A stretch of DNA of 64,000 nt from Deroplatys truncata (Eukaryota; Arthropoda; Insecta; Mantodea; Mantidae), in contig CM060978.1 in NCBI GenBank assembly GCA_030765065.1, forward strand, positions 215,903,498 to 215,967,497, written 5' to 3'. The notes under the pieces are model-generated. The model saw only the letters and a program-made list of their open reading frames with translations. It ran no database searches and was not told where the DNA came from. Within the stretch, counting starts at the first letter, position 1. Each line of letters opens with the position of its first letter. The translations under genes were made by a program, and so were the position numbers. This document shows positions 1 to 64,000 of this stretch, piece after piece.

Positions 1-237
1 GGCTTGAAAGACCGGAAAGTTTGCTCAGACACCTCTTTATCAGGCTTGAAGTTCTTTTACGTGCCGCAAATTTACGACACGGGACCACCGGCTTTACTTC
101 CCTTCCGAAGGAAGCCATGCCAAGTGTTTTCACGCCCGAAAAGAACCCATTGTCCTCCGCCGAGTTTAAATCCGTGACCTCGGGAACTAAAGGCTGGCAT
201 ACCCTTAGACCAAAACAAGTTCAGCACTTACTATAGG
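1..237 (-). repeat. tRNA-derived SINE, copy A (cut by window edge)
   Basis: Dispersed repeat that matches 59100-59305 over most of its length. Read on the minus strand, the right end holds a pol III A-box-like stretch (TGGTCTAAGGGTATGCC) and a B-box-like stretch (GGTCACGGATTTAAACT), followed by a conserved body. Orientation is therefore 5' at about 237 and 3' at position 1. The tail lies outside the window. This copy keeps more CpG than the 59-kb copy. No function beyond retroposition is implied. Confidence 0.7.
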
Positions 238-777
238 AAATACGTATATAGTCTAATTTATGGGCTCGGCTACAAATATTTAAAAAAATATTCTTTGGAA
301 ATTCTGGTCTTATTTTCTGTAACAGACACAAATGAGGAACATATTTTTAAACATGCAGTCTTGTAGGAACTTCATGATTAAGTTAAACATTTGTAACAGT
401 GTTTCGTAGCTCACATAATGGAAGTTGTACTAATGCTAACGTTGTTTACTTCATGCAATTGTTTTTACCGTAAAATATTATCATTCGCACAAAATGCTAT
501 CTCATCAACTCACTTGCATTGCATGAGAAATTTTCATTTTATTTGAGGTTTGCTACCAGCAGTTACCTATGCACTGGAAAAAAAATCCATTTCAAACTAG
601 ATTGTATGTCATAAATTGTATTTATCTTGATCGGAAATGTTTTCAAATATTTACTTCTGCATACGATCCCAAGACAAAAAGTGCGTTGCTGCCTTTCTCG
701 ATTTTAGAGAAAAATTTTCTGAGTGCCATTGTTTCTACAAGAATGTCTCTTTACATTATTTATTACTGGCCCATTGA
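238..777. other. AT-rich stretch without recognised feature
   Basis: No coding homology, terminal repeat or RNA gene is visible. Only short chance reading frames occur. Confidence 0.5.

Positions 778-832
<55 letters not shown>
778..832. repeat. (TTA)n microsatellite
   Basis: About 18 uninterrupted TTA/ATT units. The poly-leucine frame that crosses it is a by-product of the repeat. Confidence 0.95.
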
Positions 833-833
<1 letters not shown>

Positions 834-2297
834 AAAACAAATCTTCTAAATCTATGTTAGGTTGTGGATGAGTAAGGTCTATCACGAACCTTAAAACATT
901 GCATACCTATTCTCTGTACCGCGTTACAAGCGACCCTTATTTGCTACTAAAATGCCAAAGTTGAGCCTGACGTTCTACACCTGCACATACGTGGGCCGAC
1001 TATGGCATGCCACGCCACGCCACCCACTTGAATGCCGCTTCAAGATAAGCATACGCTGACTTTTGCTGTTTTGACAAAATGTTGTTCAGCATGCGAACGA
1101 TTTTATATTAGCCCGCTATCCCACGGAATGAGCGAACTTCTATAGATTTGCTTTACTTTTCAATGCTAGTGGATATTCTGGAAGGAAATAAGAACCCTAA
1201 AATTAGAAATTGCGTTTACAAAAATCGCTGGGCTTAAGAGTTAAATGTTTTCGTAAGAGATATGCAGTGAAGTCTTGGATATCTAAAACCCTGTGCTAGA
1301 GGAAATGTCCTACGTGTTTTCTTTTCTATTTTTTTTTAACTGAAAGTTTAGATATATCTAGATTGTGAACTTTTTCAGCACATTTTACTGCATGCTGTAG
1401 CAATTATCACTTCGCTTGTGTCATCTATACCAATCAAAGCATTGTATGCAGATTATTTTGTTGCGGGCATAGGTATAATGTCTCAGAGATATTGCACCAT
1501 CATGGAAAGTTATCCTTCCTAAAAGAAAGAAAAGCAAAGACTAAGTTATCGATGAGACATAATTTTATCGAAAACACAATGAAAGTAATTTTATATATTC
1601 ATACCTAATTTTTATTTGGCTGTAAAATATTCGTTACTTTTACCATAGAAAGTAATTTTTAGATACATTTTATTTATACCTTAAGTTCATATAAATGCCC
1701 TTTTCTTTTGGTACAATTTGGGATTCATTTTACAGTCCAAACAAACAATTCACAAAAAGCATAGGCTCAAAGTTTTCGTATCCTTGTTCGAAAATATGTA
1801 CATAAAGATAATCTTACAATGAGGTAACTACATAGGATTGCAGCAATACATTTAATTAATGTTTATCTCCGTGAGTGTTAACTTTTAGGCGGTGGGTGCA
1901 GCAGTGTAACAGTAATTATTATAAACTCTGCCCAGCTATCTTCCCTAGTTTCTTCCCGTTTCGCGAATATCAGCTGTTTCTATAAAGTTGGAGCTGAAGA
2001 CATTTCGACGAAAGTGAGATGTAATTCTTTTTTAAAGGTTGGCTACAATAGTTTCCTATACAGTTAGATAAATTGAAGTTGTATTTTATTTTTCATTGTA
2101 CGTATTTTTAAATGGGAATCTGGTTTTAGTGATTTTGTCATGAATGCTATTGGAGCTTATTTCGTTTTTCTCCAGAGAATTTGGGACTTGCACATGAACA
2201 ATGTTAAAGGAAATGGAAGGGTTTCTTACACTTTATGAAGTGAATGCGTAAATAAAATGGCTTGTTTTTCATGGATCCTAAGAGACCTTAATAGCGA
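833..2297. other. Non-repetitive stretch, somewhat CpG-richer than the rest
   Basis: No recognised gene. It includes a short CACGCCACGCCACC run near 1010 and several CpG sites at 900-1130. If the island at 2298-2545 is a minus-strand first exon, this would be its downstream intron or transcribed region, which is inference only. Confidence 0.4.
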
Positions 2298-2545
2298 TTA
2301 TGGAAGATTAAACTGGGCGGGAACTACTTTCTTTGCGGGGTGGTTGTAAGCGATAGGCTTGCCTGGGCCCGGCCGACCGACGTATGAATGAACCGGGATT
2401 TGTATTACTGGCCGGGGGAGGAGAGGATGCGTATATCTCGGCGACATGCGTGGAGGCGCACTGTGCACCACCAGGCGGCTCTGCCATAGCGAGCAACCGC
2501 CGCTCAATGGTCGCCCACACCTGCCCAACCCGTCCTATACACCCA
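2298..2545. promoter_or_regulatory. GC/CpG-rich island, candidate promoter or first-exon region
   Basis: A sharp block of about 250 bp with many CpGs (CCCGGCCGACCGACG, TCTCGGCGACATGCG, CAACCGCCGC) stands in strongly AT-rich surroundings. No tRNA-like boxes, terminal inverted repeats or transposase words are visible, unlike most GC-richer patches here. CpG-dense islets in AT-rich insect genomes often mark first exons or recent insertions. Neither can be proven from this sequence. Confidence 0.35.
2308..2520 (-). CDS. Candidate first coding exon or chance ORF in GC island
   Basis: A minus-strand frame of about 70 codons fills the GC-rich island. An internal ATG in the context CGCTATGGCA would start MAEPPGGAQCASTHVAEIY, leaving about 59 codons. 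The peptide is rich in Pro, Ser, Ala and Arg and would be disordered. It matches no family I recognise, and the overlapping minus-strand frame is open too, which is typical of GC-rich DNA. If real, the gene would be transcribed leftward and continue out of the window. A possible splice donor (GAAAGTAGTT on the minus strand) lies near 2325, but it is weak. Confidence 0.2.
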   Translation of the reverse strand: MWATIERRLLAMAEPPGGAQCASTHVAEIYASSPPPASNTNPGSFIRRSAGPRQAYRLQPPRKESSSRPV

Positions 2546-4594
2546 CATAACAGATAATCTGATTAATGATAAATTCCATCTCGGTTTTCGTAAATTTCTA
2601 GAGTTGAGTTGAAAAGCTACCCTTGTTCATGCTGCACAATCTGAACTTTAAATGTCTTACGTTATATTAATAATAATAATAACTTTAACGATGAATAAAA
2701 CACTTTCCTGCAGCAAATAGTTCAGCTTTGAAGAGATGGTAAAAAGTGACTAAAAACTATTGTTTTATTTTGCACTTAAAAGCCTACACATAACATTCAT
2801 GAAGAAGACATAATATGTGATTTTGTTTTCTGGTGATGAAGGAAGGGATTACTTTCCTTAATTTTCTTTCTCCAAAAATGGTAATGAGATTTCTGAAGTG
2901 AAAGTTTGTCCCATCAACTAATAAATTATATAGCTCCATATAACCAGGGATGTAGTCCAATTGAGAGCTTGGCTTAAATGTAAATACAAAATTCAAGAGC
3001 ATGAAGTGCAACTTATTATTATCATGATTTGTTATTAATGGAAAATTACTAGATATCATTTTTATTGTACTGGAAGAGGAATCATCCTCAGAGTTAATCA
3101 GTCGTCCTCCACTGATGATAAGTTAGGTATTATTATAAATAACATTATAATTATGGTAAAAACTTATAAATTATTTGTAACAGCTAAGCCTATCTCTGAT
3201 TTTTTCTTCTTTGTACTACCACCATGCCAGTGTGGTAGGGACTGCAACAATAAAGTTGCACATGGAAGCGTGAATAAATAGTTCTGAATCTCATTCTTTT
3301 CATATTTACCTGTTTTTGATAGAGACAGCTGAACTGTAGAGGTATAAGATTGTTGCCTGAAGCTACTCTAAACTCCACTGAAACCAAGGAAATGGAATAC
3401 ATAAGGACAGTTGTTTTTTTGTAGCAAAAATGAAAAAAAGGAACAAGCTCCTATTTTTGACAGAAAATTGGTAATTTAGTTTAATACTCATAATTATAAT
3501 TAATTAAATGCATTTCAACAATTATAATGTTTAGTAGTATTGGAGCAATGCCTTCACGTGACTACATCCCTGCTAATACTGATTGCACCTTTCTGCATAT
3601 GGCCCCTTGTTAGAATAGGGGAGCCCAATGTCTACAGAATACTCATTTGATATTTGTTTTCCAATAATTTGATGCTGCTCTTGTACACAATATTTTTTCT
3701 CCCTTTTTCCACATGATTACTAGTGGTGGATGTGACTCTGTATACTGACATGCCACGATGAAGATTTCCATATTATATATGAAAAGTTCAATAAAAATGC
3801 TGCAAACATTATAAACATAAAAGTTATGTAGATATTTACAGGAAAATTGTGTTCATATAATTGCTAATGTTCCATATACTATCATAAGGCATTCCTCAGG
3901 AGATTGGCATACATTATTAAATTTATGAGTAACATTCATTTCCAGTTTTTAATGTTCACAATGGATAAACTTTTGGATTACATTAAATCAAGTGTCTTCA
4001 TTTATTGTTAAATCTCTAGCCAAATATTTATGAACAGAGAACGGGGCAAAGAACTCCTATTACAAGTATCCAGGAGGGCACTCGAAAATGAAAACTGTTT
4101 ACAGAGTATTTTAAGATTACATAATGTGCTTTGTATATCAAAAAACAACCCTTGCTTTGTGGCCTGTGACCCAAAATTCCACTGGCACACATAATTCAAA
4201 TGTTAAGCAACAACCACTGCCACAAAATGCAGAGAAATGTTATACATCTTTTAATATTTCTGACTGCAAGCCTTTAAGTAAAACATCAGAATACATTGTA
4301 TCTATCATTGTTTGGTTCCTTTAAAGAGTTCAGAGGCCAAAATTTTTATTAGAGTTAATAATTAAAAGCATACCTATAATTTTTTTTAAACAATTTCTCG
4401 TTTTTTTTACTGAAAATATATCTGCCTTTCTTTATACCAGCAAACCCCTTAATTTACTGAGTTAAATTTATAGGTGGAGTGTGGTATTTTAAGCTTTTCA
4501 ATAATTTCTCTTGTTAAATTCACACTGATAATAGGTTATTACACAAACTATTTACAGTCACTGCTTATTTAATAATGCTCTTTCACATTAGTTG
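2546..4594. other. AT-rich stretch without recognised feature
   Basis: Only short frames, none resembling a known family. No terminal repeats found. Confidence 0.5.
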
Positions 4595-4770
4595 TGTGTA
4601 GGCAGTGGTCTAAAAAAATTTGATGGTATGAGAACTCAAATCATGCAGTACATAGAGCCCAAATTCCTGGTTCAAGCCTGGCCTTGACATCGGCATTGAA
4701 TTTTTCAAGTTTGATTCAGTTTTCCAGTTCAATATTCATGTTGAAAGTATTAACTATAACTTGGTGAAAT
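4595..4770 (+). repeat. Decayed tRNA-derived SINE remnant
   Basis: An A-box-like GTGGTCTAA and a B-box-like CTGGTTCAAGCCTGG are followed by a GATTCAGTTTTCC body, in the order expected for a tRNA-derived SINE. No target duplication was found, so the limits are approximate. Confidence 0.45.
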
Positions 4771-5904
4771 ACAGAAATATTGAATATTTCAAGCAGCACA
4801 ATATATTACTAACAAAAAAGTTAAATTAGGATATGTGCAAGTGATTTTCAGAGCAAGGCAGCAATAATAGGGTGAGGGTTGTGAAAAAACTAAGTTTTTA
4901 GAAAGGTAGGTAGCCATGGTGGAATCATAATAAGAAAATGGCAGTGTGTCAACAGCATCATAAACAAAGACAAATACCAATGGTTGTGCATAGATTCTTG
5001 TTATCACTTTGAGTTTGATGTGACCTTCCCTTGCTCATCTCTGTTGTATCTACACAGTTCCACACCATTTCCATTATGAGGTCTCATGGCAGGCAGCAGC
5101 CATGTGTCCATCAAAATTTGTCATTCCCACACATTGTAGAAACATGCTGTCTCTTTTCATTCCAGTTAGTGAATCACATTCTTGTATAGTCAACAGAAGA
5201 GATGCTATGATGCCTTCACATAAAATTGAAAAATAATGTTTTTAAAGCTGACATGCATTTAAAGGAATATTCAATGCATGTGTTTAAATGTCTGAATAAA
5301 AACAGTACACATGTAATTATAATATTTCTTTATTATAAGTGAAACTTTTGGAGATAGTGCCAACCAGTTATCACTTACAGAAACTGCCCTTGCATTTATG
5401 GAGTAAGAAAAGTAATACCTTTTAAAATCTTTAAGACTAGAGCACATTTTCTTTTCCATGCAAAAGTAAACTTTCCATTTTTTACCCACCAAAAGAAGAT
5501 GAGAAGCATAGATAACAGCTATGGTCATCATATGAATGGTTTAGAGATTTGTGACAGAACATGACAAAAGTAATATTAATAACAAAATTTATTATTTCAG
5601 TATACATTTAGTTTTTGATATCATATGCATGCATATTGTGAACTGCCTGCTGTAATTCAGTGTTCTTAAAATGTTATTACTAAAGTACCCAAAACATTAA
5701 TATTACTAATACCTTTTCCACTGTAACTACTCTTATCATATTAGAAGCTTTGACTTCGGAAACAATTACATGAATATTAATTTGCTTATGCTGATTTTTT
5801 ACATTAGGTTTATAAATTCTTTTTACCATGAGAAACACTTCATTTCCTCTCACACTCACACTTACAAACCCTACTCTGCAGAAAGCACAGAATTATTGTA
5901 ATTA
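4771..5904. other. AT-rich stretch without recognised feature
   Basis: Short frames only. No homology words seen. Confidence 0.5.
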
Positions 5905-5995
5905 GAAAACATCCCCTTGTCCCAGCTGGAAGCCGAACTAAAAGATTTCTAGGTTAAGAAGCAAGCACACTTACCACTCAATAGCAGAGTAGAGT
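5905..5995 (-). repeat. Decayed tRNA-derived SINE head
   Basis: On the minus strand the segment reads like a tRNA: an A-box-like GAGTGGTAAGTGTGCTTGC, then a B-box-like TAGTTCGGCTTCCAGCTGGG. The rest of the element is not recognisable. Confidence 0.45.
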
Positions 5996-7842
5996 ATGAA
6001 CAATAAATTGTATTATAACTTACTGATTTCAAGGAGCATATAATTACTGCTCTAGAAAAAGCAATGTTCTCTTTTCTTACATGATCTTACAAATGAATTG
6101 CAAACATACTTCAAGTGCCCATCCAAATACTTCCCTTATTAGTGCTAATGGACATTCATGCAAAAAATCTTCTAATCCATTCATTGATTTTTTGATTTGA
6201 GTCTTGAATCAGAACAATAACAGAAATTAGCTACATAGCTAAGATAGAAATTCTTCCATAAAAGTAAAAGAAAAAGGTAGTAACAGTGGAAATTGATCAG
6301 AAATTTAAAAGTCTAATAATTATCAACAGGAAAAAATATAGTTTTTTAAGAATAAAGAAATGGAGAGTCAAAGTGAGTCTAACATGCATATCTAAAATAA
6401 ACAATCTTAACATTTTGTAATTTTCATGGTAATGCATATGGTGCCATAAAGCTCAATTACTTATTTCATATTACTGATAGATTTTACTGTTTTATCCTAG
6501 GACCAGTCTAGAAAAGGATTTGTTAAGAAAGTAGCAGTGTATGTTCTGAGCATCTTACTTGCTTTGGGTATAATCGTTAGTTCCAACTGAAGTATCCGTT
6601 TGATATCTGTTGTTGATTTACCCTTCGGATCTCCTAACTAGGCTTTAGAATTGTTTTATTTACTGCAGTGTTTAAGATGAATCTGAAGAAACAAAAATGT
6701 TATGGATCCTTTTGTCGCAATCATCATTATAGTCACCACTTCATTGAGCACATCCACCACTAACACTTGCTATACCCTTATATTCCTCTGAAATTTCATA
6801 GAATCTTTTAGTATTAGCTACATTACAAGCAATGCAATCTAGTATATTGTTACCTTTGTGTATCCAGAATGTAAAAAGAATATAGGTGGAAAAAAAAAAA
6901 AAACAGAAAGTGACAAAGCATCTAACTATATGGGATTGAAATATTAAATTCCTTCTGAGCCATCAAAATACATTTTGGAAAAGTGTGAAATTTCATTAGC
7001 TTGATTTGTTACTATGCGGAACAAACATATATAGACTAAATAGACAGGCATTTTAAAACATTAATAATAATAATTTTCTGGATGCCAGCCTAAACTTATT
7101 TTAATGTATATAAGTTAATAGTTAACATGATGCGTATTCCCTAGCACACACATATTTTAGCCGGGTATTTTGTATACTACAAAAGAAGCACAACCATCTT
7201 TTTTTTTTTTCAGTTTTTTCATCAGTGCATTTGCGTGGTATGCCAGTTTCTTTCTTTCTTAGAAGAAAAGCATTTTCTTGCTATGACCCAGCTTTCTTTG
7301 TGAATTATAATGTGTTTAATCATGATGATTATAATATGACATTGATGATGAAAAACAATGATAAAATTAGATTGAGTAACAGCAGCAATGACAGTGGCAC
7401 ATTAATTTTCTTTTCTCCTGTTTTTGAGATGTTAGTTATTCTGCCAATCCCTACAGAAAATATACAGTTTACACTTTGATTCTACATTCTAATGATTTAA
7501 AAAATAAGAATTCTTACAATGATGTTAAACTTATGCATAAACACAAAGAAGATGGGTGAGGAAGACAATTTCTTTATTCAACAACCTATTCATCTCAAAC
7601 TTGGTCATTTGACAGATGCATATCTTGCCAATGACTTTGTTTGGAACTAACAAAACTTTTGGAGCATGTTTTTGTGAATGTAGATAATTCTGGTAAATGA
7701 TGTTTCTACAGAATAGTATTTTTGTTAACCATCATTTAGTAAACATTTTGTTATATTTTGTAAAACTGATAGATTCCCCAGTCAGACATGGTGAATTATT
7801 AATAAACTAACTTGTTTATAAGCACTTCACTTCCCTCAAAAC
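5996..7842. other. AT-rich stretch without recognised feature
   Basis: Contains a poly-A run near 6890 and a poly-T run near 7200. No transposase or host-exon similarity found. Confidence 0.5.
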
Positions 7843-8601
7843 CATGGGCGTAACTTGGGGTAGGTGAGGTCAGCAAAATGTATTATAAAATATGTTTATA
7901 ATTGGTTTTCAGCCACTTTTCAAGGAAGTGATGTTAAACTGTTAATTGTTTTAGAGGAGGAGGAGGATGTTGTTGTTTTTGCATCTTCAATTGGACTACA
8001 AAACTGGTTTATTCCCCATTTTCACTTTCAGTTAACACCATTGATAAAAGGCAGAATTTACTGCATGTTTAAGAATCATTAACATATTTTTAAAGTGCTT
8101 GATTTATGAGCATTAAGTATGAGAGTTTTACAATGCTACTGAAGCAGAAGTCTACCTTCTCAGAGTTACCTTGTAGTCAAATTTATTTATTATTTTTTAT
8201 ATGTTTGCATCAAATATTCTTTCAGTGCCCAGAGTCAGTCTTTTGCCTGCAGTGCTACATACATATGTTTCAGTCTCTGAATGGAAAAAGAAACAAAACA
8301 AACAGAGCTCTCAGTACTTGCTGAAGTTACTGACCTGTCAGGAATATTTTAAATATTTTGTTTATACCTGAGAAGCATTGATTCAACCTTAAAAAAAATT
8401 TGTATATACCATAAATTGGGGTATTTATGAGATAGGGATAGGTATAACTTTGGTGCAATGCATTATTTTATGCAAAATCCAAGTGAGCCAAGGCCACCCA
8501 TGCTGCTACATCCTTCACATAGTAAATCATAAGCAGAGTGTCACACTGGAAGCATAATATGAATTTCTCCCCACTATTTTAGACATAGCATGCAAGAGCA
8601 T

Positions 8602-8624
8602 GAGCTGCTTCTATTAAGCAGCTC
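8602..8624. repeat. Perfect 9-bp inverted repeat (hairpin)
   Basis: GAGCTGCTT and AAGCAGCTC are separated by 5 nt, inside the hAT-type element. It may be incidental or part of the nested SINE. Confidence 0.6.
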
Positions 8625-8629
8625 TTTAC

Positions 8630-8725
8630 TTAGTCTCCTAAGACCTCACGCACCACAAATCGGATCTCCTGCGAAGGGAAAAGCAGCAATGCTACCACTA
8701 TGCCATGGAGACAGACCTTGTTCAA
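8630..8725 (-). repeat. Decayed tRNA-like SINE nested in hAT-type element
   Basis: The minus strand reads TGGCATAGTGGTAGCATTGC (A-box-like) and then AGGAGATCCGATTTG (B-box-like). The remainder of the SINE and its duplication are not discernible. Confidence 0.45.
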
Positions 8726-9190
8726 ACATCAGCCCATGATAAATCTCTATACAGTATTAAATGCACACTGATTTACACATGTAGACAACAAAACTTAATT
8801 CTGAAGAAAATTGTTTCACTCATCCTACTAAATAGCATACACCAAGCTTAGTTTAACTTGAAGCTCAACACAGTGATTGAAGCAGCTTCAAATAATTTTA
8901 TTTTTAATAAATAATTAATGTAACCTAACGAATACTTAAAAAATTAAAATAAATAGTTCTGCCTATAAAAGGCTAGATGTGATTTTAGTTCTCTTCCAGA
9001 TAACTACCATCAACATATTCCCATACTTCCTTTTTGCTTGGAGCCCTATAATTGCAAATTCTTCTGCTTCAGATATTGTCATTTTACAATAGTTCTGCTT
9101 AAAAAGAGAGTAAAAATGTTGTTAAACTGAAAATATTGAGTGCTAAGTGCCTCACATTGCCCCCCTCCAAGTTACGCCTATGCTCAAAAC

Positions 9191-12100
9191 TTCATAAAGT
9201 TCTGATGGAGGAATTGAGAAACATGTGACAAATAGCATACAGCCAAGACCAAGTCTTTGTTCATAAATGGAAGATTGAGAGATCATAATAGAGATATCAT
9301 GTGTAGATAAGTAATTAGGAGAAAAATAGCATTGCGAACTGTCAATGAGAACGTTCTTATGCTTACCTAGTTTTCAAAGATGTTTATCATCATTTGTTTC
9401 ATATAATCAGTGCATAGATTAGAACAGCAAAATACAAATTATATTAAAACCATTACCACCATTACCATTGAAATAATGCGTTTATTGCTTTGAGAAAGCT
9501 TGCAAGCTACTTAGTTGCCGATTCTCTATTATGATAAATGTTATGATATATACTTAAAACTACCTTCTTTACATTGCGCTTAGTACTTCCAGAAAAAATT
9601 CTTCGTACATTTAGTATATACCTATTTACAAAGGGTTTAATACTAGAAGAAAATTAAATAAGGTTTTCTGTAATCTGGAGTTGCAGCTGAGAGAAGAAAG
9701 AAGTTGAATAAAACATAAGTGAGGCAGGTCAGTTGTTTATACGGCTCTGTCAAGTTCTTCCAATTGGGACCCGTCATCGCTTGTTAGTGTAGGTGTGCGT
9801 GTGTTGTGTACTGTACAATAGTTCAGCACCAGAGAGCAGATAATTCAAAGTGACTGTGAAACAACTGACTTCCACACTCATGTCTAAAGGTGTAAATCCT
9901 TAGAATTATCATAAAATTCCTTGCAGTAGAGATGGTAGTTTTGAGGGTTTACAAATTCTAGTATGCACAACCATTTAGCAAGGTCCATTAACTTTGCAAA
10001 AAGAAAAATAAAGTGTGGTCGAAAAACCAATCATTGTCACCATTGTAAATCTGCATGAGTATATGCGAATGTGTGCATGTGTGTGAATGTATGCATATGT
10101 GTGTTTGAGTGCATAAACACAAGGCTCACAGTCATATGATAAAAACTTTGTTCTGTGCAGTCAGTTCCTTCAACAATACATAGACAAGACTCGATTCAGT
10201 GATGGCTCAGTCAATCAACAACAGTGTGTGTGGAGTTAGGAACAGCAACTTTTTTTTTTCCTCTGGTGTATTTATGAACAAACACAAAATGACAAACAGA
10301 CAGAAAAAGGAATAGTCTAAAACATTTCACATTATATAAAGCTCACTTGAATCTTCACTGCCCAATTGTTGTTTACAAAGAAAAACACATGTTAATTAAA
10401 ACATAAAAACATTGGTAACTAAATAAAAAAACCATATTAATTATAAAAATAAATTATCCGAAACCAATGGTTTTAAAAGTTGTATTTATCTTTTTATTTT
10501 AAGTTCAAATTATCCCGAGTATTGTTCTGTTATTACCACTGAGTTATCTGAAACTCACCCACTGGTGCCGAAGTATTGTACTGGATGATTAACAATAACA
10601 TATATTTCCATCCTCCCCAAAAAGAGAAAGGAAGGGGAAAAGTAAGTCATTAAGACAATTATAATAATTATTTTTTAATCACAGCTTTGAAAAACAGATA
10701 AAGCTAAATCATCAGATTGTTCATGAATTCATAGTTAATAAATTTCAATATACTTAGGTTATATAAAAAGTGAATGTAATGTTCATAATCACAGATAGGA
10801 ACACTCAAATTTTGTAACTCACAGAATTGCAAATAAAATTTAAATTTTGAAAAATGATGGGAGATAGCTTTGTAAATCTTTATAGCAAGTATAGCTATAG
10901 CATATTTATGTGCTATTGGCACACTAACCTATCACAAATTTTTGCAATTCTGTAATTACATTTCTATTTTTGTTTGAAAAGTTTGGTGAAATATTGCAAA
11001 TTTAAGGCATTATCCATTTCAAGGGTCACTCCATACCTTAATCATAAATGAATTACTGCACTTGTATTGTCAACATAATATAGGGAGAATATTTGAAAAC
11101 ATGAAGCATGGCCACCATGAATGAATATATAGCACTTAGCGATATAAAGAATGTATAGAACCCCCAAACTTGAGTTAATGAATGATCCAAAAAACTAAAA
11201 AATGTTTGTCATCATGCCACCAAATGTACTTTAGATGAGCAAATAAGACAATCCTAACAAAATGGAGTGAAGAGGTCTAGAGACATACCTAATGCTTTGC
11301 AGTTCCTATTATAAGGTAGTTCTGAGAGAAACTTTGGAAGGAGTAAAAATGCAATGGTCACATTATTTTGTTTTGTGTTTAAAGCATCAATATCTGGAAA
11401 TTCTGCTTGTTTCTAGTTCTGAGTGACCAAAAGAATTTTTCTTTCTCACCCAGAAATTTTACTTTTACCCTAGAATTAAAGAAAATTTTATTCAAGAAAT
11501 TTGAATGTTCCTAATGAGATTAAGGCAGTTTTCAGAATACAGCAGAGCTCCTAGACTCTGCACACTAGGCAAACTTTAAGCAAATTTAGACTGAAAATGA
11601 AGCATATGAAACAACAATTTGTAAATCTGATGATTCTACAGCACAATAGTTTAGCACCAATTGGAATAACTAATAGCTTTCAGATAACTGAACCTGCTCT
11701 CATCAGTAACACTATACATTGGTATGGAAGACTTCGACACTTGAAATAGGTAACTATTAACCATGGAAACAATATTTACTAGAAAAATATCCAAGCACAG
11801 CTTTTATGGTCATGAATTGAACAGCTTATATACAAACAGCTTAAGTGAAAATATAAAATAACTGTATTTTGGGAACCTAAAAGTAATTATGTTTCCATGG
11901 TTAAAATTCCTGCTTTTCCAAACCTGTGATCTGCATTGGACTTGGCAATGAAATGCAGAACATACATCTTTAACAACTATGAAATGATATTCTACGGCCA
12001 GCAAGAAGAATGTTTCTATCACAGCATCAAAATGAACACAGGTATGTTTTACATATTTCAGCTCTGAAAGTAAACTCTATAAGTTTACATAGAAGGAAAC

Positions 12101-13573
12101 TGATTTGGACCACATTCAAAATGTCATACAACAGCTATAAACTAAAGAATATTAGCTTCTCTTGAAGTTTCAGGCTTAAAGCATCTACCGGAAATGCAGT
12201 CCTTAAGTGATTTACTCTGCTGATATAATAATGGAAAGCTGTTTTTATGAAAAGTAAGTAACATTTTGTAAAATAAAGTAGATTTTATATTAATTGTTAA
12301 AAATACTGCATCTTTAATCATTTCAACTGATTACCTCACCATAATTTTTAATGACAGTTTGGAACATTCAGTCATATTAAACTGTTGCTGAGTGCTCCTG
12401 ACCCATCCTTCATTTGATAATGAAGAATGTGGGAAACAATTCCAAGTCAGGAAGCTCAAACATTAATATGCAGCATTCAAAAAATTATATTGGTTTTGAA
12501 CTTTATATAGGTATTATGATGTAAATGGTTTGAAATTGTTACAGACATATTTTAATTATAGTTTAAAACAAACATCCTGCAAATCTCTTAATTCTGTCAG
12601 GTGTTATTTAGGTTTGAAGATGAAAAAACATTAGAAAATCTACCTTGTGATAAAATGCATTTAAAGATTTTGCTACCAATTGCTGTTGGGGCAATCTGGC
12701 TCATACAAAACTCCTTCCTAATCCTTCATATATAAACCAAATATTTTTAAAAAGTACCTGAAATTTCCTTTTATATGGACTAATAATTTAAAAATACTAA
12801 AATCTAAAGGCATTTGGCTACCTTAATTCAGAAACACAGTTTGGTCATGCAACTGTAAAGTATGATCCTTTCATTCTTGGAATGAAAGGTGATTCATGTG
12901 ACTGAATGACACCATAACCAAAATGAAACCTGATGATCTAAGTAAGAATTTCAAATGAAAATTCAGAAAGAAAGAGAAACAGAATGCTTCCAAAGATATT
13001 AACTTATACCATAAACATAGTAAAAGTGCAAAGTTGATTATACACAGAATGAATATTGTTTGACCAGGATGATGAGCAATTAAAATATGTTTGTAACCAA
13101 TATTTGTTTAAAACCATATTTTAATCTTGTCCTTCATAATGAAACATGTCTTGCTCATATTTATTGCTTTTTTACTGTGAAGAATTAATAGTTTTGCAGC
13201 ATTGTTTAAATTGTTGGAGGTGCAAAATACAAACAGCAGGCAGGGAATTATAATTTGAATAACAAGAATATTTATTAAAAACTTCCAATAGAAAAAATAA
13301 TATTGGTATTCAGTTGTGTTTCAAAATGATCTTATTCTTAAAAAAATCATAAATAAGAACACTGTGGAAAAAAAATGAATGCAATTGAATTTGCTTCTTA
13401 TATATGCAAAAGTTTTAATGACAATGAACAAAATGCTTATTCAATAAGTTTTATTTCAACATTTTTAAAAGCTTTTACCTATGTTAAAATTTAAGAATAG
13501 TACAATGTACATTATATTCTTATTTAAAGTACAACCATTTTCATGAAAATCTTTCTCGTACAAATAGTACATG
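9191..13573. other. Long AT-rich stretch without recognised gene
   Basis: No coding similarity found over 4.4 kb. A small CpG-containing patch lies at 9715-9870, a GT-rich patch at 10055-10110 and a perfect short hairpin at 12867-12889. The reading frames are short and AT-driven. Confidence 0.5.
12867..12889. repeat. Perfect 10-bp inverted repeat, 3-nt loop
   Basis: CCTTTCATTC and GAATGAAAGG are separated by TTG. No element boundary or gene end is recognised nearby. Confidence 0.7.
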
Positions 13574-15181
13574 CAGTCAGTACAGAAAGTATTCATACTT
13601 CAACCAAGTGAAAATATCATGTGTTGTTGCAATGTAATTATTTATGAAACTTAATCCACTTATAAAATTATATTTTAATAAATAATAATAATAATTCATG
13701 AATTTGTTTACGTATTTCATCAACAATTTTGCTGGGAATAGTTTTCCACAATAACGCTGGATGATACTGTAAATTTGGCACAAAACGTATTTGTACACCA
13801 AAGGTAACTACATTAAAAACTATGGTTATATCGTGTGTTACCTATCTTTTTGGATAGCCTGCATTTATCTGTCTTACAGCAAGTTGTCTGCATGTACAAG
13901 ACTGACATAGAACACAATAGGTTGTGAGATAAAGTAAAACAAACCAAAGAAGGAAAGAAACTACTGCCAAAGAGAGAAAAATAATAATTAGACTTCACTG
14001 TGATCTCAAAACCCTCTCCAAGATATCTCGGATAGTGGGGAGATCACAGTTAACTATTCAGTCCATTATTGACAGGGTAGGAGCCAGAATATTGGTCCTA
14101 AATACACCCAGAATTGGTCGATCTAAAGTCCTCATGGCTATAAATGAGAAAAGTATTCTTTGCCGCTTAAAAAGGATCCACAAATAACTGTTCGCCAGAT
14201 TGTTGCAGAGGACAGAAATTAAGCACTATGAGAACTGTTTACAATATCAAAGGGTGCAATGGCAGAGTAGCACATAAGAAGTTCTCTGTCAGCCCACAGA
14301 CAGGAAAAACTGCCTAGAATTCGCTAGTACTGTGATAAGAGTTAGACTTCTGGTAAAAAGCAGAAGCCTATTCAAAGTGTTTGGCTTGAACTGCAGTCAC
14401 AAAGTATGGAGGAAAAATAATACGTAACTGGAGCCAAAATAATCTTATTTCCACAGTGAAGCAGGCAGAGGATCCGTCCTTTTCTGGGGTTGCATGAGTA
14501 TATTAGATGTCAGAAACCATCATATTATGAAGGGGATAATGGATCATAGGAAGTACATGGACATTCTTAAGGTAGAGTAGCATACCAGTGTGGAAAAAAT
14601 GGGCCTCCAAGAAGACTGGATGTTTATGCAGGATAATGATCCAAAACATGCGGTCTTAATATGCAACTGTGGACATTATGTAACGTTCAAAAACAGCTTC
14701 ATACCCCTCCCCAGTCTCCAGACTTTAACCCTATTGAACAAGTGTGGAGCATTCTGGGTAAACACATAAGAAAAAGGGCAATTTCCAACAAAGAAGCATT
14801 GAAAACTGCTCTTATGGAGGAATGGAACCAATGGAACATGGAGGTTATAAAACTTGTCCATTCCATACCAAGAAGACTAAATGCTATAATTAAAGCTAAA
14901 GGGTACCCTATGAAGTGCCAAATACAAACAGTTTTGTAATGTTATGTATTGTTTTTGTGAGTGTATGATTACATTTTGTGTTGAGAAATTTGCAAATTAA
15001 CTTTATATTTATAGAAGTGACATTTTCTTTGTAAATGTTGCTTTTTTCTTATAAAGCATAACTTCCTGGTGAAGATGCTAGCTTTTGTTTGAATAAATTT
15101 CAAATTATCATTTTAATTCTTTTCAAAATATAAGTTTTCCTTAAAGTGTTAGTAGTGTGCAAATACTTTCTGCACTGACTG
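13574..15181 (+). mobile_element. Tc1-like transposon, decayed, complete ends
   Basis: The terminal inverted repeats are CAGTCAGTACAGAAAGTATT on the left and its near-complement ending TTTCTGCACTGACTG on the right. The right flank is TA. The left flank reads TG where TA is expected, consistent with later mutation. The length of about 1.6 kb and the internal transposase remnant fit the Tc1 family of Tc1/mariner, which moves by cut-and-paste into TA. Confidence 0.85.
13998..14939 (+). pseudogene. Tc1-like transposase pseudogene
   Basis: The N-terminal helix-turn-helix region is readable around 14000-14190 (LKTLSKISRIVGRSQLT, then a GRS motif). The second catalytic Asp lies in MQDNDPKHA near 14630. 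The final catalytic block reads SPDFNPIEQVWSILGKHIRK at about 14712-14775, with Glu in the expected DDE position. The C-terminus SIPRRLNAIIKAKGYP ends near 14939. Stop codons and frameshifts break the frame repeatedly, so no functional enzyme is made. It lies centrally between the terminal repeats of the element at 13574-15181. Confidence 0.85.
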
Positions 15182-15183
15182 TA

Positions 15184-18100
15184 TTTTCTATGGACCGTTG
15201 TCACTTTACTTTGTATATATTTATTCCATTTCTGTACTACACTACCTGCAGGAAGTGTTATATTAAGGTGTACAAATACAGCAAAACTCCATTAACATGC
15301 TCCCACTAATAGCACCATCTTCTTCATTATGCTCATTTATATGTGGTCCAGGGACAATTCATACATATTTCTATACAATTTTATTCTCTTATAGCATTTC
15401 GAATCCAGCTTTTTATATTGGAAATTACAAAAAATTGCATATAAATTATGACTGGTCAGTAGGAGAAAATGTTAATGTCCAGAATTCTAGAAGCATGCAA
15501 ATATGCCTCTTCAGATTACCACTGAAGTTAATGACACAACTGGAACACTTATTAATGATAGGAATTTCTTCTTAATCCTCTGATGGCTTTTCATTATAGA
15601 AAAGAAATTGAGCATAAAATTTTGCCAATCAATTTTCTACTCTCTGTTTAAACTTTCTTTTAATTCTGCATTGAGTATAGTGAATTGTGATGGTGTAAAA
15701 TAAGAAATCAATCGTCTTCTTAAGCGAAAACTTATAAATTCTCTAATACATAAGATAAAATGTCTATAGTTACATTTTTACCCTTGGCTCCTAACTCACT
15801 TTCTTTGTACGGTGCTGACATTTTTATTACACATTTTGAGCTGCAGGCTGTTGAGCATATTAATGGAGTTACACTGTAGTTGCTTTGTGGCAGGAATACC
15901 TATAATGCACAATTATGAATATGCAATTCTGTCTTGCTATTAGTGCTGATCAGTAGTGAATGCCAAGTGCCTTGAGAAACAAAATTATAACCACTAATAC
16001 TCAAAAAAGATTGTATATTAGAGTTTAACATAAAATTGATTCTATTGTCAATGTTATTTACTTTCTGGTATTGTCACATTTAACAATATGTGTATGCAAA
16101 TTGTGGATGCACTACAGGCATACATTTGTTATATTATACAACAATGCTTTGTTGAAACCTACAGATTAGATAAAGCATTGTGGTGAAAGTAAACTTTTAG
16201 TTTGACTGACATTATATTAATTTACTGGATATTTAATAGTTTAATGTAAATTAAGTACTTGCTTCCAAAAGCAGAACCCACAAAGGTAGAATACATTATC
16301 AGGACGACATAGGATTCATAGGAAAAGATGTAGAAGGGCATACAAGAGCAAGTTAAATTACCAAATTCATAATCCATATATCTCATGAACAACACAGAAG
16401 CAATATTACGGTCTTATAGGCCAAAGATTGTTGTCAGCATTTTATTACGAAATCCATCTTGGCAGTTCCTTTGTCAGTCATTTGGAAACTGATGAAGGGA
16501 TTACTTGCTTATGAGTAAAAGCTGTTATTGAGAACTAAAGCTATCTATTTGTCAAAAGAATTGTGTCATAAAGCTGTTAATATGAACAGATAATGAATAC
16601 AACACTGCCTATTTTGCAAAACTGTTTATTCTTCATTCTCAAGATCATTTCAGCCACCGCTATGGCAATGAATGGCAATATGTGGCTCCAGTAACAGTTA
16701 CCTATATGTTATAATTTCTCCTCCCCATAAATAAACCATTTACATCTTCAAGGGGAATACCTATGTGGGTATGTCATATTTATGCCATTACAGCTTCTAG
16801 TTCCATCTTTTATCCATTTGCCCACTTCGTCTGTTTCCTTGTAATCTCTTAATCTCTCTCATTTTCACTTTCCTTACAATCTGTTCAGTGCTCTGTATGT
16901 AAACTGGATTTACTTCTGCTTTTCTTTCCTCTTATGGGCTTGTTCCTTGGATTTGTAATTGCAATTAACTGTCAGTTTCTGCATATTTCATCAATTTATT
17001 GTTTTATAATTATTAACATAGAAAATGGACACAGTTCTGACCACTTTGCAAAACTATTATTTATGCTTCACACTCAACATGCTCAATAACATTACAACTG
17101 TTAAGACAAATGACAATAATCAATTTATGCTAATAGTTATTACAAACATCATTTGTTCAGCATAGTGGAAATTAAACTTTTTTCTCTTCATTGCCATTCA
17201 CTTTAATTATCATTCTAAACTGCATATTCTTAAATGAGGCATTAAGAGGCAAATGGACTTACCCCTTCATATGTTTAAAATTTAAAGTAAAGGCAGCTAA
17301 TTTTGTAATATTGATATGCATGTACATTTATCCCCAAAAGCTGCACCTTTGTAGAAGTATTTAGCTTGATTGACTAATATCTCAAAATGTTTCTTTGAAA
17401 TATTAGTAACTCCACTTCTTAAAGCCTTTAAGTACTGCTGATCATCTTACAATTTTGCTCAAAGATGAATATGATGTTTAAAATTGCATGCAACTATATC
17501 TTTATGATAAATGTAATAATATTTACAGCAACTAAATGCTGCACTAATATCTAACTTTTCAACTTCAGGAACTAATAATTTTTAACATCAATTTGGTTGC
17601 TGTGCTACAAAAGGAAATACACCAGAGAAAAACAGTTGTCTAAGTCTGTAAGTATGGTGCACATATATTCATTTTTTGTGTGTTTGTGTGTGCATTAATG
17701 CCATAGTACAAATTGTCTTGTCTATTTTAATACATAAAAAGGAAGATATTAGTAGCTTCTTGCCATTCACGCGCCTAAACTCTATAATAATATTATAAAG
17801 AGAGAAAAGCTGTGAGTATGTGTACATATCCAGGGTAATCTCAAAAACCACTTAACCATTTTTGTTAATTCTAACACTTTCTCAACAGATATATCTATAA
17901 GACAACTTTGAGTTTCAACTGTTAAATGAGTAAACAAAAAAAACAAAAAAAAACAAAAAATAGCCTTTACAAGGCCTGAATATTATAATACAAATATTTT
18001 GGAACTATAATGAAAGATACTCACTAAGATAGCTTTGGCTTTTCATTTTCATAATAGTTGTTGCTTCACAGAGAATGCATGTAAAAGAAAAGCCATGAAG

Positions 18101-18654
18101 AATGTTAAGCAGACAGAAGACAGCAAAACAAAGGGCATCAATTATGCTGATAATAGTAAAATTTGTATGTTATATTTGTTTTTCAGAATAGTAGAAGTTT
18201 GCAGTGAAATCAGCATCAAAACCTGATTAAGCTTTGTTATAGCTCTACAAGCATATATAGTGAAGTTTATATATGCCAAAACCTATTAATAATACTATGT
18301 ATTTTGCTACAGTTCTTCCTTATGTTGTAATCAACTTCATTACTATGTACGCTATAAGCATAAAGGGAGAAAATTGTGTGCAGTGTAATATCCAAAATTA
18401 CTCAACCAATATATTTTATAATTAATAACTAAGAGGATTATTTGTTTTGAGGGTTATAGAGAATGACCAACTTCAAAATATTTCAATTGCTGGCTTGGGA
18501 GACGGGATATGTCTTTATATCCATATTTTTGCCTCTATTTCACTGAATATTGCATATCAGGGTGCTTCACTACTGTGAAAATTGTAGAGCTTTTGCATTA
18601 TTAAATAATTACAGGAACAAAAAGAAGGTACATAAGCTTAACATTTCATCTGCT
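15184..18654. other. Long AT-rich stretch without recognised gene
   Basis: No transposase, reverse transcriptase or host-exon similarity was seen over 3.5 kb. A segment around 16270-16540 is less AT-biased and may be an old repeat, but I cannot identify it. Confidence 0.45.
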
Positions 18655-19490
18655 GTGCTCATCTAAAAACTATTTGACCAAGTTCAAAGATCAGGTTAAC
18701 AAAAACCTCCAAGCTGGGATTTACAAGATTAACTGCCGAATGCAATTAAGTATACATCGGAAACACCAAGCGCAACATAGACATCCACACCAAAGAGCAT
18801 ATCTGGAACATAAAATATAAACAGACAGACAAATCAGCCATTGCAGCACACTTTTGGCAAACCAACCATGAAATAGACACAAACTTTGATGTACTAAAAG
18901 AAGTAAACCATCCTCTAGAACTTGCCATATGGGAGAAGATTTTTATCCAAAAGCATAAGTATAGAGTTATTAACTTTGAAATCCTGCCTCTGGACATTAT
19001 ACCAAATTCAGTGCGTCATCTACTAGAGACCAGAAATGAAGATGACACCAGCGCTGCCAGTCAATCTATAGCTGATGATGGAAGTGTAAACTTCTGAAAC
19101 ATTTCCTCTATAAATTACAGAGTAGTGAAGCAAACATGTCCCAAATTTAACTAATGCTTAAATACTGGATTTTGCCTTCACTGTTACAAAGCTTCTAAAA
19201 ATTAATTAAGGTCATAGAATTTTACAGCTGGTGTGCTTAAATAAGCAATATGTCTTCTGAGATAAGAAATAGTGGTCAAAGAATAAAAACATGTGAACTT
19301 GACATTCTGTCCATCACTGTGGTACCATATTCAGTGCCAGTCACTTGCCTGCAGACTTCTGAAGACATTCACCACAGTTGGAGAGGAAACGCCAAGTTCA
19401 CATGTATTTACTCTTCAACCATAGCATTCCAGGCTAGCAGATACTTGAGAACACAGCATTTCCAGAATTTTTAGTATTGCTGGTAGGAGG
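18655..19490 (+). pseudogene. Penelope-like element fragment, GIY-YIG endonuclease end
   Basis: The plus strand from about 18655 encodes a linker (DQVNKNLQAGIYKINC) followed by a GIY-YIG nuclease domain: AGIY at about 18713-18724, a degraded YIG (YIGNTKRNIDI, needing a frame change), then KEHI, SAIAAHFWQTNHEID and LAIWEKIFIQKHKYRVINFE. This order is that of the C-terminal endonuclease that follows the reverse transcriptase in Penelope-like retroelements. The reverse transcriptase itself is absent, so the copy is 5'-truncated. Downstream words (TSAASQSIADDGS, then LQTSEDIHHSWRGNA in another frame) look like the element's 3' part. It is broken and inactive. A second, better copy lies at 48795-49795. 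Confidence 0.8.
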
Positions 19491-19779
19491 TTAATGAGTT
19501 CAGGAGAACAACATTTGCCAGAATTTCACTCCCATTTCCGTGAATATCATGGGCTTTTTGTTTTGTTATTACAAAATTACAGTTCTAAAAGACAAAAAGC
19601 ACATAAACATTGTGTAAACCGCTGTACAATAATTTCACAGAGCACAGGAGGGGTAAATGAAATTAATTAAATTGTCATTCAAGACTTTAAAAGCTATCTG
19701 TAAAATGCTGGGTAAGCATCTGTAAATGTATACATACATTGGACACTAAGAGCAGCAATGTTTCCTGGAGACTTAAAAG

Positions 19780-20115
19780 CCAGTCAAACTGTTTTTCTCA
19801 ATATCATGTTTCAGTCAATTTCTTTTCCTCCCCTTTACAAGTTTCAATATTAATCTTCATTCATCCACTATTTCTGAAAAAGCTTCATTTATTATTTTGC
19901 CTGTCCATTTCAAATGCTGCATTTGCCATCATATCCACATTTTCAATGATTTCAATCAATTTTCCTTACCTCGTCTATAAATCCAAGTTTTTGCATTATA
20001 AGGTGCTACTCTCCACAAAAGCCATTCACTAATCTCCTCCTGGTTTCTTTCTTCAAGGGTCCACCAAAACTTCTTTTTGTAATAAAACTTCCTTTATCAT
20101 TTCTCCCCTCTGTTT
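19780..20115 (-). pseudogene. LINE ORF2 C-terminal remnant (RTE-like type)
   Basis: Minus-strand translation gives LLWRVAPYNAKTWIYRRGKE, then LKSLKMWIWWQMQHLKWTGK and IINEAFSEIVDE. This tracks the conserved pattern after the reverse transcriptase palm in a common insect LINE group (a block of the type VALYGAETWTLRK, then EAFEMWCWRRM..I.WTDKITNEEV). It is heavily mutated, with stops and frame changes. Only this downstream portion is recognisable. Clade assignment is from memory of the motif and is tentative. Confidence 0.55.
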
Positions 20116-20363
20116 GGCTTCTTGACAATAACTCAAGTTACCTTGAATGTACAGCTGAAGGGTCTGGAAAAAGTCCACAAAAGTCTGAAAATAAATGAGC
20201 GCCTTCTTATTTTTGGTACAGATACAATATAATACATAAACAGTTTTCTTGCATGCAATTAGTGGTTGTGAATGGTAAAACTTCTACTGAAGATTAATTT
20301 AGCCATAGCCAATATTTCAAATGGAGAGGGAGTCTTGCAACAACAGCCAAATAAAATTTAGTA

Positions 20364-21711
20364 CAGGATGATTTATGAAGAACTGACACATTTCTTTCTT
20401 TAATTATTCTGTTCGAAATTCACTCAATGCCAAAATTTTAGCGCCAAATTAAGCAGAATCTACTGGAGTTTCAATTGCTTGTCACTAGATGTGCAGATGT
20501 TCAAGCTTTATTCATAATTGTTAGCTTTATTGTCGGCAACTGTTTTTGAGATTTTGTTCTAGTCAATGTGAAAATGGAGTACACATTAAATGAATGACTC
20601 TACCTTCTAAACAATATTGGATTACAAATTCAATTACAGCTACTCAAAGGGCATACCAGAAAGAATTTGGTGTTCAGCATCCTCTCCAAAGAAACACAAC
20701 TGGTAAACAAACTGGAAACAACTGGATCTTTGATGAGTGAAAAAGGCAAAACTCGTTCATCTAGGCTTCCTGCGGTTGTTGTTGATGTAAGAACACGACT
20801 GGATCAGTCACCCAAAAAATCATTAAGACGTTTGTCGCAGGAGACAGGGTATAGCTACTCCAATGTGTCAGAGAGCTGTGAAAAGCGCACGCCTAAAGCC
20901 GAATAGGAATATGGTTGTCCATCAGTTTCAGGAACCAGATAAGAATAGATGCCTGAATTATTGTCATTGGTTTCAGGCGTTTATTGTGCAAAATCCTGCC
21001 ATATTTTCCATCACATGGTTCACAGATGAAGCATGGTTCTATTTATCCGGCTATGTGAACTCAAATAACACATGCTATTGGGCCAGTGAAAATCCATATG
21101 TTATTCATGAAGCACCTATGCACCCAGTTAAAATCGGAGTTTGGTGTGCAATATCCACACAGAGAATAGTGAGACCAATTTTTTTTAAAACAATGTGAAC
21201 ACTGCAGAGTACCGATGGATTTTCATGGAGTTTGCTGAGCAACTAGACGATGTAGAGTTGCATCAAAGATATTTTCAGCAGGACGGTGCTACATGTCATA
21301 CATCAAATGAATCCATGACACTAATTGCAAGTTCCTTTGACAACTGGATAATTTCCAAGAACCTGTGGCCACCGAGATCTCCAGATTTGATTCACCGGAC
21401 TTCTTTCTATGGGGTTACTTAAAAGACTGGGTTTATGCCACACGTCTCCAGACATTGGACGATCTGAAGCACAACATTACACAGGAGATTCAAGCTATTG
21501 ATAACAGAGTCCTCCAACGAGTGGCCAGTAACAAGGAACAACATGTTGAGTTGTGCCTTATGCAGGATGGAGGACATTTTCAACATTTGCTATAGAGGCA
21601 AATGATCTCCCAAAATTCCTCTGCATTTCAGGTATAATAAGTTTTCGCTAGCATAACTCATTTTGAAACAATTAAAGAAATAAATGTGTCAGTTCTTTAT
21701 AAATCATCCTG
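20364..21711 (+). mobile_element. Mariner-like transposon with complete ends
   Basis: The left end CAGGATGATTTATGAAGAAC and the right end, its near-perfect complement, form terminal inverted repeats of about 40 bp that include TGACACATTTCTTTCTTTAATT. Both ends are flanked by TA (20362-20363 and 21712-21713). The total of 1348 bp and the internal transposase fit the Tc1/mariner superfamily. Because the TIRs are well matched, the copy is moderately young. Confidence 0.88.
20574..21592 (+). pseudogene. Mariner-like transposase pseudogene
   Basis: Coding starts near MEYTLNE (20574) and is followed at once by a stop. An N-terminal helix-turn-helix part is readable (ATQRAYQKEFGVQHPLQRNT, in a shifted frame). 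The catalytic blocks are in order: TWFTDEAWFYLSGYVNSNN with the first Asp, RYFQQDGATCHTS with the second, and LWPPRSPDL plus DSPDFFLWGYLKD with the third. The C-terminus reads VELCLMQDGGHFQHLL. The motif set matches the insect mariner-like group with an N-terminal DUF4817-type HTH. At least three frameshifts and one stop inactivate it. The same family recurs as fragments at 30938-31861, 50242-51271 and 63509-63703. Confidence 0.85.
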
Positions 21712-21929
21712 TATATTAGTGTGATGCATATACACTCTCTTAACCCTTAAGTACTATGGCACTTCTCTCAGAGTGCATGATTTTTTTCTTTTATTTTATT
21801 TTATGGCCAATTCTTCAGCTTTGTTCCTGGTGAAACCTCCCACAGACATAATGCACTGCTTAAGTAAACAGTTCTTGCAAGTATATTTCACTCGCGCATC
21901 ACATTTTGATCATTAGTTTAAAACTTTGA

Positions 21930-23115
21930 TTTATTATTATAATAATAATCTTTATTAGTTTATAAAATGTATTTTAAGTTTCTTGCCTTGTCAAGTAATT
22001 ATTTAAATAATTACAAATTTATTTATAATTCATCTATTCTATACAATCACTTTTTATTAGAAGTGCTTCTAACTTACTTTGAAGTAAGTTACCACTTGCA
22101 ATTTTTAATTCACTTGGTAGCCTGTTATAGAGGATTTTGCCTATTGTGAGGGGATCCCTTTCAGCTTTTTTATTTACATTATCTCTATAATGGTCATTTC
22201 GTGTTCCTGTACTGTACTTATTTGTGACTATCCCTTATCTGTATAGAATTCTTACTTACTACACACATACATAAGTACTTTATGTACAAGAAATATAGTA
22301 GCTAATATTTCCTATTTCACAAAAATATCTCTACAGGATACTCTACTATTTACTTAAAGAACACATATCATACGTTTCTTCTGCAGCACTAGTAATCTGT
22401 TTACATTTGTTACACTTGAGCTATCCCACACCTCAGTTCCATATTGAAAGTTCCATATTCCATATTAGTCTATAATATACCATTCTTAAATCATTGAAGT
22501 TTAGATATTTTGGCAAATTTTTCAATAAATATAAGTGCTAAATTCTGTTACACATGTGTTCAATGCAAAATTAAATTCCATGTTTTCATCAGCAATTGCT
22601 CCCAGAAATTTCTTATTTTTCAAATTCTTGATTAATTTATTTTCATACTTAGAATTTAATTTTTAGACCTATTATTTCAGTGTTGAAACACAATCACTTT
22701 TATTTTTTGAGGATTTACTTTTAGGTTATTGTATCTAAGTAATTACAGATGTCTTATATTTGGTAATTAAGTTTTCTAAACTACTTATATCTTTATTTGC
22801 AAACATGACTGAGAAATCATACACATATGAAATTATGTAATTTGCAGATTTGGGAAGATGATTTATGTATAAAAGAAATAAGAGTGGCTCGAGTACAGAT
22901 CCATATGGTACTCAGACATTTTTTACTTCATAGCTTGATATAGTGGATTTTATTGAACATCCTTGTTAGTAATGCCTTTCAGTATATTATTTGTGAAGAC
23001 ACTCCATCCCACTCAGTTGATGATTTATTTTTTAGTTTATTTATAATTTGTTTTACTTCTTCTTCTGATGTTTCTTACAGAAAGATGGAAGGTAAAACCT
23101 TAAAATTCCATATGA
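21930..23115 (-). pseudogene. CR1/Jockey-like LINE remnant
   Basis: Minus-strand translation shows, from right to left, EEEVKQIINKLKNKSSTEWD (start of the reverse transcriptase), then GSVLEPLLFLLYINHLPKSA and VYDFSVMFANKDISSLENLI around the catalytic palm. The usual FADD is degraded to VYDF. Near 22100-22200 there is GTRNDHYRDNVNKKAERDP followed by LYNRLPSELK, the typical C-terminal end. A segment between the first two blocks is missing. The 3' end, near 21930, runs into an AT-rich TTATTATAATAATAAT tail. Many stops are present. Confidence 0.75.
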
Positions 23116-23649
23116 CACTTATCTACCATGTTTTGTTTGTCTTTTATTAAATTTTTAAAATATTTATTAAAAAGTTGCCATATTTGTTTAAGATTATTGA
23201 CAGTTCAGCCATTTTCATTTAATTGTACACTTTCATTCCTATTGCTTATGCTACTATGTTCACTATGCCCCATAAGATCCTAACTTTGTTATTTGATCTT
23301 AATGTTTTATTGCTATATAGCTCATTCTTTAAAAAAATATTGCTAATGAACACTGTTTTCTTAATTTTATTTATTTGTTTATATATGTTTCCAGATTTTT
23401 ACATTATTTGGCATCTGGGTGGCAACATGAACTTTTCTGTAACTAATGCTAAATTTGTTTATACATGTAAGTGCACTAATGACAAACATGGAGCTGGCAA
23501 ATAAATGCATCTCTTTTAGGAAGCTAGTGGATGCCAAATTCATGTAAATTAAGCACTGAAAATTTGTATGCAGGAAAACCACTCTGGCACTTCCTGAATG
23601 AAATGCAACTGATATTGTTAAAACTCTGAATATCATGAATATATGTACA
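23116..23649. other. AT-rich stretch without recognised feature
   Basis: Short antiparallel frames at 23220-23700 have no recognisable similarity. Confidence 0.45.
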
Positions 23650-23860
23650 CTCAGTAAGAGGGTTTCAAGGTAAAGTATGAGGGTTGTTCCTGGGTTCAAT
23701 TCCTGTTGGACTGGCTACTCTGACCTTGGTTTTTTTTTTTACAGTTTTCCCTGGTTGGTAGGCAAATGCTGAGGTGGACTATATGTTGTGAATCTTCCTG
23801 TCCCCCATTTCCTGTGATTTTATTTCCTTATCATGTTTCAGAGTTGAAGGATCAGACAGG
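23650..23860 (+). repeat. tRNA-derived SINE remnant with conserved core
   Basis: A B-box-like GGGTTCAATTCCTG is followed by GTTTTCCCTGGTTGG and AGGCAAATGCTGAGGTGG. This core word (a TTTTCC block, then GGCAAATGC.GGG.TGG) is widespread in arthropod tRNA-derived SINEs. A poly-T run splits the two parts. Limits are approximate. Confidence 0.55.
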
Positions 23861-24226
23861 TAGGAGTGGGCGAGGTGTGTGGGAGTGGAATTTGCTTTAA
23901 GGAACTGCCTGCACTGACATCTGGTGTGTGACAGGCACCTGGAGGGACCTCTGCTTGCAGAGAGGTAAGCCTGTGTTGGAGGTTGCACTGGTATTGGATT
24001 TTAATATCTGATAATGTTAGGAATTCCACCTGCATACAAGTCTGCCACCACGGATCTGGTTGCTCTCCATGTTCTTTGCTTCATCCCTTCCTCCGAGAGG
24101 TTTCCAGAAGCACAATCTGCATTCATGTGTGCTTTAGTGCTGAAATCCTCCTCCGTTACCTGACAACCATAACCAACATTTTGCTCTTCTGTTGAAATCA
24201 TTTACTTAGTTTTTTTTTTTTTTGTT
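23861..24226. other. GC-richer unrecognised segment left of the repeat cluster
   Basis: Balanced composition with overlapping short frames on both strands. A GAGAGGTAAGC word near 23960 resembles a splice donor, but no exon can be defended. It could be the 3' part of the SINE family or single-copy DNA. Confidence 0.3.
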
Positions 24227-25102
24227 ACTTTCTCTACTACGTATAGTAAGTAGGGGAAGTATTGCATTCCACCCAAAAATTCGATACCGAGATTTCACCG
24301 GAAATACATGTTTTGAGACCTCCTGAATCCAAAAAAAGCATTTTTGGAAACATGTCCGTGTGTGTGTCTGTGTGTGTGTGTCTGTGTGTGTGTGTGTCTG
24401 TGTGTGTGTGAACAGCATAACTCAAAAACGAACAGTCGGATAAACACCAAACTTGGTATTTAGGTTCAGTATCTTCCAGAGATGCGACACGAAGGTTTTC
24501 AAGAAAATCCCCCCACCCCAGACTACCCTTTACATGGAACATTTTTCGAAAATTTTAATTTTCTCAAAAATGGCTCTAACGATTTTGTTTAAAATATCAT
24601 ATGTTTAAGATAATGCCATGAGAAATGAAATGTATATCTCGAATTTTCTGGGAATGTCTCCAAAAGTATTCTTCATTGTGAACGACTTTTGCATAACTGG
24701 TAAACCATAAGAGATAGACAAAATTTTACTACACAAAAAATGTTGATCTCGTTAAAATACACAACTTATGTTATATACATTTCTTTTGTTGAGTGAACCG
24801 TTTTCGAGATATTGCTTGTTATTCCCTTAAATTTTCCAATACTTATACTTTTTCTCAAATTCGTTATTCATTTTTTTATGTCCTGGACTTGCAAAGAGAA
24901 TGGAATTCGACACATAGCAACCAGCGTTAAAATATTTGACCATCGCTTAAAAGCTACCATATTCCCCTTGCATCTACAAGAAAATTAGCAATAAGATTGA
25001 CATCTCGATATCTCGATTAACATAAAGCATATGGAGAATAGGCGTTTGTAAAAATAGATTGTACAAGAGTAGAGAAAGTCATGTGAGTGTAACACATCAG
25101 AT
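24227..25102 (+). mobile_element. Helentron-like non-autonomous element, copy 1
   Basis: Starts ACTTTCTCTACTACG. The inverted copy AGTAGAGAAAGT lies at 25068-25079, about 23 bp before the end. It is followed by a 5-bp stem (ATGTG/CACAT) and CATCAGAT. A GTGTGTCTGTGTG microsatellite lies about 130 bp from the start. It sits in a T-run and is joined head to tail to copy 2 by T nucleotides only. It encodes no recognisable protein. Architecture fits Helentron-associated (HINE/DINE-1-type) elements mobilised in trans by a Rep/Helicase. The assignment is inferred from structure. Confidence 0.7.
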
Positions 25103-25110
25103 TTTTTTTT

Positions 25111-25977
25111 ACTTTCTCTACTACGTATAGTAAGTAGGGGAAGTATTGTATTCCACCCAAAATTTCGATACCGAGATTTCACCGGAAATACATGTTTTGA
25201 GACTCACTGAATCCAAAAACAGCATTTTTGGAAACATGTCCGTGTGTGTGTCTGTGTGTCTGTCTGTGTGTCTGTGTGTCTGTGAACAGCATAACTAAGA
25301 AACGAAGAGTCGGATAAACACCAAACTTGGTATTTAGGTTCAGTATCTCTTAGAGATGCGACACGAAGGTTTTCAAGAAAATCCCCCCACCCCAGACTAC
25401 CCTTTACATGAAACATTTTTCGAAAATTTTAATTTTCTCAAAAACGGCTCTAACGATTTTGATTAAAATATCATATGTTTAAGATATTGTCATGACAAAT
25501 AAAATGTATATCTCGAATTTTCTGGGAATGTCTCCAAAAGTATTCTTCGTTATGAACGACTTTTTCATAACTGGTAAACCATAAGAGATAGACAAAATTT
25601 TACTACACGAAAAATGTAGATCGCGTTAAAATACACAATTTATGTCATATACATTTCTTTTGTTGAGTGAACCGTTTGCGAGATATTGCTTGTTATTCCC
25701 TTAAATTTTTTAATACTTATACTTTTTCTCAAATTCGTTATTCATTTTTTTTATGTCCTGGACATGCAAAGAGAATGGAATGCGCCACATAGCAACCAGC
25801 GTTAAAATATTTGACTATCGCTTAAAACCTACCATATTCCCCTTGCATCTACAAGAAAATTATCAATAAGATTGACATCTCGATATCTCCATTAACATGA
25901 AGCATATGGAGAATAAGCGTTTGTAAAAATAGTTTGTACAAAAGTAGAGAAAGTCAGGTGAGTGTAACACATCAGAT
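25111..25977 (+). mobile_element. Helentron-like element, copy 2 (tandem with copy 1)
   Basis: Same start, subterminal inverted repeat, 3' hairpin and CATCAGAT end as copy 1. The microsatellite is a TCTG/TGTG mixture of different length. Only a T-run (25102-25110) separates the copies, a head-to-tail arrangement that rolling-circle elements produce. Confidence 0.7.
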
Positions 25978-25984
25978 TTTTTTA

Positions 25985-26586
25985 AGTAATCATCATGTGG
26001 TAAATGAAAAGACAAAAGTAAAGTTCTAAGTTTGGCTTAATGCAAAATATTAACCAGGTAAAAAGATATACAGCTTATTTTTTGTATATAGATAACTTGT
26101 ACATATCTTGACAATTCAGATATCATTTGTAAGATAATAAATTCAATTCATTCAGTCACATAGGATTCAGTAGATGACTATCTGAATTTTCACAGGTGTA
26201 ACAAAAATATATAGGCTTCAACTGGCAAACCATACACGGTCAGGAAGGTAATGAGAAGTGGCCTTTTAAAAGAGGTGTCAAAAAGCAGTGTAAACAAAAC
26301 AAAAGCCTGGCACTTTGAGAGCATTGTTACCACTAGAGTGTTCAAAGCAAATCTTTAAGACTTACGGGAGCATTTCAGTCTACTCAAGAAGCTAATGAAT
26401 AACACTGAGAAAATCAGGAAACCAATTAGATCCCTACAAATGAGTGGCACAACTTCAATCATCCGCCCCCAATTGTCTTCCACTCGATATAGCTGCACTG
26501 AGGACACTTAACAACCTAACCTATTGGAACTTTGGAGATTTCTTGATCAAATCTTATTCCACTGGGAAGGTTGCACCCATATTTTT
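25985..26586. other. Spacer between Helentron-like copies, unrecognised
   Basis: The left half is AT-rich. The right half (26230-26570) is more balanced with a short frame (about 80 codons) that matches nothing I recognise. It may be part of an unidentified older element. Confidence 0.35.
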
Positions 26587-27438
26587 ACTTTCTCTACTAC
26601 GTATAGTAAGTAGGGGAAGTATTGTATTCCACCCAAAAATTCGATACCGAGATTTCACCGGAAATATATGTTTTGAGACCCCCTGAATCCAAAAAGAGCA
26701 TTTTTGGAAACATGTCCGTGTGTGTGTGTGTCTGTCTGTGTGTCTGTGAACAGCATAACTAAGAAACGAACAGTCAGATAAACACCAAACTTGGTATTTA
26801 GGTTCAGTATCTTCCAGAGATGCGACACGAAGGTTTTCAAGAAAATCCCCCCACCCTAGACTACCCTTTACATGGAACATTTTTCGAAAATTTTAATTTT
26901 CTCAAAAACGGCTCTAACGATTTTGATTAAACTATCATATGTTTAAGATATTGTCATGACAAATAAAATGTATATCTCGAATTTTCTGGCAATGTCTCCA
27001 AAAGTGTTCTTCATTATGTGCGACTTTTTCATAACTGGTAAACCATAAGAGATAGACAAAAGTTTACTACACGAAAAATGTAGATCGCGTTAAAATACAC
27101 AATTTATGTCATATACATTTCTTTTGTTGAGTGAACCGTTTGCGAGATATTGCTTGTTATTACCTTAAATTTTCCAATACTTATACTTTCTCAAATTCGT
27201 TATTCATTTTTTTATGTCCTGGACATGCAAAGAGAATGGAATGCGCCACATAGCAACCAGCGTTAAAATATTTGACTATCGCTTAAAACTTACCACATTC
27301 CCCTTGCTTCTACAAGAAAATTATCAATAAGATTGACATCTCGATATCTCGATTAACATGAAGCATATGGAGATTAAGCGTTTGTAAAAATAGTTTGTAC
27401 AAGAGTAGAGAAAGTCATGTGAGTGTAACACATCAGAT
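26587..27438 (+). mobile_element. Helentron-like element, copy 3
   Basis: Well-preserved copy with all hallmarks. The left flank ends ATTTTT and the right flank begins TTTT, so it lies inside a T-run and has no other target duplication. The microsatellite is shorter than in copies 1 and 2. Confidence 0.7.
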
Positions 27439-28348
27439 TTTTCCTTTATAAACATAAAAGAACATATCACTGATGTATTCAAAATAAATAGGTTTGAGGA
27501 ATTTAGTAACTCCTTTGAAATGGCTATGCCCATCATAACAATAATATATTAATTGTGGCAAGCTTCCTTGAACTTCACAGCCTCAAGGATCCTCTTTTTT
27601 TGTTTGTTTGTTTGTTTGTTTGTTTAAGGGTGTATGAGAGTATGAAAAATTATAGCACATAACAAGTTATAGTACCACATGGAAAAATGGGGAATGGTAG
27701 AGGAATATTTGCACTTCAGAGCTGAACAGATGAAACTGTCTAGGACTGCATGTAGTTTACTGGAAGAAGACAAACAGAAATAAAATTAAATGTCTGTCAT
27801 TTTTACTACAATTTCTCACTTATATAGGTATTTATTTAATTCACGCAGACATGCATTTATTAGCCATTGCTCTAGATCACAAAGAAAATCGCTAACACAG
27901 ATAATAATGTATATACACGTTTGATATTATATTCTGAAAGCATTAATACTTATATTTTATACTAGCTGTGTTACCCAACATTACATAGATGCATTTTGAT
28001 ATTTAAAATTTTATATTATGATTCATAAGAACTGATGCTTAGATATATAAGTAAACAGTGACAGATTTAACACAGTGACATTGAGTTTTGTCAACATTTC
28101 ATAGTATTTTATGCTGAAAGAACTAGCCAGTTGAATTTGCAATAATTATCTACTTCAGCATCAAACACACAAATATACACACTTTCTCTTTATACATAAA
28201 TAAGGACAAAATAAAAGTGGTGATCTGATTTATTTTACCTCTGTTAAAGAGCTCAATTGAATCTTTGTTCTTCTAATCTAAGAAAATTTGTGATTGCTGT
28301 GCAGTTTTTGTAATTGGGTTTCACGAACATAAGTAACAAACAAATATG
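27439..28348. other. AT-rich stretch with a (GTTT)n microsatellite
   Basis: A GTTT repeat lies at about 27600-27625. Nothing else is recognised. Confidence 0.5.
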
Positions 28349-28622
28349 TCACTAGAAAAATAAATTTTCACACATGCATATTGTTTTTACCTTTAGTAAA
28401 CAGTGGACAGCCTTTGTAGGGTGACCCACTCAGTGGTTGTTGTGGACTTAGGTCTTGGATTCATTTTAGGGTGGTTAGGTTACAGTGGAGGGGGGGATTT
28501 GGGTAACCTATGGTATTTACAACAGTAAAAACAAAGATGCATGATTAACCCTGCAAAATGGCCATCCAGTATTTACTGAAGGTAAAAACAATGTGCATAT
28601 GTGAAAGCTATTTTCCTAGTGA
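28349..28622. repeat. Fold-back repeat with arms of about 70 bp
   Basis: The left arm from 28349 (TCACTAGAAAAATAAATTTT and onward through GTTTTTACCTTTAGTAAAC) is matched in inverse orientation by the right arm ending CTTTTCCTAGTGA-like at 28622 (TTTACTGAAGGTAAAAACA in the middle). Arms are about 70 bp and imperfect. The G-rich centre (28465-28505) includes a run of seven G. It is probably a miniature inverted-repeat element. No clear target duplication was found. Confidence 0.6.
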
Positions 28623-28754
28623 TTTAATACCATGCAACAGTGAATAAAATATGAAATTAATATGGTTGGCAACATTCAGATTTCAGTCAGTCTTATTCAT
28701 TTGTGATGTTTAACATGCCTGACACTAGGCAGTACAAGATTCTTTCTCTTTATA

Positions 28755-29742
28755 CAGTCCCATGCGAATTAATCGGAACAAGGTAAATTTTGCTGCATTT
28801 TCCCAAACAATTGTCAGCACTGTGCTTATAACAAAATCAAATGCTCTCTGGCCATTGTTTCTTGTTGTTTCACATGTCAATTGTTGTGTGGCAGTTGGTT
28901 TTCAGTTCAAATGTGCATTTATTTGGATGTGGTCGAGTTTTATAGTTCTCTTGTAATATTTGCAAATTTTGGTCTTCAGTGGATATGACTCCCAGGAAGT
29001 GAAGTGCAATTCTGACATTAGCACAAAATACTTCTAGGACTCAAAGAGAGATAGCTACAAAGTTTGGTGTTGGTGTAGCCACTATGTATAGAATTATTCA
29101 TCAGTACAAAGAGACTGGATCCATTAACCAAAGAAAAAGGGGAAATGTTGTCGCAAAAAGAAACCTTTATCAACTGATGACTGCTTTCTCCTTAGGAAAA
29201 GCAAAACCAACCCTAAGCTCACTGCTGTGGACTTGACTCATGACCTGAAGGACATTTCTAGATGCATCTAATATCCGTCGTAGACTTTTAGCAGTTGAAG
29301 AAAAGCCCAAAAATTTGTGAAGAAAGAACTTCTTACACAATAAATGCATAAGAAATGCCTATTTTGGTTGCATGCTCATCAGAATTGGACACTGCAAGAC
29401 TGGAAAAAAGTTCTTTTCTCTGATGAGACTCATTTCAAAGTGCAAGGTCAGAGGGTACAGTATGTGCGCCGAGCAAATAATGAACCTGCAAATTCAGCAT
29501 ATTTTCAACAGACTGTAAAACACCCTGAGAAGAAAATGTTTTGGGGCTGTTTCACCCATGAAGGACTAGGACCTTTAATTCCAGTTGAAGGCATGATGAA
29601 AGTGATCAGTACATCACAGTACTGGTGAGAGTTGTTCTTGAACTCCAGAAAAGGTTTCTGGAAGATGACGGAATTTTTCAGCAAGATTTAGCTACCTGCC
29701 ACACTTCTAAGAAAGTGAAGAAATTCTTCGAAGATAATAATG
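28755..29742 (+). mobile_element. Tc1-like transposon, 3' part lost to a LINE
   Basis: The left terminal repeat CAGTCCCATGCGAATTAATC follows a TA at 28753-28754. The transposase remnant runs to 29742, where it stops abruptly at the first base shared with the LINE copies. The right terminal repeat was not found beyond the LINE, so the element is truncated. Confidence 0.75.
28987..29735 (+). pseudogene. Tc1-like transposase pseudogene, C-terminus missing
   Basis: The N-terminal HTH part is readable near 29030-29110 (TQREIATKFGVGVATMYRII). The central catalytic block reads FSDETHFKVQGQRVQYVRRA with the first Asp, then TVKHPEKKMFWGCFTHEGLG and PLIPVEGMMKV. A second block, IFQQDLATCHTSKKVKKFFE, has the second Asp in a shifted frame. 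The final SPDxNPIE block is absent because the LINE begins there. The order and words place it in the Tc1 family with DD34E-type catalysis. Stops and frameshifts make it inactive. Confidence 0.8.
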
Positions 29743-30543
29743 ATACCAAGAGAATAGCTTAATGAATGATGGATGGGTAAGTAATTTACGGAACATTTTG
29801 GAGAAAAATGGGTTAGGAGACATGTGGAGAAGGGGAGAAAATAACTTGAAAAATTTTTGGAAAAAGGCGAGGAAAAGACTGGAAGATATAGAAATACAAA
29901 TCATGTTCAGTGAGGTTGCCAAAAAGAGCTCATTAGTTTGTTATAGGTCAATGAAAAATACATGGGGTAGGGAAAACTATATAGACATAGTAAATAAAGA
30001 AGAGAGAGAATCTATTGCATGGATAAGAACCGGAACATGGAGGCTAAGAGGGTTAAGACAAGGTATTCCTCAGAACCAATGTCCGATATGTGGTGGTACT
30101 GAAGACATTGAACACATAGTATTTAAGTGCCAAGGAACAGAAAATTGGAGAAAAGAATTTTTTAATAAGAAGTGGTTGAAGAGGGATAGAAATACGCTTA
30201 TGAACGAAATGATGTGCAAGGACGCTAGAAGCATTGGACAGTTTTTGTGTAAAGTAAAAAATAAATGGCTTTGGACAGTGGATAGAGAAAAGTAAGAGGT
30301 AGCGTATCTTACTTTGAATGGAAAACTATGGTGAATGTGTGATGGTTAAGTAATCAATAAATGAAAAGTGAAAAAAAAAGTGGAAATGGGACATGAAAAA
30401 AAAAAAAAACTGAAAAAAAGAGCAAGATAATTTATTGACAAGAAATTGTAAAATGTAAATAAACTGTAGTGATTGTCTACTGAATAAGTGACCAGGGTCA
30501 AAATGCAGTAGACAATCAAATTTGTAAAACTCTTAGCACAATA
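29743..30543 (+). pseudogene. LINE family A, copy 1 (3' fragment)
   Basis: 5'-truncated non-LTR retrotransposon. A frame at 29762-30295 encodes the ORF2 C-terminus, including CPICGGTEDIEHIVFKC, a CCHC zinc-knuckle motif common at the end of LINE ORF2, then QFLCKVKNKWLWTVDREK and a stop. The 3' UTR carries A-runs and a 13-bp perfect hairpin at 30470-30518. The 3' end is CTTAGCACAATA. Copies 2 (34361-35316) and 3 (52312-53700) share these parts on the minus strand. This frame is intact over 177 codons but lacks the reverse transcriptase. Clade not assigned. Confidence 0.85.
30470..30518 (+). repeat. 13-bp hairpin in LINE family A 3' UTR
   Basis: Arms TGATTGTCTACTG (30470-30482) and CAGTAGACAATCA (30506-30518) pair perfectly around a 23-nt loop. 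The same arms are intact in copy 2 (34385-34397 and 34421-34433) and partly decayed in copy 3. A role in recognition of the 3' end by the element's own reverse transcriptase is inference from other LINEs. Confidence 0.75.
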
Positions 30544-30937
30544 CAAGTTATTGTTAATACTTTCTGTGACAAGCATACCTCTCCAGTTCTCCTATACTCA
30601 TTCCATGTCAAGTCAAACATCCATAAAAAACCAAGTCTCAAATCTCTTCAAAAATTTTTGTAAGCATTTGTTGCTTTGAAATAAAAGACACGTAATTTTT
30701 TTTCATCAACTTCAGTATTTTCAATACCAGCCAAAGTCAAAGTTTTTGAAAAAGTGGTTGTGCTCCCATAGATAATCACTTTTATCTCCCATTCAAATTC
30801 TTATGTAAACTCTACATTAGACTCATTTCAAAGCTTATGGAATCTGCTTTAAACATGTACTAGGATAAACCTGATTCAACAGATTAGTTGTTTATCACAG
30901 AAATTTGGACTTTTAAAATTTTATTTTGTGTTATGTA
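30544..30937. other. AT-rich spacer, unrecognised
   Basis: No coding or terminal-repeat signal. The missing right end of the 28.7-kb Tc1 copy was looked for here and not found. Confidence 0.45.
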
Positions 30938-31861
30938 GAGGGTGCCAAAAAAATGTATACACATTTTGACAGGAGATATCTGTTTAATATGTTTCAAAGT
31001 TGGACTGAGGAACAACAGTAATGTGTAGTATGATGTTCTGTAAACAAATGTGACTCACATTACATTGTGCTAGTATTGCTACATGACAGATAAATCAACA
31101 ATGAACAAATGAAGCCAAGATTATTGTATGATGTTCTATAAACATATGTGACTCACATTACGTTATGTTAGCATTGCTACAACAAAATGAAGCTAAGATT
31201 ATCGTTTGAAGAGTGGAAAGCAGTTTTGAAGTGGTATTGGAAAACTGAGAACGTTGTTCAAGTTCAACAGTAACGGAGACGTGTGTACAGAACAGAACCA
31301 CTAATGCGAGGAACAATTGCACACATTCAAAAAAATTTGAGACTCATGGTACTGTATGCAATGTTCACAAGGGCAGTTCTGGGAGACCTCACACAGCAAC
31401 AAGCACTGCGTCCTCAGCTATGGTTTTGGAATGCTTTGAGCACTCACTGCAGAAATCTACAAAGCAATGTGCAAGTGAGACTTCTTCCAGGACACTGGAT
31501 AGGACAAAGAGGTCTGATTGAGTTTCCCCAGATCTAACTCCATTGGATTTCTACCTATGGGAAACTCTTAAGGATGTCGTATACTGTAGAAAACCAGCTA
31601 CACTGGCAGGGCTTCAGGAAGAAATTGAAACGGCATGTGCGGCAACCTCTGAGGACACTTTTGCAAATATTGCTTGATCAGTAGTTCAACACACTCAGAA
31701 GTACATTGATGCAGATGGTGGGCATTTTGAGTAGCTATTGTAACTGTAAGAATTTAAAATGATTAGAGCTCGCCATTTTCTGTTTGTGTGAATTCAGCTT
31801 TGTTATGTTAACACAGCTTTTTCTTTGCTTGAAGTGCATATACATTTTTTGGCACCTTCTC
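30938..31861 (+). mobile_element. Mariner-like deletion derivative
   Basis: Terminal inverted repeats GAGGGTGCCAAAAAAATGTA and the complement of TACATTTTTTGGCACCTTCTC are flanked by TA. The 924-bp interior keeps the transposase N-terminus (FEEWKAVLKWYWKTENVVQV, then a stop) and the C-terminus (LDFYLWETLKDVVYCRKPA to DADGGHFE). The catalytic middle with the first two Asp residues is missing, so it can only be mobilised in trans. A direct duplication of about 80-100 bp (31028-31126 and 31127-31206) lies before the N-terminus. Confidence 0.85.
31028..31206 (+). repeat. Direct duplication of about 80-100 bp inside mariner-like element
   Basis: GTATGATGTTCTGTAAACAA to GCCAAGATTATT is repeated as GTATGATGTTCTATAAACAT to GCTAAGATTATC. 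The second unit lacks about 18 bp around ACAGATAAATCAAC. Confidence 0.8.
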
Positions 31862-31863
31862 TA

Positions 31864-34131
31864 TATTGACAACCTAAAAATAACTTTTAAATACACACTT
31901 ATTCTCTGTTTAGTAGTATACATGAGGAAAGTTTCAGGAGGACGTTCGTTCAAATATATTTATAAGAAAATATTTCTCCAGCTGAAACCCTCATGATCCC
32001 ATAGTGCAGCAGCTTCCACCTGGAGTGTGAGAGCAGAAGGGATAGTGCGGCAACTTGCAACTGTTATGAATTACCCAAGATTATTCTTCTGAATCATTTT
32101 TGGATTTAAAAAAAAAAATCTCTTATCACGGCAAACCAGAATAAGCATTTCCTTCCACAGAGGACCAGACCAGAATATTTAATTTGTGGAGGAAGACTAC
32201 AGTCTGTGTCGTTTGTGAGTTTAATCTATTAAACTTTGTTGTGAATATTCGTTAAATATTTAATATGAGTAGTAATGGTTCTTAGTACTTTTTCTTGACA
32301 ACATCTTCATATACCCACTCATTAATATGAAAACAGGTACAGATTGTCTTCATACCATGGTTTGGATGTTGTTTGTCTTTTCTGACAAAAGTGACCTTTT
32401 CTTGCAGTTAGTGGTGGTGGAAGTGAAGTGTCTGGTGTACTTATATGTGCTGTTGAACTTATAACATCATCCTCACAATCAAAATCCTTGTCTTTCTTTT
32501 ACTCCCAAACACAATTCTTGATCCCCTATTCCATGATGACTCTCCTTTACACTATCAAGAATATATCTTGACTCGAATTGTAGCTCTTCATCAGTTAGGA
32601 ACTCTGTAAACAAATGGCAATATTGTCTATTATAACTGTATGAATTCCTATATTGGAAATTGTTATCATCCAGGTCTGATAATTATTTAGTTACCACGAA
32701 TGTCATCCACAGTTGCTTTCTCTTGTGATGTGATGATAGTTGCATTTTGCCTAAAATGTGTTGTCTTTAACTTCTCCATAGTGTAATTAGCAATGTTTGC
32801 TTTATTCAAAACCATTTCCTTGGATTTCTTACTTCAATCTGGTATTATACAAACAGTTTGATCTGCTGAACATATTCCTAAAGATTATGCACCAAGAATG
32901 AAGGTAAGTGGTTGCTTGTCCTCTGTCAGTGAAATGTTTGAGATGAATCTTTTTTCTCCATCTCTCTCAGCACCTTTTGGTTCAGTGAAGATAGATCACC
33001 TTATTTGGAGTTCAAATAACCATAAAGAAGCCCAAAATCCACTCATCTGGTGGATGGTCAGGAATACATTTTAGCATTATTGATATGAAATTTCCTCAGC
33101 ATTACCAGCATCCGCAAGGCTTTCATGAGAACAGTAGACACAGCAGAAAATTTTGGACAAAATATTTTCCTTAGTATAAAATATATATGAAGTAAATAGT
33201 GATTTAGGAACACAGACTGTTTAAAACAGTAGTTGTATAGCAGCAACAAACCAACCATACCAAAAAATTCACCACTAGGGAGTTTCAGTTGTTATTCAAG
33301 CAGTTTACTGCACTGCATATATCTTTGGATCAGTGGCATAGGTAGCTCCCTAAGGGGAGCTATCATTTTTAAACTTACTTTAAGAAATATCAATAACAAC
33401 GTAGTAATACTCTATGATTACTTCTGAGTAATTACAGCAATGGTTACCTAATTTTGGAGGGTTGAACTAATCCTATGGTTTTTGTTGCCAAAATTTCAAT
33501 GATGATATGTTCAAACTCTGCTGAAGATCTCATTTTGTGCAAGTGTTTTTCAACATTAAGAGTGTAAGGGATGAAAGCCAAGCTTTCCCCCAGAATTCTG
33601 CATATAACTATTGATATCCTTTAGGAGGTGGCATTGTCTTTAAAGCTGGGATTGAGCTGAATACCAGAATGCTTCAAATATTAAGGAATTCAGTATAATT
33701 TCCCCTTTTTGAAAACTGGCACTTTCATCATTGCCACTAAAAGCAAGATCCTGAGAGTACAAAAAAAACAGACAGTTGTTACAATTTTAAGCAGGATAGA
33801 CACATAAGTTGTCCATTCTACTTAAAACTGTACACTTGCATCTAAGTATTGTAAGAATCCATTGAGCCAGGAACTGAATCATAAATGCATCCATTGCAAT
33901 TTTGATAAAATGCTCTAGTTTTAGTCTCCAAACAAAGTGTAGGTTTTGGTAGACCATTTTCAATCCCAATTTCTGTTCAGATGGTGATAAACCAAAATAA
34001 GCATTGAGTTACTTTTGTATTGAACATTTGCATTTACTTTTACTAAAAGCTATATGAGATGGTGTAGTTATGCTTCTTTCATATACTACCAACCAAGTCA
34101 TTTCTATAATGCAGTTTCATTTATACATATA
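31864..34131. other. Unresolved stretch, possible old transposon on minus strand
   Basis: Several minus-strand segments read like decayed protein coding (SKEMVLNKANIANYTMEKLK near 32780-32840, EKHLHKMRSSAEFEHIIIEI near 33500-33560). They are interrupted by stops. I could not match them to a named transposase family. A word CAGTGGCATAGGTAGCTC near 33329 resembles a hAT terminus but no partner was found. Confidence 0.3.
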
Positions 34132-34133
34132 TA

Positions 34134-35885
34134 CAGTTAAACCTCACCTATATGTTATTCACATCTACATTTTTTGCAAATATACACTAAATTTTTAGGC
34201 ACTGAACTTTATCCATTAATGTTTAGCTCAAGTATACATTTTCTAATTAATGCGTCACATTTTTGTGGTCCTAATGTAAACAAAATATTAATTTACTTAC
34301 TCATTTATACGTTATGTTTATGCTATGTTAAGATATATTATGCATGGAGCACAAAACAGTATTGTGCTAAGAGTTTTACAAATTTGATTGTCTACTGCAC
34401 TTTGACCCTGGTCACTCATTCAGTAGACAATCACTACAGTTTATTTACATTTTACAATTTCTTGTCAATAAATTATCTTGCTCTTTTTTTTCAGTTTTTT
34501 TCATGTCTCATTTCCACTTGTTTTTCACTTTTCATTTATTGATTACTTAACCATCACACATTCACTATAGTTTTCCATTCAAAGTAAGATGCACTACCTC
34601 TTACTTTTCTCTTTCCACTGTCCAAAGCCATTTATTTTTTACTTTACACAAAAACTGTCCAATGCTTCTAGCGTCCTTGCATATCATTTCAATTATAAGT
34701 GTATTTCTATCCCCCTTCAACCACTTCATTAAAAAATTCTTTTCTCCAATTTTCTGTTCCTTGGTACTTAAATACTATGTGTTCAATGTCTTCATTACCA
34801 CCACATATCGGACATTGGTTCTGAGGAATACCCTGTCTTAGCCTTTTTAGCCTCCATGCTCCGGTTCTTAACCATGCAATAGATTCTCTCTCTTCTTTAT
34901 TTACTATGTCTATATATTTTTCCCTACCCCATGTATTTTTCATTGGCCTATAATAAACTAATGAGCTCTTTTCGGCAATCTCACTGAACATGATTTGTAT
35001 TTCTATATCTTCCAGTCTTTTCCTTGCCTTTTTCCAAAAATTTTTCACGTTATTTTCTCTCCTTCTCCATATATCTCCTAACCCATTTTTCTCCAAAATG
35101 TTCCGTAATTTACTTACCCATCCATCATTCATTAAGCTATTCTCTTGGTATTATATACATTGTCTTAACACATTACTTTTTCCTAGATTTAAAGTTCTGA
35201 AGCAAAATTTCAAAGCTCTTTCCATTATCTTCCCCTTAGTTGTCACCATGCCCATCTTTAATTGTGCTACCTGTCTCACAATTGACTTCAGTAGCCCTAG
35301 TATTTCTCTACAAAACGGAATGTTGGGTGAGGTATCAATATTTTTTAAACAAATTTTTGCTTCATACATGTTAACAATGCAGTTGGGCAAAAGTCATTCT
35401 TCTCCAAGTTGTATCTGATGATGATGGTGATGAAGATGCAGGCCTAAGTAATAAAAGTGTGCACAGGATGGATGAAACAATTTAAGCTCTAGAATTTACA
35501 CACAATTTCTATCACCACAAACCCTAAATGATGGAAGTATTTCTGTCGCAGGATCATATAATCGACTAATGTATGACTCTGTGTAAAAATCAAAGATGCA
35601 AAGAAAAATTAATGATTTTTTTTTAACCAGTGTAAAGCATCAGTACTCAACTTTTTGTTTAGTTGGAACTAGAATAGTAGTACTAGTATGCATATAAGAC
35701 TTTAATAGTATATTATGTTCATTGTTTATGCATTGTTTTGTTATATTAAATAACACATAATTAGCTTCATAATAATCTAAAAACCTGCAGTTTCATTTTA
35801 TAATCAAATTAATTCTTTACATTTTCTCATTTATACATTATTTTAGCTCTCTTGCATTGAAAACATAATTGTATAATACTAACTG
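34134..35885. mobile_element. Candidate pogo/Tigger-like remnant interrupted by a LINE
   Basis: The left end is CAGTTAAACCTCACCTATAT after a TA. The right end is TAACTG followed by TA. The AT-rich subterminal zone repeats words such as CATTTATACGTTA, as in pogo-type elements with CAGTTRAACCTCR termini. To the right of the inserted LINE, a short frame VVSDDDGDEDAGLSNKS resembles the acidic tail of pogo transposases. The catalytic core is not visible. The right terminus match is only 6-8 bp, so this is tentative. Confidence 0.35.
34361..35316 (-). pseudogene. LINE family A, copy 2 (3' fragment)
   Basis: Minus-strand copy of the family at 29743-30543. Its 141-codon frame at 34707-35132 keeps CPICGGNEDIEHIVFKY, where the last zinc-ligand Cys is replaced by Tyr, followed by a frame break. 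The 3' UTR hairpin is intact and the 3' end is at 34361. Similarity to copy 3 continues upstream to 35316 (coding of MFCREILGLP type) and then stops, giving a 956-bp 5'-truncated insertion inside the pogo-like remnant. Confidence 0.85.
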
Positions 35886-35887
35886 TA

Positions 35888-36998
35888 TAGCACTAACTTT
35901 AAGTACATACCATTACACACACCAGTGTACCATCTGTAGACAAGAATTCCCATTCAAACAATTCAAAGTGGTCGTGATATTACCCAAATTGTGAAGGATA
36001 CTTATGCTGAAGAAAACATCCTCTCTAGGGGCACTTGCAGTAGGTAGTAAATATCATACTCATTTGGCATGTTATAGTTTGACTTTTGGGTTAAACATCA
36101 TTTATAACAAACTATTTAAAGCCAAAGATAAACTTACGAAAACATAGTTTTTAAAAGCAGGTCTTCTACAGCTTCCATAGATCCCACAGCCCTTGCTTTG
36201 GATGTAGCTGCAATTCAGGGAAAAACATTTCAATTTTATGTAATAGGTATCCATAATTTTATAATACTTAAATGTTAACTGAGGAAAGAATTGGCTGTTC
36301 AACAAGAAAACTACAAGTTTCATGACATTTACTGGACCACTGTCTGCATAGTAAACTGAGCACAGATTTTCATAACTTAGTGTTCATCATACTCCTTCCC
36401 ATTAGTGAGTAGACAGCCATATGGTATACAATTAGCATCGTAGGTTATATTATGGAAGTGTTATCACTTTGCAATGACTCAGCTGTTCTGTTTTTCTAGC
36501 ATCTGTCCATCATGCCAAGCTGATTTGCACTTCCTCATATCTAGCATACTATTAATTTGCAGGCCTTGGAAATCAATGTTATTATCTTTTGTTTGTTTTA
36601 AATAAGACATGTATAATGGCTACACCCTTTTATTTATATAGAATGCAGATATCTTGTTCTTCTGCAATCAGCAGAGATCCCTTGGAATGTGTAGGGAATT
36701 AAGTATATAGAACAACTGATTTGAAAATAAAAATAATAAAAACAGTGGTTTAGAGAACCTTCATATCCTAAGTGACTCTCAATATCCATAGTAAGTAAGG
36801 ATTTATGAGAAGCAATATTAAATGTACACATGTTTATAAACACATTTATTTCTTAATAGTGTTACTGTGTTTGTTTGCTGATTACCTAGGTAGTAGGTTG
36901 GCTGTTAGAAAGGTACTAAATGGTATACAATAGATACTGTTCTATTCTTCAATAACTGTTTATTTTTTGCTTATATGGCAAAGATTCTGCTCTTTTTT
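35888..36998. other. AT-rich stretch without recognised feature
   Basis: Short frames only. No family resemblance. Confidence 0.45.
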
Positions 36999-37869
36999 AC
37001 TTTCTCTACTACGTATAGTAAGTAGGGGAAGTATTGCATTCCACCCAAAAATTCGATACCGAGATTTCACCGGAAATACATGTTTTGAGACCTCCTGAAT
37101 CCAAAAAAAGCATTTTTGGAAACATGTCCGTGTGTGTGTCTGTCTGTCTGTCTGTGTGTCTGTCTGTGTGTCTGTGAACAGCATAACTCAAAAACGAACA
37201 GTCGGATAAGCACCAAACTTGGTATTTAGGTTCAGTATCTTCCAGAGATGCGACACGAAGGTTTTCAAGAAAATCCCCCCACTCCAGACTACCCTTTACA
37301 TGGAAGATTTTTCGAAAATTTTAATTTTCTCAAAAATGGCTCTAACGATTTTGATGAAAATATCATATGTTTAAGATAATGTCATGAGAAATGAAATGTA
37401 TATCTCGAATTTTCTGGGAATGTCTCCAAACGTATTCTTCATTGTGAACGACTTTTGCATAACTGGTAAACCATAAGAGATAGACAAAATTTTACTACAC
37501 AAAAAATGTAGATCGCGTTAAAATACACAACTTATGTCATATACATTTCTTTTGTTGAGTGAACCGTTTTCGAGATATTGCTTGTTATTTCCTTAAATTT
37601 TCCAGTACTTATACTTTTTCTCAAATTCGTTATTCATTTTTTTTATGTCCTGGACATGCAAAGAGAATGGAATGCGCCACATAGCAACCAGCGTTAAAAT
37701 ATTTGACTATCGCTTAAAAGCTACCATATTTCCCTTGCATCTACAAGAAAATTACCAATAAGATTGACATCTCGATATCTCGATTAACATGAAGCATATG
37801 GAGAATAGGCTTTTGTAAAAATAGTGTGTACAAGAGTAGAGAAAGTCATGTGAGTGTAACACATCAGAT
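36999..37869 (+). mobile_element. Helentron-like element, copy 4
   Basis: Well-preserved isolated copy with the 12-bp inverted repeats, TGTC-type microsatellite and CATCAGAT end. Flanked by T-runs on both sides (CTTTTTT before, TTTTTTT after) and no longer duplication. Confidence 0.7.
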
Positions 37870-38469
37870 TTTTTTTCACTGAATCATTTCAGGAGAATTA
37901 TTCATGGTTTTGCTTGCATTCTAAACCATCATGATTATAATTATTAAAAGGAAAAGGGTACACTTTAATACCAATTTAATTCAAGCAGCATCCATCAAGA
38001 AGTTATTTCGAACCCTCAAAGAGGTAGAAGAATAATGGGCAGCTTATTAGGCAGATGCCAAAAAGATGAAGATAATGGCAACAGATAACACCAGCATCAT
38101 GTTGCATAACAAAGGTGAGTGGCTTCATTAGCATTGATCAATATTTTATTGTATATACACCGTAATGCTATTCATGTAATGTAATTGGAAAAATTTGTTG
38201 CTATTTATTCTCTGCCAAGTATAAATTCTTCTCCCTTAGATTCAAGACCAGTAGTCAGCAAAAATATATAACACTTTAAAATAAAAACTGCCATTAGGAC
38301 AAATATCAGCTAGTATATCACATATTCTTTTTCACTAATCATGTTGCAATGCTTGATTAACCCCAGCTATTCATTTATTTAGGTATCTATAAAAGATAGC
38401 TTATAAATGAAAGTAGCAATCATGACAATGCACATATAACTTGAGACCACAACTTTGTTACCTCTCATT
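37870..38469. other. AT-rich stretch without recognised feature
   Basis: No signal seen. Confidence 0.45.
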
Positions 38470-38600
38470 GAAGACTATGCTGGAGGGGAAAGGCTGCCTG
38501 GCTCTGAGAGCATGAGCTGTGGGTTCGATGCCTCTGTGTCACACAGGTTTCCCTCATCTCAACATGGCTTCTTCTTCTACTTTTCTCTGCCAGTAATGTG
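38470..38600 (+). repeat. Decayed tRNA-derived SINE head
   Basis: TGGCTCTGAGAGCATGAGC (A-box side) and GTGGGTTCGATGCCTC (B-box) in tRNA spacing. The remaining body down to about 38700 is uncertain. Confidence 0.5.
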
Positions 38601-39989
38601 CTTATCGCTTTAAAAAAATTATGCCCTGGTTAGGCAGGTCTGAGTGGAGAAACAAGGATTTTTGCTTACAGGATAGGTAAGCAGTAATGGAGATCTCTGT
38701 GTGTGGATAGGAAACTGGGTAAAGTGATAATGCACATGTACTGGATGAATATAAACTGTATCACACACTCCACAAGTGCCCCAGTTAAATATATTTCTGG
38801 TGAAGTTTCATTAATATTACTCACTGAAATTTTGTACTTTGCAGTACATGTCAGTCACAACCATAAATTACATGTCTTACTTTTATCATGTGATACTTTT
38901 TCAAATTAGATACATGCAATATTTCTCAACGCCTTTGCGAGTTATAATGAACTATGCTGGAATACACACTTCAGCACTTTATACTGTCCGTGAATATCTC
39001 TAGTTGACATAACTTTTGAGCGCAAACTTATTTCCTCAAAGTGAAGTGATCTCTGCATGATTTATATGATAACTGTGTAATATTCTTTTGGCATAAACTT
39101 CTTTCTTCAGAGTGATGTGGTATCTGTGTGCTTTAAATGATAACTGAGTGTTGAACAAGGGATTGCATTCTCTATATATACAAAAATACCCCATGCTTGA
39201 AGTAAATTTCACAACATTTTAGGTGTGGGTTTTTAATTACTCATTTTACTTAATGCTCATTAGTTTATTTACAGAGTCACATTGGTATTTTAATACGAGT
39301 TATGTCATACAGTGATTTCCCTCTTTCCCTCAAAATTTTGTCACCTCCTATGTCTCCTATATATCTTGGGACTCACACAAAAGGACAATGAAGATTTCCC
39401 CCTCTTCAAAACACAAAGGAGTTATGGTATCGTGGCTGCTGCAATCTAGCATCAATAAACCTAAATCATACTTTTTAAGGTTTCCTGAGGCTACAAAACC
39501 AGGAACATTTTAACACGGGTGAATATTGTACATGTGAATAACTCATAATTGTGGCTGTTCTTTAATATTTACATAACTCATACATATATCAAAATGGTTG
39601 CTGAGAAAAACTAAATATAAAACTAAACTAACTACATATAAAAATAAAGTTGGTAACAAAATTCGGTCTCAAGCTCATAATACAATACAATTCCTTTTCT
39701 TTCTTTCATTCTATCTATCATAAGGATAGGAATTAGGTACTTAATTCATCAACAAATAACACATATATAATGATACAAAGGCACTGCACTTACCTTCCCC
39801 TATTCTCTTATGCTGCCCTAATGTGGTGGCCAAGAGTTAAATTTAAGAAATCCAAAACCAAAATTCTCAGGTTCCAAAGAATGTTTTGCATTACATTAAG
39901 GGGCATACACTAATCCCTATTGTACTTCCAGAAATGCTAATAAGACACAGCAGCATTACCTATTTGGGTCATGACTGAGATCTTTATAG
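38601..39989. other. AT-rich stretch without recognised feature
   Basis: No coding or repeat signal identified. Confidence 0.45.
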
Positions 39990-40330
39990 CATTTCACTGG
40001 AATAAACACCTAACAAATCTGTCCAAAGATGGACGTTTAGATCTTGGGATAAAGAAAGTTATCGGACTTTCAAAAAGAAGACTGATATTCTGAGAATATG
40101 GGTTTTATTTGATAAAAAATTCACTATTACCTATCCAGTATGCATTGAATGGGAGAGGAGGATTAAACTGAGAAAAATTATGGCCTATATTGGCATACTG
40201 ATGGTTGTAACACTAAGCCAAAAATTGATGCTGGGCTATAAGTGAATGGCACCAAGCATCCATTTACCTTGGGTCAGTGTACCATAGCTTTCCAGGCTGA
40301 GATATTTGCTATAGTGGAAACAATTTAATG
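39990..40330 (+). pseudogene. LINE family B remnant, RNase H N-terminal half
   Basis: The frame AYTDGCNTKPKIDAGL, a stop, then TLGQCTIAFQAEIFAIVET matches the first half of the RNase H domain that ends ORF2 in I/Jockey/R1-type LINEs: catalytic Asp in YTDG and Glu in FQAEIFAI. It continues at 42060-42680 after later insertions. Confidence 0.7.
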
Positions 40331-40713
40331 GCAGTTCCAAGCATTCAAAGCAGCTGACTTTACACTAAACTGAAGTACTGCCAACCTTACAATGGGAATT
40401 ACTAGTTTCAAGTCAGTCAGTAAATCAAATCTTGTTTTGGAACAACACAATTTGATTAAATCACTTCCCAGGCAAAATATTGCATTGTATTGTATTATGA
40501 AAAATCGTGTTGTAAAAACAACAATTAAAAAGTGTGAAACACTTGCATAAGTACTAAAACTATTCCAAATAAAATGTATATGTAGAACACAATGGCAACC
40601 AAGGATTATTTGTTTTAAACTCAACAGATGACATCCTGCAAGATAATGCCTGTACCGCCAACATAACAGCTTCAATTAACACCAGCTGTGGCCATATCTT
40701 TATCATGCATATA
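40331..40713. other. Unrecognised insertion between RNase H halves
   Basis: About 380 bp that does not read as RNase H. It precedes the Tc1 element and may be an older insertion. No ends identified. Confidence 0.35.
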
Positions 40714-41953
40714 CACTATGTGATCAAAAGTATCCCCACAAACAAACGTTTCTCATCTTAGGTGCATTGTGCTGCCACCTACTGCCTGGTACTCATTATC
40801 TGCGACCTCAGTAGTCATTAGACATCGTGAAACAGCAGAACGGGACGCTCCATGGAACTCACGAACTTCGAACGTGGTCAGGTGATTGGATGTCACTTGT
40901 GTCAGAGGTCTGTACGCAAGATTTCCACACTCCTAAACATCCCTAGGTCCACTGTTTCTGATGTGATAGTGAAGTGGAAACGTGAAGGGACATGTACAGC
41001 ACAAAAGCGTACAGGCCGACCTCATCTGTTGACTGACAGAGACCACCAACATTTGAAGAGGGTCGTAAAGAGTAATAGGCAGACATCTATCCTGACCATC
41101 ACACAGGAATTCCAAAATGCATCAGGATCCACTCCAAGTACTATGACAGTTAGGCATGAGGTGAGAAACCTTGGATTCCATGGTCAAGCGGCTGCTCATA
41201 AGCTACAGATCACGCAGGAAAATGCCAAACGACGCCTCGCTTGGTGTAAGGAGCGTCATCATTACATGATTGAACAGTGGTAAAACGTATGGAGTGACGA
41301 ATCACGGTACACAATGTGGCGATCCGATGGCAGGGTGTGGGTATGGCGAATGCCCGGTGAACATCATCTGCCAGCATGTGTAGTGCCAACAGTGAAATTC
41401 AGAGGTGGTGGTGTTATGGTGTGATCGTGTTTTTCCTGGAGGGTGCTTGCACCCCTTGTTGTTTTGCATGGCACGATCACAGCGCAGACCTACATTGATA
41501 CTATTTTAAGCACCTTCTTGCTTCCCACTGTTGAAGAGCAATTTGGGGATGACGATTGCATCTTTCAACACGATCGAGCACCTGTTCATACTGCACAGGC
41601 TGTGGCGGAGTGGTTACATGACAATAACATCCCTGTAATGGACTGGCCTGCACAGAGTCCTGACTTGAATCCTATAGAACACCTTTGGCATGTTTTGGAA
41701 TGCCGACTTTGTGCCAGGCCTCACTGACCTACATTGATACCTCTCCTCAGTTCCCCACTCTGTGAAGAATGGGCTGCCATTCCCCAAGAAACCTTTCAGC
41801 ACCTGATTGAAAGTATGCCTGCGAGAGTGAACACTGTCATCAAGGCTAAGGGTGGGCCAACACCATATTGACTTCCAGCATTACCGATGGAGGGCGCCAC
41901 GAACTTGTACGTCATTTTCATTCAGTTGTCGGGATACTTTTGATCATGTAGTG
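40714..41953 (+). mobile_element. Tc1-like transposon, nearly intact
   Basis: Terminal inverted repeats CACTATGTGATCAAAAGTAT and the complement of ATACTTTTGATCATGTAGTG are flanked by TA at 40712-40713 and 41954-41955. Length is 1240 bp, with a single long transposase frame inside. It is clearly younger than the LINE it interrupts. Confidence 0.92.
40852..41871 (+). pseudogene. Tc1-like transposase, one frame with three stops
   Basis: A single 339-codon frame, close to the usual Tc1 size of about 340 residues. N-terminal paired-like HTH: MELTNFERGQVIGCHLCQRS, RKISTLLNIPRSTVSDVI and a KRTGRP hook. Catalytic Asp 1 lies in VWSDESRYT, Asp 2 in IFQHDRAPVHTA, and Glu in SPDLNPIEHLWHVLE, with 34 residues between Asp 2 and Glu (DD34E). 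The C-terminus reads IESMPARVNTVIKAKGG. No frameshift is seen. Inactivation is by in-frame stops at 41281 (TAA), 41422 (TGA) and 41725 (TGA), each explainable by one C-to-T or G-to-A change. Confidence 0.9.
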
Positions 41954-42059
41954 TATTTAAGGAGCAGTTGCTGGTATTGATGTGAATTGAACAAAAGATT
42001 GTCATCAAAAGTAACCAGAGAGCACTATAATGCAGAAAATATGTAAGTTCTTTTGATTA

Positions 42060-42680
42060 ATTCCAAGGGCTTGCATTATATATCTTGGCTAGTTTCTGAG
42101 AGAGCATTAAGAAGGTTTACAAGGTTAGGCGAATTCTTACACTGTCTGATAGACAAGTTAGCCTGAAGGCTTTTGAAGGTTTCTTGATTATGTCCAAGCT
42201 GGTCTAGGAATGCCTACAGGCCCTCATGATATTGACTGAATACAAACCAGTTTATCTGGAATGGGTGCCAGGACAAGTAAGGATTCTAGGCAATGAAATA
42301 GCAGGCAAGGCTGCCAAGAAAGAAACTGAGATCTCATTTACTGCATCTAAACAAGTGCTGGGACTATCTTTAACACGATTAAGCTGTGGTATACTGTGGA
42401 AACATGTAGGATACTGGAATTCTATAGAGGATTTCAGGCACTCTGTAGCTCTTGTGCAAGAGATTTAATAAAGGCAGATTGTAGGAATTGCTAAAGCTGA
42501 GTAGGAAGAAGTCTCATGGGCTATAGGATTCCTCAAAGGACACCTGTACGATATAGAACAGTATAGATACCAACATACTTGCATGAAGTGTCAGCAAGAG
42601 GGAAGAATTGCTTGTTCATCTAATGTGCAAGTGTTACATTCTTGCTTATCACGACTCCCATTTTTGGGGAACAACTTCCA
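42060..42680 (+). pseudogene. LINE family B remnant, RNase H C-terminal half and tail
   Basis: The frame resumes with TLSDRQVSLKAFEGFL (the catalytic SDS block, here SDR), then SKLV, a stop, ECLQALMILTEYKPVYLEWV and PGQVRILGNEIAGKAAKKE, where the usual WVPGH.GI.GNE.AD.LAK pattern has lost His and the AD pair. Later words GFLKGHLYDIEQYRYQH and TCMKCQQEGRIACSS correspond to the GHCRL.RHL and CxxC region at the LINE ORF2 C-terminus. Several stops are present. It was split from 39990-40330 by the Tc1 element and another insertion. Confidence 0.7.
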
Positions 42681-44264
42681 AGGGAAAGCACAATAAGATA
42701 TCTGAAATGGTTTCAATATAAGGTAGTTTGGATGACCTCCCCTCCCCCCAAGCAATTAACTAATTTAAATTCAACACTACCTGGCCATTCTATTTGTTTC
42801 ACATTGGTTATTGTGTGACTTCCACATCTGGTGTTGCAGTGCAACAGTAAACATTTTAAAATTACAGTTTGACATGAAGAACAAAGCGAGTATGGAAGTG
42901 AAATGTAACATGAATGGATGATCATTTAGTAGTAAGTTCATGTTAATTGGTTAAAGCAAAAACTTTTATAGGGTACATGTTTCCTTAAGGATTTTGAGGA
43001 GCAACATATATACCTATATTATCATCAGGATATACAATACCAATTTGTGTCAAATTAAAATGTGTTGCCAGGTACTATCAATGATGTATAAAGATCTGTA
43101 TGAAAAGTGGAGAAACTTCAAACTCAACTCACTTCTATAAAAGATTATTATTTTAACAGTTTTATTGTTGGTGTAAATTCACCTAAAAGTAGCTCGCACT
43201 ATAATATTTAGCTCATTATTATATTTTTATAGCCTGTATTAGTTGAGTTTGTTGTTCTACCTGAAAAAATGTCTAGATAATACCTAGTTTCCAATGTTGA
43301 GTGATGTCACCTGAGAACATACAAATTTGCTTCAAATTGGGCAGACAATTTAGGTAACCTTAGAGTATACTACAGTGATTGGCGGCTAAGACAATGAACA
43401 CAATGATTTTGAACTAATCAAGCAAACGAACTCAGAAAATGTCTTAATTTATTCAGCATTCACCTCAAAAAGTTAGATAAATGGCTCAAGAAAACCGCTC
43501 AACTAATTTATTTGAGCCAATAAAGAACAGATTTTGTGCTCACTATTAAAAAATTAAATAGAAAATTTATGGGGGCGGGGCTCATGGTTCTCAAAACAGG
43601 CAAAGCACTAAAAAGTGTGTGGTAGGTAAATTAATCTTGATTTTTACCCAGATTTTTGCACCTTACAACATTCCTAATTAGTATTTTGAATAGAATATAG
43701 CACAAGTGAAAGGTGAATTGAATCAGTGCTTCAGTTCCTTAGAGGAAACCTTACTGAATTATTGCCATTAGTCATATTCCAATATGGAATAAAAGCCCTA
43801 ATAAGCAGTGCTGATTATGGTTTTCTCTGGCCCATGAAAGCACTTGACCCAATTAGTCCTATGAACAATTCACTCTTATTTACCCTATATTTGCTTTTCT
43901 GAATCTATTACTTGCATCAGTGAAGCAACTGAGCTAGTTTATACGGACTCAAATTGCTCCTTCTACTTCACAGTTCTGATTTTGACTTTTCTGTTAATTA
44001 TAAAATTTGTCAAATTTTTAATTTATATTATTTCAGTTACTATAAGAGGATTTGTAGTACATCACAAGCAAGAACTTTTTTTTTTCATTCTTTTTCATCA
44101 TATATTTGAAGAGAGAATTTGTAACAAAATGCATTCAATATTACCTATAGATTTCATATCTAACTGAAACTTGTACTCATAGCATGCATAGAGCTTAAAT
44201 AAGCCATTAACTACCAAAGCTTACTTCTCTTTGTCTACTGTATAACTTTTAATTTAACAAGTAT
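42681..44264. other. AT-rich stretch without recognised feature
   Basis: No family resemblance. A small perfect palindrome TATTCCA-ATA-TGGAATA lies near 43775. Confidence 0.45.
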
Positions 44265-44558
44265 TTGTTTTTCAGAATATGGATGGATGTATTAGGTGAC
44301 TGCAATTTTACTTTACTGACCATGGCTGGACTAGAAGTATCAGGTGGTTTCAATTCATGCCATCTCACTAGCCACAGAACCCATATAATTGACATCACAG
44401 TTGCCTTGGCAGCAATCCAGCTAACTGGGCCTGCTAAGTGCATGCTTCAAAGTCTACAAGGTATATCCCTGCACCCTCTGTACAACTCTTCTGTGGTGAA
44501 CCCTAAATATATAAGAGAATCAGCTCTTCAATTCATGCATTATCATGGTTGGTTGTAG
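44265..44558 (+). CDS. Candidate exon-like ORF of unknown identity
   Basis: An open frame of 97 codons follows a strong splice-acceptor-like tract (TATTTGTTTTTCAG at about 44262-44275), and its base composition is clearly more balanced than its flanks. The peptide (WMDVLGDCNFTLLTMAGLEV, later HRTHIIDITVALAAIQLTGP) has no family match I can name. GDCNF and THIID faintly recall LINE endonuclease words, so an old LINE fragment is an alternative. No initiator context or downstream splice donor can be defended. Confidence 0.2.
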   Translation: MFFRIWMDVLGDCNFTLLTMAGLEVSGGFNSCHLTSHRTHIIDITVALAAIQLTGPAKCMLQSLQGISLHPLYNSSVVNPKYIRESALQFMHYHGWL

Positions 44559-44869
44559 TATCATATATGAAATTTTTTCACAGGTAAATGTTTGGTGAAG
44601 ATATGTATCAGACATGGCCTTCTCATTAGGTTCACCCCTTGTTACTCAACAGATTTTCCCAATTAGTGTATTGCTTAGAGTAAAATCAGGAAAGATATTG
44701 CCGGTGTTTCAGCTTCTGTGAGTTAGAACATAAAGAAACTATAGCTTCTTAAGCCAGTTGGAATACCTAACTGTATAGCCGCATTGTGGGCTCATTCTAC
44801 AGAATGAACCTTCAGAGGCCTTTAAAATACACTTAGGTAGCAGACACATGTTTAGAGGTATAGGGAAAG

Positions 44870-45570
44870 ATGTCTATCCCTCCCAAAGCTCTAGCTTTAT
44901 ATGTCTATTGCTTGCAATTTTTCTTATACACTAAGAGTCTTTTAGCTCTATCATTTCCATTATACATATCACCATTTATATTTCCCCACTGCTTACCTCA
45001 CATTTTAATCCTTCTACATTCCAAAACATTACTTTTAGCTGCTTCCCTATCTTGAATTTTATCTTTTGACAAATTTAAATTTCTGTCTTCTTTCTAACAT
45101 CTTGTTTCTCTTGGGCTTGTTGCTCCTTTTCCCTCCCTTTCTCCCCTCATTTATATTGAACTTCACTGTTCCACGAACATTATTTTATATCCTTTCCTTT
45201 TTTCAACTTCTTGTGCTTCGTTTATCTCTCTCTCTCCCTTATAGTTTGATCTAATTTGGCTCCACTGACACATTTCACAATCTCTGAGTAACAGTTTGTT
45301 GCTCTCTCCATTAACTCCCCTCTACTTTCTTCTCATTCCTCCTTCAAGCCCAGCCTAGGTATTGACACCCTCTCATCCAGCTGATGCTTCCTCTTGTCCA
45401 TCAGTGTATTGACTCCCTCTCTCCAATAACTCATTGGTATATCTTTCAACATCTTCAATACTTGATTCAGTTTTCTATACCTCCGATTATTAGTAAATTG
45501 CCATTACCATTGCTAGCAAAATTTGTGTTGTTACCATTAGCATACTTGTTTTCCTCTTCATTTTTGTCTT
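44870..45570 (-). pseudogene. Probable LINE 5' region: ORF start and endonuclease beginning
   Basis: The plus strand is strongly pyrimidine-rich here, hence purine-rich on the minus strand, as in LINE coding strands. Minus-strand translation shows a charged region (EREREINEAQEVEKRKGYK) and then, near 44990-45020, VMFWNVEGLKCEV, which resembles the start of an apurinic-type endonuclease domain (..W.NV.GL...). The frame is broken. It could belong to family A, whose preserved copies lack the 5' end, but that is inference. Confidence 0.4.
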
Positions 45571-45822
45571 CTTAAAGCTTTCTATCCTTATGTGATATAC
45601 TTGCAATTCCATTCCCATCTTCATACTTTTGCTGAGCACTATATTAACACATCCACTCCCTATCATGGTAACGCCACTCAGGAAAAAAAATACAAAAAGT
45701 GCTACAGAATTTTTTAGTACTGTGAACAATAAAACCATATCAATTACTTTTCAGGAGATATCACAGATTCAGATAGCTAAAAGAAACAATCACTGTCAAA
45801 AACCCTTAAATTTTGCTATATA

Positions 45823-47016
45823 CGAGGGACATTCCATATTGATTTACACTTTTTTTTTTCACCCACTCTGTACCTCTATGCCTTGACAGATACATCCACT
45901 TTTTCAACATAGTCTCCATTAAACCACCAAAATTATGCCACAATGTGGCAACTTCTCTATGCCTTCCTCTAACAGCTTTTTTGTAGTCTGTCACACCCAC
46001 ATCAGAAAGGCTGCCTGCAGTTCCTGGAATTAAGTCAGGAAGTGGGTGTGGCAGCATCTGTAATCCCATCTTAGCAATGGAGGATTGTGGTTGCCCGTAC
46101 TTTTGTGGGGACGAGCATTTTGCTTGCAGGAGCACAATTTCTGCACATTTTTCTGGCCATTTCTTTTGAATAGTACAATAGAAGCTCTGAAGAGGCACCA
46201 CATATGCCTTGTTGTTAATGATGGTCTCTGCTTCCAGCCAGTCAATGAGGATAATTCCATCCTTGTCCAAAAAGACTGTGGTCATACATTTGCCTACTAG
46301 GGAGCTGTACAGAACTTCTTTGGTGGGAGGCTGACTTTATGCTTCCACAGCATTGATTGGGTTTTGGTCTCCAGCTTATGGTAGTGAGCCAAGTGTCGTC
46401 ACCAGTCATGAGTTGGGCAATGAAGGAGATCACTGAACACATCCTTGCGCAGTAGTCTTTGTGCTGTATTTAGGGTTGGGAAGCCACCTGGCAAACACCT
46501 TCCCTATTTTAAAGTGTTTGTGCACTATGTAGTGCAAAGTGATACTGGCAAATCCTGCAGCTGCTTACAGTGCCAAGAACTTGATGTATCTGTTCTCCTT
46601 ATTATGCCACTCCACTCTTGAAATGTTGACTGGCATTGTCACAGTCACTGGTTCCTTTCTCCATTGACATGTGGCCACGTTTCCAGCCATCCACTGAGGT
46701 GTATATGGTTTTTCATGACAGCGCACTCTCTCCACACACTGCCACCAATTACCTGTTAATATTTGCAGTGTTTACACCCTCCTTCCACAGAAACTACACC
46801 ATCTAGTGCTGTCCTTGATGATCACACTCAATGTTGTCTGCTCACATAACGACAGCAGTTGGAGAAGTGTGCTTTACTTTGCAGGGTTTACACTTCTCTG
46901 TATCATCCTGCCACCTGTGGCCAGACAAAAGTCTACATACTTGTAACTGTAATGATTAGTCAAATGGCAAACCATGAATGATAAGATAAAATAAAGTGTA
47001 AATGGAATGCCCCTCA
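45823..47016 (-). mobile_element. Mariner element, decayed, complete ends
   Basis: Inverted repeats CGAGGGACATTCCATATTGA on the left and the complement of GTGTAAATGGAATGCCCCTCA on the right are flanked by TA. Length is 1194 bp, near the usual 1.3 kb for mariner. The transposase runs on the minus strand up to the left repeat. Confidence 0.85.
45830..46960 (-). pseudogene. Mariner transposase pseudogene
   Basis: Minus-strand blocks in order: QLMTGDDTWLTTISWRPKPN holds the first catalytic Asp region (GDE.W in active relatives). Next MTTVFLDKDGIILIDWLEAE, the typical mariner FWD..G...IDYL motif. The second Asp region is damaged (QAKCSSPQKYGQ in one frame, NARPHKSTGNHNPPLL in the neighbouring one). 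LPHPLPDLIPGTAG replaces the PYSPDLAPSD block, so the third Asp environment is mutated. The N-terminal third is barely readable. Frameshifts and missing motifs show that it is inactive. Confidence 0.8.
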
Positions 47017-47018
47017 TA

Positions 47019-48234
47019 TTAATGGAATGAAAGTGTGTTATAATAATTTACGCCATGTTGAAATAATGCTACAGTTAGCATTCCTGAGGTATGAAGTTGA
47101 AGTGTACTAGCCAAGGTTACTGCAGTGACAATCGCTATATCTGGGTGTATGATTTTGTTACTACTTAAGCATTTTTTGTTTTATTTTGTACTACTGGTGT
47201 ACTTACTACTGATCCAAAACAAATTAATTTTAATAAAAAAAAGAATACAACATATCAAATAAAGATGTTTTGATATACCACATAAATATGAAGAAGTTTG
47301 ATTTCAGGTTTAGGAAATTTCTACATAATATATCCTGTATTTCTTTGATATGACATTTACTGGCACAAATATGAACATTTGTAAACTTTAGGATATAATA
47401 TTTATTTATTGGTGTCTTTCCTCTGTGGAGAAGATCATAGTGAAACTAAAGAATCATCCATAATATTATTTAAATGTTTCACGAGATGTTGTCCAACCAA
47501 AGGATTAAAGTACTAAACTACATTTATGGTAGTTTAATAGTAAAATTTATAGTAAACATCTTTGATTATATGGATGTTGACAAAACACAAGTCTCTTACA
47601 TTTCCCATCCACCTTACCGGAAGTTATACTTATTTGGACAGTTTATTTTAATCTACTCCACCACTTCAGTTCAAGTAAACAGGCTAACCCTGTTTTGGAG
47701 GGAGGTAGATATCATGCTCCAGGTTCAATTCTTGCCATCTTTATATTGAGATTAATTACTTTGTAATTTTTCCCCTTAGGGAGTATTTGAAACACAAACT
47801 CTTTCACATCACCAAATGAATTAATTAAATCAAGTAATATGAGATGAAATTCCTGAAATACCAGCTTGCAAGCATGTGTATAATGAAACATTGCTCCATG
47901 GCTGCATGAGCACTCAATCAGGATGGAGGACATTTGAAACAGGTAATTTTAAAAAAATAATTATTTTATAAATTTCTTAAAATGTCAGGCATTCAGCTCT
48001 CATTCATTACAACTGGAATAAACTTCATGTATATTGAAAAAAAAACGAAAAAAAAAACAGTACAAGTTTCAACATGGCAAAAGAGCCTTCACCCTACTCA
48101 TTTTATCTGCACTATACATATACTGCAGATACTAATAAACTACAACAAAGGATGGTATAAGATGCTGTTGCAGGCTGTATTCCTAACAGGCAAATTATGT
48201 AATGAAAGATATCTGAATTAAATGTTATGTTTTA
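47019..48234. other. AT-rich stretch, possible SINE trace
   Basis: A B-box-like CCAGGTTCAATTCTTGCC at about 47719-47736 may be a SINE relic. The rest shows nothing recognisable. Confidence 0.35.
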
Positions 48235-48790
48235 CTAGGTGCATTCAAGTCCTAAGGTCTCTGATATCCCCCCCTAACAAATTACTTGCACAAAAAATTG
48301 AACCTTTTTTCATTTCTCAACATAATCTCCTTGCACACATAGCGATTTTTCACAATGTTGACATCATGATGCTATGGTCACTGCAAATGCTGCTTTGACC
48401 ACTGAAAAATCAGTGATACAATAGCAGCACAATTGGAGAAATGTACAACTGTAGAGAGTATCCTTCATTGTTGGAAAAAGCCAAAAATTACTAGAAGCAT
48501 GGTCAGGTGAGTAGGGAGCATGAGCAAATACTTCAAAGTTGTTTTCATGAAGAAATTCTTGCATATATTTGTCCAATGAGCAGGGGTGGTGAAAGAGCAC
48601 ATATGAAACCTTTTTCAGCTGTTTTTCTTGTAATACAGCAATGAGCTTCCATTTCAAAACATTTTTTTAAGATGCACCATAGTGCCCTTTGAAATGCAAT
48701 GAGTGAGGATTACGCTGTTATTGTCCCAAAACATGGCCACCACCATTTTCTTGGCACTTGCACTCACCCAAAGTTTCTGTAGTGATGAGT
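48235..48790 (-). pseudogene. Mariner fragment (C-terminal half)
   Basis: Left end TAGGTGCATTCAAGTCCTAA looks like a mariner terminal repeat next to TA. The minus strand encodes KKMVVAMFWDNNSVILTHCI and, after a frame change, HAPYSPDHASSNFWLFPTMK, the mariner PYSPDLAPSDFWLFP block with a mutated third Asp. The N-terminal half and the right terminal repeat are missing. The fragment stops at about 48790, where the Penelope fragment begins. Confidence 0.8.
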
Positions 48791-48794
48791 CACT

Positions 48795-49795
48795 TAGCCT
48801 TCTTTGAACTGCTGCACCCACAAACATACCAGAAAGAATACCAACACATTATCCACATAGCCACCATGAATGGATACCAGAAAAAAACAATAGATAAGTA
48901 GATAAAAAAGTTTGAAAGACAGAAATACACCCAACAAAAAACTACTTTACTCAGACAACAAAAACTACAAACATATAGAAAGTTCACTTACCACCCTTGG
49001 ACACATCATAAATTTCAAAGGATTTTCAAGAAATACATCATCACCCTGACTCCATGAAATAACCACAATATACAGAAACTATTATGCAACAGAACAAAAG
49101 ATCCTATCCCCAACGATAAATCAGCTGGTATATATGAAATAGTTTGTAGTGACTGTAACTTGGTATACATAGGAATAACCAAAAGAAATCTTGAAATAAG
49201 ACTTAAAGAGCATATGCGATGCATTTACCAAAAACAGACAGAAAAATCAGCAGTAGCACATAATTTCTGGTCTTCAAACCATGAAATCACTCCAAACATA
49301 AAACTCTTAAAACCGGTCAACAGCAGCAATGAATTGGACATCTGGGAAAAAGTACATATCGTCAAACACAGGAATCACCTAATGAATTTCGAACTACAGC
49401 CACCCATCAGCCTTGAGGTTCATCAACCCAGCACCAGAGAACACCACTAACCACACACATTCCCCAGACAATAACTGACAAAATCAGTTGGAAACATGCT
49501 GATGATGGGAGCAAACCATCCTCCCAAAACGCATTCAAAGTAAGAACCTTTTAGTGATGTAGTGTAATACCCTCCAACTCTCTTTATTTTAAAATAGACG
49601 AATCATGTAAGCAAATAGACAGTGGATGATCAATACATGGAAAACCAAGAGTTGTGTGTATTGAGACCGTAGATTAGCATAGGCAAACCAAGAAGTGAAT
49701 CTATAGTGTAAACAGCCTAATATTTTCAAATGTTATTATTATAATTCTAAAGTGTATGTAATTTTGGGTACTGAGAAATAAATATTATTCATTCA
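48795..49795 (+). pseudogene. Penelope-like element fragment, RT thumb and GIY-YIG endonuclease
   Basis: The plus-strand frame starts with HPQTYQKEYQHIIHIATMNG, the thumb region after the Penelope reverse transcriptase. It continues through FQRIFKKYIITLTP and LLCNRTKDPIPNDKSAGIYE to the GIY-YIG domain (GIYEIVCSDCNLVYIGITKR, with both signature motifs intact and the downstream Arg in EIRLKEH). The nuclease part is open from 49100 to 49450 and ends STREHH, although two stops occur upstream. The 3' tail ends near 49795 with ATTCATTCATTC. The catalytic reverse transcriptase palm is absent (5' truncation). Confidence 0.85.
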
Positions 49796-50241
49796 TTCAA
49801 TATCAGCATATCACTTGGTTTCTGTGCATCATATACTGTTGCCATTTCTGTTACCATTCACAAAGAGTGCACACACCTTTGACTCAAACTGCAGGTTTCT
49901 TTCTGCTCCCAGTCCTAAGAAAAAGCAAATTTGAGACTGTAGAACTTGAATGCATGGGGCATTCCATGCAAATGGTAACATGGTAGACCAAAGAATATCT
50001 GCAGTGACTTCTTTATCATTAATATATGGAGTAAATACCAAAGTTCATTTACCTTGCTGCCCTCATGTCAAAGAACCATTTCATGTAATTGTTTATTCAT
50101 AAAGTATTACATTTCATCAAAAGATAATAAACATAAAATTTATTTAATGCTTATAATTACCAACTATGTAATATAACCTACCAAAACTTTACTTTTTAAA
50201 ATGGTTTTCTAACAAAATAATGTCAGATGTGTTAGTTTATA
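49796..50241. other. Unrecognised spacer
   Basis: A minus-strand frame of about 70 codons (49829-50041) matches nothing I recognise. The missing half of the 48.2-kb mariner was looked for here and not found. Confidence 0.4.
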
Positions 50242-51271
50242 CAGGGTGAGCCAAAAGACTCTGAACCGCCTGCGCGATGTTTTTCCTGTCCCCATCCTCG
50301 GTGCTCGTTGCCATCTGCCACTATCATAGAAAGGCGCAGATGAAGCCATACAACATTTTTAAAACTACTTTTAAAGGCTTTACTTACCAATTTTATAAAA
50401 GGAAATGCTGAAACTGTCCACCGTCGCCCGTACATTTTTGGCACCCCTTTAGGAAACTGTCCATCATGGAATCTTTGGGGGGAATTTTCCAAATGCTGAC
50501 CAATGTCGTCTAATGTTTCTTCAGTAAGAACCGAACGCCGTCTTTTAGATTTCTTAGCCTGAACACTTCCTGTGGCCTGTTCATGGATTGTTGTACGGCC
50601 TGGAACTTTTACACCTGGAAATCTTTCTGCAAATCATACTTTCACTTGGCGAGCTGACCAAGTTAACGCATACGAATCATAAATACATGCTGTGCCATAG
50701 AAAACATATACTGAGCCATAATATACTTTGTGACTAAGTACAGGACAAAATAATAAATAAGTCGTAATAACTGAACTACATCACATCACCGTCAAGTCAA
50801 TACTGCACTTCACACTGCAGAGCAAAACTACGACAGCGTGACTTTGTTTATAGAAGCAGTGCATTATCATGTTTTAATCATATTTCCACACACCCAGTGG
50901 AAAAACACCAGCAGCCGGTAATATTGTTCATAAAGTACCCCTCTGGGGTAATTAAAACATAAAGTGTACAAGACAAACCCACACACCCTGGAAAAATTAA
51001 AACAAAATATCCGCCAGGAAATTTATCAGCGTGAACTACGGCGAGTGATGGATAGTTTCCTAAAGAGGTGCCAAAAATGCATGGACAATGATGGTGGCCA
51101 ATTTCAGCATCTCCTTTCGTAAAGTTGGTAAGTAAAGCCTTTAAAAGTAGTTTTAAAAATGTTATGGTTTTATCTGTGCCTTTCTATGATAGCAGCAGAC
51201 GGCAATGAGCGCTGAGGATGCGGAGAGGAAAAACACTGCGCAGGCGGTTCGGAGTCTTTTGGCTCACTCTG
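50242..51271. mobile_element. Fold-back mariner-like element with two 3' ends
   Basis: Very long terminal inverted repeats (about 235 bp, starting CAGGGTGAGCCAAAAGACTC on the left and its complement on the right) are flanked by TA. Both arms encode the same transposase C-terminus pointing outward: on the minus strand at the left (DSFLKGCQKC-like, then DGGQFQHFL) and on the plus strand at the right (MDSFLKRCQKCMDNDGGQFQHLL). Between them the minus strand keeps an N-terminal piece (VPGRTTIH, QAKKSKRRRSVLTEETLDDI) fused to the left C-terminus with the catalytic core deleted. Confidence 0.85.
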
Positions 51272-51273
51272 TA

Positions 51274-51529
51274 ATTTGCATTTGTTTACAAACTTAAAAA
51301 GATATATAACAAGAATAGTGATTATACCTTTGTTTATCTTTGGTTGCAGACTGGAAACCTGCAAAAATTGTTCATGACAACAGTAAACCAAGGAAGTAAT
51401 ACCCAGTATTTCTGTGTATGCTTTGTACTTCCATGGATCGACACAAAATATTTTTTCATCTCAAGGTATAAATAGCCTTATCTATAGCCACAGTATTTTC
51501 CATGGTTCAGAAATTATTTTAGGGATATT
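51274..51529. other. Short AT-rich spacer
   Basis: No signal recognised. Confidence 0.4.
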
Positions 51530-51745
51530 AAAACATCCATATTAATTTTATTTAGAAGCAAGTTTATTTAGCAAGTTTGATTGATTTGTTCATTCCATTT
51601 TAGTTTATTAATTAGGTATATATCCAAAAATTTAACTACTTTGGCATCTTCTATCTGGACATTATCAATTTCTACCAATTTTTGATCTTCAATAATATGT
51701 CTATTGTTCATAAACTCCATTATTTGTGTCTTTTTGTGTTTTTGT
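51530..51745 (-). pseudogene. CR1/Jockey-like LINE fragment (post-palm region)
   Basis: The minus strand translates to KKTQIMEFMNNRHIIEDQKL, then VEIDNVQIEDAKVVKFLDIY and LINKLKWNEQINQ. This corresponds to the segment after the catalytic FADD of such LINEs: KT..M.F, an I.....V..VKFLGI.iD..L.W..HI pattern. It may belong to the same group as 21930-23115. The remainder is not visible. Confidence 0.6.
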
Positions 51746-52311
51746 TTTCACATGCTGAAGGAATATTTTTGCTAAAGAAAAACAAAAGAACAAAATGGAA
51801 TTCTGTATTTTTAATTATATTCATATTCATCTTAATACACCATAATATTCATTTACAGAATTAGGCTTCATCAAATATAACATATAATATATAAAAAATA
51901 GAAAATATATAACATTACAAGTATGCTATTTACAATGTTTGAATATTTACAAATGAAATTTTCATGGAACACAATTTACAGATGAATGACTTGCATTTCT
52001 CACAGTTGTTGTTTGAGTTATTGACGTGTTCAAGGAACTGCATTGTGCTGTAGAAGCAGTGTGAGGTTAAGCATTATTTTTACCATATGCTTGAACTGTT
52101 TACATTTAGGGTTGTATTTTTTTGTGATTGCATTATACAATAGGATTCCAGTGTGGAAAATTGACTGGTTCTTTTTTAGAGGTTCTGTTATTTTCTATAT
52201 GGATTTGATTATAATTATGTGTAAAGTAGGTACGAATTATACCGTTAATATTAAATAGGTGTAAATTGTTTTACATAAAGCAGATTGTTTCCAGAATATT
52301 TATTTATTTAT
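51746..52311. other. AT-rich stretch, possibly the decayed 3' part of the LINE fragment
   Basis: No clear family words. It lies between two minus-strand LINE fragments. Confidence 0.3.
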
Positions 52312-53700
52312 TGTGCTAAGAGATTTACAATTTGATTGTCTACTGAACTTTGACCCTGGCCACTCATTCTCTAGACATCACTACAGTTCATCTACATTTT
52401 ACAATTTCCCGTCAATAAATTATGTTGCTTCAGTTTTTCACGTCCCGTTTCCACTTGTTTTTCAATTGTCACTTATTGATTATTTTATCATCACACATTC
52501 ACCATAGTTTTCCATTCAAAGTAAGATACACTACCTCTTACTTTTCTCTATCCACTGTCCAAAGCCATTTATTTTTTACTTTACACAAAAACTGCCCAAT
52601 GCTTCTAGCATCCCTGCACATCCCCCTTCAATCACTTCTTATTAAAAAATTCTTTCCTCCAATTTTCTGTTCCTTCGCACTTAAATACTATGTGATCAAT
52701 GTCTTCATTACCACCACATATCGGACATTGGTTCTGAGGAATACCCTGTCTTAACCCTCTTAGCCTCCATGCTCCAGTTTTTACCCATGCAATAGATTCT
52801 CTCTTCTTTATTTACTATGTTTATATATTTTTCCCTACCCCATGTATTTTTCATTGACCTATAATAAACCAATGAGCTCTTTTCGGCAATCTCACTGAAC
52901 ATTTTTGTATTTCTATATCTTCCAGTCTTTTCCTTGCTTTTTCCAAAAAAATTTCATGTTATTTTCTCTCCTTCTCCACAAGTCTCCTAACCCATTTTTC
53001 TCCAAAATGTTCTGTAAATTACTTACCCATCCATCATTCATTAAACTATTCCCTTGGTATTCTATACATTGTCTTAACGCATTACTTTTTCCTAGATTTA
53101 AAGTTCTGAACCAAAATTTCAAAGCTCTTTCCATTACCTTCCCTTAGTCGCCACCCTGCCCATTTTTAATTGTGCTACCTGTCTTACAATTGCCTTCGGT
53201 AACCCTAGTATTTCTCTACAAAACATCTTGTGCACCTCATCTATACTTTCCCATCCTCTATCTAATCCCCATATTTCTATACCATACATCATTTTTGCCT
53301 TCACAACCATCTCATAAACTTTTTCCAGCCATTTAACATTTATATTAGGTACTCTATATTTGCAGCTTCTAATTGCTGCCATCGCCCCTTTACCTTTTGC
53401 CAGTGCAAACTTCTTTTCTTTCTCCCATTTATTACCTCCATCTATTTTTACTCCTAAATAAATACAGTCACGCACCACCCTGCAATCTTCATTCTCTCCC
53501 TTCCACTTTTTATATTTGCTTCATTTTCCCCCCTTTTTGAATACCACAATCTGTGTTTTCTCTTGATTCACTTTTAACCTCCATTCTTTACAATATACAT
53601 CAATTGCTTGTAATGATTGTTTTAAACCATTTACTGTAATAGATCCTACCACTAGATCATCTACAAAAAGAAGTCCTTCCAAAATATAGTATATGCATAG
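52312..53700 (-). pseudogene. LINE family A, copy 3 (longest, reaches the RT active site)
   Basis: The minus strand from about 53690 encodes LLFVDDLVVGSITVNGLKQS, the reverse transcriptase catalytic box with FVDD, then WRLKVNQEKTQIVVFKKGG, CIYLGVKIDGGNKWEKEKKF and MMYGIEIWGLDRGWESIDEV up to the C-terminal zone. The zinc-knuckle end is broken by frameshifts (SMEAKRVKTGYSSEPMSDMW). The 3' hairpin is partly decayed. The 3' end at 52312 adjoins a TATTTATTTATT tract, suggesting an (AATA)n tail. The 5' end is truncated inside the palm domain. Confidence 0.85.
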
Positions 53701-54359
53701 TACTGTCAGTATTTCTAAGTCAATGAAGAAGGATCTACAATGTGTGGTCTTACTTACTTTTACAATGGTTCTTATTATCTTATCATTCTATCATCTTATT
53801 ATCATTATTAATTCACTGTAAAATGTTTGTTCCATTCTGATGATATTTAATATGGAAACCTGACAATCAAAGTGGTCCACTTTGTAAACCATTTTGTACT
53901 TCTTATGTAAACCTATGCCTTAAGTTCTGTGTAAAACTAAATCACTACATCACATATATTGTACCATTAGCACCATGAAACAATGAAAATATGCTTAACT
54001 TCAAAAGCAAAGATAAAGCGCTGCATTAACAGAATAGAAATCCAAACCCTCTAAAAGAACAAAATTTATTTTTACAACAAACTAATTAATCATTTGAAGC
54101 CTAGAGCTGTCATTTTTAAATCTCTCATAATAGTAAACAAATAATGGACAATAATCACTTCATAAAGATGAGTTTAAACATGGAGGAGGTATAATTATTG
54201 GAAGATTATCACCTCCTCAATGCAATTAGTATTCTGTAATTGAACCATGATTAGTAGATATCTAAGGTAACTTTTAATGTTACATATTTATCCATGTCAT
54301 GCTTCAGTCATATGAGTGAAATAGTCATCATGATCATTCTAGGCATTTTTAATCCTACT
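53701..54359. other. AT-rich stretch without recognised feature
   Basis: No signal seen. Confidence 0.45.
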
Positions 54360-55124
54360 ACTTTCCTGTAGTAAGTAAACAAAGCACTGCATTTCACACA
54401 ATAATTTGATAGGAAGATGTCACCGAAAATATACCCTAAATCCAAAAAAAAATAATTTTTGGAGAAAGGTCCATGTGTGTGAACAGCATATCCCAAAAAC
54501 GAAAAGTCAATTAAATGCCAAACTTTGTATTTAAGCTCATTTTCCAAGGATATGACACAAAGATTTTCAAAGAAAGTCCCACACCTCAAACTACCCTTTA
54601 TATGGAAAAATATTCATTGTTTTTCACTTTTACAAAGATAGCTGTACCATATGTTTAAGATGACAAATAAAATATACCTTGAACTTCCTGCACATAACCT
54701 GTGAAATCCTTTTCATTCTGAGTGACCTTTGCATAATTGGTAAACTGTGGGAAATAGCAAAATTTTAGTACACAAAAAAATGTAGATCTTGTAAAGCACA
54801 TGCTTTATTAAAAAAAAATTGTTGTGCCATTAACCATTTGCAAATATTCTTTTTGTTGACTTGAATGTTCAAATACTTACAGTTTTTTAAAATGCTTTGT
54901 TGCTGTTTTCTTGTGGTCGTGCAAGGAGCATGGAATTTCAAAGCCATCAAAGAGTAATTCACTTTTTAAAAATATGACAATTACTTTAACTTACCATATC
55001 ATTCTTATACCTACAGAGAATGTGAAGGTTTATCCGAATTAACATGTAGATAAAAGAATAAGGTTTTATAAGAATATGTTGCTGAAGAGTGAGTAGACAA
55101 AGTTATGTGAATACAATGCATCAG
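54360..55124 (+). mobile_element. Helentron-like element, copy 5 (old)
   Basis: Diverged but alignable throughout: start ACTTTCCTGTAGTAAG, short GTGTGTG tract, AACAGCATA-type block, 3' part GAGTAGACAAAGTTATGTG and end GCATCAG. It adjoins copy 6 head to tail. Divergence is much greater than in copies 1-4. Confidence 0.6.
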
Positions 55125-55130
55125 CTTTTT

Positions 55131-55219
55131 ACTTACTTTAACAGGTACCTAGTAAGTAGAGAAGGTATTGCATTACACCCAAAAAATTTGGTTTGGGTGA
55201 AATGCATGAAATGCATTTT

Positions 55220-55306
<87 letters not shown>

Positions 55307-55777
55307 AATAATAAAAACCAGAATTTTTGGAAAAGGATGTGTGCATGTGTGTCTGTGAATAGCATAATGCAAAAACAAAAACAAAAACTTGTATTAATAA
55401 GAAACTTAGTATTTAAGTTCACCATCTTTCAAAGATGCAACACGATTTATAAGAAAATCCCCCAAACTACCCTTTACATGGCAAATATTTCAAAATTTTT
55501 TATTTTCTCAAAATGGCTCTAACCATTGTGATTAATGTGAGATTAAGATATTTACATGACAATAAAATGTACATCCTGAATTTTCTGGAAATACGATATG
55601 AAGTCCTCTTTTGTATAATTTTGTATAATGGTAATTGTTAACAGGCAGACAAAAACTTACTATAGAGAAAATGTAGATCCCTTTAAAACACACAATTTAT
55701 TTCAAATAACTGTTTTGTGACATTAGCCATTTCCGAGACATCTATTATTGTTTTGAATTTTTCAATATTCTTGTCAT
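55131..55777 (+). mobile_element. Helentron-like element, copy 6 (old, interrupted by copy 7)
   Basis: Diverged copy that starts ACTTACTTTAACAGG and is interrupted by a (TAA)n expansion at 55222-55301. It breaks off where copy 7 begins. A degenerate continuation (ATGTCATGG, then AAAGAGTACAGAATTTC) seems to resume at about 56700, which would make copy 7 nested in copy 6. Confidence 0.55.
55222..55301. repeat. (AAT)n microsatellite
   Basis: About 26 AAT units within Helentron-like copy 6, located where other copies have an A-rich GAATCCAAAAA word. The expansion probably seeded on that word. Confidence 0.95.
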
Positions 55778-55781
55778 TTTT

Positions 55782-55914
55782 ACTTTCTCTACTACGTGTA
55801 GTAAGTAGGGGAAGTATTGTATTCCACCCAAAAATTCGACACCGAGATTTCACCGGAAATACATGTATTGAGGCCACCTGAATCCAAAAAAAGCATTTTT
55901 TGGAAACATGTCCA

Positions 55915-55966
<52 letters not shown>

Positions 55967-56684
55967 CATGTGCGTGTGCATGTGCATGTGTGCGTGTGCG
56001 CGTGTGTGTGTGAACAGCATAACTTAGAAACAAACATTCGGATAAACACCAAAGTTCAGTATCTTCCAGAGATGCGACACGAAGGTTTTCAAGAAAATCC
56101 CCCTACCCCAGATTACCCTTTACATGGAACTTTTTTCGAAAATTTTAATTTTCTCAAAAATGGCTCTAATGATTTTGATTAAAATAAGATATGTTTAAGA
56201 TATTTTCATGAAAAATGAAATGTATATCTCGAATTTTCTAGGAATGTCTCCAAAAGTATTCTTCATTGTGAACGATTTTTGCATAACTGGTAAACCATAA
56301 GAGATAGACAAAATTTTACTACACAAAAAATGTAGATCGTATTAAAATACACAATTTATGTCATATACATATTTTTTGTTGAGTGAACCCTTTTCGAGAT
56401 ATTGCTTGTTATTCCCTTAAATTTTCCAATACTTGTACTTTTTCTCAAATTCATTATTCATTTTTTTTGTCCTGGTAATGCAAAGAGAATGGAATACTCC
56501 ACATAGCAACCAGCTCTGAAAATATTTGACTATCACTTAAAGCCTACCAATTTCCCTTGCATCTACAAGAAAATTAGCAATAAGACTAACATCTTGATAT
56601 CTCGATTAACATGAAGCATATGGAGAATAAGCGTTTGTAAAAATAGTTTGTACAAGAGTAGAGAAAGTCATGTGAGTGTAACAT
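55782..56684 (+). mobile_element. Helentron-like element, copy 7
   Basis: Well-preserved body, start ACTTTCTCTACTACG after CATTTTT, with the subterminal AGTAGAGAAAGT intact. The extreme 3' end is altered (AACATTTCAAAG instead of ACACATCAGAT). It holds the longest GT microsatellite of the family (about 55917-56012). Confidence 0.68.
55917..56012. repeat. (GT)n-type microsatellite inside copy 7
   Basis: Almost pure GT with GCAT and GCGC interruptions. Frames across it encode only Val/Cys or His/Thr repeats. Confidence 0.9.
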
Positions 56685-56943
56685 TTCAAAGTGCTTTCAC
56701 TATTCAGTGGTTTCTCATGATGTCATGGAAAGAGTACAGAATTTCAAGGCCAGCACTTGCTTTTAAACATCTGACCATCAATTCTGTATCCCGTATCTAA
56801 TGGCACAGCATGACTTTTGATTTGAGGAAAACAATTAATAAATGTTTGCAAAGTTAATATAAAGATGATGAAGAATTTTTACATGAACAAGTAAGTTCTC
56901 AGGAAGTAAAAGTTTTCTATGTTAAAAATATTAACTCATTTTT
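56685..56943. other. Spacer between copies 7 and 8
   Basis: Possibly the displaced 3' part of copy 6. The end next to copy 8 may hold the last codons and 3' flank of the hAT pseudogene, since AAAATGAGTTAA on the minus strand would complete its end. Confidence 0.35.
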
Positions 56944-57738
56944 ACTTTCTCTGCTACATATAGTAAGTAGGGGAAGTATTGCATTCCACCCAAAAATTTG
57001 ATACCGAGATTTCACCGGAAATATATGTTTTGAGGCCCCCTGAATCCAAAAAAAAAGCATTCTTGGAAACGTGCGTGTGCGTGCGCACGTGCGAGAGAGA
57101 GAGAGAACAATATAACTCAGAAACGAATAGTCGGATAAACACCAAACTTGGTATTTAGGTTCAGTATCTTCTAGAGATGCGACACGAAGGTTTTCAAGAA
57201 AATTACCCCACCCCAGATTACCCTTTACATGGAACATGCTTAGAAAATTTTAATTTTTGAAATGTATATCTCGAATTTACTGGGAATGTTTCCAAAATTA
57301 TTCTTCATTGTGAACGACTTTTGCATAACTGGTAAACCATAAGAGATGGACAAAGTTTTACTACACAAAAAATGTAGATCGCCTTAAAATACACAATTAT
57401 GTCATATACATTTTTTTGTTGAGTGAACCATTTTCGAGATATTACTTGTTATTCCCTTAAATTTTCAAATACTTATACTTTTTCTCAAATGTGAATTTGT
57501 TATTCATTTTTTTTTTTTTTTTGTCCTGGTAATGCAAAGAGAATGGAATACTCCACATAGCAACCAGCTCTTAAAATATTTGACTATCGCTTAAAGCCTA
57601 CCAATTCCCCTTGCATCTACAAGAAAATTAGCAAATAAGGTTAACATCTCGATTAACATGAAGCATATGGAGAATAAGCGTTTGTAAAAATAGTTTGTAC
57701 AAGAGTAGAGAAAGTCATGTGAGTGTAACACATCAGAC
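56944..57738 (+). mobile_element. Helentron-like element, copy 8, internally deleted
   Basis: All end features are present, but about 75 bp are missing near 57255 and the microsatellite is replaced by GTGCGTGCGCACGTGCG followed by GAGAGAGA. It is inserted in an A/T-run at the 3' end of the hAT transposase reading frame. Confidence 0.68.
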
Positions 57739-59041
57739 TTTTTTATAATGCAGCTCAATTCTTTGATTTTTCTTTGCAAATAGGTTGATAATATCATCCT
57801 GAAACCTCTCTGTAAGCTGCATTTTGACTAGCGGGTACTTCTCAATATTTCTCAGTGCAAGGGATGATAATCTAATTTGGCTCTGGAAGTTGCTCAAATA
57901 GTTATTTATTCTTTTTAAAGTGGAAAATGACCCTTCATTTGCCACTAGTTGCTGGTATACTTAATATACTTAATAAACTCAGAAAGCTATGATGTTTGTG
58001 GGATAACAGATGTCAGCTCTAGTTTTTGCATGCACTGGTATAAGTGATACACTGTATTTCAACATATCTGGATACAAATAGATTGCTGCAAGCTGACTTT
58101 TCAAAGCTACAAAATCAAAGAAAGCTCTGTAATTATCTTTTAAACACGAAGACATTCTTTCATGATAGTTTATGATCATGAAAATACTTTTAATCAAGGA
58201 AAGTAAAAAATCAAAGTTTTGAGTCCTCTGAAAATCATTTGGAAGGCTTTACAGTGAACTGTATCAATGCCCTCATTATATAGCTATCTGTAGGAACATT
58301 TTCTTTCTTCCCCTCTCATTGAGTCAAAACAAATTCTTTGATATGTGATGAGCAATCAGAATAAGTGGTATCTTCCATTTTTGTCCACAGCTGATATAAA
58401 CTGTCCCTCAAACATTGGAGGTAGTCTTTAAATTGCTCAATTTCTTTAGTGCTAAATGCTACATTAAATCTTTTGGTCTGGAGGATCTTAAAGAGAGAAT
58501 GAGAAAAAATCACAAAACAAATTTCCAGTACAAAATTGAAATAAAAATTGCTTAAAAGCAAAAGAAGACCACAAACAGAAGAAATTGTTTCTATACCCCA
58601 TTCATTTGGATTTTCAATAATAGAAATAAAAGGCTTTCAATCCCATTTTTATATTCGTGGACAATTTCAATAGGTGGCTTTGATACTGCCAATGAGTTGG
58701 TGACATGGATGAAAATCTTTTCTTAAGATGCTGTCAAAAGTCTCTGTTCTCTTAATGGACTTTGAAAGAAAGATTCCAAAGCTAGGAAGAGTGGCAAGGA
58801 AAACCCTTACTTCCTTAATTAAATTGGTAGACTAGAAAGTACTAGGTTTAATTTAGTGCATAATGGTGGGAAAATATGGAATTTTTATAATACTCTTGAT
58901 TTTTTGCTTGCAGCACCATAATAGGTCTGTGTCACAAATTTAGAATAAGATTAATGCTTGCTTACAGTCCAACAGCATGATTAAATAGAAAAGTAACAGA
59001 ACAACTACCTCTCACATCTGTGAAGTGTAAAAATCATTCTT

Positions 59042-59306
59042 AAAAATTAAATTAAAGAGTTTTATTTATGGACACCTTTTAACTGCTATGGTTCTTAGTG
59101 TCCCATTCTACTTTGGGCATGAAAGACCAGAAATTTTGCTCAGAGACCTCTTTATCACATTTGAGGTTCTTGTACGTGCCTGTAAACCTATGAAATGGGA
59201 TCCACAGCTTTACTTCCCTCGGAAAAAATCCATTGCCCTCCGCCGGATTTGAACACACAACCTCATAAACTAGATGTACCACTAGACCACGGAGAACAAA
59301 CAAAAA
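59042..59306 (-). repeat. tRNA-derived SINE, copy B, with target duplication
   Basis: Minus-strand SINE starting near 59300 with CTCCGTGGTCTAGTGG (A-box) and TGTGTGTTCAAATCCGGCGG (B-box), with a body shared with 1-237 and an AT-rich 3' end at 59042. The left flank TAAAAATCATTCTT (59028-59041) recurs at 60230-60243, beyond the adjacent Helentron-like copy. This is the SINE's target duplication, later separated. Confidence 0.8.
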
Positions 59307-59309
59307 AAA

Positions 59310-60230
59310 ATCTGATGTGTTACACTCACATGACTTTCTCTATTCTTGTACAAACTATTTTTACAAACGCTTATTCTCCATCTACTTCATGTTAATTGAG
59401 ATAAACATTTGCAGACTCTATCTTATTGCTAATTTTCTTGTAGATGTAAGGGGAATATATATTTACAAGGGCAATATAGAAATACAGTAGCCTTTAAGCA
59501 CATAAATATCTCTTAATAGCTGGTTGCTAGGTGCAGCACCATTCGCTTTGCCACAGATTAATACTCTTTGAATATCCAAGACAAAAAAATGAATAACGAA
59601 TTCCCATTTGAGAAAATAAGTATTGAAAAATTTAAGAGAATAACAAGCAATATCTCGAAAATAGTTCACTCAACAAAAAAATGTATATGACATAAATTGG
59701 GTATTTTAATGCGATATACACTTTTTGTATAGTAAAATGTTGTCTATATCTTATGGTTTACCAGTTATGCAAAAGTTATTCACAATGAAGAATACTTTTG
59801 GAGACATTCCCAGAAAATTCAAGATATACATTTTACTTGCCATGAAAATATCTTAAACATATGATATTTTAATCAAAGTCGTTAGAGCCATTTTTGAGAA
59901 AATTAAACTTTTCGAAAAATGTTCCATGTAAAGGGTAGTCTGGGGTGGGGGGATTTTCTTGAAAACCTTCGTGTCGCATCTCTGGAAGATACTGAACCTA
60001 AATACCAAGTTTGGTGTTTATCCGACTGTTCGTTTCTGAGTTATGCTGTTCACAGACCGACACACACACACATACAGACAGACACACAGACACACACACG
60101 GACATGTTTCCAAAAATGCTTTTTTTGGATTCAGGGGATCTCAAAACATGTATTTCTGGTGAAATCTCGGTATCAAATTTTTGGGTGGAATACAATACTT
60201 CCCCTACTTACTATATGTAGTAGAGAAAGT
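59310..60230 (-). mobile_element. Helentron-like element, copy 9
   Basis: Minus-strand copy: its start ACTTTCTCTACT is complementary to AGTAGAGAAAGT at 60219-60230, and its end CATCAGA is complementary to TCTGATG at 59311. It lies in an A-run (T-run on its own strand) between the SINE and the SINE's second target duplication. Body and microsatellite match copies 1-4. Confidence 0.7.
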
Positions 60231-60989
60231 AAAAATCATTCTTGAACCTCACCATCACTATCAGGATTAAAGCCATAAAATTAGCATAGAAAATTTCCTT
60301 TTTTATTTCAAGGATCATTAATTTAGAAACAGCTTACACTAACTCATTTTGTATATCAGGAGAAGAACCTTGAAATGAACGTGATGACTAAATGATTACA
60401 CAGCTCCAAATCATTGCAGCTTTGAGAAGTGCATTGTAATTGCCTCTATTGGGAAATGAGTTGCTTTTATCATGGCCTTGTGTCCCTAAAAAGCAGACTA
60501 CGGTGATTAAATGTCCGACAAATTTCATATTTTGCCTTAGTAATTCGTTGTGCTTTTAAATCACAATTTCACAATGACTGCTGAGAGTGAATTAAATTTT
60601 GTATTATTCTTGCCAAATAACTTAAATTCTTTAAAACAAACAATATGATTAGTTGGTTTCCTATGTCGTTTGTCTGCCTTATAAATGTTATTTAGATCAT
60701 CATATCTAGTACTATTAAATACGTGTCTTTCTTTGGAAAATAGTACATATTCCAACAGTACATTTTGTTAAGTTTTTTACATATGCACAACCAAGGAATT
60801 CCCTCATACAAATTCATATTAAAATGCTTAATACATCTCTTTATTTTTGTTTGCAAGTTGAGACAAAGCTTCAAGGAATCACTCTCTGTTAGCTGAAGTT
60901 TATTGCTGTATGTCATTGTACTAAATGGTGTTTGTAAAGGTTTCTCAATGACAGTATGACGATTACACAATGATTCTGCCATACCAATG

Positions 60990-61264
60990 TCTATGAAGAT
61001 TACACTAGTAAACCAAAGAACTATTTAATTGTTTATTTGATAACTGCTCACCACTTCATTACTATAGAAACACTGGCTCATATGTCTGCTGTTTGTCAGT
61101 CAGGCTATCATTGATCACTGAGTGAAGACAACAAGACAAGCAGCCGTTCTGAAATTCTCATCCCATCCCTTAGAGAAAAGTTCATTCCCCCAAAAAATTT
61201 CCAAGGTTGACCCTAGAAGCAGCTTTCCCTTTACATACCTCGCTGTAGTATCCACAGAAAGAAA
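60990..61264. other. Flank of hAT pseudogene, no end found
   Basis: The hAT 5' terminal inverted repeat should lie here but was not recognised. Confidence 0.35.
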
Positions 61265-61402
61265 ACTACTTCCACCTCCCTCTCCCTCCCCTCTCCCTCC
61301 CCTCTCCCTCCCCTCTCCCTCCCCCTCTCTCCCTCCCTCTCCCACTCTCTCCCCCTCCCCTCTCCCCCTTCCCCCTCCCTCTCCCCCTCTCTCCCTCTCT
61401 CT
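61265..61402. repeat. Polypyrimidine (CCCTCT)n-like tract
   Basis: About 135 bp of almost pure C/T on the plus strand with CCCTCTCCCT periodicity. Mirror-symmetric runs of this kind can adopt triplex structures. Frames here (Pro/Ser-rich or Gly/Glu/Arg-rich) are by-products. Confidence 0.9.
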
Positions 61403-61491
61403 TACTAACCCATAGTGAGTAATAGGAAAGTTGGAAGCTAACATCTCAGACAGTGCACAAGCTCAAATTTGATGTCCAGATGTTGTACATA

Positions 61492-61895
61492 GGCGGCGCC
61501 GTGGCCGAGTGGTTAGACCGCTCGCCTCCCATCTAGGCGGCCCGGGTTCAATCCCAGGGACCTGCATGTGGGATTTGTGGTGGACGAAGTGGCGTCTGGG
61601 CGGGTTTTCTCCGGGTTCTCCGGTTTCCCCCGCCATTCATTCCACCAACTGCTCCATCATCACCTTTCCTTTCATCCATTTCACCAACATTTCGTTTCAT
61701 CTACTTCCTTCATCCCATACCAGGCATCGGGCTGATCACCCATCCTGGATGCTCTGTCTGATCCATGAATGTCTGCTCCTCGACGGGCCTGTGACCCCAG
61801 GCACCCGCATGTAAGTCCTGGGAGGTGTAAGTCCTACATAAGAGCAGGGTAAACAGATAATGAATGAATGAATGAATGAATGAATGAATGAATGA
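61492..61895 (+). repeat. tRNA-derived SINE, second family, complete with 12-bp duplication
   Basis: Head GGCGGCGCCGTGGCCGAGTG carries an A-box (TGGCCGAGTGGTTAGA) and a B-box (GGGTTCAATCCC) in tRNA spacing. A GC-rich central domain (TTCTCCGGGTTCTCCGG) and a pyrimidine-rich part follow. The element ends in an (AATG)n tail at about 61858-61895. The perfect 12-bp duplication ATGTTGTACATA lies at 61480-61491 and 61896-61907. The tail suggests mobilisation by a LINE whose 3' end is a short tandem repeat. It is the youngest-looking SINE here. Confidence 0.92.
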
Positions 61896-61939
61896 ATGTT
61901 GTACATATAGCACACATTATGAAATATGAAGAATATGTT

Positions 61940-62205
61940 TATCTACTTGCATTCATTTGCCACTTGCTGAGCATATCATTAAACGTTTTATTGAGAATTC
62001 CCCACATCCATTGTCACTATGCCCCTGCCTGTATCTCCCTTGTACCTACAATGAAATGTATAATGAAGATATTTCCTCAGGTTTATCTGAATTACCATGA
62101 AGTAGATAGAAAAATAATCTTTAATAAGAATAGTTTGTAGAAGCTATATAAAAATAAATAATAGTGGGTAGAGAAAATCACGAGAATGTAACATATAAAA
62201 TTTAA
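61940..62205 (+). repeat. Remnant of Helentron-like element, 3' part
   Basis: Words corresponding to the 3' third of the family in order: CTTGTACCTACAATGAAA, ACCATGAAGTAGATAG, AAGAATAGTTTGTAG and GGGTAGAGAAAATCACGAGAATGTAACA. Highly diverged. Confidence 0.5.
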
Positions 62206-62339
62206 AAAATTGAAATGAAAATATGAAGTATTATTTGTGATGAGGAAAATGCCTTGAAAGTAACCTTATACCCTTATAAGGTGCCTGCATGCATACATGC
62301 ACATACACAACTCAACCACCCACATACACATTCTAAAAG

Positions 62340-62435
62340 TTACTTTTTAGGGACCTCAAAATGAATATTTCTGGTGAAATTGCGATACCGTATTTCTGTG
62401 TCAAATAAAATATTTTCTCTCTCATAGATTATCAT
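62340..62435 (-). repeat. Remnant of Helentron-like element, 5' part
   Basis: GGGACCTCAAAATGAATATT, then CTGGTGAAATTGCGATACCG is the complement of the family's first 100 bp, strongly diverged. Confidence 0.5.
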
Positions 62436-63508
62436 AAAAAGTGAAAATTGCTTATATTTATTTGAGCAGGTTCTGGAAAATAAGGTTTCAATTTAAAGAT
62501 TTTAAATACCTATGTATGAAACCGTTGTTCCTAGCAGCCATTAGTTGCTATATTCAGAAGTTAATAGTTATTTATAATTTTTAAAAATGCATATACAGGG
62601 AGGTTATTCGGATTGCAGGCTGAGAATGCTGCTGCATTTTGCAGGACTGAGGGTAGTGACAGAAAAGAGAGAGAGACAGCATCTCCATGCATAAAGCAAT
62701 AGGTTTTTATTGAAAATATAAAATGATATTTAAAAAGCAGGATAATATTCAGTATGTGAGTAGGTACCACTTTTTCTATTAACATGGAACACACAAAACT
62801 TACAAGGTCATCTTTATTGCTTTAATAGCATGATTACACATAATGAACACTAATGTACTTTGTAGTTAAGTGACATTTCTGAAATATATTGTCAGTTTTG
62901 TTCCATTTTCACTAGTTACACAAATTGGACATCACACACATTTCAACCAAGGCATTCATGGGAGCATTGCCAACATTGCAATGTTGAGGACCCTAAGCCG
63001 CAAAGCATAGCTGAGGGATGTCTTTTAGAAGCACAGGAGTGGAGCAGTTGCTGCCAAATGACTGAACTGTGTAGCAACAACAGGACATAGCTGTAGGATC
63101 TGCATGACTAAACTCGAATTATTCACTTTAGCTACATTTTCATTGCTTAGCGACATTCCTTTAGCCACTTTATTTTTAATGTTGGCAGTAACTCCAGACA
63201 AAATGTCGATTGTGGCCACTATATAAGAATGGTTGCTAAGAAGGGTTGAGAGATGGGTCCAATGATTTTGATCAAGCAACAACTCCATGCATTATTTAAC
63301 AACTCGGCATACTACACAATCAACTCTCCATATAGAAAAACCCCATTTCATAAGTATCTTAAAATTCTATAGCTCCTACCCACATACTGTATAATATAAA
63401 AAAAGCATAAAATGATACTGAAAACCAATAATAAAGATAACCACTAACCTGTGCATTATGATATAATACATTTCTTGCATCTGTATATGAAATTCCCGTG
63501 AAGATCCA
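62436..63508. other. AT-rich stretch with unassigned short frames
   Basis: A minus-strand frame of 87 codons (63025-63288) has balanced composition but no family words I recognise. Confidence 0.35.
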
Positions 63509-63703
63509 TTAGTTCTGGCAATTATCCTGAATTCTTTTTTGAGATCTCTGTAGGCAGGAAATTCTTATACACTTCGTGCATGCACACGCGCGCGCGCATT
63601 TTTTTTCCCCCCATAAATAAAAATTATAGGGTCTCAGATCAAGGTTATGAGTGGGCCATAACTTAGTACTGATAATTCCATACTCAAAATCCTCCTTAAT
63701 CAA
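63509..63703 (-). pseudogene. Mariner-like transposase fragment
   Basis: The minus strand encodes FEYGIISTKLWPTHNLDLRP followed by YNFYLWG, matching the block around the third catalytic Asp in the family at 20364-21711 (IISKNLWPPRSPDL..DFFLWG). The catalytic SPD is mutated to NLD. Downstream RSQKRIQDNCQ fits the usual continuation. A CG-rich dinucleotide run (about 63580-63598) is inserted after YLWG. Confidence 0.6.
63579..63600. repeat. Alternating purine-pyrimidine run (CGCGCG)
   Basis: TGCATGCACACGCGCGCGCGCA is an alternating run that could adopt Z-DNA. It interrupts a transposase fragment. Confidence 0.7.
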
Positions 63704-63920
63704 TCTGTTTGTAAACAGTGTGAGCAGTAGCCCAAATTAATCCCTCTGCTGACTTCCAAATGAAAGTCATTTTAAAATTTTCAGCATGAAATGACATTAA
63801 ATTACAACCTTATAAAATGATAGTAGTCCATAAATTGGAACATCATGTAACTAGTTACCACCACCAGCATTAATGCAGTCAGTAGACTCTCACAAGAGCA
63901 TCAGACACTTTCATTATGAG

Positions 63921-64000
63921 AGCTGTCCAGAAAGTAACCTCCATTTTGAAATAAATATACATGCAAAAGTTTTATTACATACATCTAAAAACAACAGTTT
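63921..64000 (+). mobile_element. Edge of a mariner element (terminal repeat, cut by window)
   Basis: GAGCTGTCCAGAAAGTAACCTCCATTTTGAAAT resembles the terminal inverted repeat typical of a mariner group (GGGCTGTCCAGAAAGTAA-type). The interior lies outside the window. Confidence 0.55.

Follow-up and report, generated by a model that had tools for sequence, protein, structure and literature searches.

The closest described systems are non-autonomous rolling-circle families known as HINEs. The Cg_HINE/pearl elements of bivalves carry an 11-12-bp subterminal inverted repeat (subTIR), a complementary inverted repeat (IR) of 7-12 bp located 1-12 bp downstream of it, in several elements a microsatellite of the GTCY/GTCC/GTCK type, and a 3' subTIR followed by a palindrome, and they are found at T-rich targets with no target-site duplication (TSD) (PMC7492417). 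Drosophila DINE-1/INE-1 and HINE-Mo of a predatory mite are characterized by subTIRs, an IR (in DINE-1), a microsatellite, a 3' stem-loop, insertion at TT or T-runs, and a Helentron partner; in the mite, the 3' subTIR lies about 38-60 bp from the terminus and the HINEs are simple deletion derivatives (PMC4067079). Helentrons are defined by a Rep motif (V/I)ExQxRGSPHxH, a PIF1 helicase, and a C-terminal AP endonuclease, and some of them combine RepHel and the endonuclease with a viral-tegument-like deubiquitinase domain (PMC9741609). Helitron2 has been described without an endonuclease (PMC4067079); the account of this group by Bao and Jurka (2013, PMC3627910) gives a 5' ATIR 0-2 bp from the 5' end, a 5' hairpin, a 3' ATIR just before a 3' hairpin, and insertion after TTTT without a TSD.

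Here, we analyze a repeat family in a 64-kb stretch of the mantis Deroplatys truncata genome, referred to as the window. The 0.87-kb copies are mobile DNA without genes of their own; the family is new and its kind is known. We consider it nearly certain that they form a non-autonomous rolling-circle family of the DINE-1/pearl/Cg_HINE build; the Rep/PIF1-helicase/AP-endonuclease protein encoded by a Helentron of this genome would mobilize them in trans. Like Cg_HINE/pearl, with which it is compared by description and not by sequence, the mantis HINE has a 12-bp subTIR, a 12-bp IR, a 10-bp spacer, and a GT/TCTG microsatellite, but its window copies hold microsatellites only and lack the central satellite-like tandem repeats of about 160 bp. 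It shares with DINE-1/INE-1 and HINE-Mo all the features listed above, whereas its 3' subTIR is located 22 bp from the CATCAGA end and, unlike the mite's deletion derivatives, it includes about 100 bp absent from Helentron A. The placement of its ends and its target likewise resemble the Helitron2 description, and the tegument-like, RepHel, and endonuclease combination of PMC9741609 is predicted in its partner. Canonical Helitrons (Helitron1) are recognized by 5'-TC, CTRR-3', and A/T insertion; unlike them, this family starts with ACTTTC, ends with CATCAGA and a T-run, and targets T-runs.

The first-pass annotation had listed nine copies, and all nine starts were recovered (24227, 25111, 26587, 36999, 54360, 55131, 55782, 56944, and 60230 on the minus strand); the list missed two old remnants, the 3' part of a copy at 62029-62196 (plus strand, E 7.9e-14) and the 5' part of another at 62290-62420 (minus strand, E 2.4e-10). 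Seven of the nine are young, with 92-98% identity to their consensus, and two are old, with about 70%. Four young full-length copies lie on the plus strand. The copy at 24227-25101 (97.7%), which has an exact 5' repeat, IR, 3' repeat, and hairpin, is the first of a head-to-tail pair and is joined through T9 to the second at 25111-25976 (97.2%); the others occupy 26587-27437 (97.2%) and 36999-37868 (97.6%), the latter serving as the 870-bp coordinate reference. The fifth full-length young copy, at 59311-60230 on the minus strand (92.8%), belongs to another subfamily. The old copy at 54360-55125 (plus strand, about 70% to the young consensus, nhmmer 552 bits) is joined head-to-tail through T5 to the second old copy, which begins at 55131 as annotated but proved to be interrupted: its 5' part (55131-55781) is followed by a nested young copy at 55782-56687 (94.7%, terminal CATCAGA lost or altered), and its 3' part resumes at 56688 and runs to about 56938, all on the plus strand. 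The resumption has an E of 0.009 for 56696-56782, and its end, weak by sequence, is placed by collinear distance; over the last 160 bp, 59 of 1,000 shuffles match the end of the 54360 copy as well, and 457 of 1,000 match the young consensus as well, and the distance nonetheless fits to about 2 bp. Through another T5, this old copy abuts a young copy with an internal deletion (56944-57737, plus strand, 92.2%).

A complete HINE consists, in order, of a 12-bp 5' repeat, a nearby inverted copy forming a 5' hairpin, the GT/TCTG microsatellite, the 3' copy of the repeat, a 5-bp hairpin, and a T-run. The start ACTTTCTCTACT is exact, as annotated, at 24227, 25111, 26587, 36999, 55782, and 60219-60230 (minus strand), has one mismatch at 56944, and is decayed in the old copies 54360 and 55131. 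Its inverted copy AGTAGAGAAAGT also appears as described; another 22 bp lead to the CATCAGA end, after which the T-run begins. Considered as a pair, these repeats are perfect in five of eight aligned copies, differ by one mismatch in two, and are decayed in 54360; their length falls within the 11-15 bp of HINE/DINE-1 elements. The diagnostic part absent from the earlier annotation is a further inverted copy, AGTAGGGGAAGT, separated from the 5' repeat by 10 bp (for example, 24249-24260), which corresponds to the IR of DINE-1 and Cg_HINE and is present at +23 in seven of seven young window copies and in 52 of 60 sampled 5' ends; a script did not find it in copy 54360. In the first copy of the pair, repeat and IR form a hairpin of 10 Watson-Crick and 2 G.T pairs (24227-24260), the microsatellite extends over 24358-24410, the 3' subTIR, hairpin ATGTG/CACAT, and CATCAGA end occupy 25068-25101, and the intervening T9 is at 25102-25110, of which five T, judged by the T gain at empty sites, would be the first copy's own 3' end (all plus strand). 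The annotated hairpin ATGTG/CACAT is intact in five of eight aligned copies and altered in 25111, 55782, and 54360; CATCAGA does precede the T-run but is missing in 55782, and a C precedes the T-run in 56944. This 3' stem-loop, short with its 5-bp stem, agrees with the HINE/DINE-1 build, although judged by energy alone it does not exceed shuffled sequences (z -0.86; 44 of 200 as good). Several copies contain antisense open frames of about 105 aa, which were rejected as coding for two reasons: copies do not keep a common frame past the microsatellite, and within the first 330 bp all three minus-strand frames hold at least one stop in each of eight copies.

The repeat observation is confirmed and chance is excluded, because 28 pairwise comparisons among eight window copies gave 68-97% identity over 714-869 bp and the 33-bp 3' end has 119,458 exact matches in the 4.29-Gb mantis genome, compared with 0 for the reversed pattern. 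These are pattern-search counts; an 884-bp DNA query against the same genome gave 0 matches with very common words skipped, and the pattern search was used instead. The exact 5' end had 0 matches in viral_contigs, the exact 3' end 0 in genome_contigs, and the degenerate core motif 0 in both. PMC full text matched the end letters for ACTTTCTCTACT only, in papers unrelated by title, and ARAGORN and Rfam returned 0 each on the window.

The first-pass annotation proposed searching the genome for a Rep/Helicase element that shares the family's ends and 3' hairpin. This search yielded Helentrons A (10,513 bp), B (10,509 bp), and C (10,412 bp), a result that supports the annotation's family assignment. 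Both ends were checked in all three, and the domain scan covered A. The first 34 bp of the HINE are identical in A, B, and C, and 31 of the last 33 bp (93.9%) match; the common 5' sequence amounts to about 0.75 kb. Each Helentron has two 5' starts, HINE 1-642 and then a second full start (5' matches: HINE 1-642 at 94.6%, HINE 1-670 at 89.8%), and the outer start is perhaps borrowed from the HINE. At the 5' boundary, upstream identity among A, B, and C spans only 5-6 T; at the 3' boundary, similarity breaks after the T-run in B, C, and D. Helentron A has a stop-free frame of 2,345 codons whose product is predicted to contain herpes-tegument-like protease, Rep, PIF1 helicase, and AP endonuclease domains (Pfam: PF04843 1.5e-8, DUF6570 1.2e-16, Helitron_like_N 2.2e-27, PIF1 4.6e-29). 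The endonuclease was not reported by the whole-protein Pfam scan at E 0.01 and was matched with the C-terminal 221 aa alone (Exo_endo_phos_2, 1.2e-6, 28.8 bits, cut-off 27.4); phmmer of this C-terminus against PDB found nothing credible. With the Rep motif VEFQMRGSPHEH, copy A thus carries all three parts that define a Helentron. PF14214 has at least 152 matches in this genome, a lower bound with 150 of 291 candidates scored, and 0 in 14 control genomes; by our own count among the matches listed, at least 18 fall within open frames of 2,000 aa or longer. The window itself holds no Rep/Helicase gene, as previously stated: blastn and tblastn with the Helentron found no coding part there, and Pfam found no Rep or PIF1 in 20 scanned frames, out of the 68 stop-to-stop frames in the window that reach 85 aa.

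Elements are assigned to one family by at least 11 bp of identical subTIR and to one subfamily by at least 80% identity over the last 60 bp. The subTIRs of HINE and Helentron agree in 12 of 12 positions at the 5' end and 11 of 12 at the 3' end (GTAGAGAAAGT common), and 37 of the last 60 bp agree with Helentron A without gaps; by these sequence measures, the two are of the same family and of different subfamilies. Because HINE positions of about 740-837 are unmatched in Helentron A and only 37 of the last 60 bp agree, the HINE does not appear to be a plain deletion product of this subfamily. We infer that a Helentron of the A-C type, and not another Rep locus, would be the driver.

The empty sites agree with the annotated insertion into T-runs without a duplication of other sequence, and they refine it, as the T-run is not the target only: about five T are new with each datable insertion. 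The transitions are T8 to T6+T7 for Helentron D compared with B and C, T5 to T5+T5 at L061, and about T7 to T5+T7 at L049. A target length could be inferred for 37 of 51 copies; none of these targets is a T4, and the rate rises from T5 to T9.

This gain of T, together with TTTTT on the left of 58 of 71 5' ends and on the right of 76 of 95 3' ends, is what would be expected of a MITE, a non-autonomous cut-and-paste transposon with terminal inverted repeats and a TTTTT TSD. In six diagnostic copies, however, the left five bases are TTATT (5) or TTGTT (1) and are repeated on the right in none of the six, which makes it probable that the T5 belongs to the element as its 3' end. TTATT itself appears to be target sequence, because the closest relatives of the five TTATT copies, among 53 full copies compared, are TTTTT copies. 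In pure-T targets, the five added T could be a 5-bp duplication; in most copies such a duplication and the element's own T look alike, and with this reservation we count the family as inserting in T-runs without duplication. A MITE has repeats at both very ends together with a TSD, a combination not seen here, with pure-T targets readable either way: the inverted repeats are placed asymmetrically, one at 0 bp from the 5' end and the other 22 bp from the CATCAGA end, and the same-ended element carries Rep, Helicase, and endonuclease domains, a DDE transposase not being reported in the Helentron A scans. A MITE is therefore scarcely credible. The driver might instead be a Helitron2-type element proper, with Rep/Helicase and no endonuclease, the Helentron merely sharing its ends. 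The ends and the TTTT target are exactly those given for Helitron2 (PMC3627910), and further Rep matches exist in the genome besides the Helentrons whose ends were checked, but the examined Rep locus with these ends has a predicted AP endonuclease domain and a Rep motif with the Helentron-type S (PMC4067079), and we regard a Helitron2 driver as very unlikely.

A further question is the origin of the tandem pairs, for which a single rolling-circle event with end bypass, yielding a concatemer, has been suggested in bat and silkworm Helitrons (PMC4067079). The head-to-tail order, with a T-run alone between copies, agrees with this published view. The copies at 24227 and 25111, however, fall in different sublineages, with 15 informative sites grouping 24227 with 36999 and 25111 with 26587, 0 for either alternative, and a bootstrap of 100 for 25111+26587; on this sequence evidence the pair is from separate insertions and not from one concatemer. 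The same is probably true of the second pair, 55131/56944, whose members stand at 68% and 92% to the consensus, whereas the pair 54360/55131 may be of either origin; a concatemer origin is on the whole unlikely. A third tandem junction in the window is only likely. The simulated probability of at least three junctions is 2.2e-4 with equal T5+ runs, 1.6e-4 with length-weighted T4+ runs, 0.0065 with T6+ runs, and 0.0043 with length-squared weights; for at least two, it is 0.008 with equal weights. As a steep length preference leaves the excess mild, no special targeting beyond T-runs is claimed.

Elsewhere in the genome, the 3' end of a copy is repeated. Nine of ten such junctions begin at the same internal T-run, and the tenth (L034) is a full tandem copy. 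Among nine full copies with a following 3' module, two have the corresponding 5' portion of a HINE as their left flank, over 200 bp in L049 and 19 bp in L047; the remaining seven do not. One repeated host site is found in three states: occupied by one HINE (L049, plus strand), by a HINE with another inserted inside it (L049, minus strand), and, between the same outer flanks, by a remainder that lacks the outer 5' part (L052). Nested insertion followed by loss of one of two direct 5' parts thus directly explains L052; by inference, it would also lie behind the other cases. A self-moving 230-bp module and slippage were rejected in favor of this explanation, and L041, which chains units resembling different subfamilies, counts against slippage.

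In the mechanism that we propose, Rep would recognize the 5' repeat and hairpin and the 3' repeat with its hairpin, copy one strand, and join the copy after a target TTTTT, or sometimes TTATT, the transferred strand ending in ...CATCAGATTTTT. Being perfectly complementary to the 5' repeat, the 3' repeat may displace the weaker partner in the 5' hairpin and mark the end of copying; Bao and Jurka (PMC3627910) proposed such end-marking by strand displacement for Helitron2. Long T-runs at the 3' end and inside a copy would direct new insertions into older copies or to positions behind them, with orientation unchanged, and tandem and nested clusters would arise because each copy's own T-runs serve as targets. 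Driver and parasite may also exchange ends: a Helentron inserted into a HINE's internal T-run would have moved on with the HINE 5' end as its new start, which, with the element's own 3' T5 rebuilding the target at each insertion, would make a self-targeting system. We offer this tentatively, at somewhat below an even chance.

The mantis genome thus holds a very numerous non-autonomous family tied to a Helentron with still-open coding copies. HINE insertion sites are hard to read, as T-runs mask what belongs to the target and what to the element; with many copies, nested copies, and near-identical empty sites, the T balance can be counted (about +5 for each insertion), and how HINE tandem arrays originate can be put to the test. 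The HINE and Helentron pair is a good basis for a HINE mobilization assay. If the exchange of ends is true, the autonomous element would draw both landing sites and new ends from non-autonomous copies.

HINE, the 0.87-kb non-autonomous family of the window, is represented by nine copies, each named by its start position and all lying where the first-pass annotation had placed them, and by two further old remnants at 62029-62196 and 62290-62420. Seven of the nine are young (92.2-97.7% identity to their own consensus) and two are old (70.1% and 67.6% to the young consensus), the old pair having 70 derived states in common against about 23 expected by chance. The old copy 55131 is split by the young copy 55782. 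Apart from single departures, the layout of the young copies is constant: ACTTTCTCTACT is separated by 10 bp from AGTAGGGGAAGT, the GT/TCTG microsatellite comes next, and an A+T-rich stretch of about 600 bp then leads to AGTAGAGAAAGT, followed by CATGTGAGTGTAACACATCAGA and a T-run.

Other repeats in the window include Tc1-type transposase fragments (Pfam HTH_Tnp_Tc3_2 and DDE_3) at 40831-41727, a further Pfam DDE_3 piece at 14640-14936, and a minus-strand Transposase_1 fragment (PF01359, E 1.4e-7) at 45809-46336 that we take to be mariner-type. The frame at 49058-49447, with a GIY-YIG domain (Pfam E 1.1e-6), is presumably Penelope-like; by eye, a frame at 18750-19097 with no Pfam match resembles it. 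Two closely alike frames at 29744-30292 (plus strand; weak zf-RVT match below the cut-off) and 34710-35150 (minus strand), and a minus-strand reverse transcriptase piece (Pfam) at 53524-53787, are remains of non-LTR elements. A CT-rich (CTCCCT) low-complexity run occupies 61276-61402.

In the D. truncata assembly (4.29 Gb, 818 contigs; window at C4:215903498-215967497), the exact 33-base 3' end of HINE occurs 59,557 + 59,901 times and the reversed pattern 0 times. The 33-mer is carried by four of the seven young window copies, and the true copy number therefore exceeds the exact count. Part of this count comes from a satellite at the start of contig C1, where the first 26 places lie about 3,409 bp, or double that, apart. 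One HINE copy is present in each of the 26 fetched units of about 3,409 bp (L001-L026, C1:19011-120893), so that here the mobile element has become a fixed part of tandemly repeated units.

The Rep/Helicase element with HINE ends, for which the first-pass annotation had advised a search, was found. A search of the genome with the PF14214 profile (Helitron_like_N) gave at least 152 matches (150 of 291 candidates scored), with no match in 14 control genomes; among the matches listed, at least 18 by our own count fall within open frames no shorter than 2,000 aa. The study of the partner began from one such locus (C4:69431044), whose surroundings were read as Helentron A. This element contains a 2,345-codon frame and, 0.9 kb further on, TGTAGAGAAAGTTATGTGAATGTAACACATCAGA followed by a T-run. 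Helentrons B (C5), C (C9) and D (C8) are 99.8-100% identical to A over the 444-448 bp fetched before the T-run, where the agreement stops. The 5' comparison covers A, B and C (10,513, 10,509 and 10,412 bp), which all begin with the family's 34 bases and whose upstream flanks are alike over 5-6 T only.

Pfam domains in A are Herpes_teg_N, DUF6570, Helitron_like_N, and PIF1. Exo_endo_phos_2 was barely over the cut-off when the C-terminal 221 aa were scanned alone and was unlisted in the whole-protein scan; YQNVNSL, GDFN, QIDIIFSN, and SDHKPI, recognized there by eye, are presumably AP-endonuclease motifs. The Rep motif, VEFQMRGSPHEH, contains the S that is described as a Helentron mark (PMC4067079). 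The Herpes_teg_N (tegument-like deubiquitinase) match is N-terminal in the Helentron frame (L071:1805-2242, protein 67-212, E 1.5e-8); a tegument-like protease is already known in Helentrons (PMC9741609). Judged by the domains, motifs and ends of its sequence, the partner is a Helentron by definition, and the near-identity of the compared stretches and the open frames suggest recent activity.

In coordinates of the 36999 copy, HINE 1-642 is 94.6% identical to Helentron A 1-662, HINE 1-670 is 89.8% identical to A 663-1312, and HINE 838-870 is 93.9% identical to the last 33 bp of A; the 59310 copy (1-770) is 88.5% identical to A 663-1417, and sequence comparison gave no match in A for HINE 740-837. 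A published rule defines a family by an identical subterminal repeat (subTIR) of at least 11 bp and a subfamily by 80% over the last 60 bp (PMC4067079). Under this rule HINE and A are one family and two subfamilies, because they share the subTIR and agree at 37 of the last 60 bp. The 5' start is doubled in A, B, and C, and the junction between GTTATTCATTTT and ACTTTCTC is the internal T-run of a HINE. From these three copies, it looks as if a Helentron inserted into a HINE and retained the 5' end of that HINE. In loci L079, L073, and L075 (A, B, and C), HINE 1-642 precedes the second start, and the second HINE-like stretch is immediately followed (1424-1899 in A) by inverted and direct HINE pieces.

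Insertion sites were read from a non-random sample of ends, consisting of the window, C1 loci with an exact 3' end, and Helentron loci. The left five bases of 71 5' ends were TTTTT in 58, TTATT in 5 and ATTTT in 3, with five further sequences seen a single time; the right five were TTTTT in 76 of 95 3' ends. Helentron D contains a full HINE (L077:177-1125) at a site that is T8 when empty, in B and C, and T6, HINE, T7 when filled, a gain of five T. Insertion turned T5 into T5+T5 at L061, left T5+T7 at L049 where a window copy of the same subfamily has T7, and left T5+T6 at L047, a gain of four or five. Helentron A within HINE is flanked by T6+T6, the run there being 5 to 9 T (7 in four of seven window copies), and B by T5+T8, the run there being 7 or 8 T in six of seven. 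About five T are gained per insertion, a value exact for D only because homopolymer lengths drift.

The first-pass annotation had described insertion into T-runs without duplication. The T-runs are borne out, and so is the lack of duplication wherever the target can be told from the element: left five bases of TTATT (five copies) or TTGTT (one) were repeated on the right in none of the six. One of these, L062, adjoins an ATT repeat, and the five TTATT copies are not one another's closest kin. On these grounds, we read the left five bases as target and the right five T as the element's own end. At pure-T sites, the five added T may instead be a TTTTT duplication, which would be hidden there; Thomas et al. 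did not settle the distribution of the T (PMC4067079). Original run lengths in 37 of 51 full copies were T5 in 7, T6 in 12, T7 in 7, T8 in 5, T9 in 5, T11 in 1, and T4 in none, under a filter (left at least 4 T, right at least 5) that admitted T4 targets and dropped 14 copies whose flanks were mutated or short. Outside elements, the window has 807, 288, 75, 20, 13, and 5 T or A runs of 4 to 9, and the preference for insertion climbs steeply with run length.

Copies 24227 and 25111 stand head-to-tail with T9 between them. Outside the microsatellite, 15 of 15 informative sites support the pairs 24227/36999 and 25111/26587 (bootstrap 100 for 25111/26587), and no match links the copies in their 150-bp outer flanks. 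Copy 56944 adjoins an old copy that is far more diverged. The 15-site grouping and this age gap indicate that one of the three junctions, and probably a second, arose by a separate insertion event in the T-run that follows an older copy, in contrast to the end-bypass cited as an origin of tandem copies (PMC4067079), which may still hold elsewhere. The same insertion rule is seen in copies nested in the internal T-run at L049 and L047 (short match only) and, at L061, in nesting within the T-run of HINE 115-119. One repeated host site occurs in three states: a single HINE, HINE-in-HINE (L049, two strands), and loss of the outer 5' part with the same outer flanks (L052). The HINE copies of L032 and L033, 7.4 kb apart with 45 identical bases on either side, are probably a local duplication.

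Adjoining the 5' repeat is an inverted copy that the first-pass description lacked. On the plus strand the two fold into a 12-bp stem with two further pairs (-4.9 kcal/mol, equalled by 5 of 200 shuffles), and folding of the minus strand does not form this 5' hairpin. The inverted copy deviates from perfection at two places, both G.T pairs on the plus strand. Because both are A in the alignment of all three old copies covering the hairpin, the perfect inverted copy is probably ancestral in HINE; it is present in one of 60 sampled 5' ends and has a predicted folding energy of -9.8 vs -4.7 kcal/mol for the actual version. Bao and Jurka proposed that pairing of the 5' and 3' repeats opens the 5' hairpin and signals that copying ends (PMC3627910). 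A weakened 5' hairpin together with a perfect 3' repeat would favour the switch to this 5'/3' pairing.
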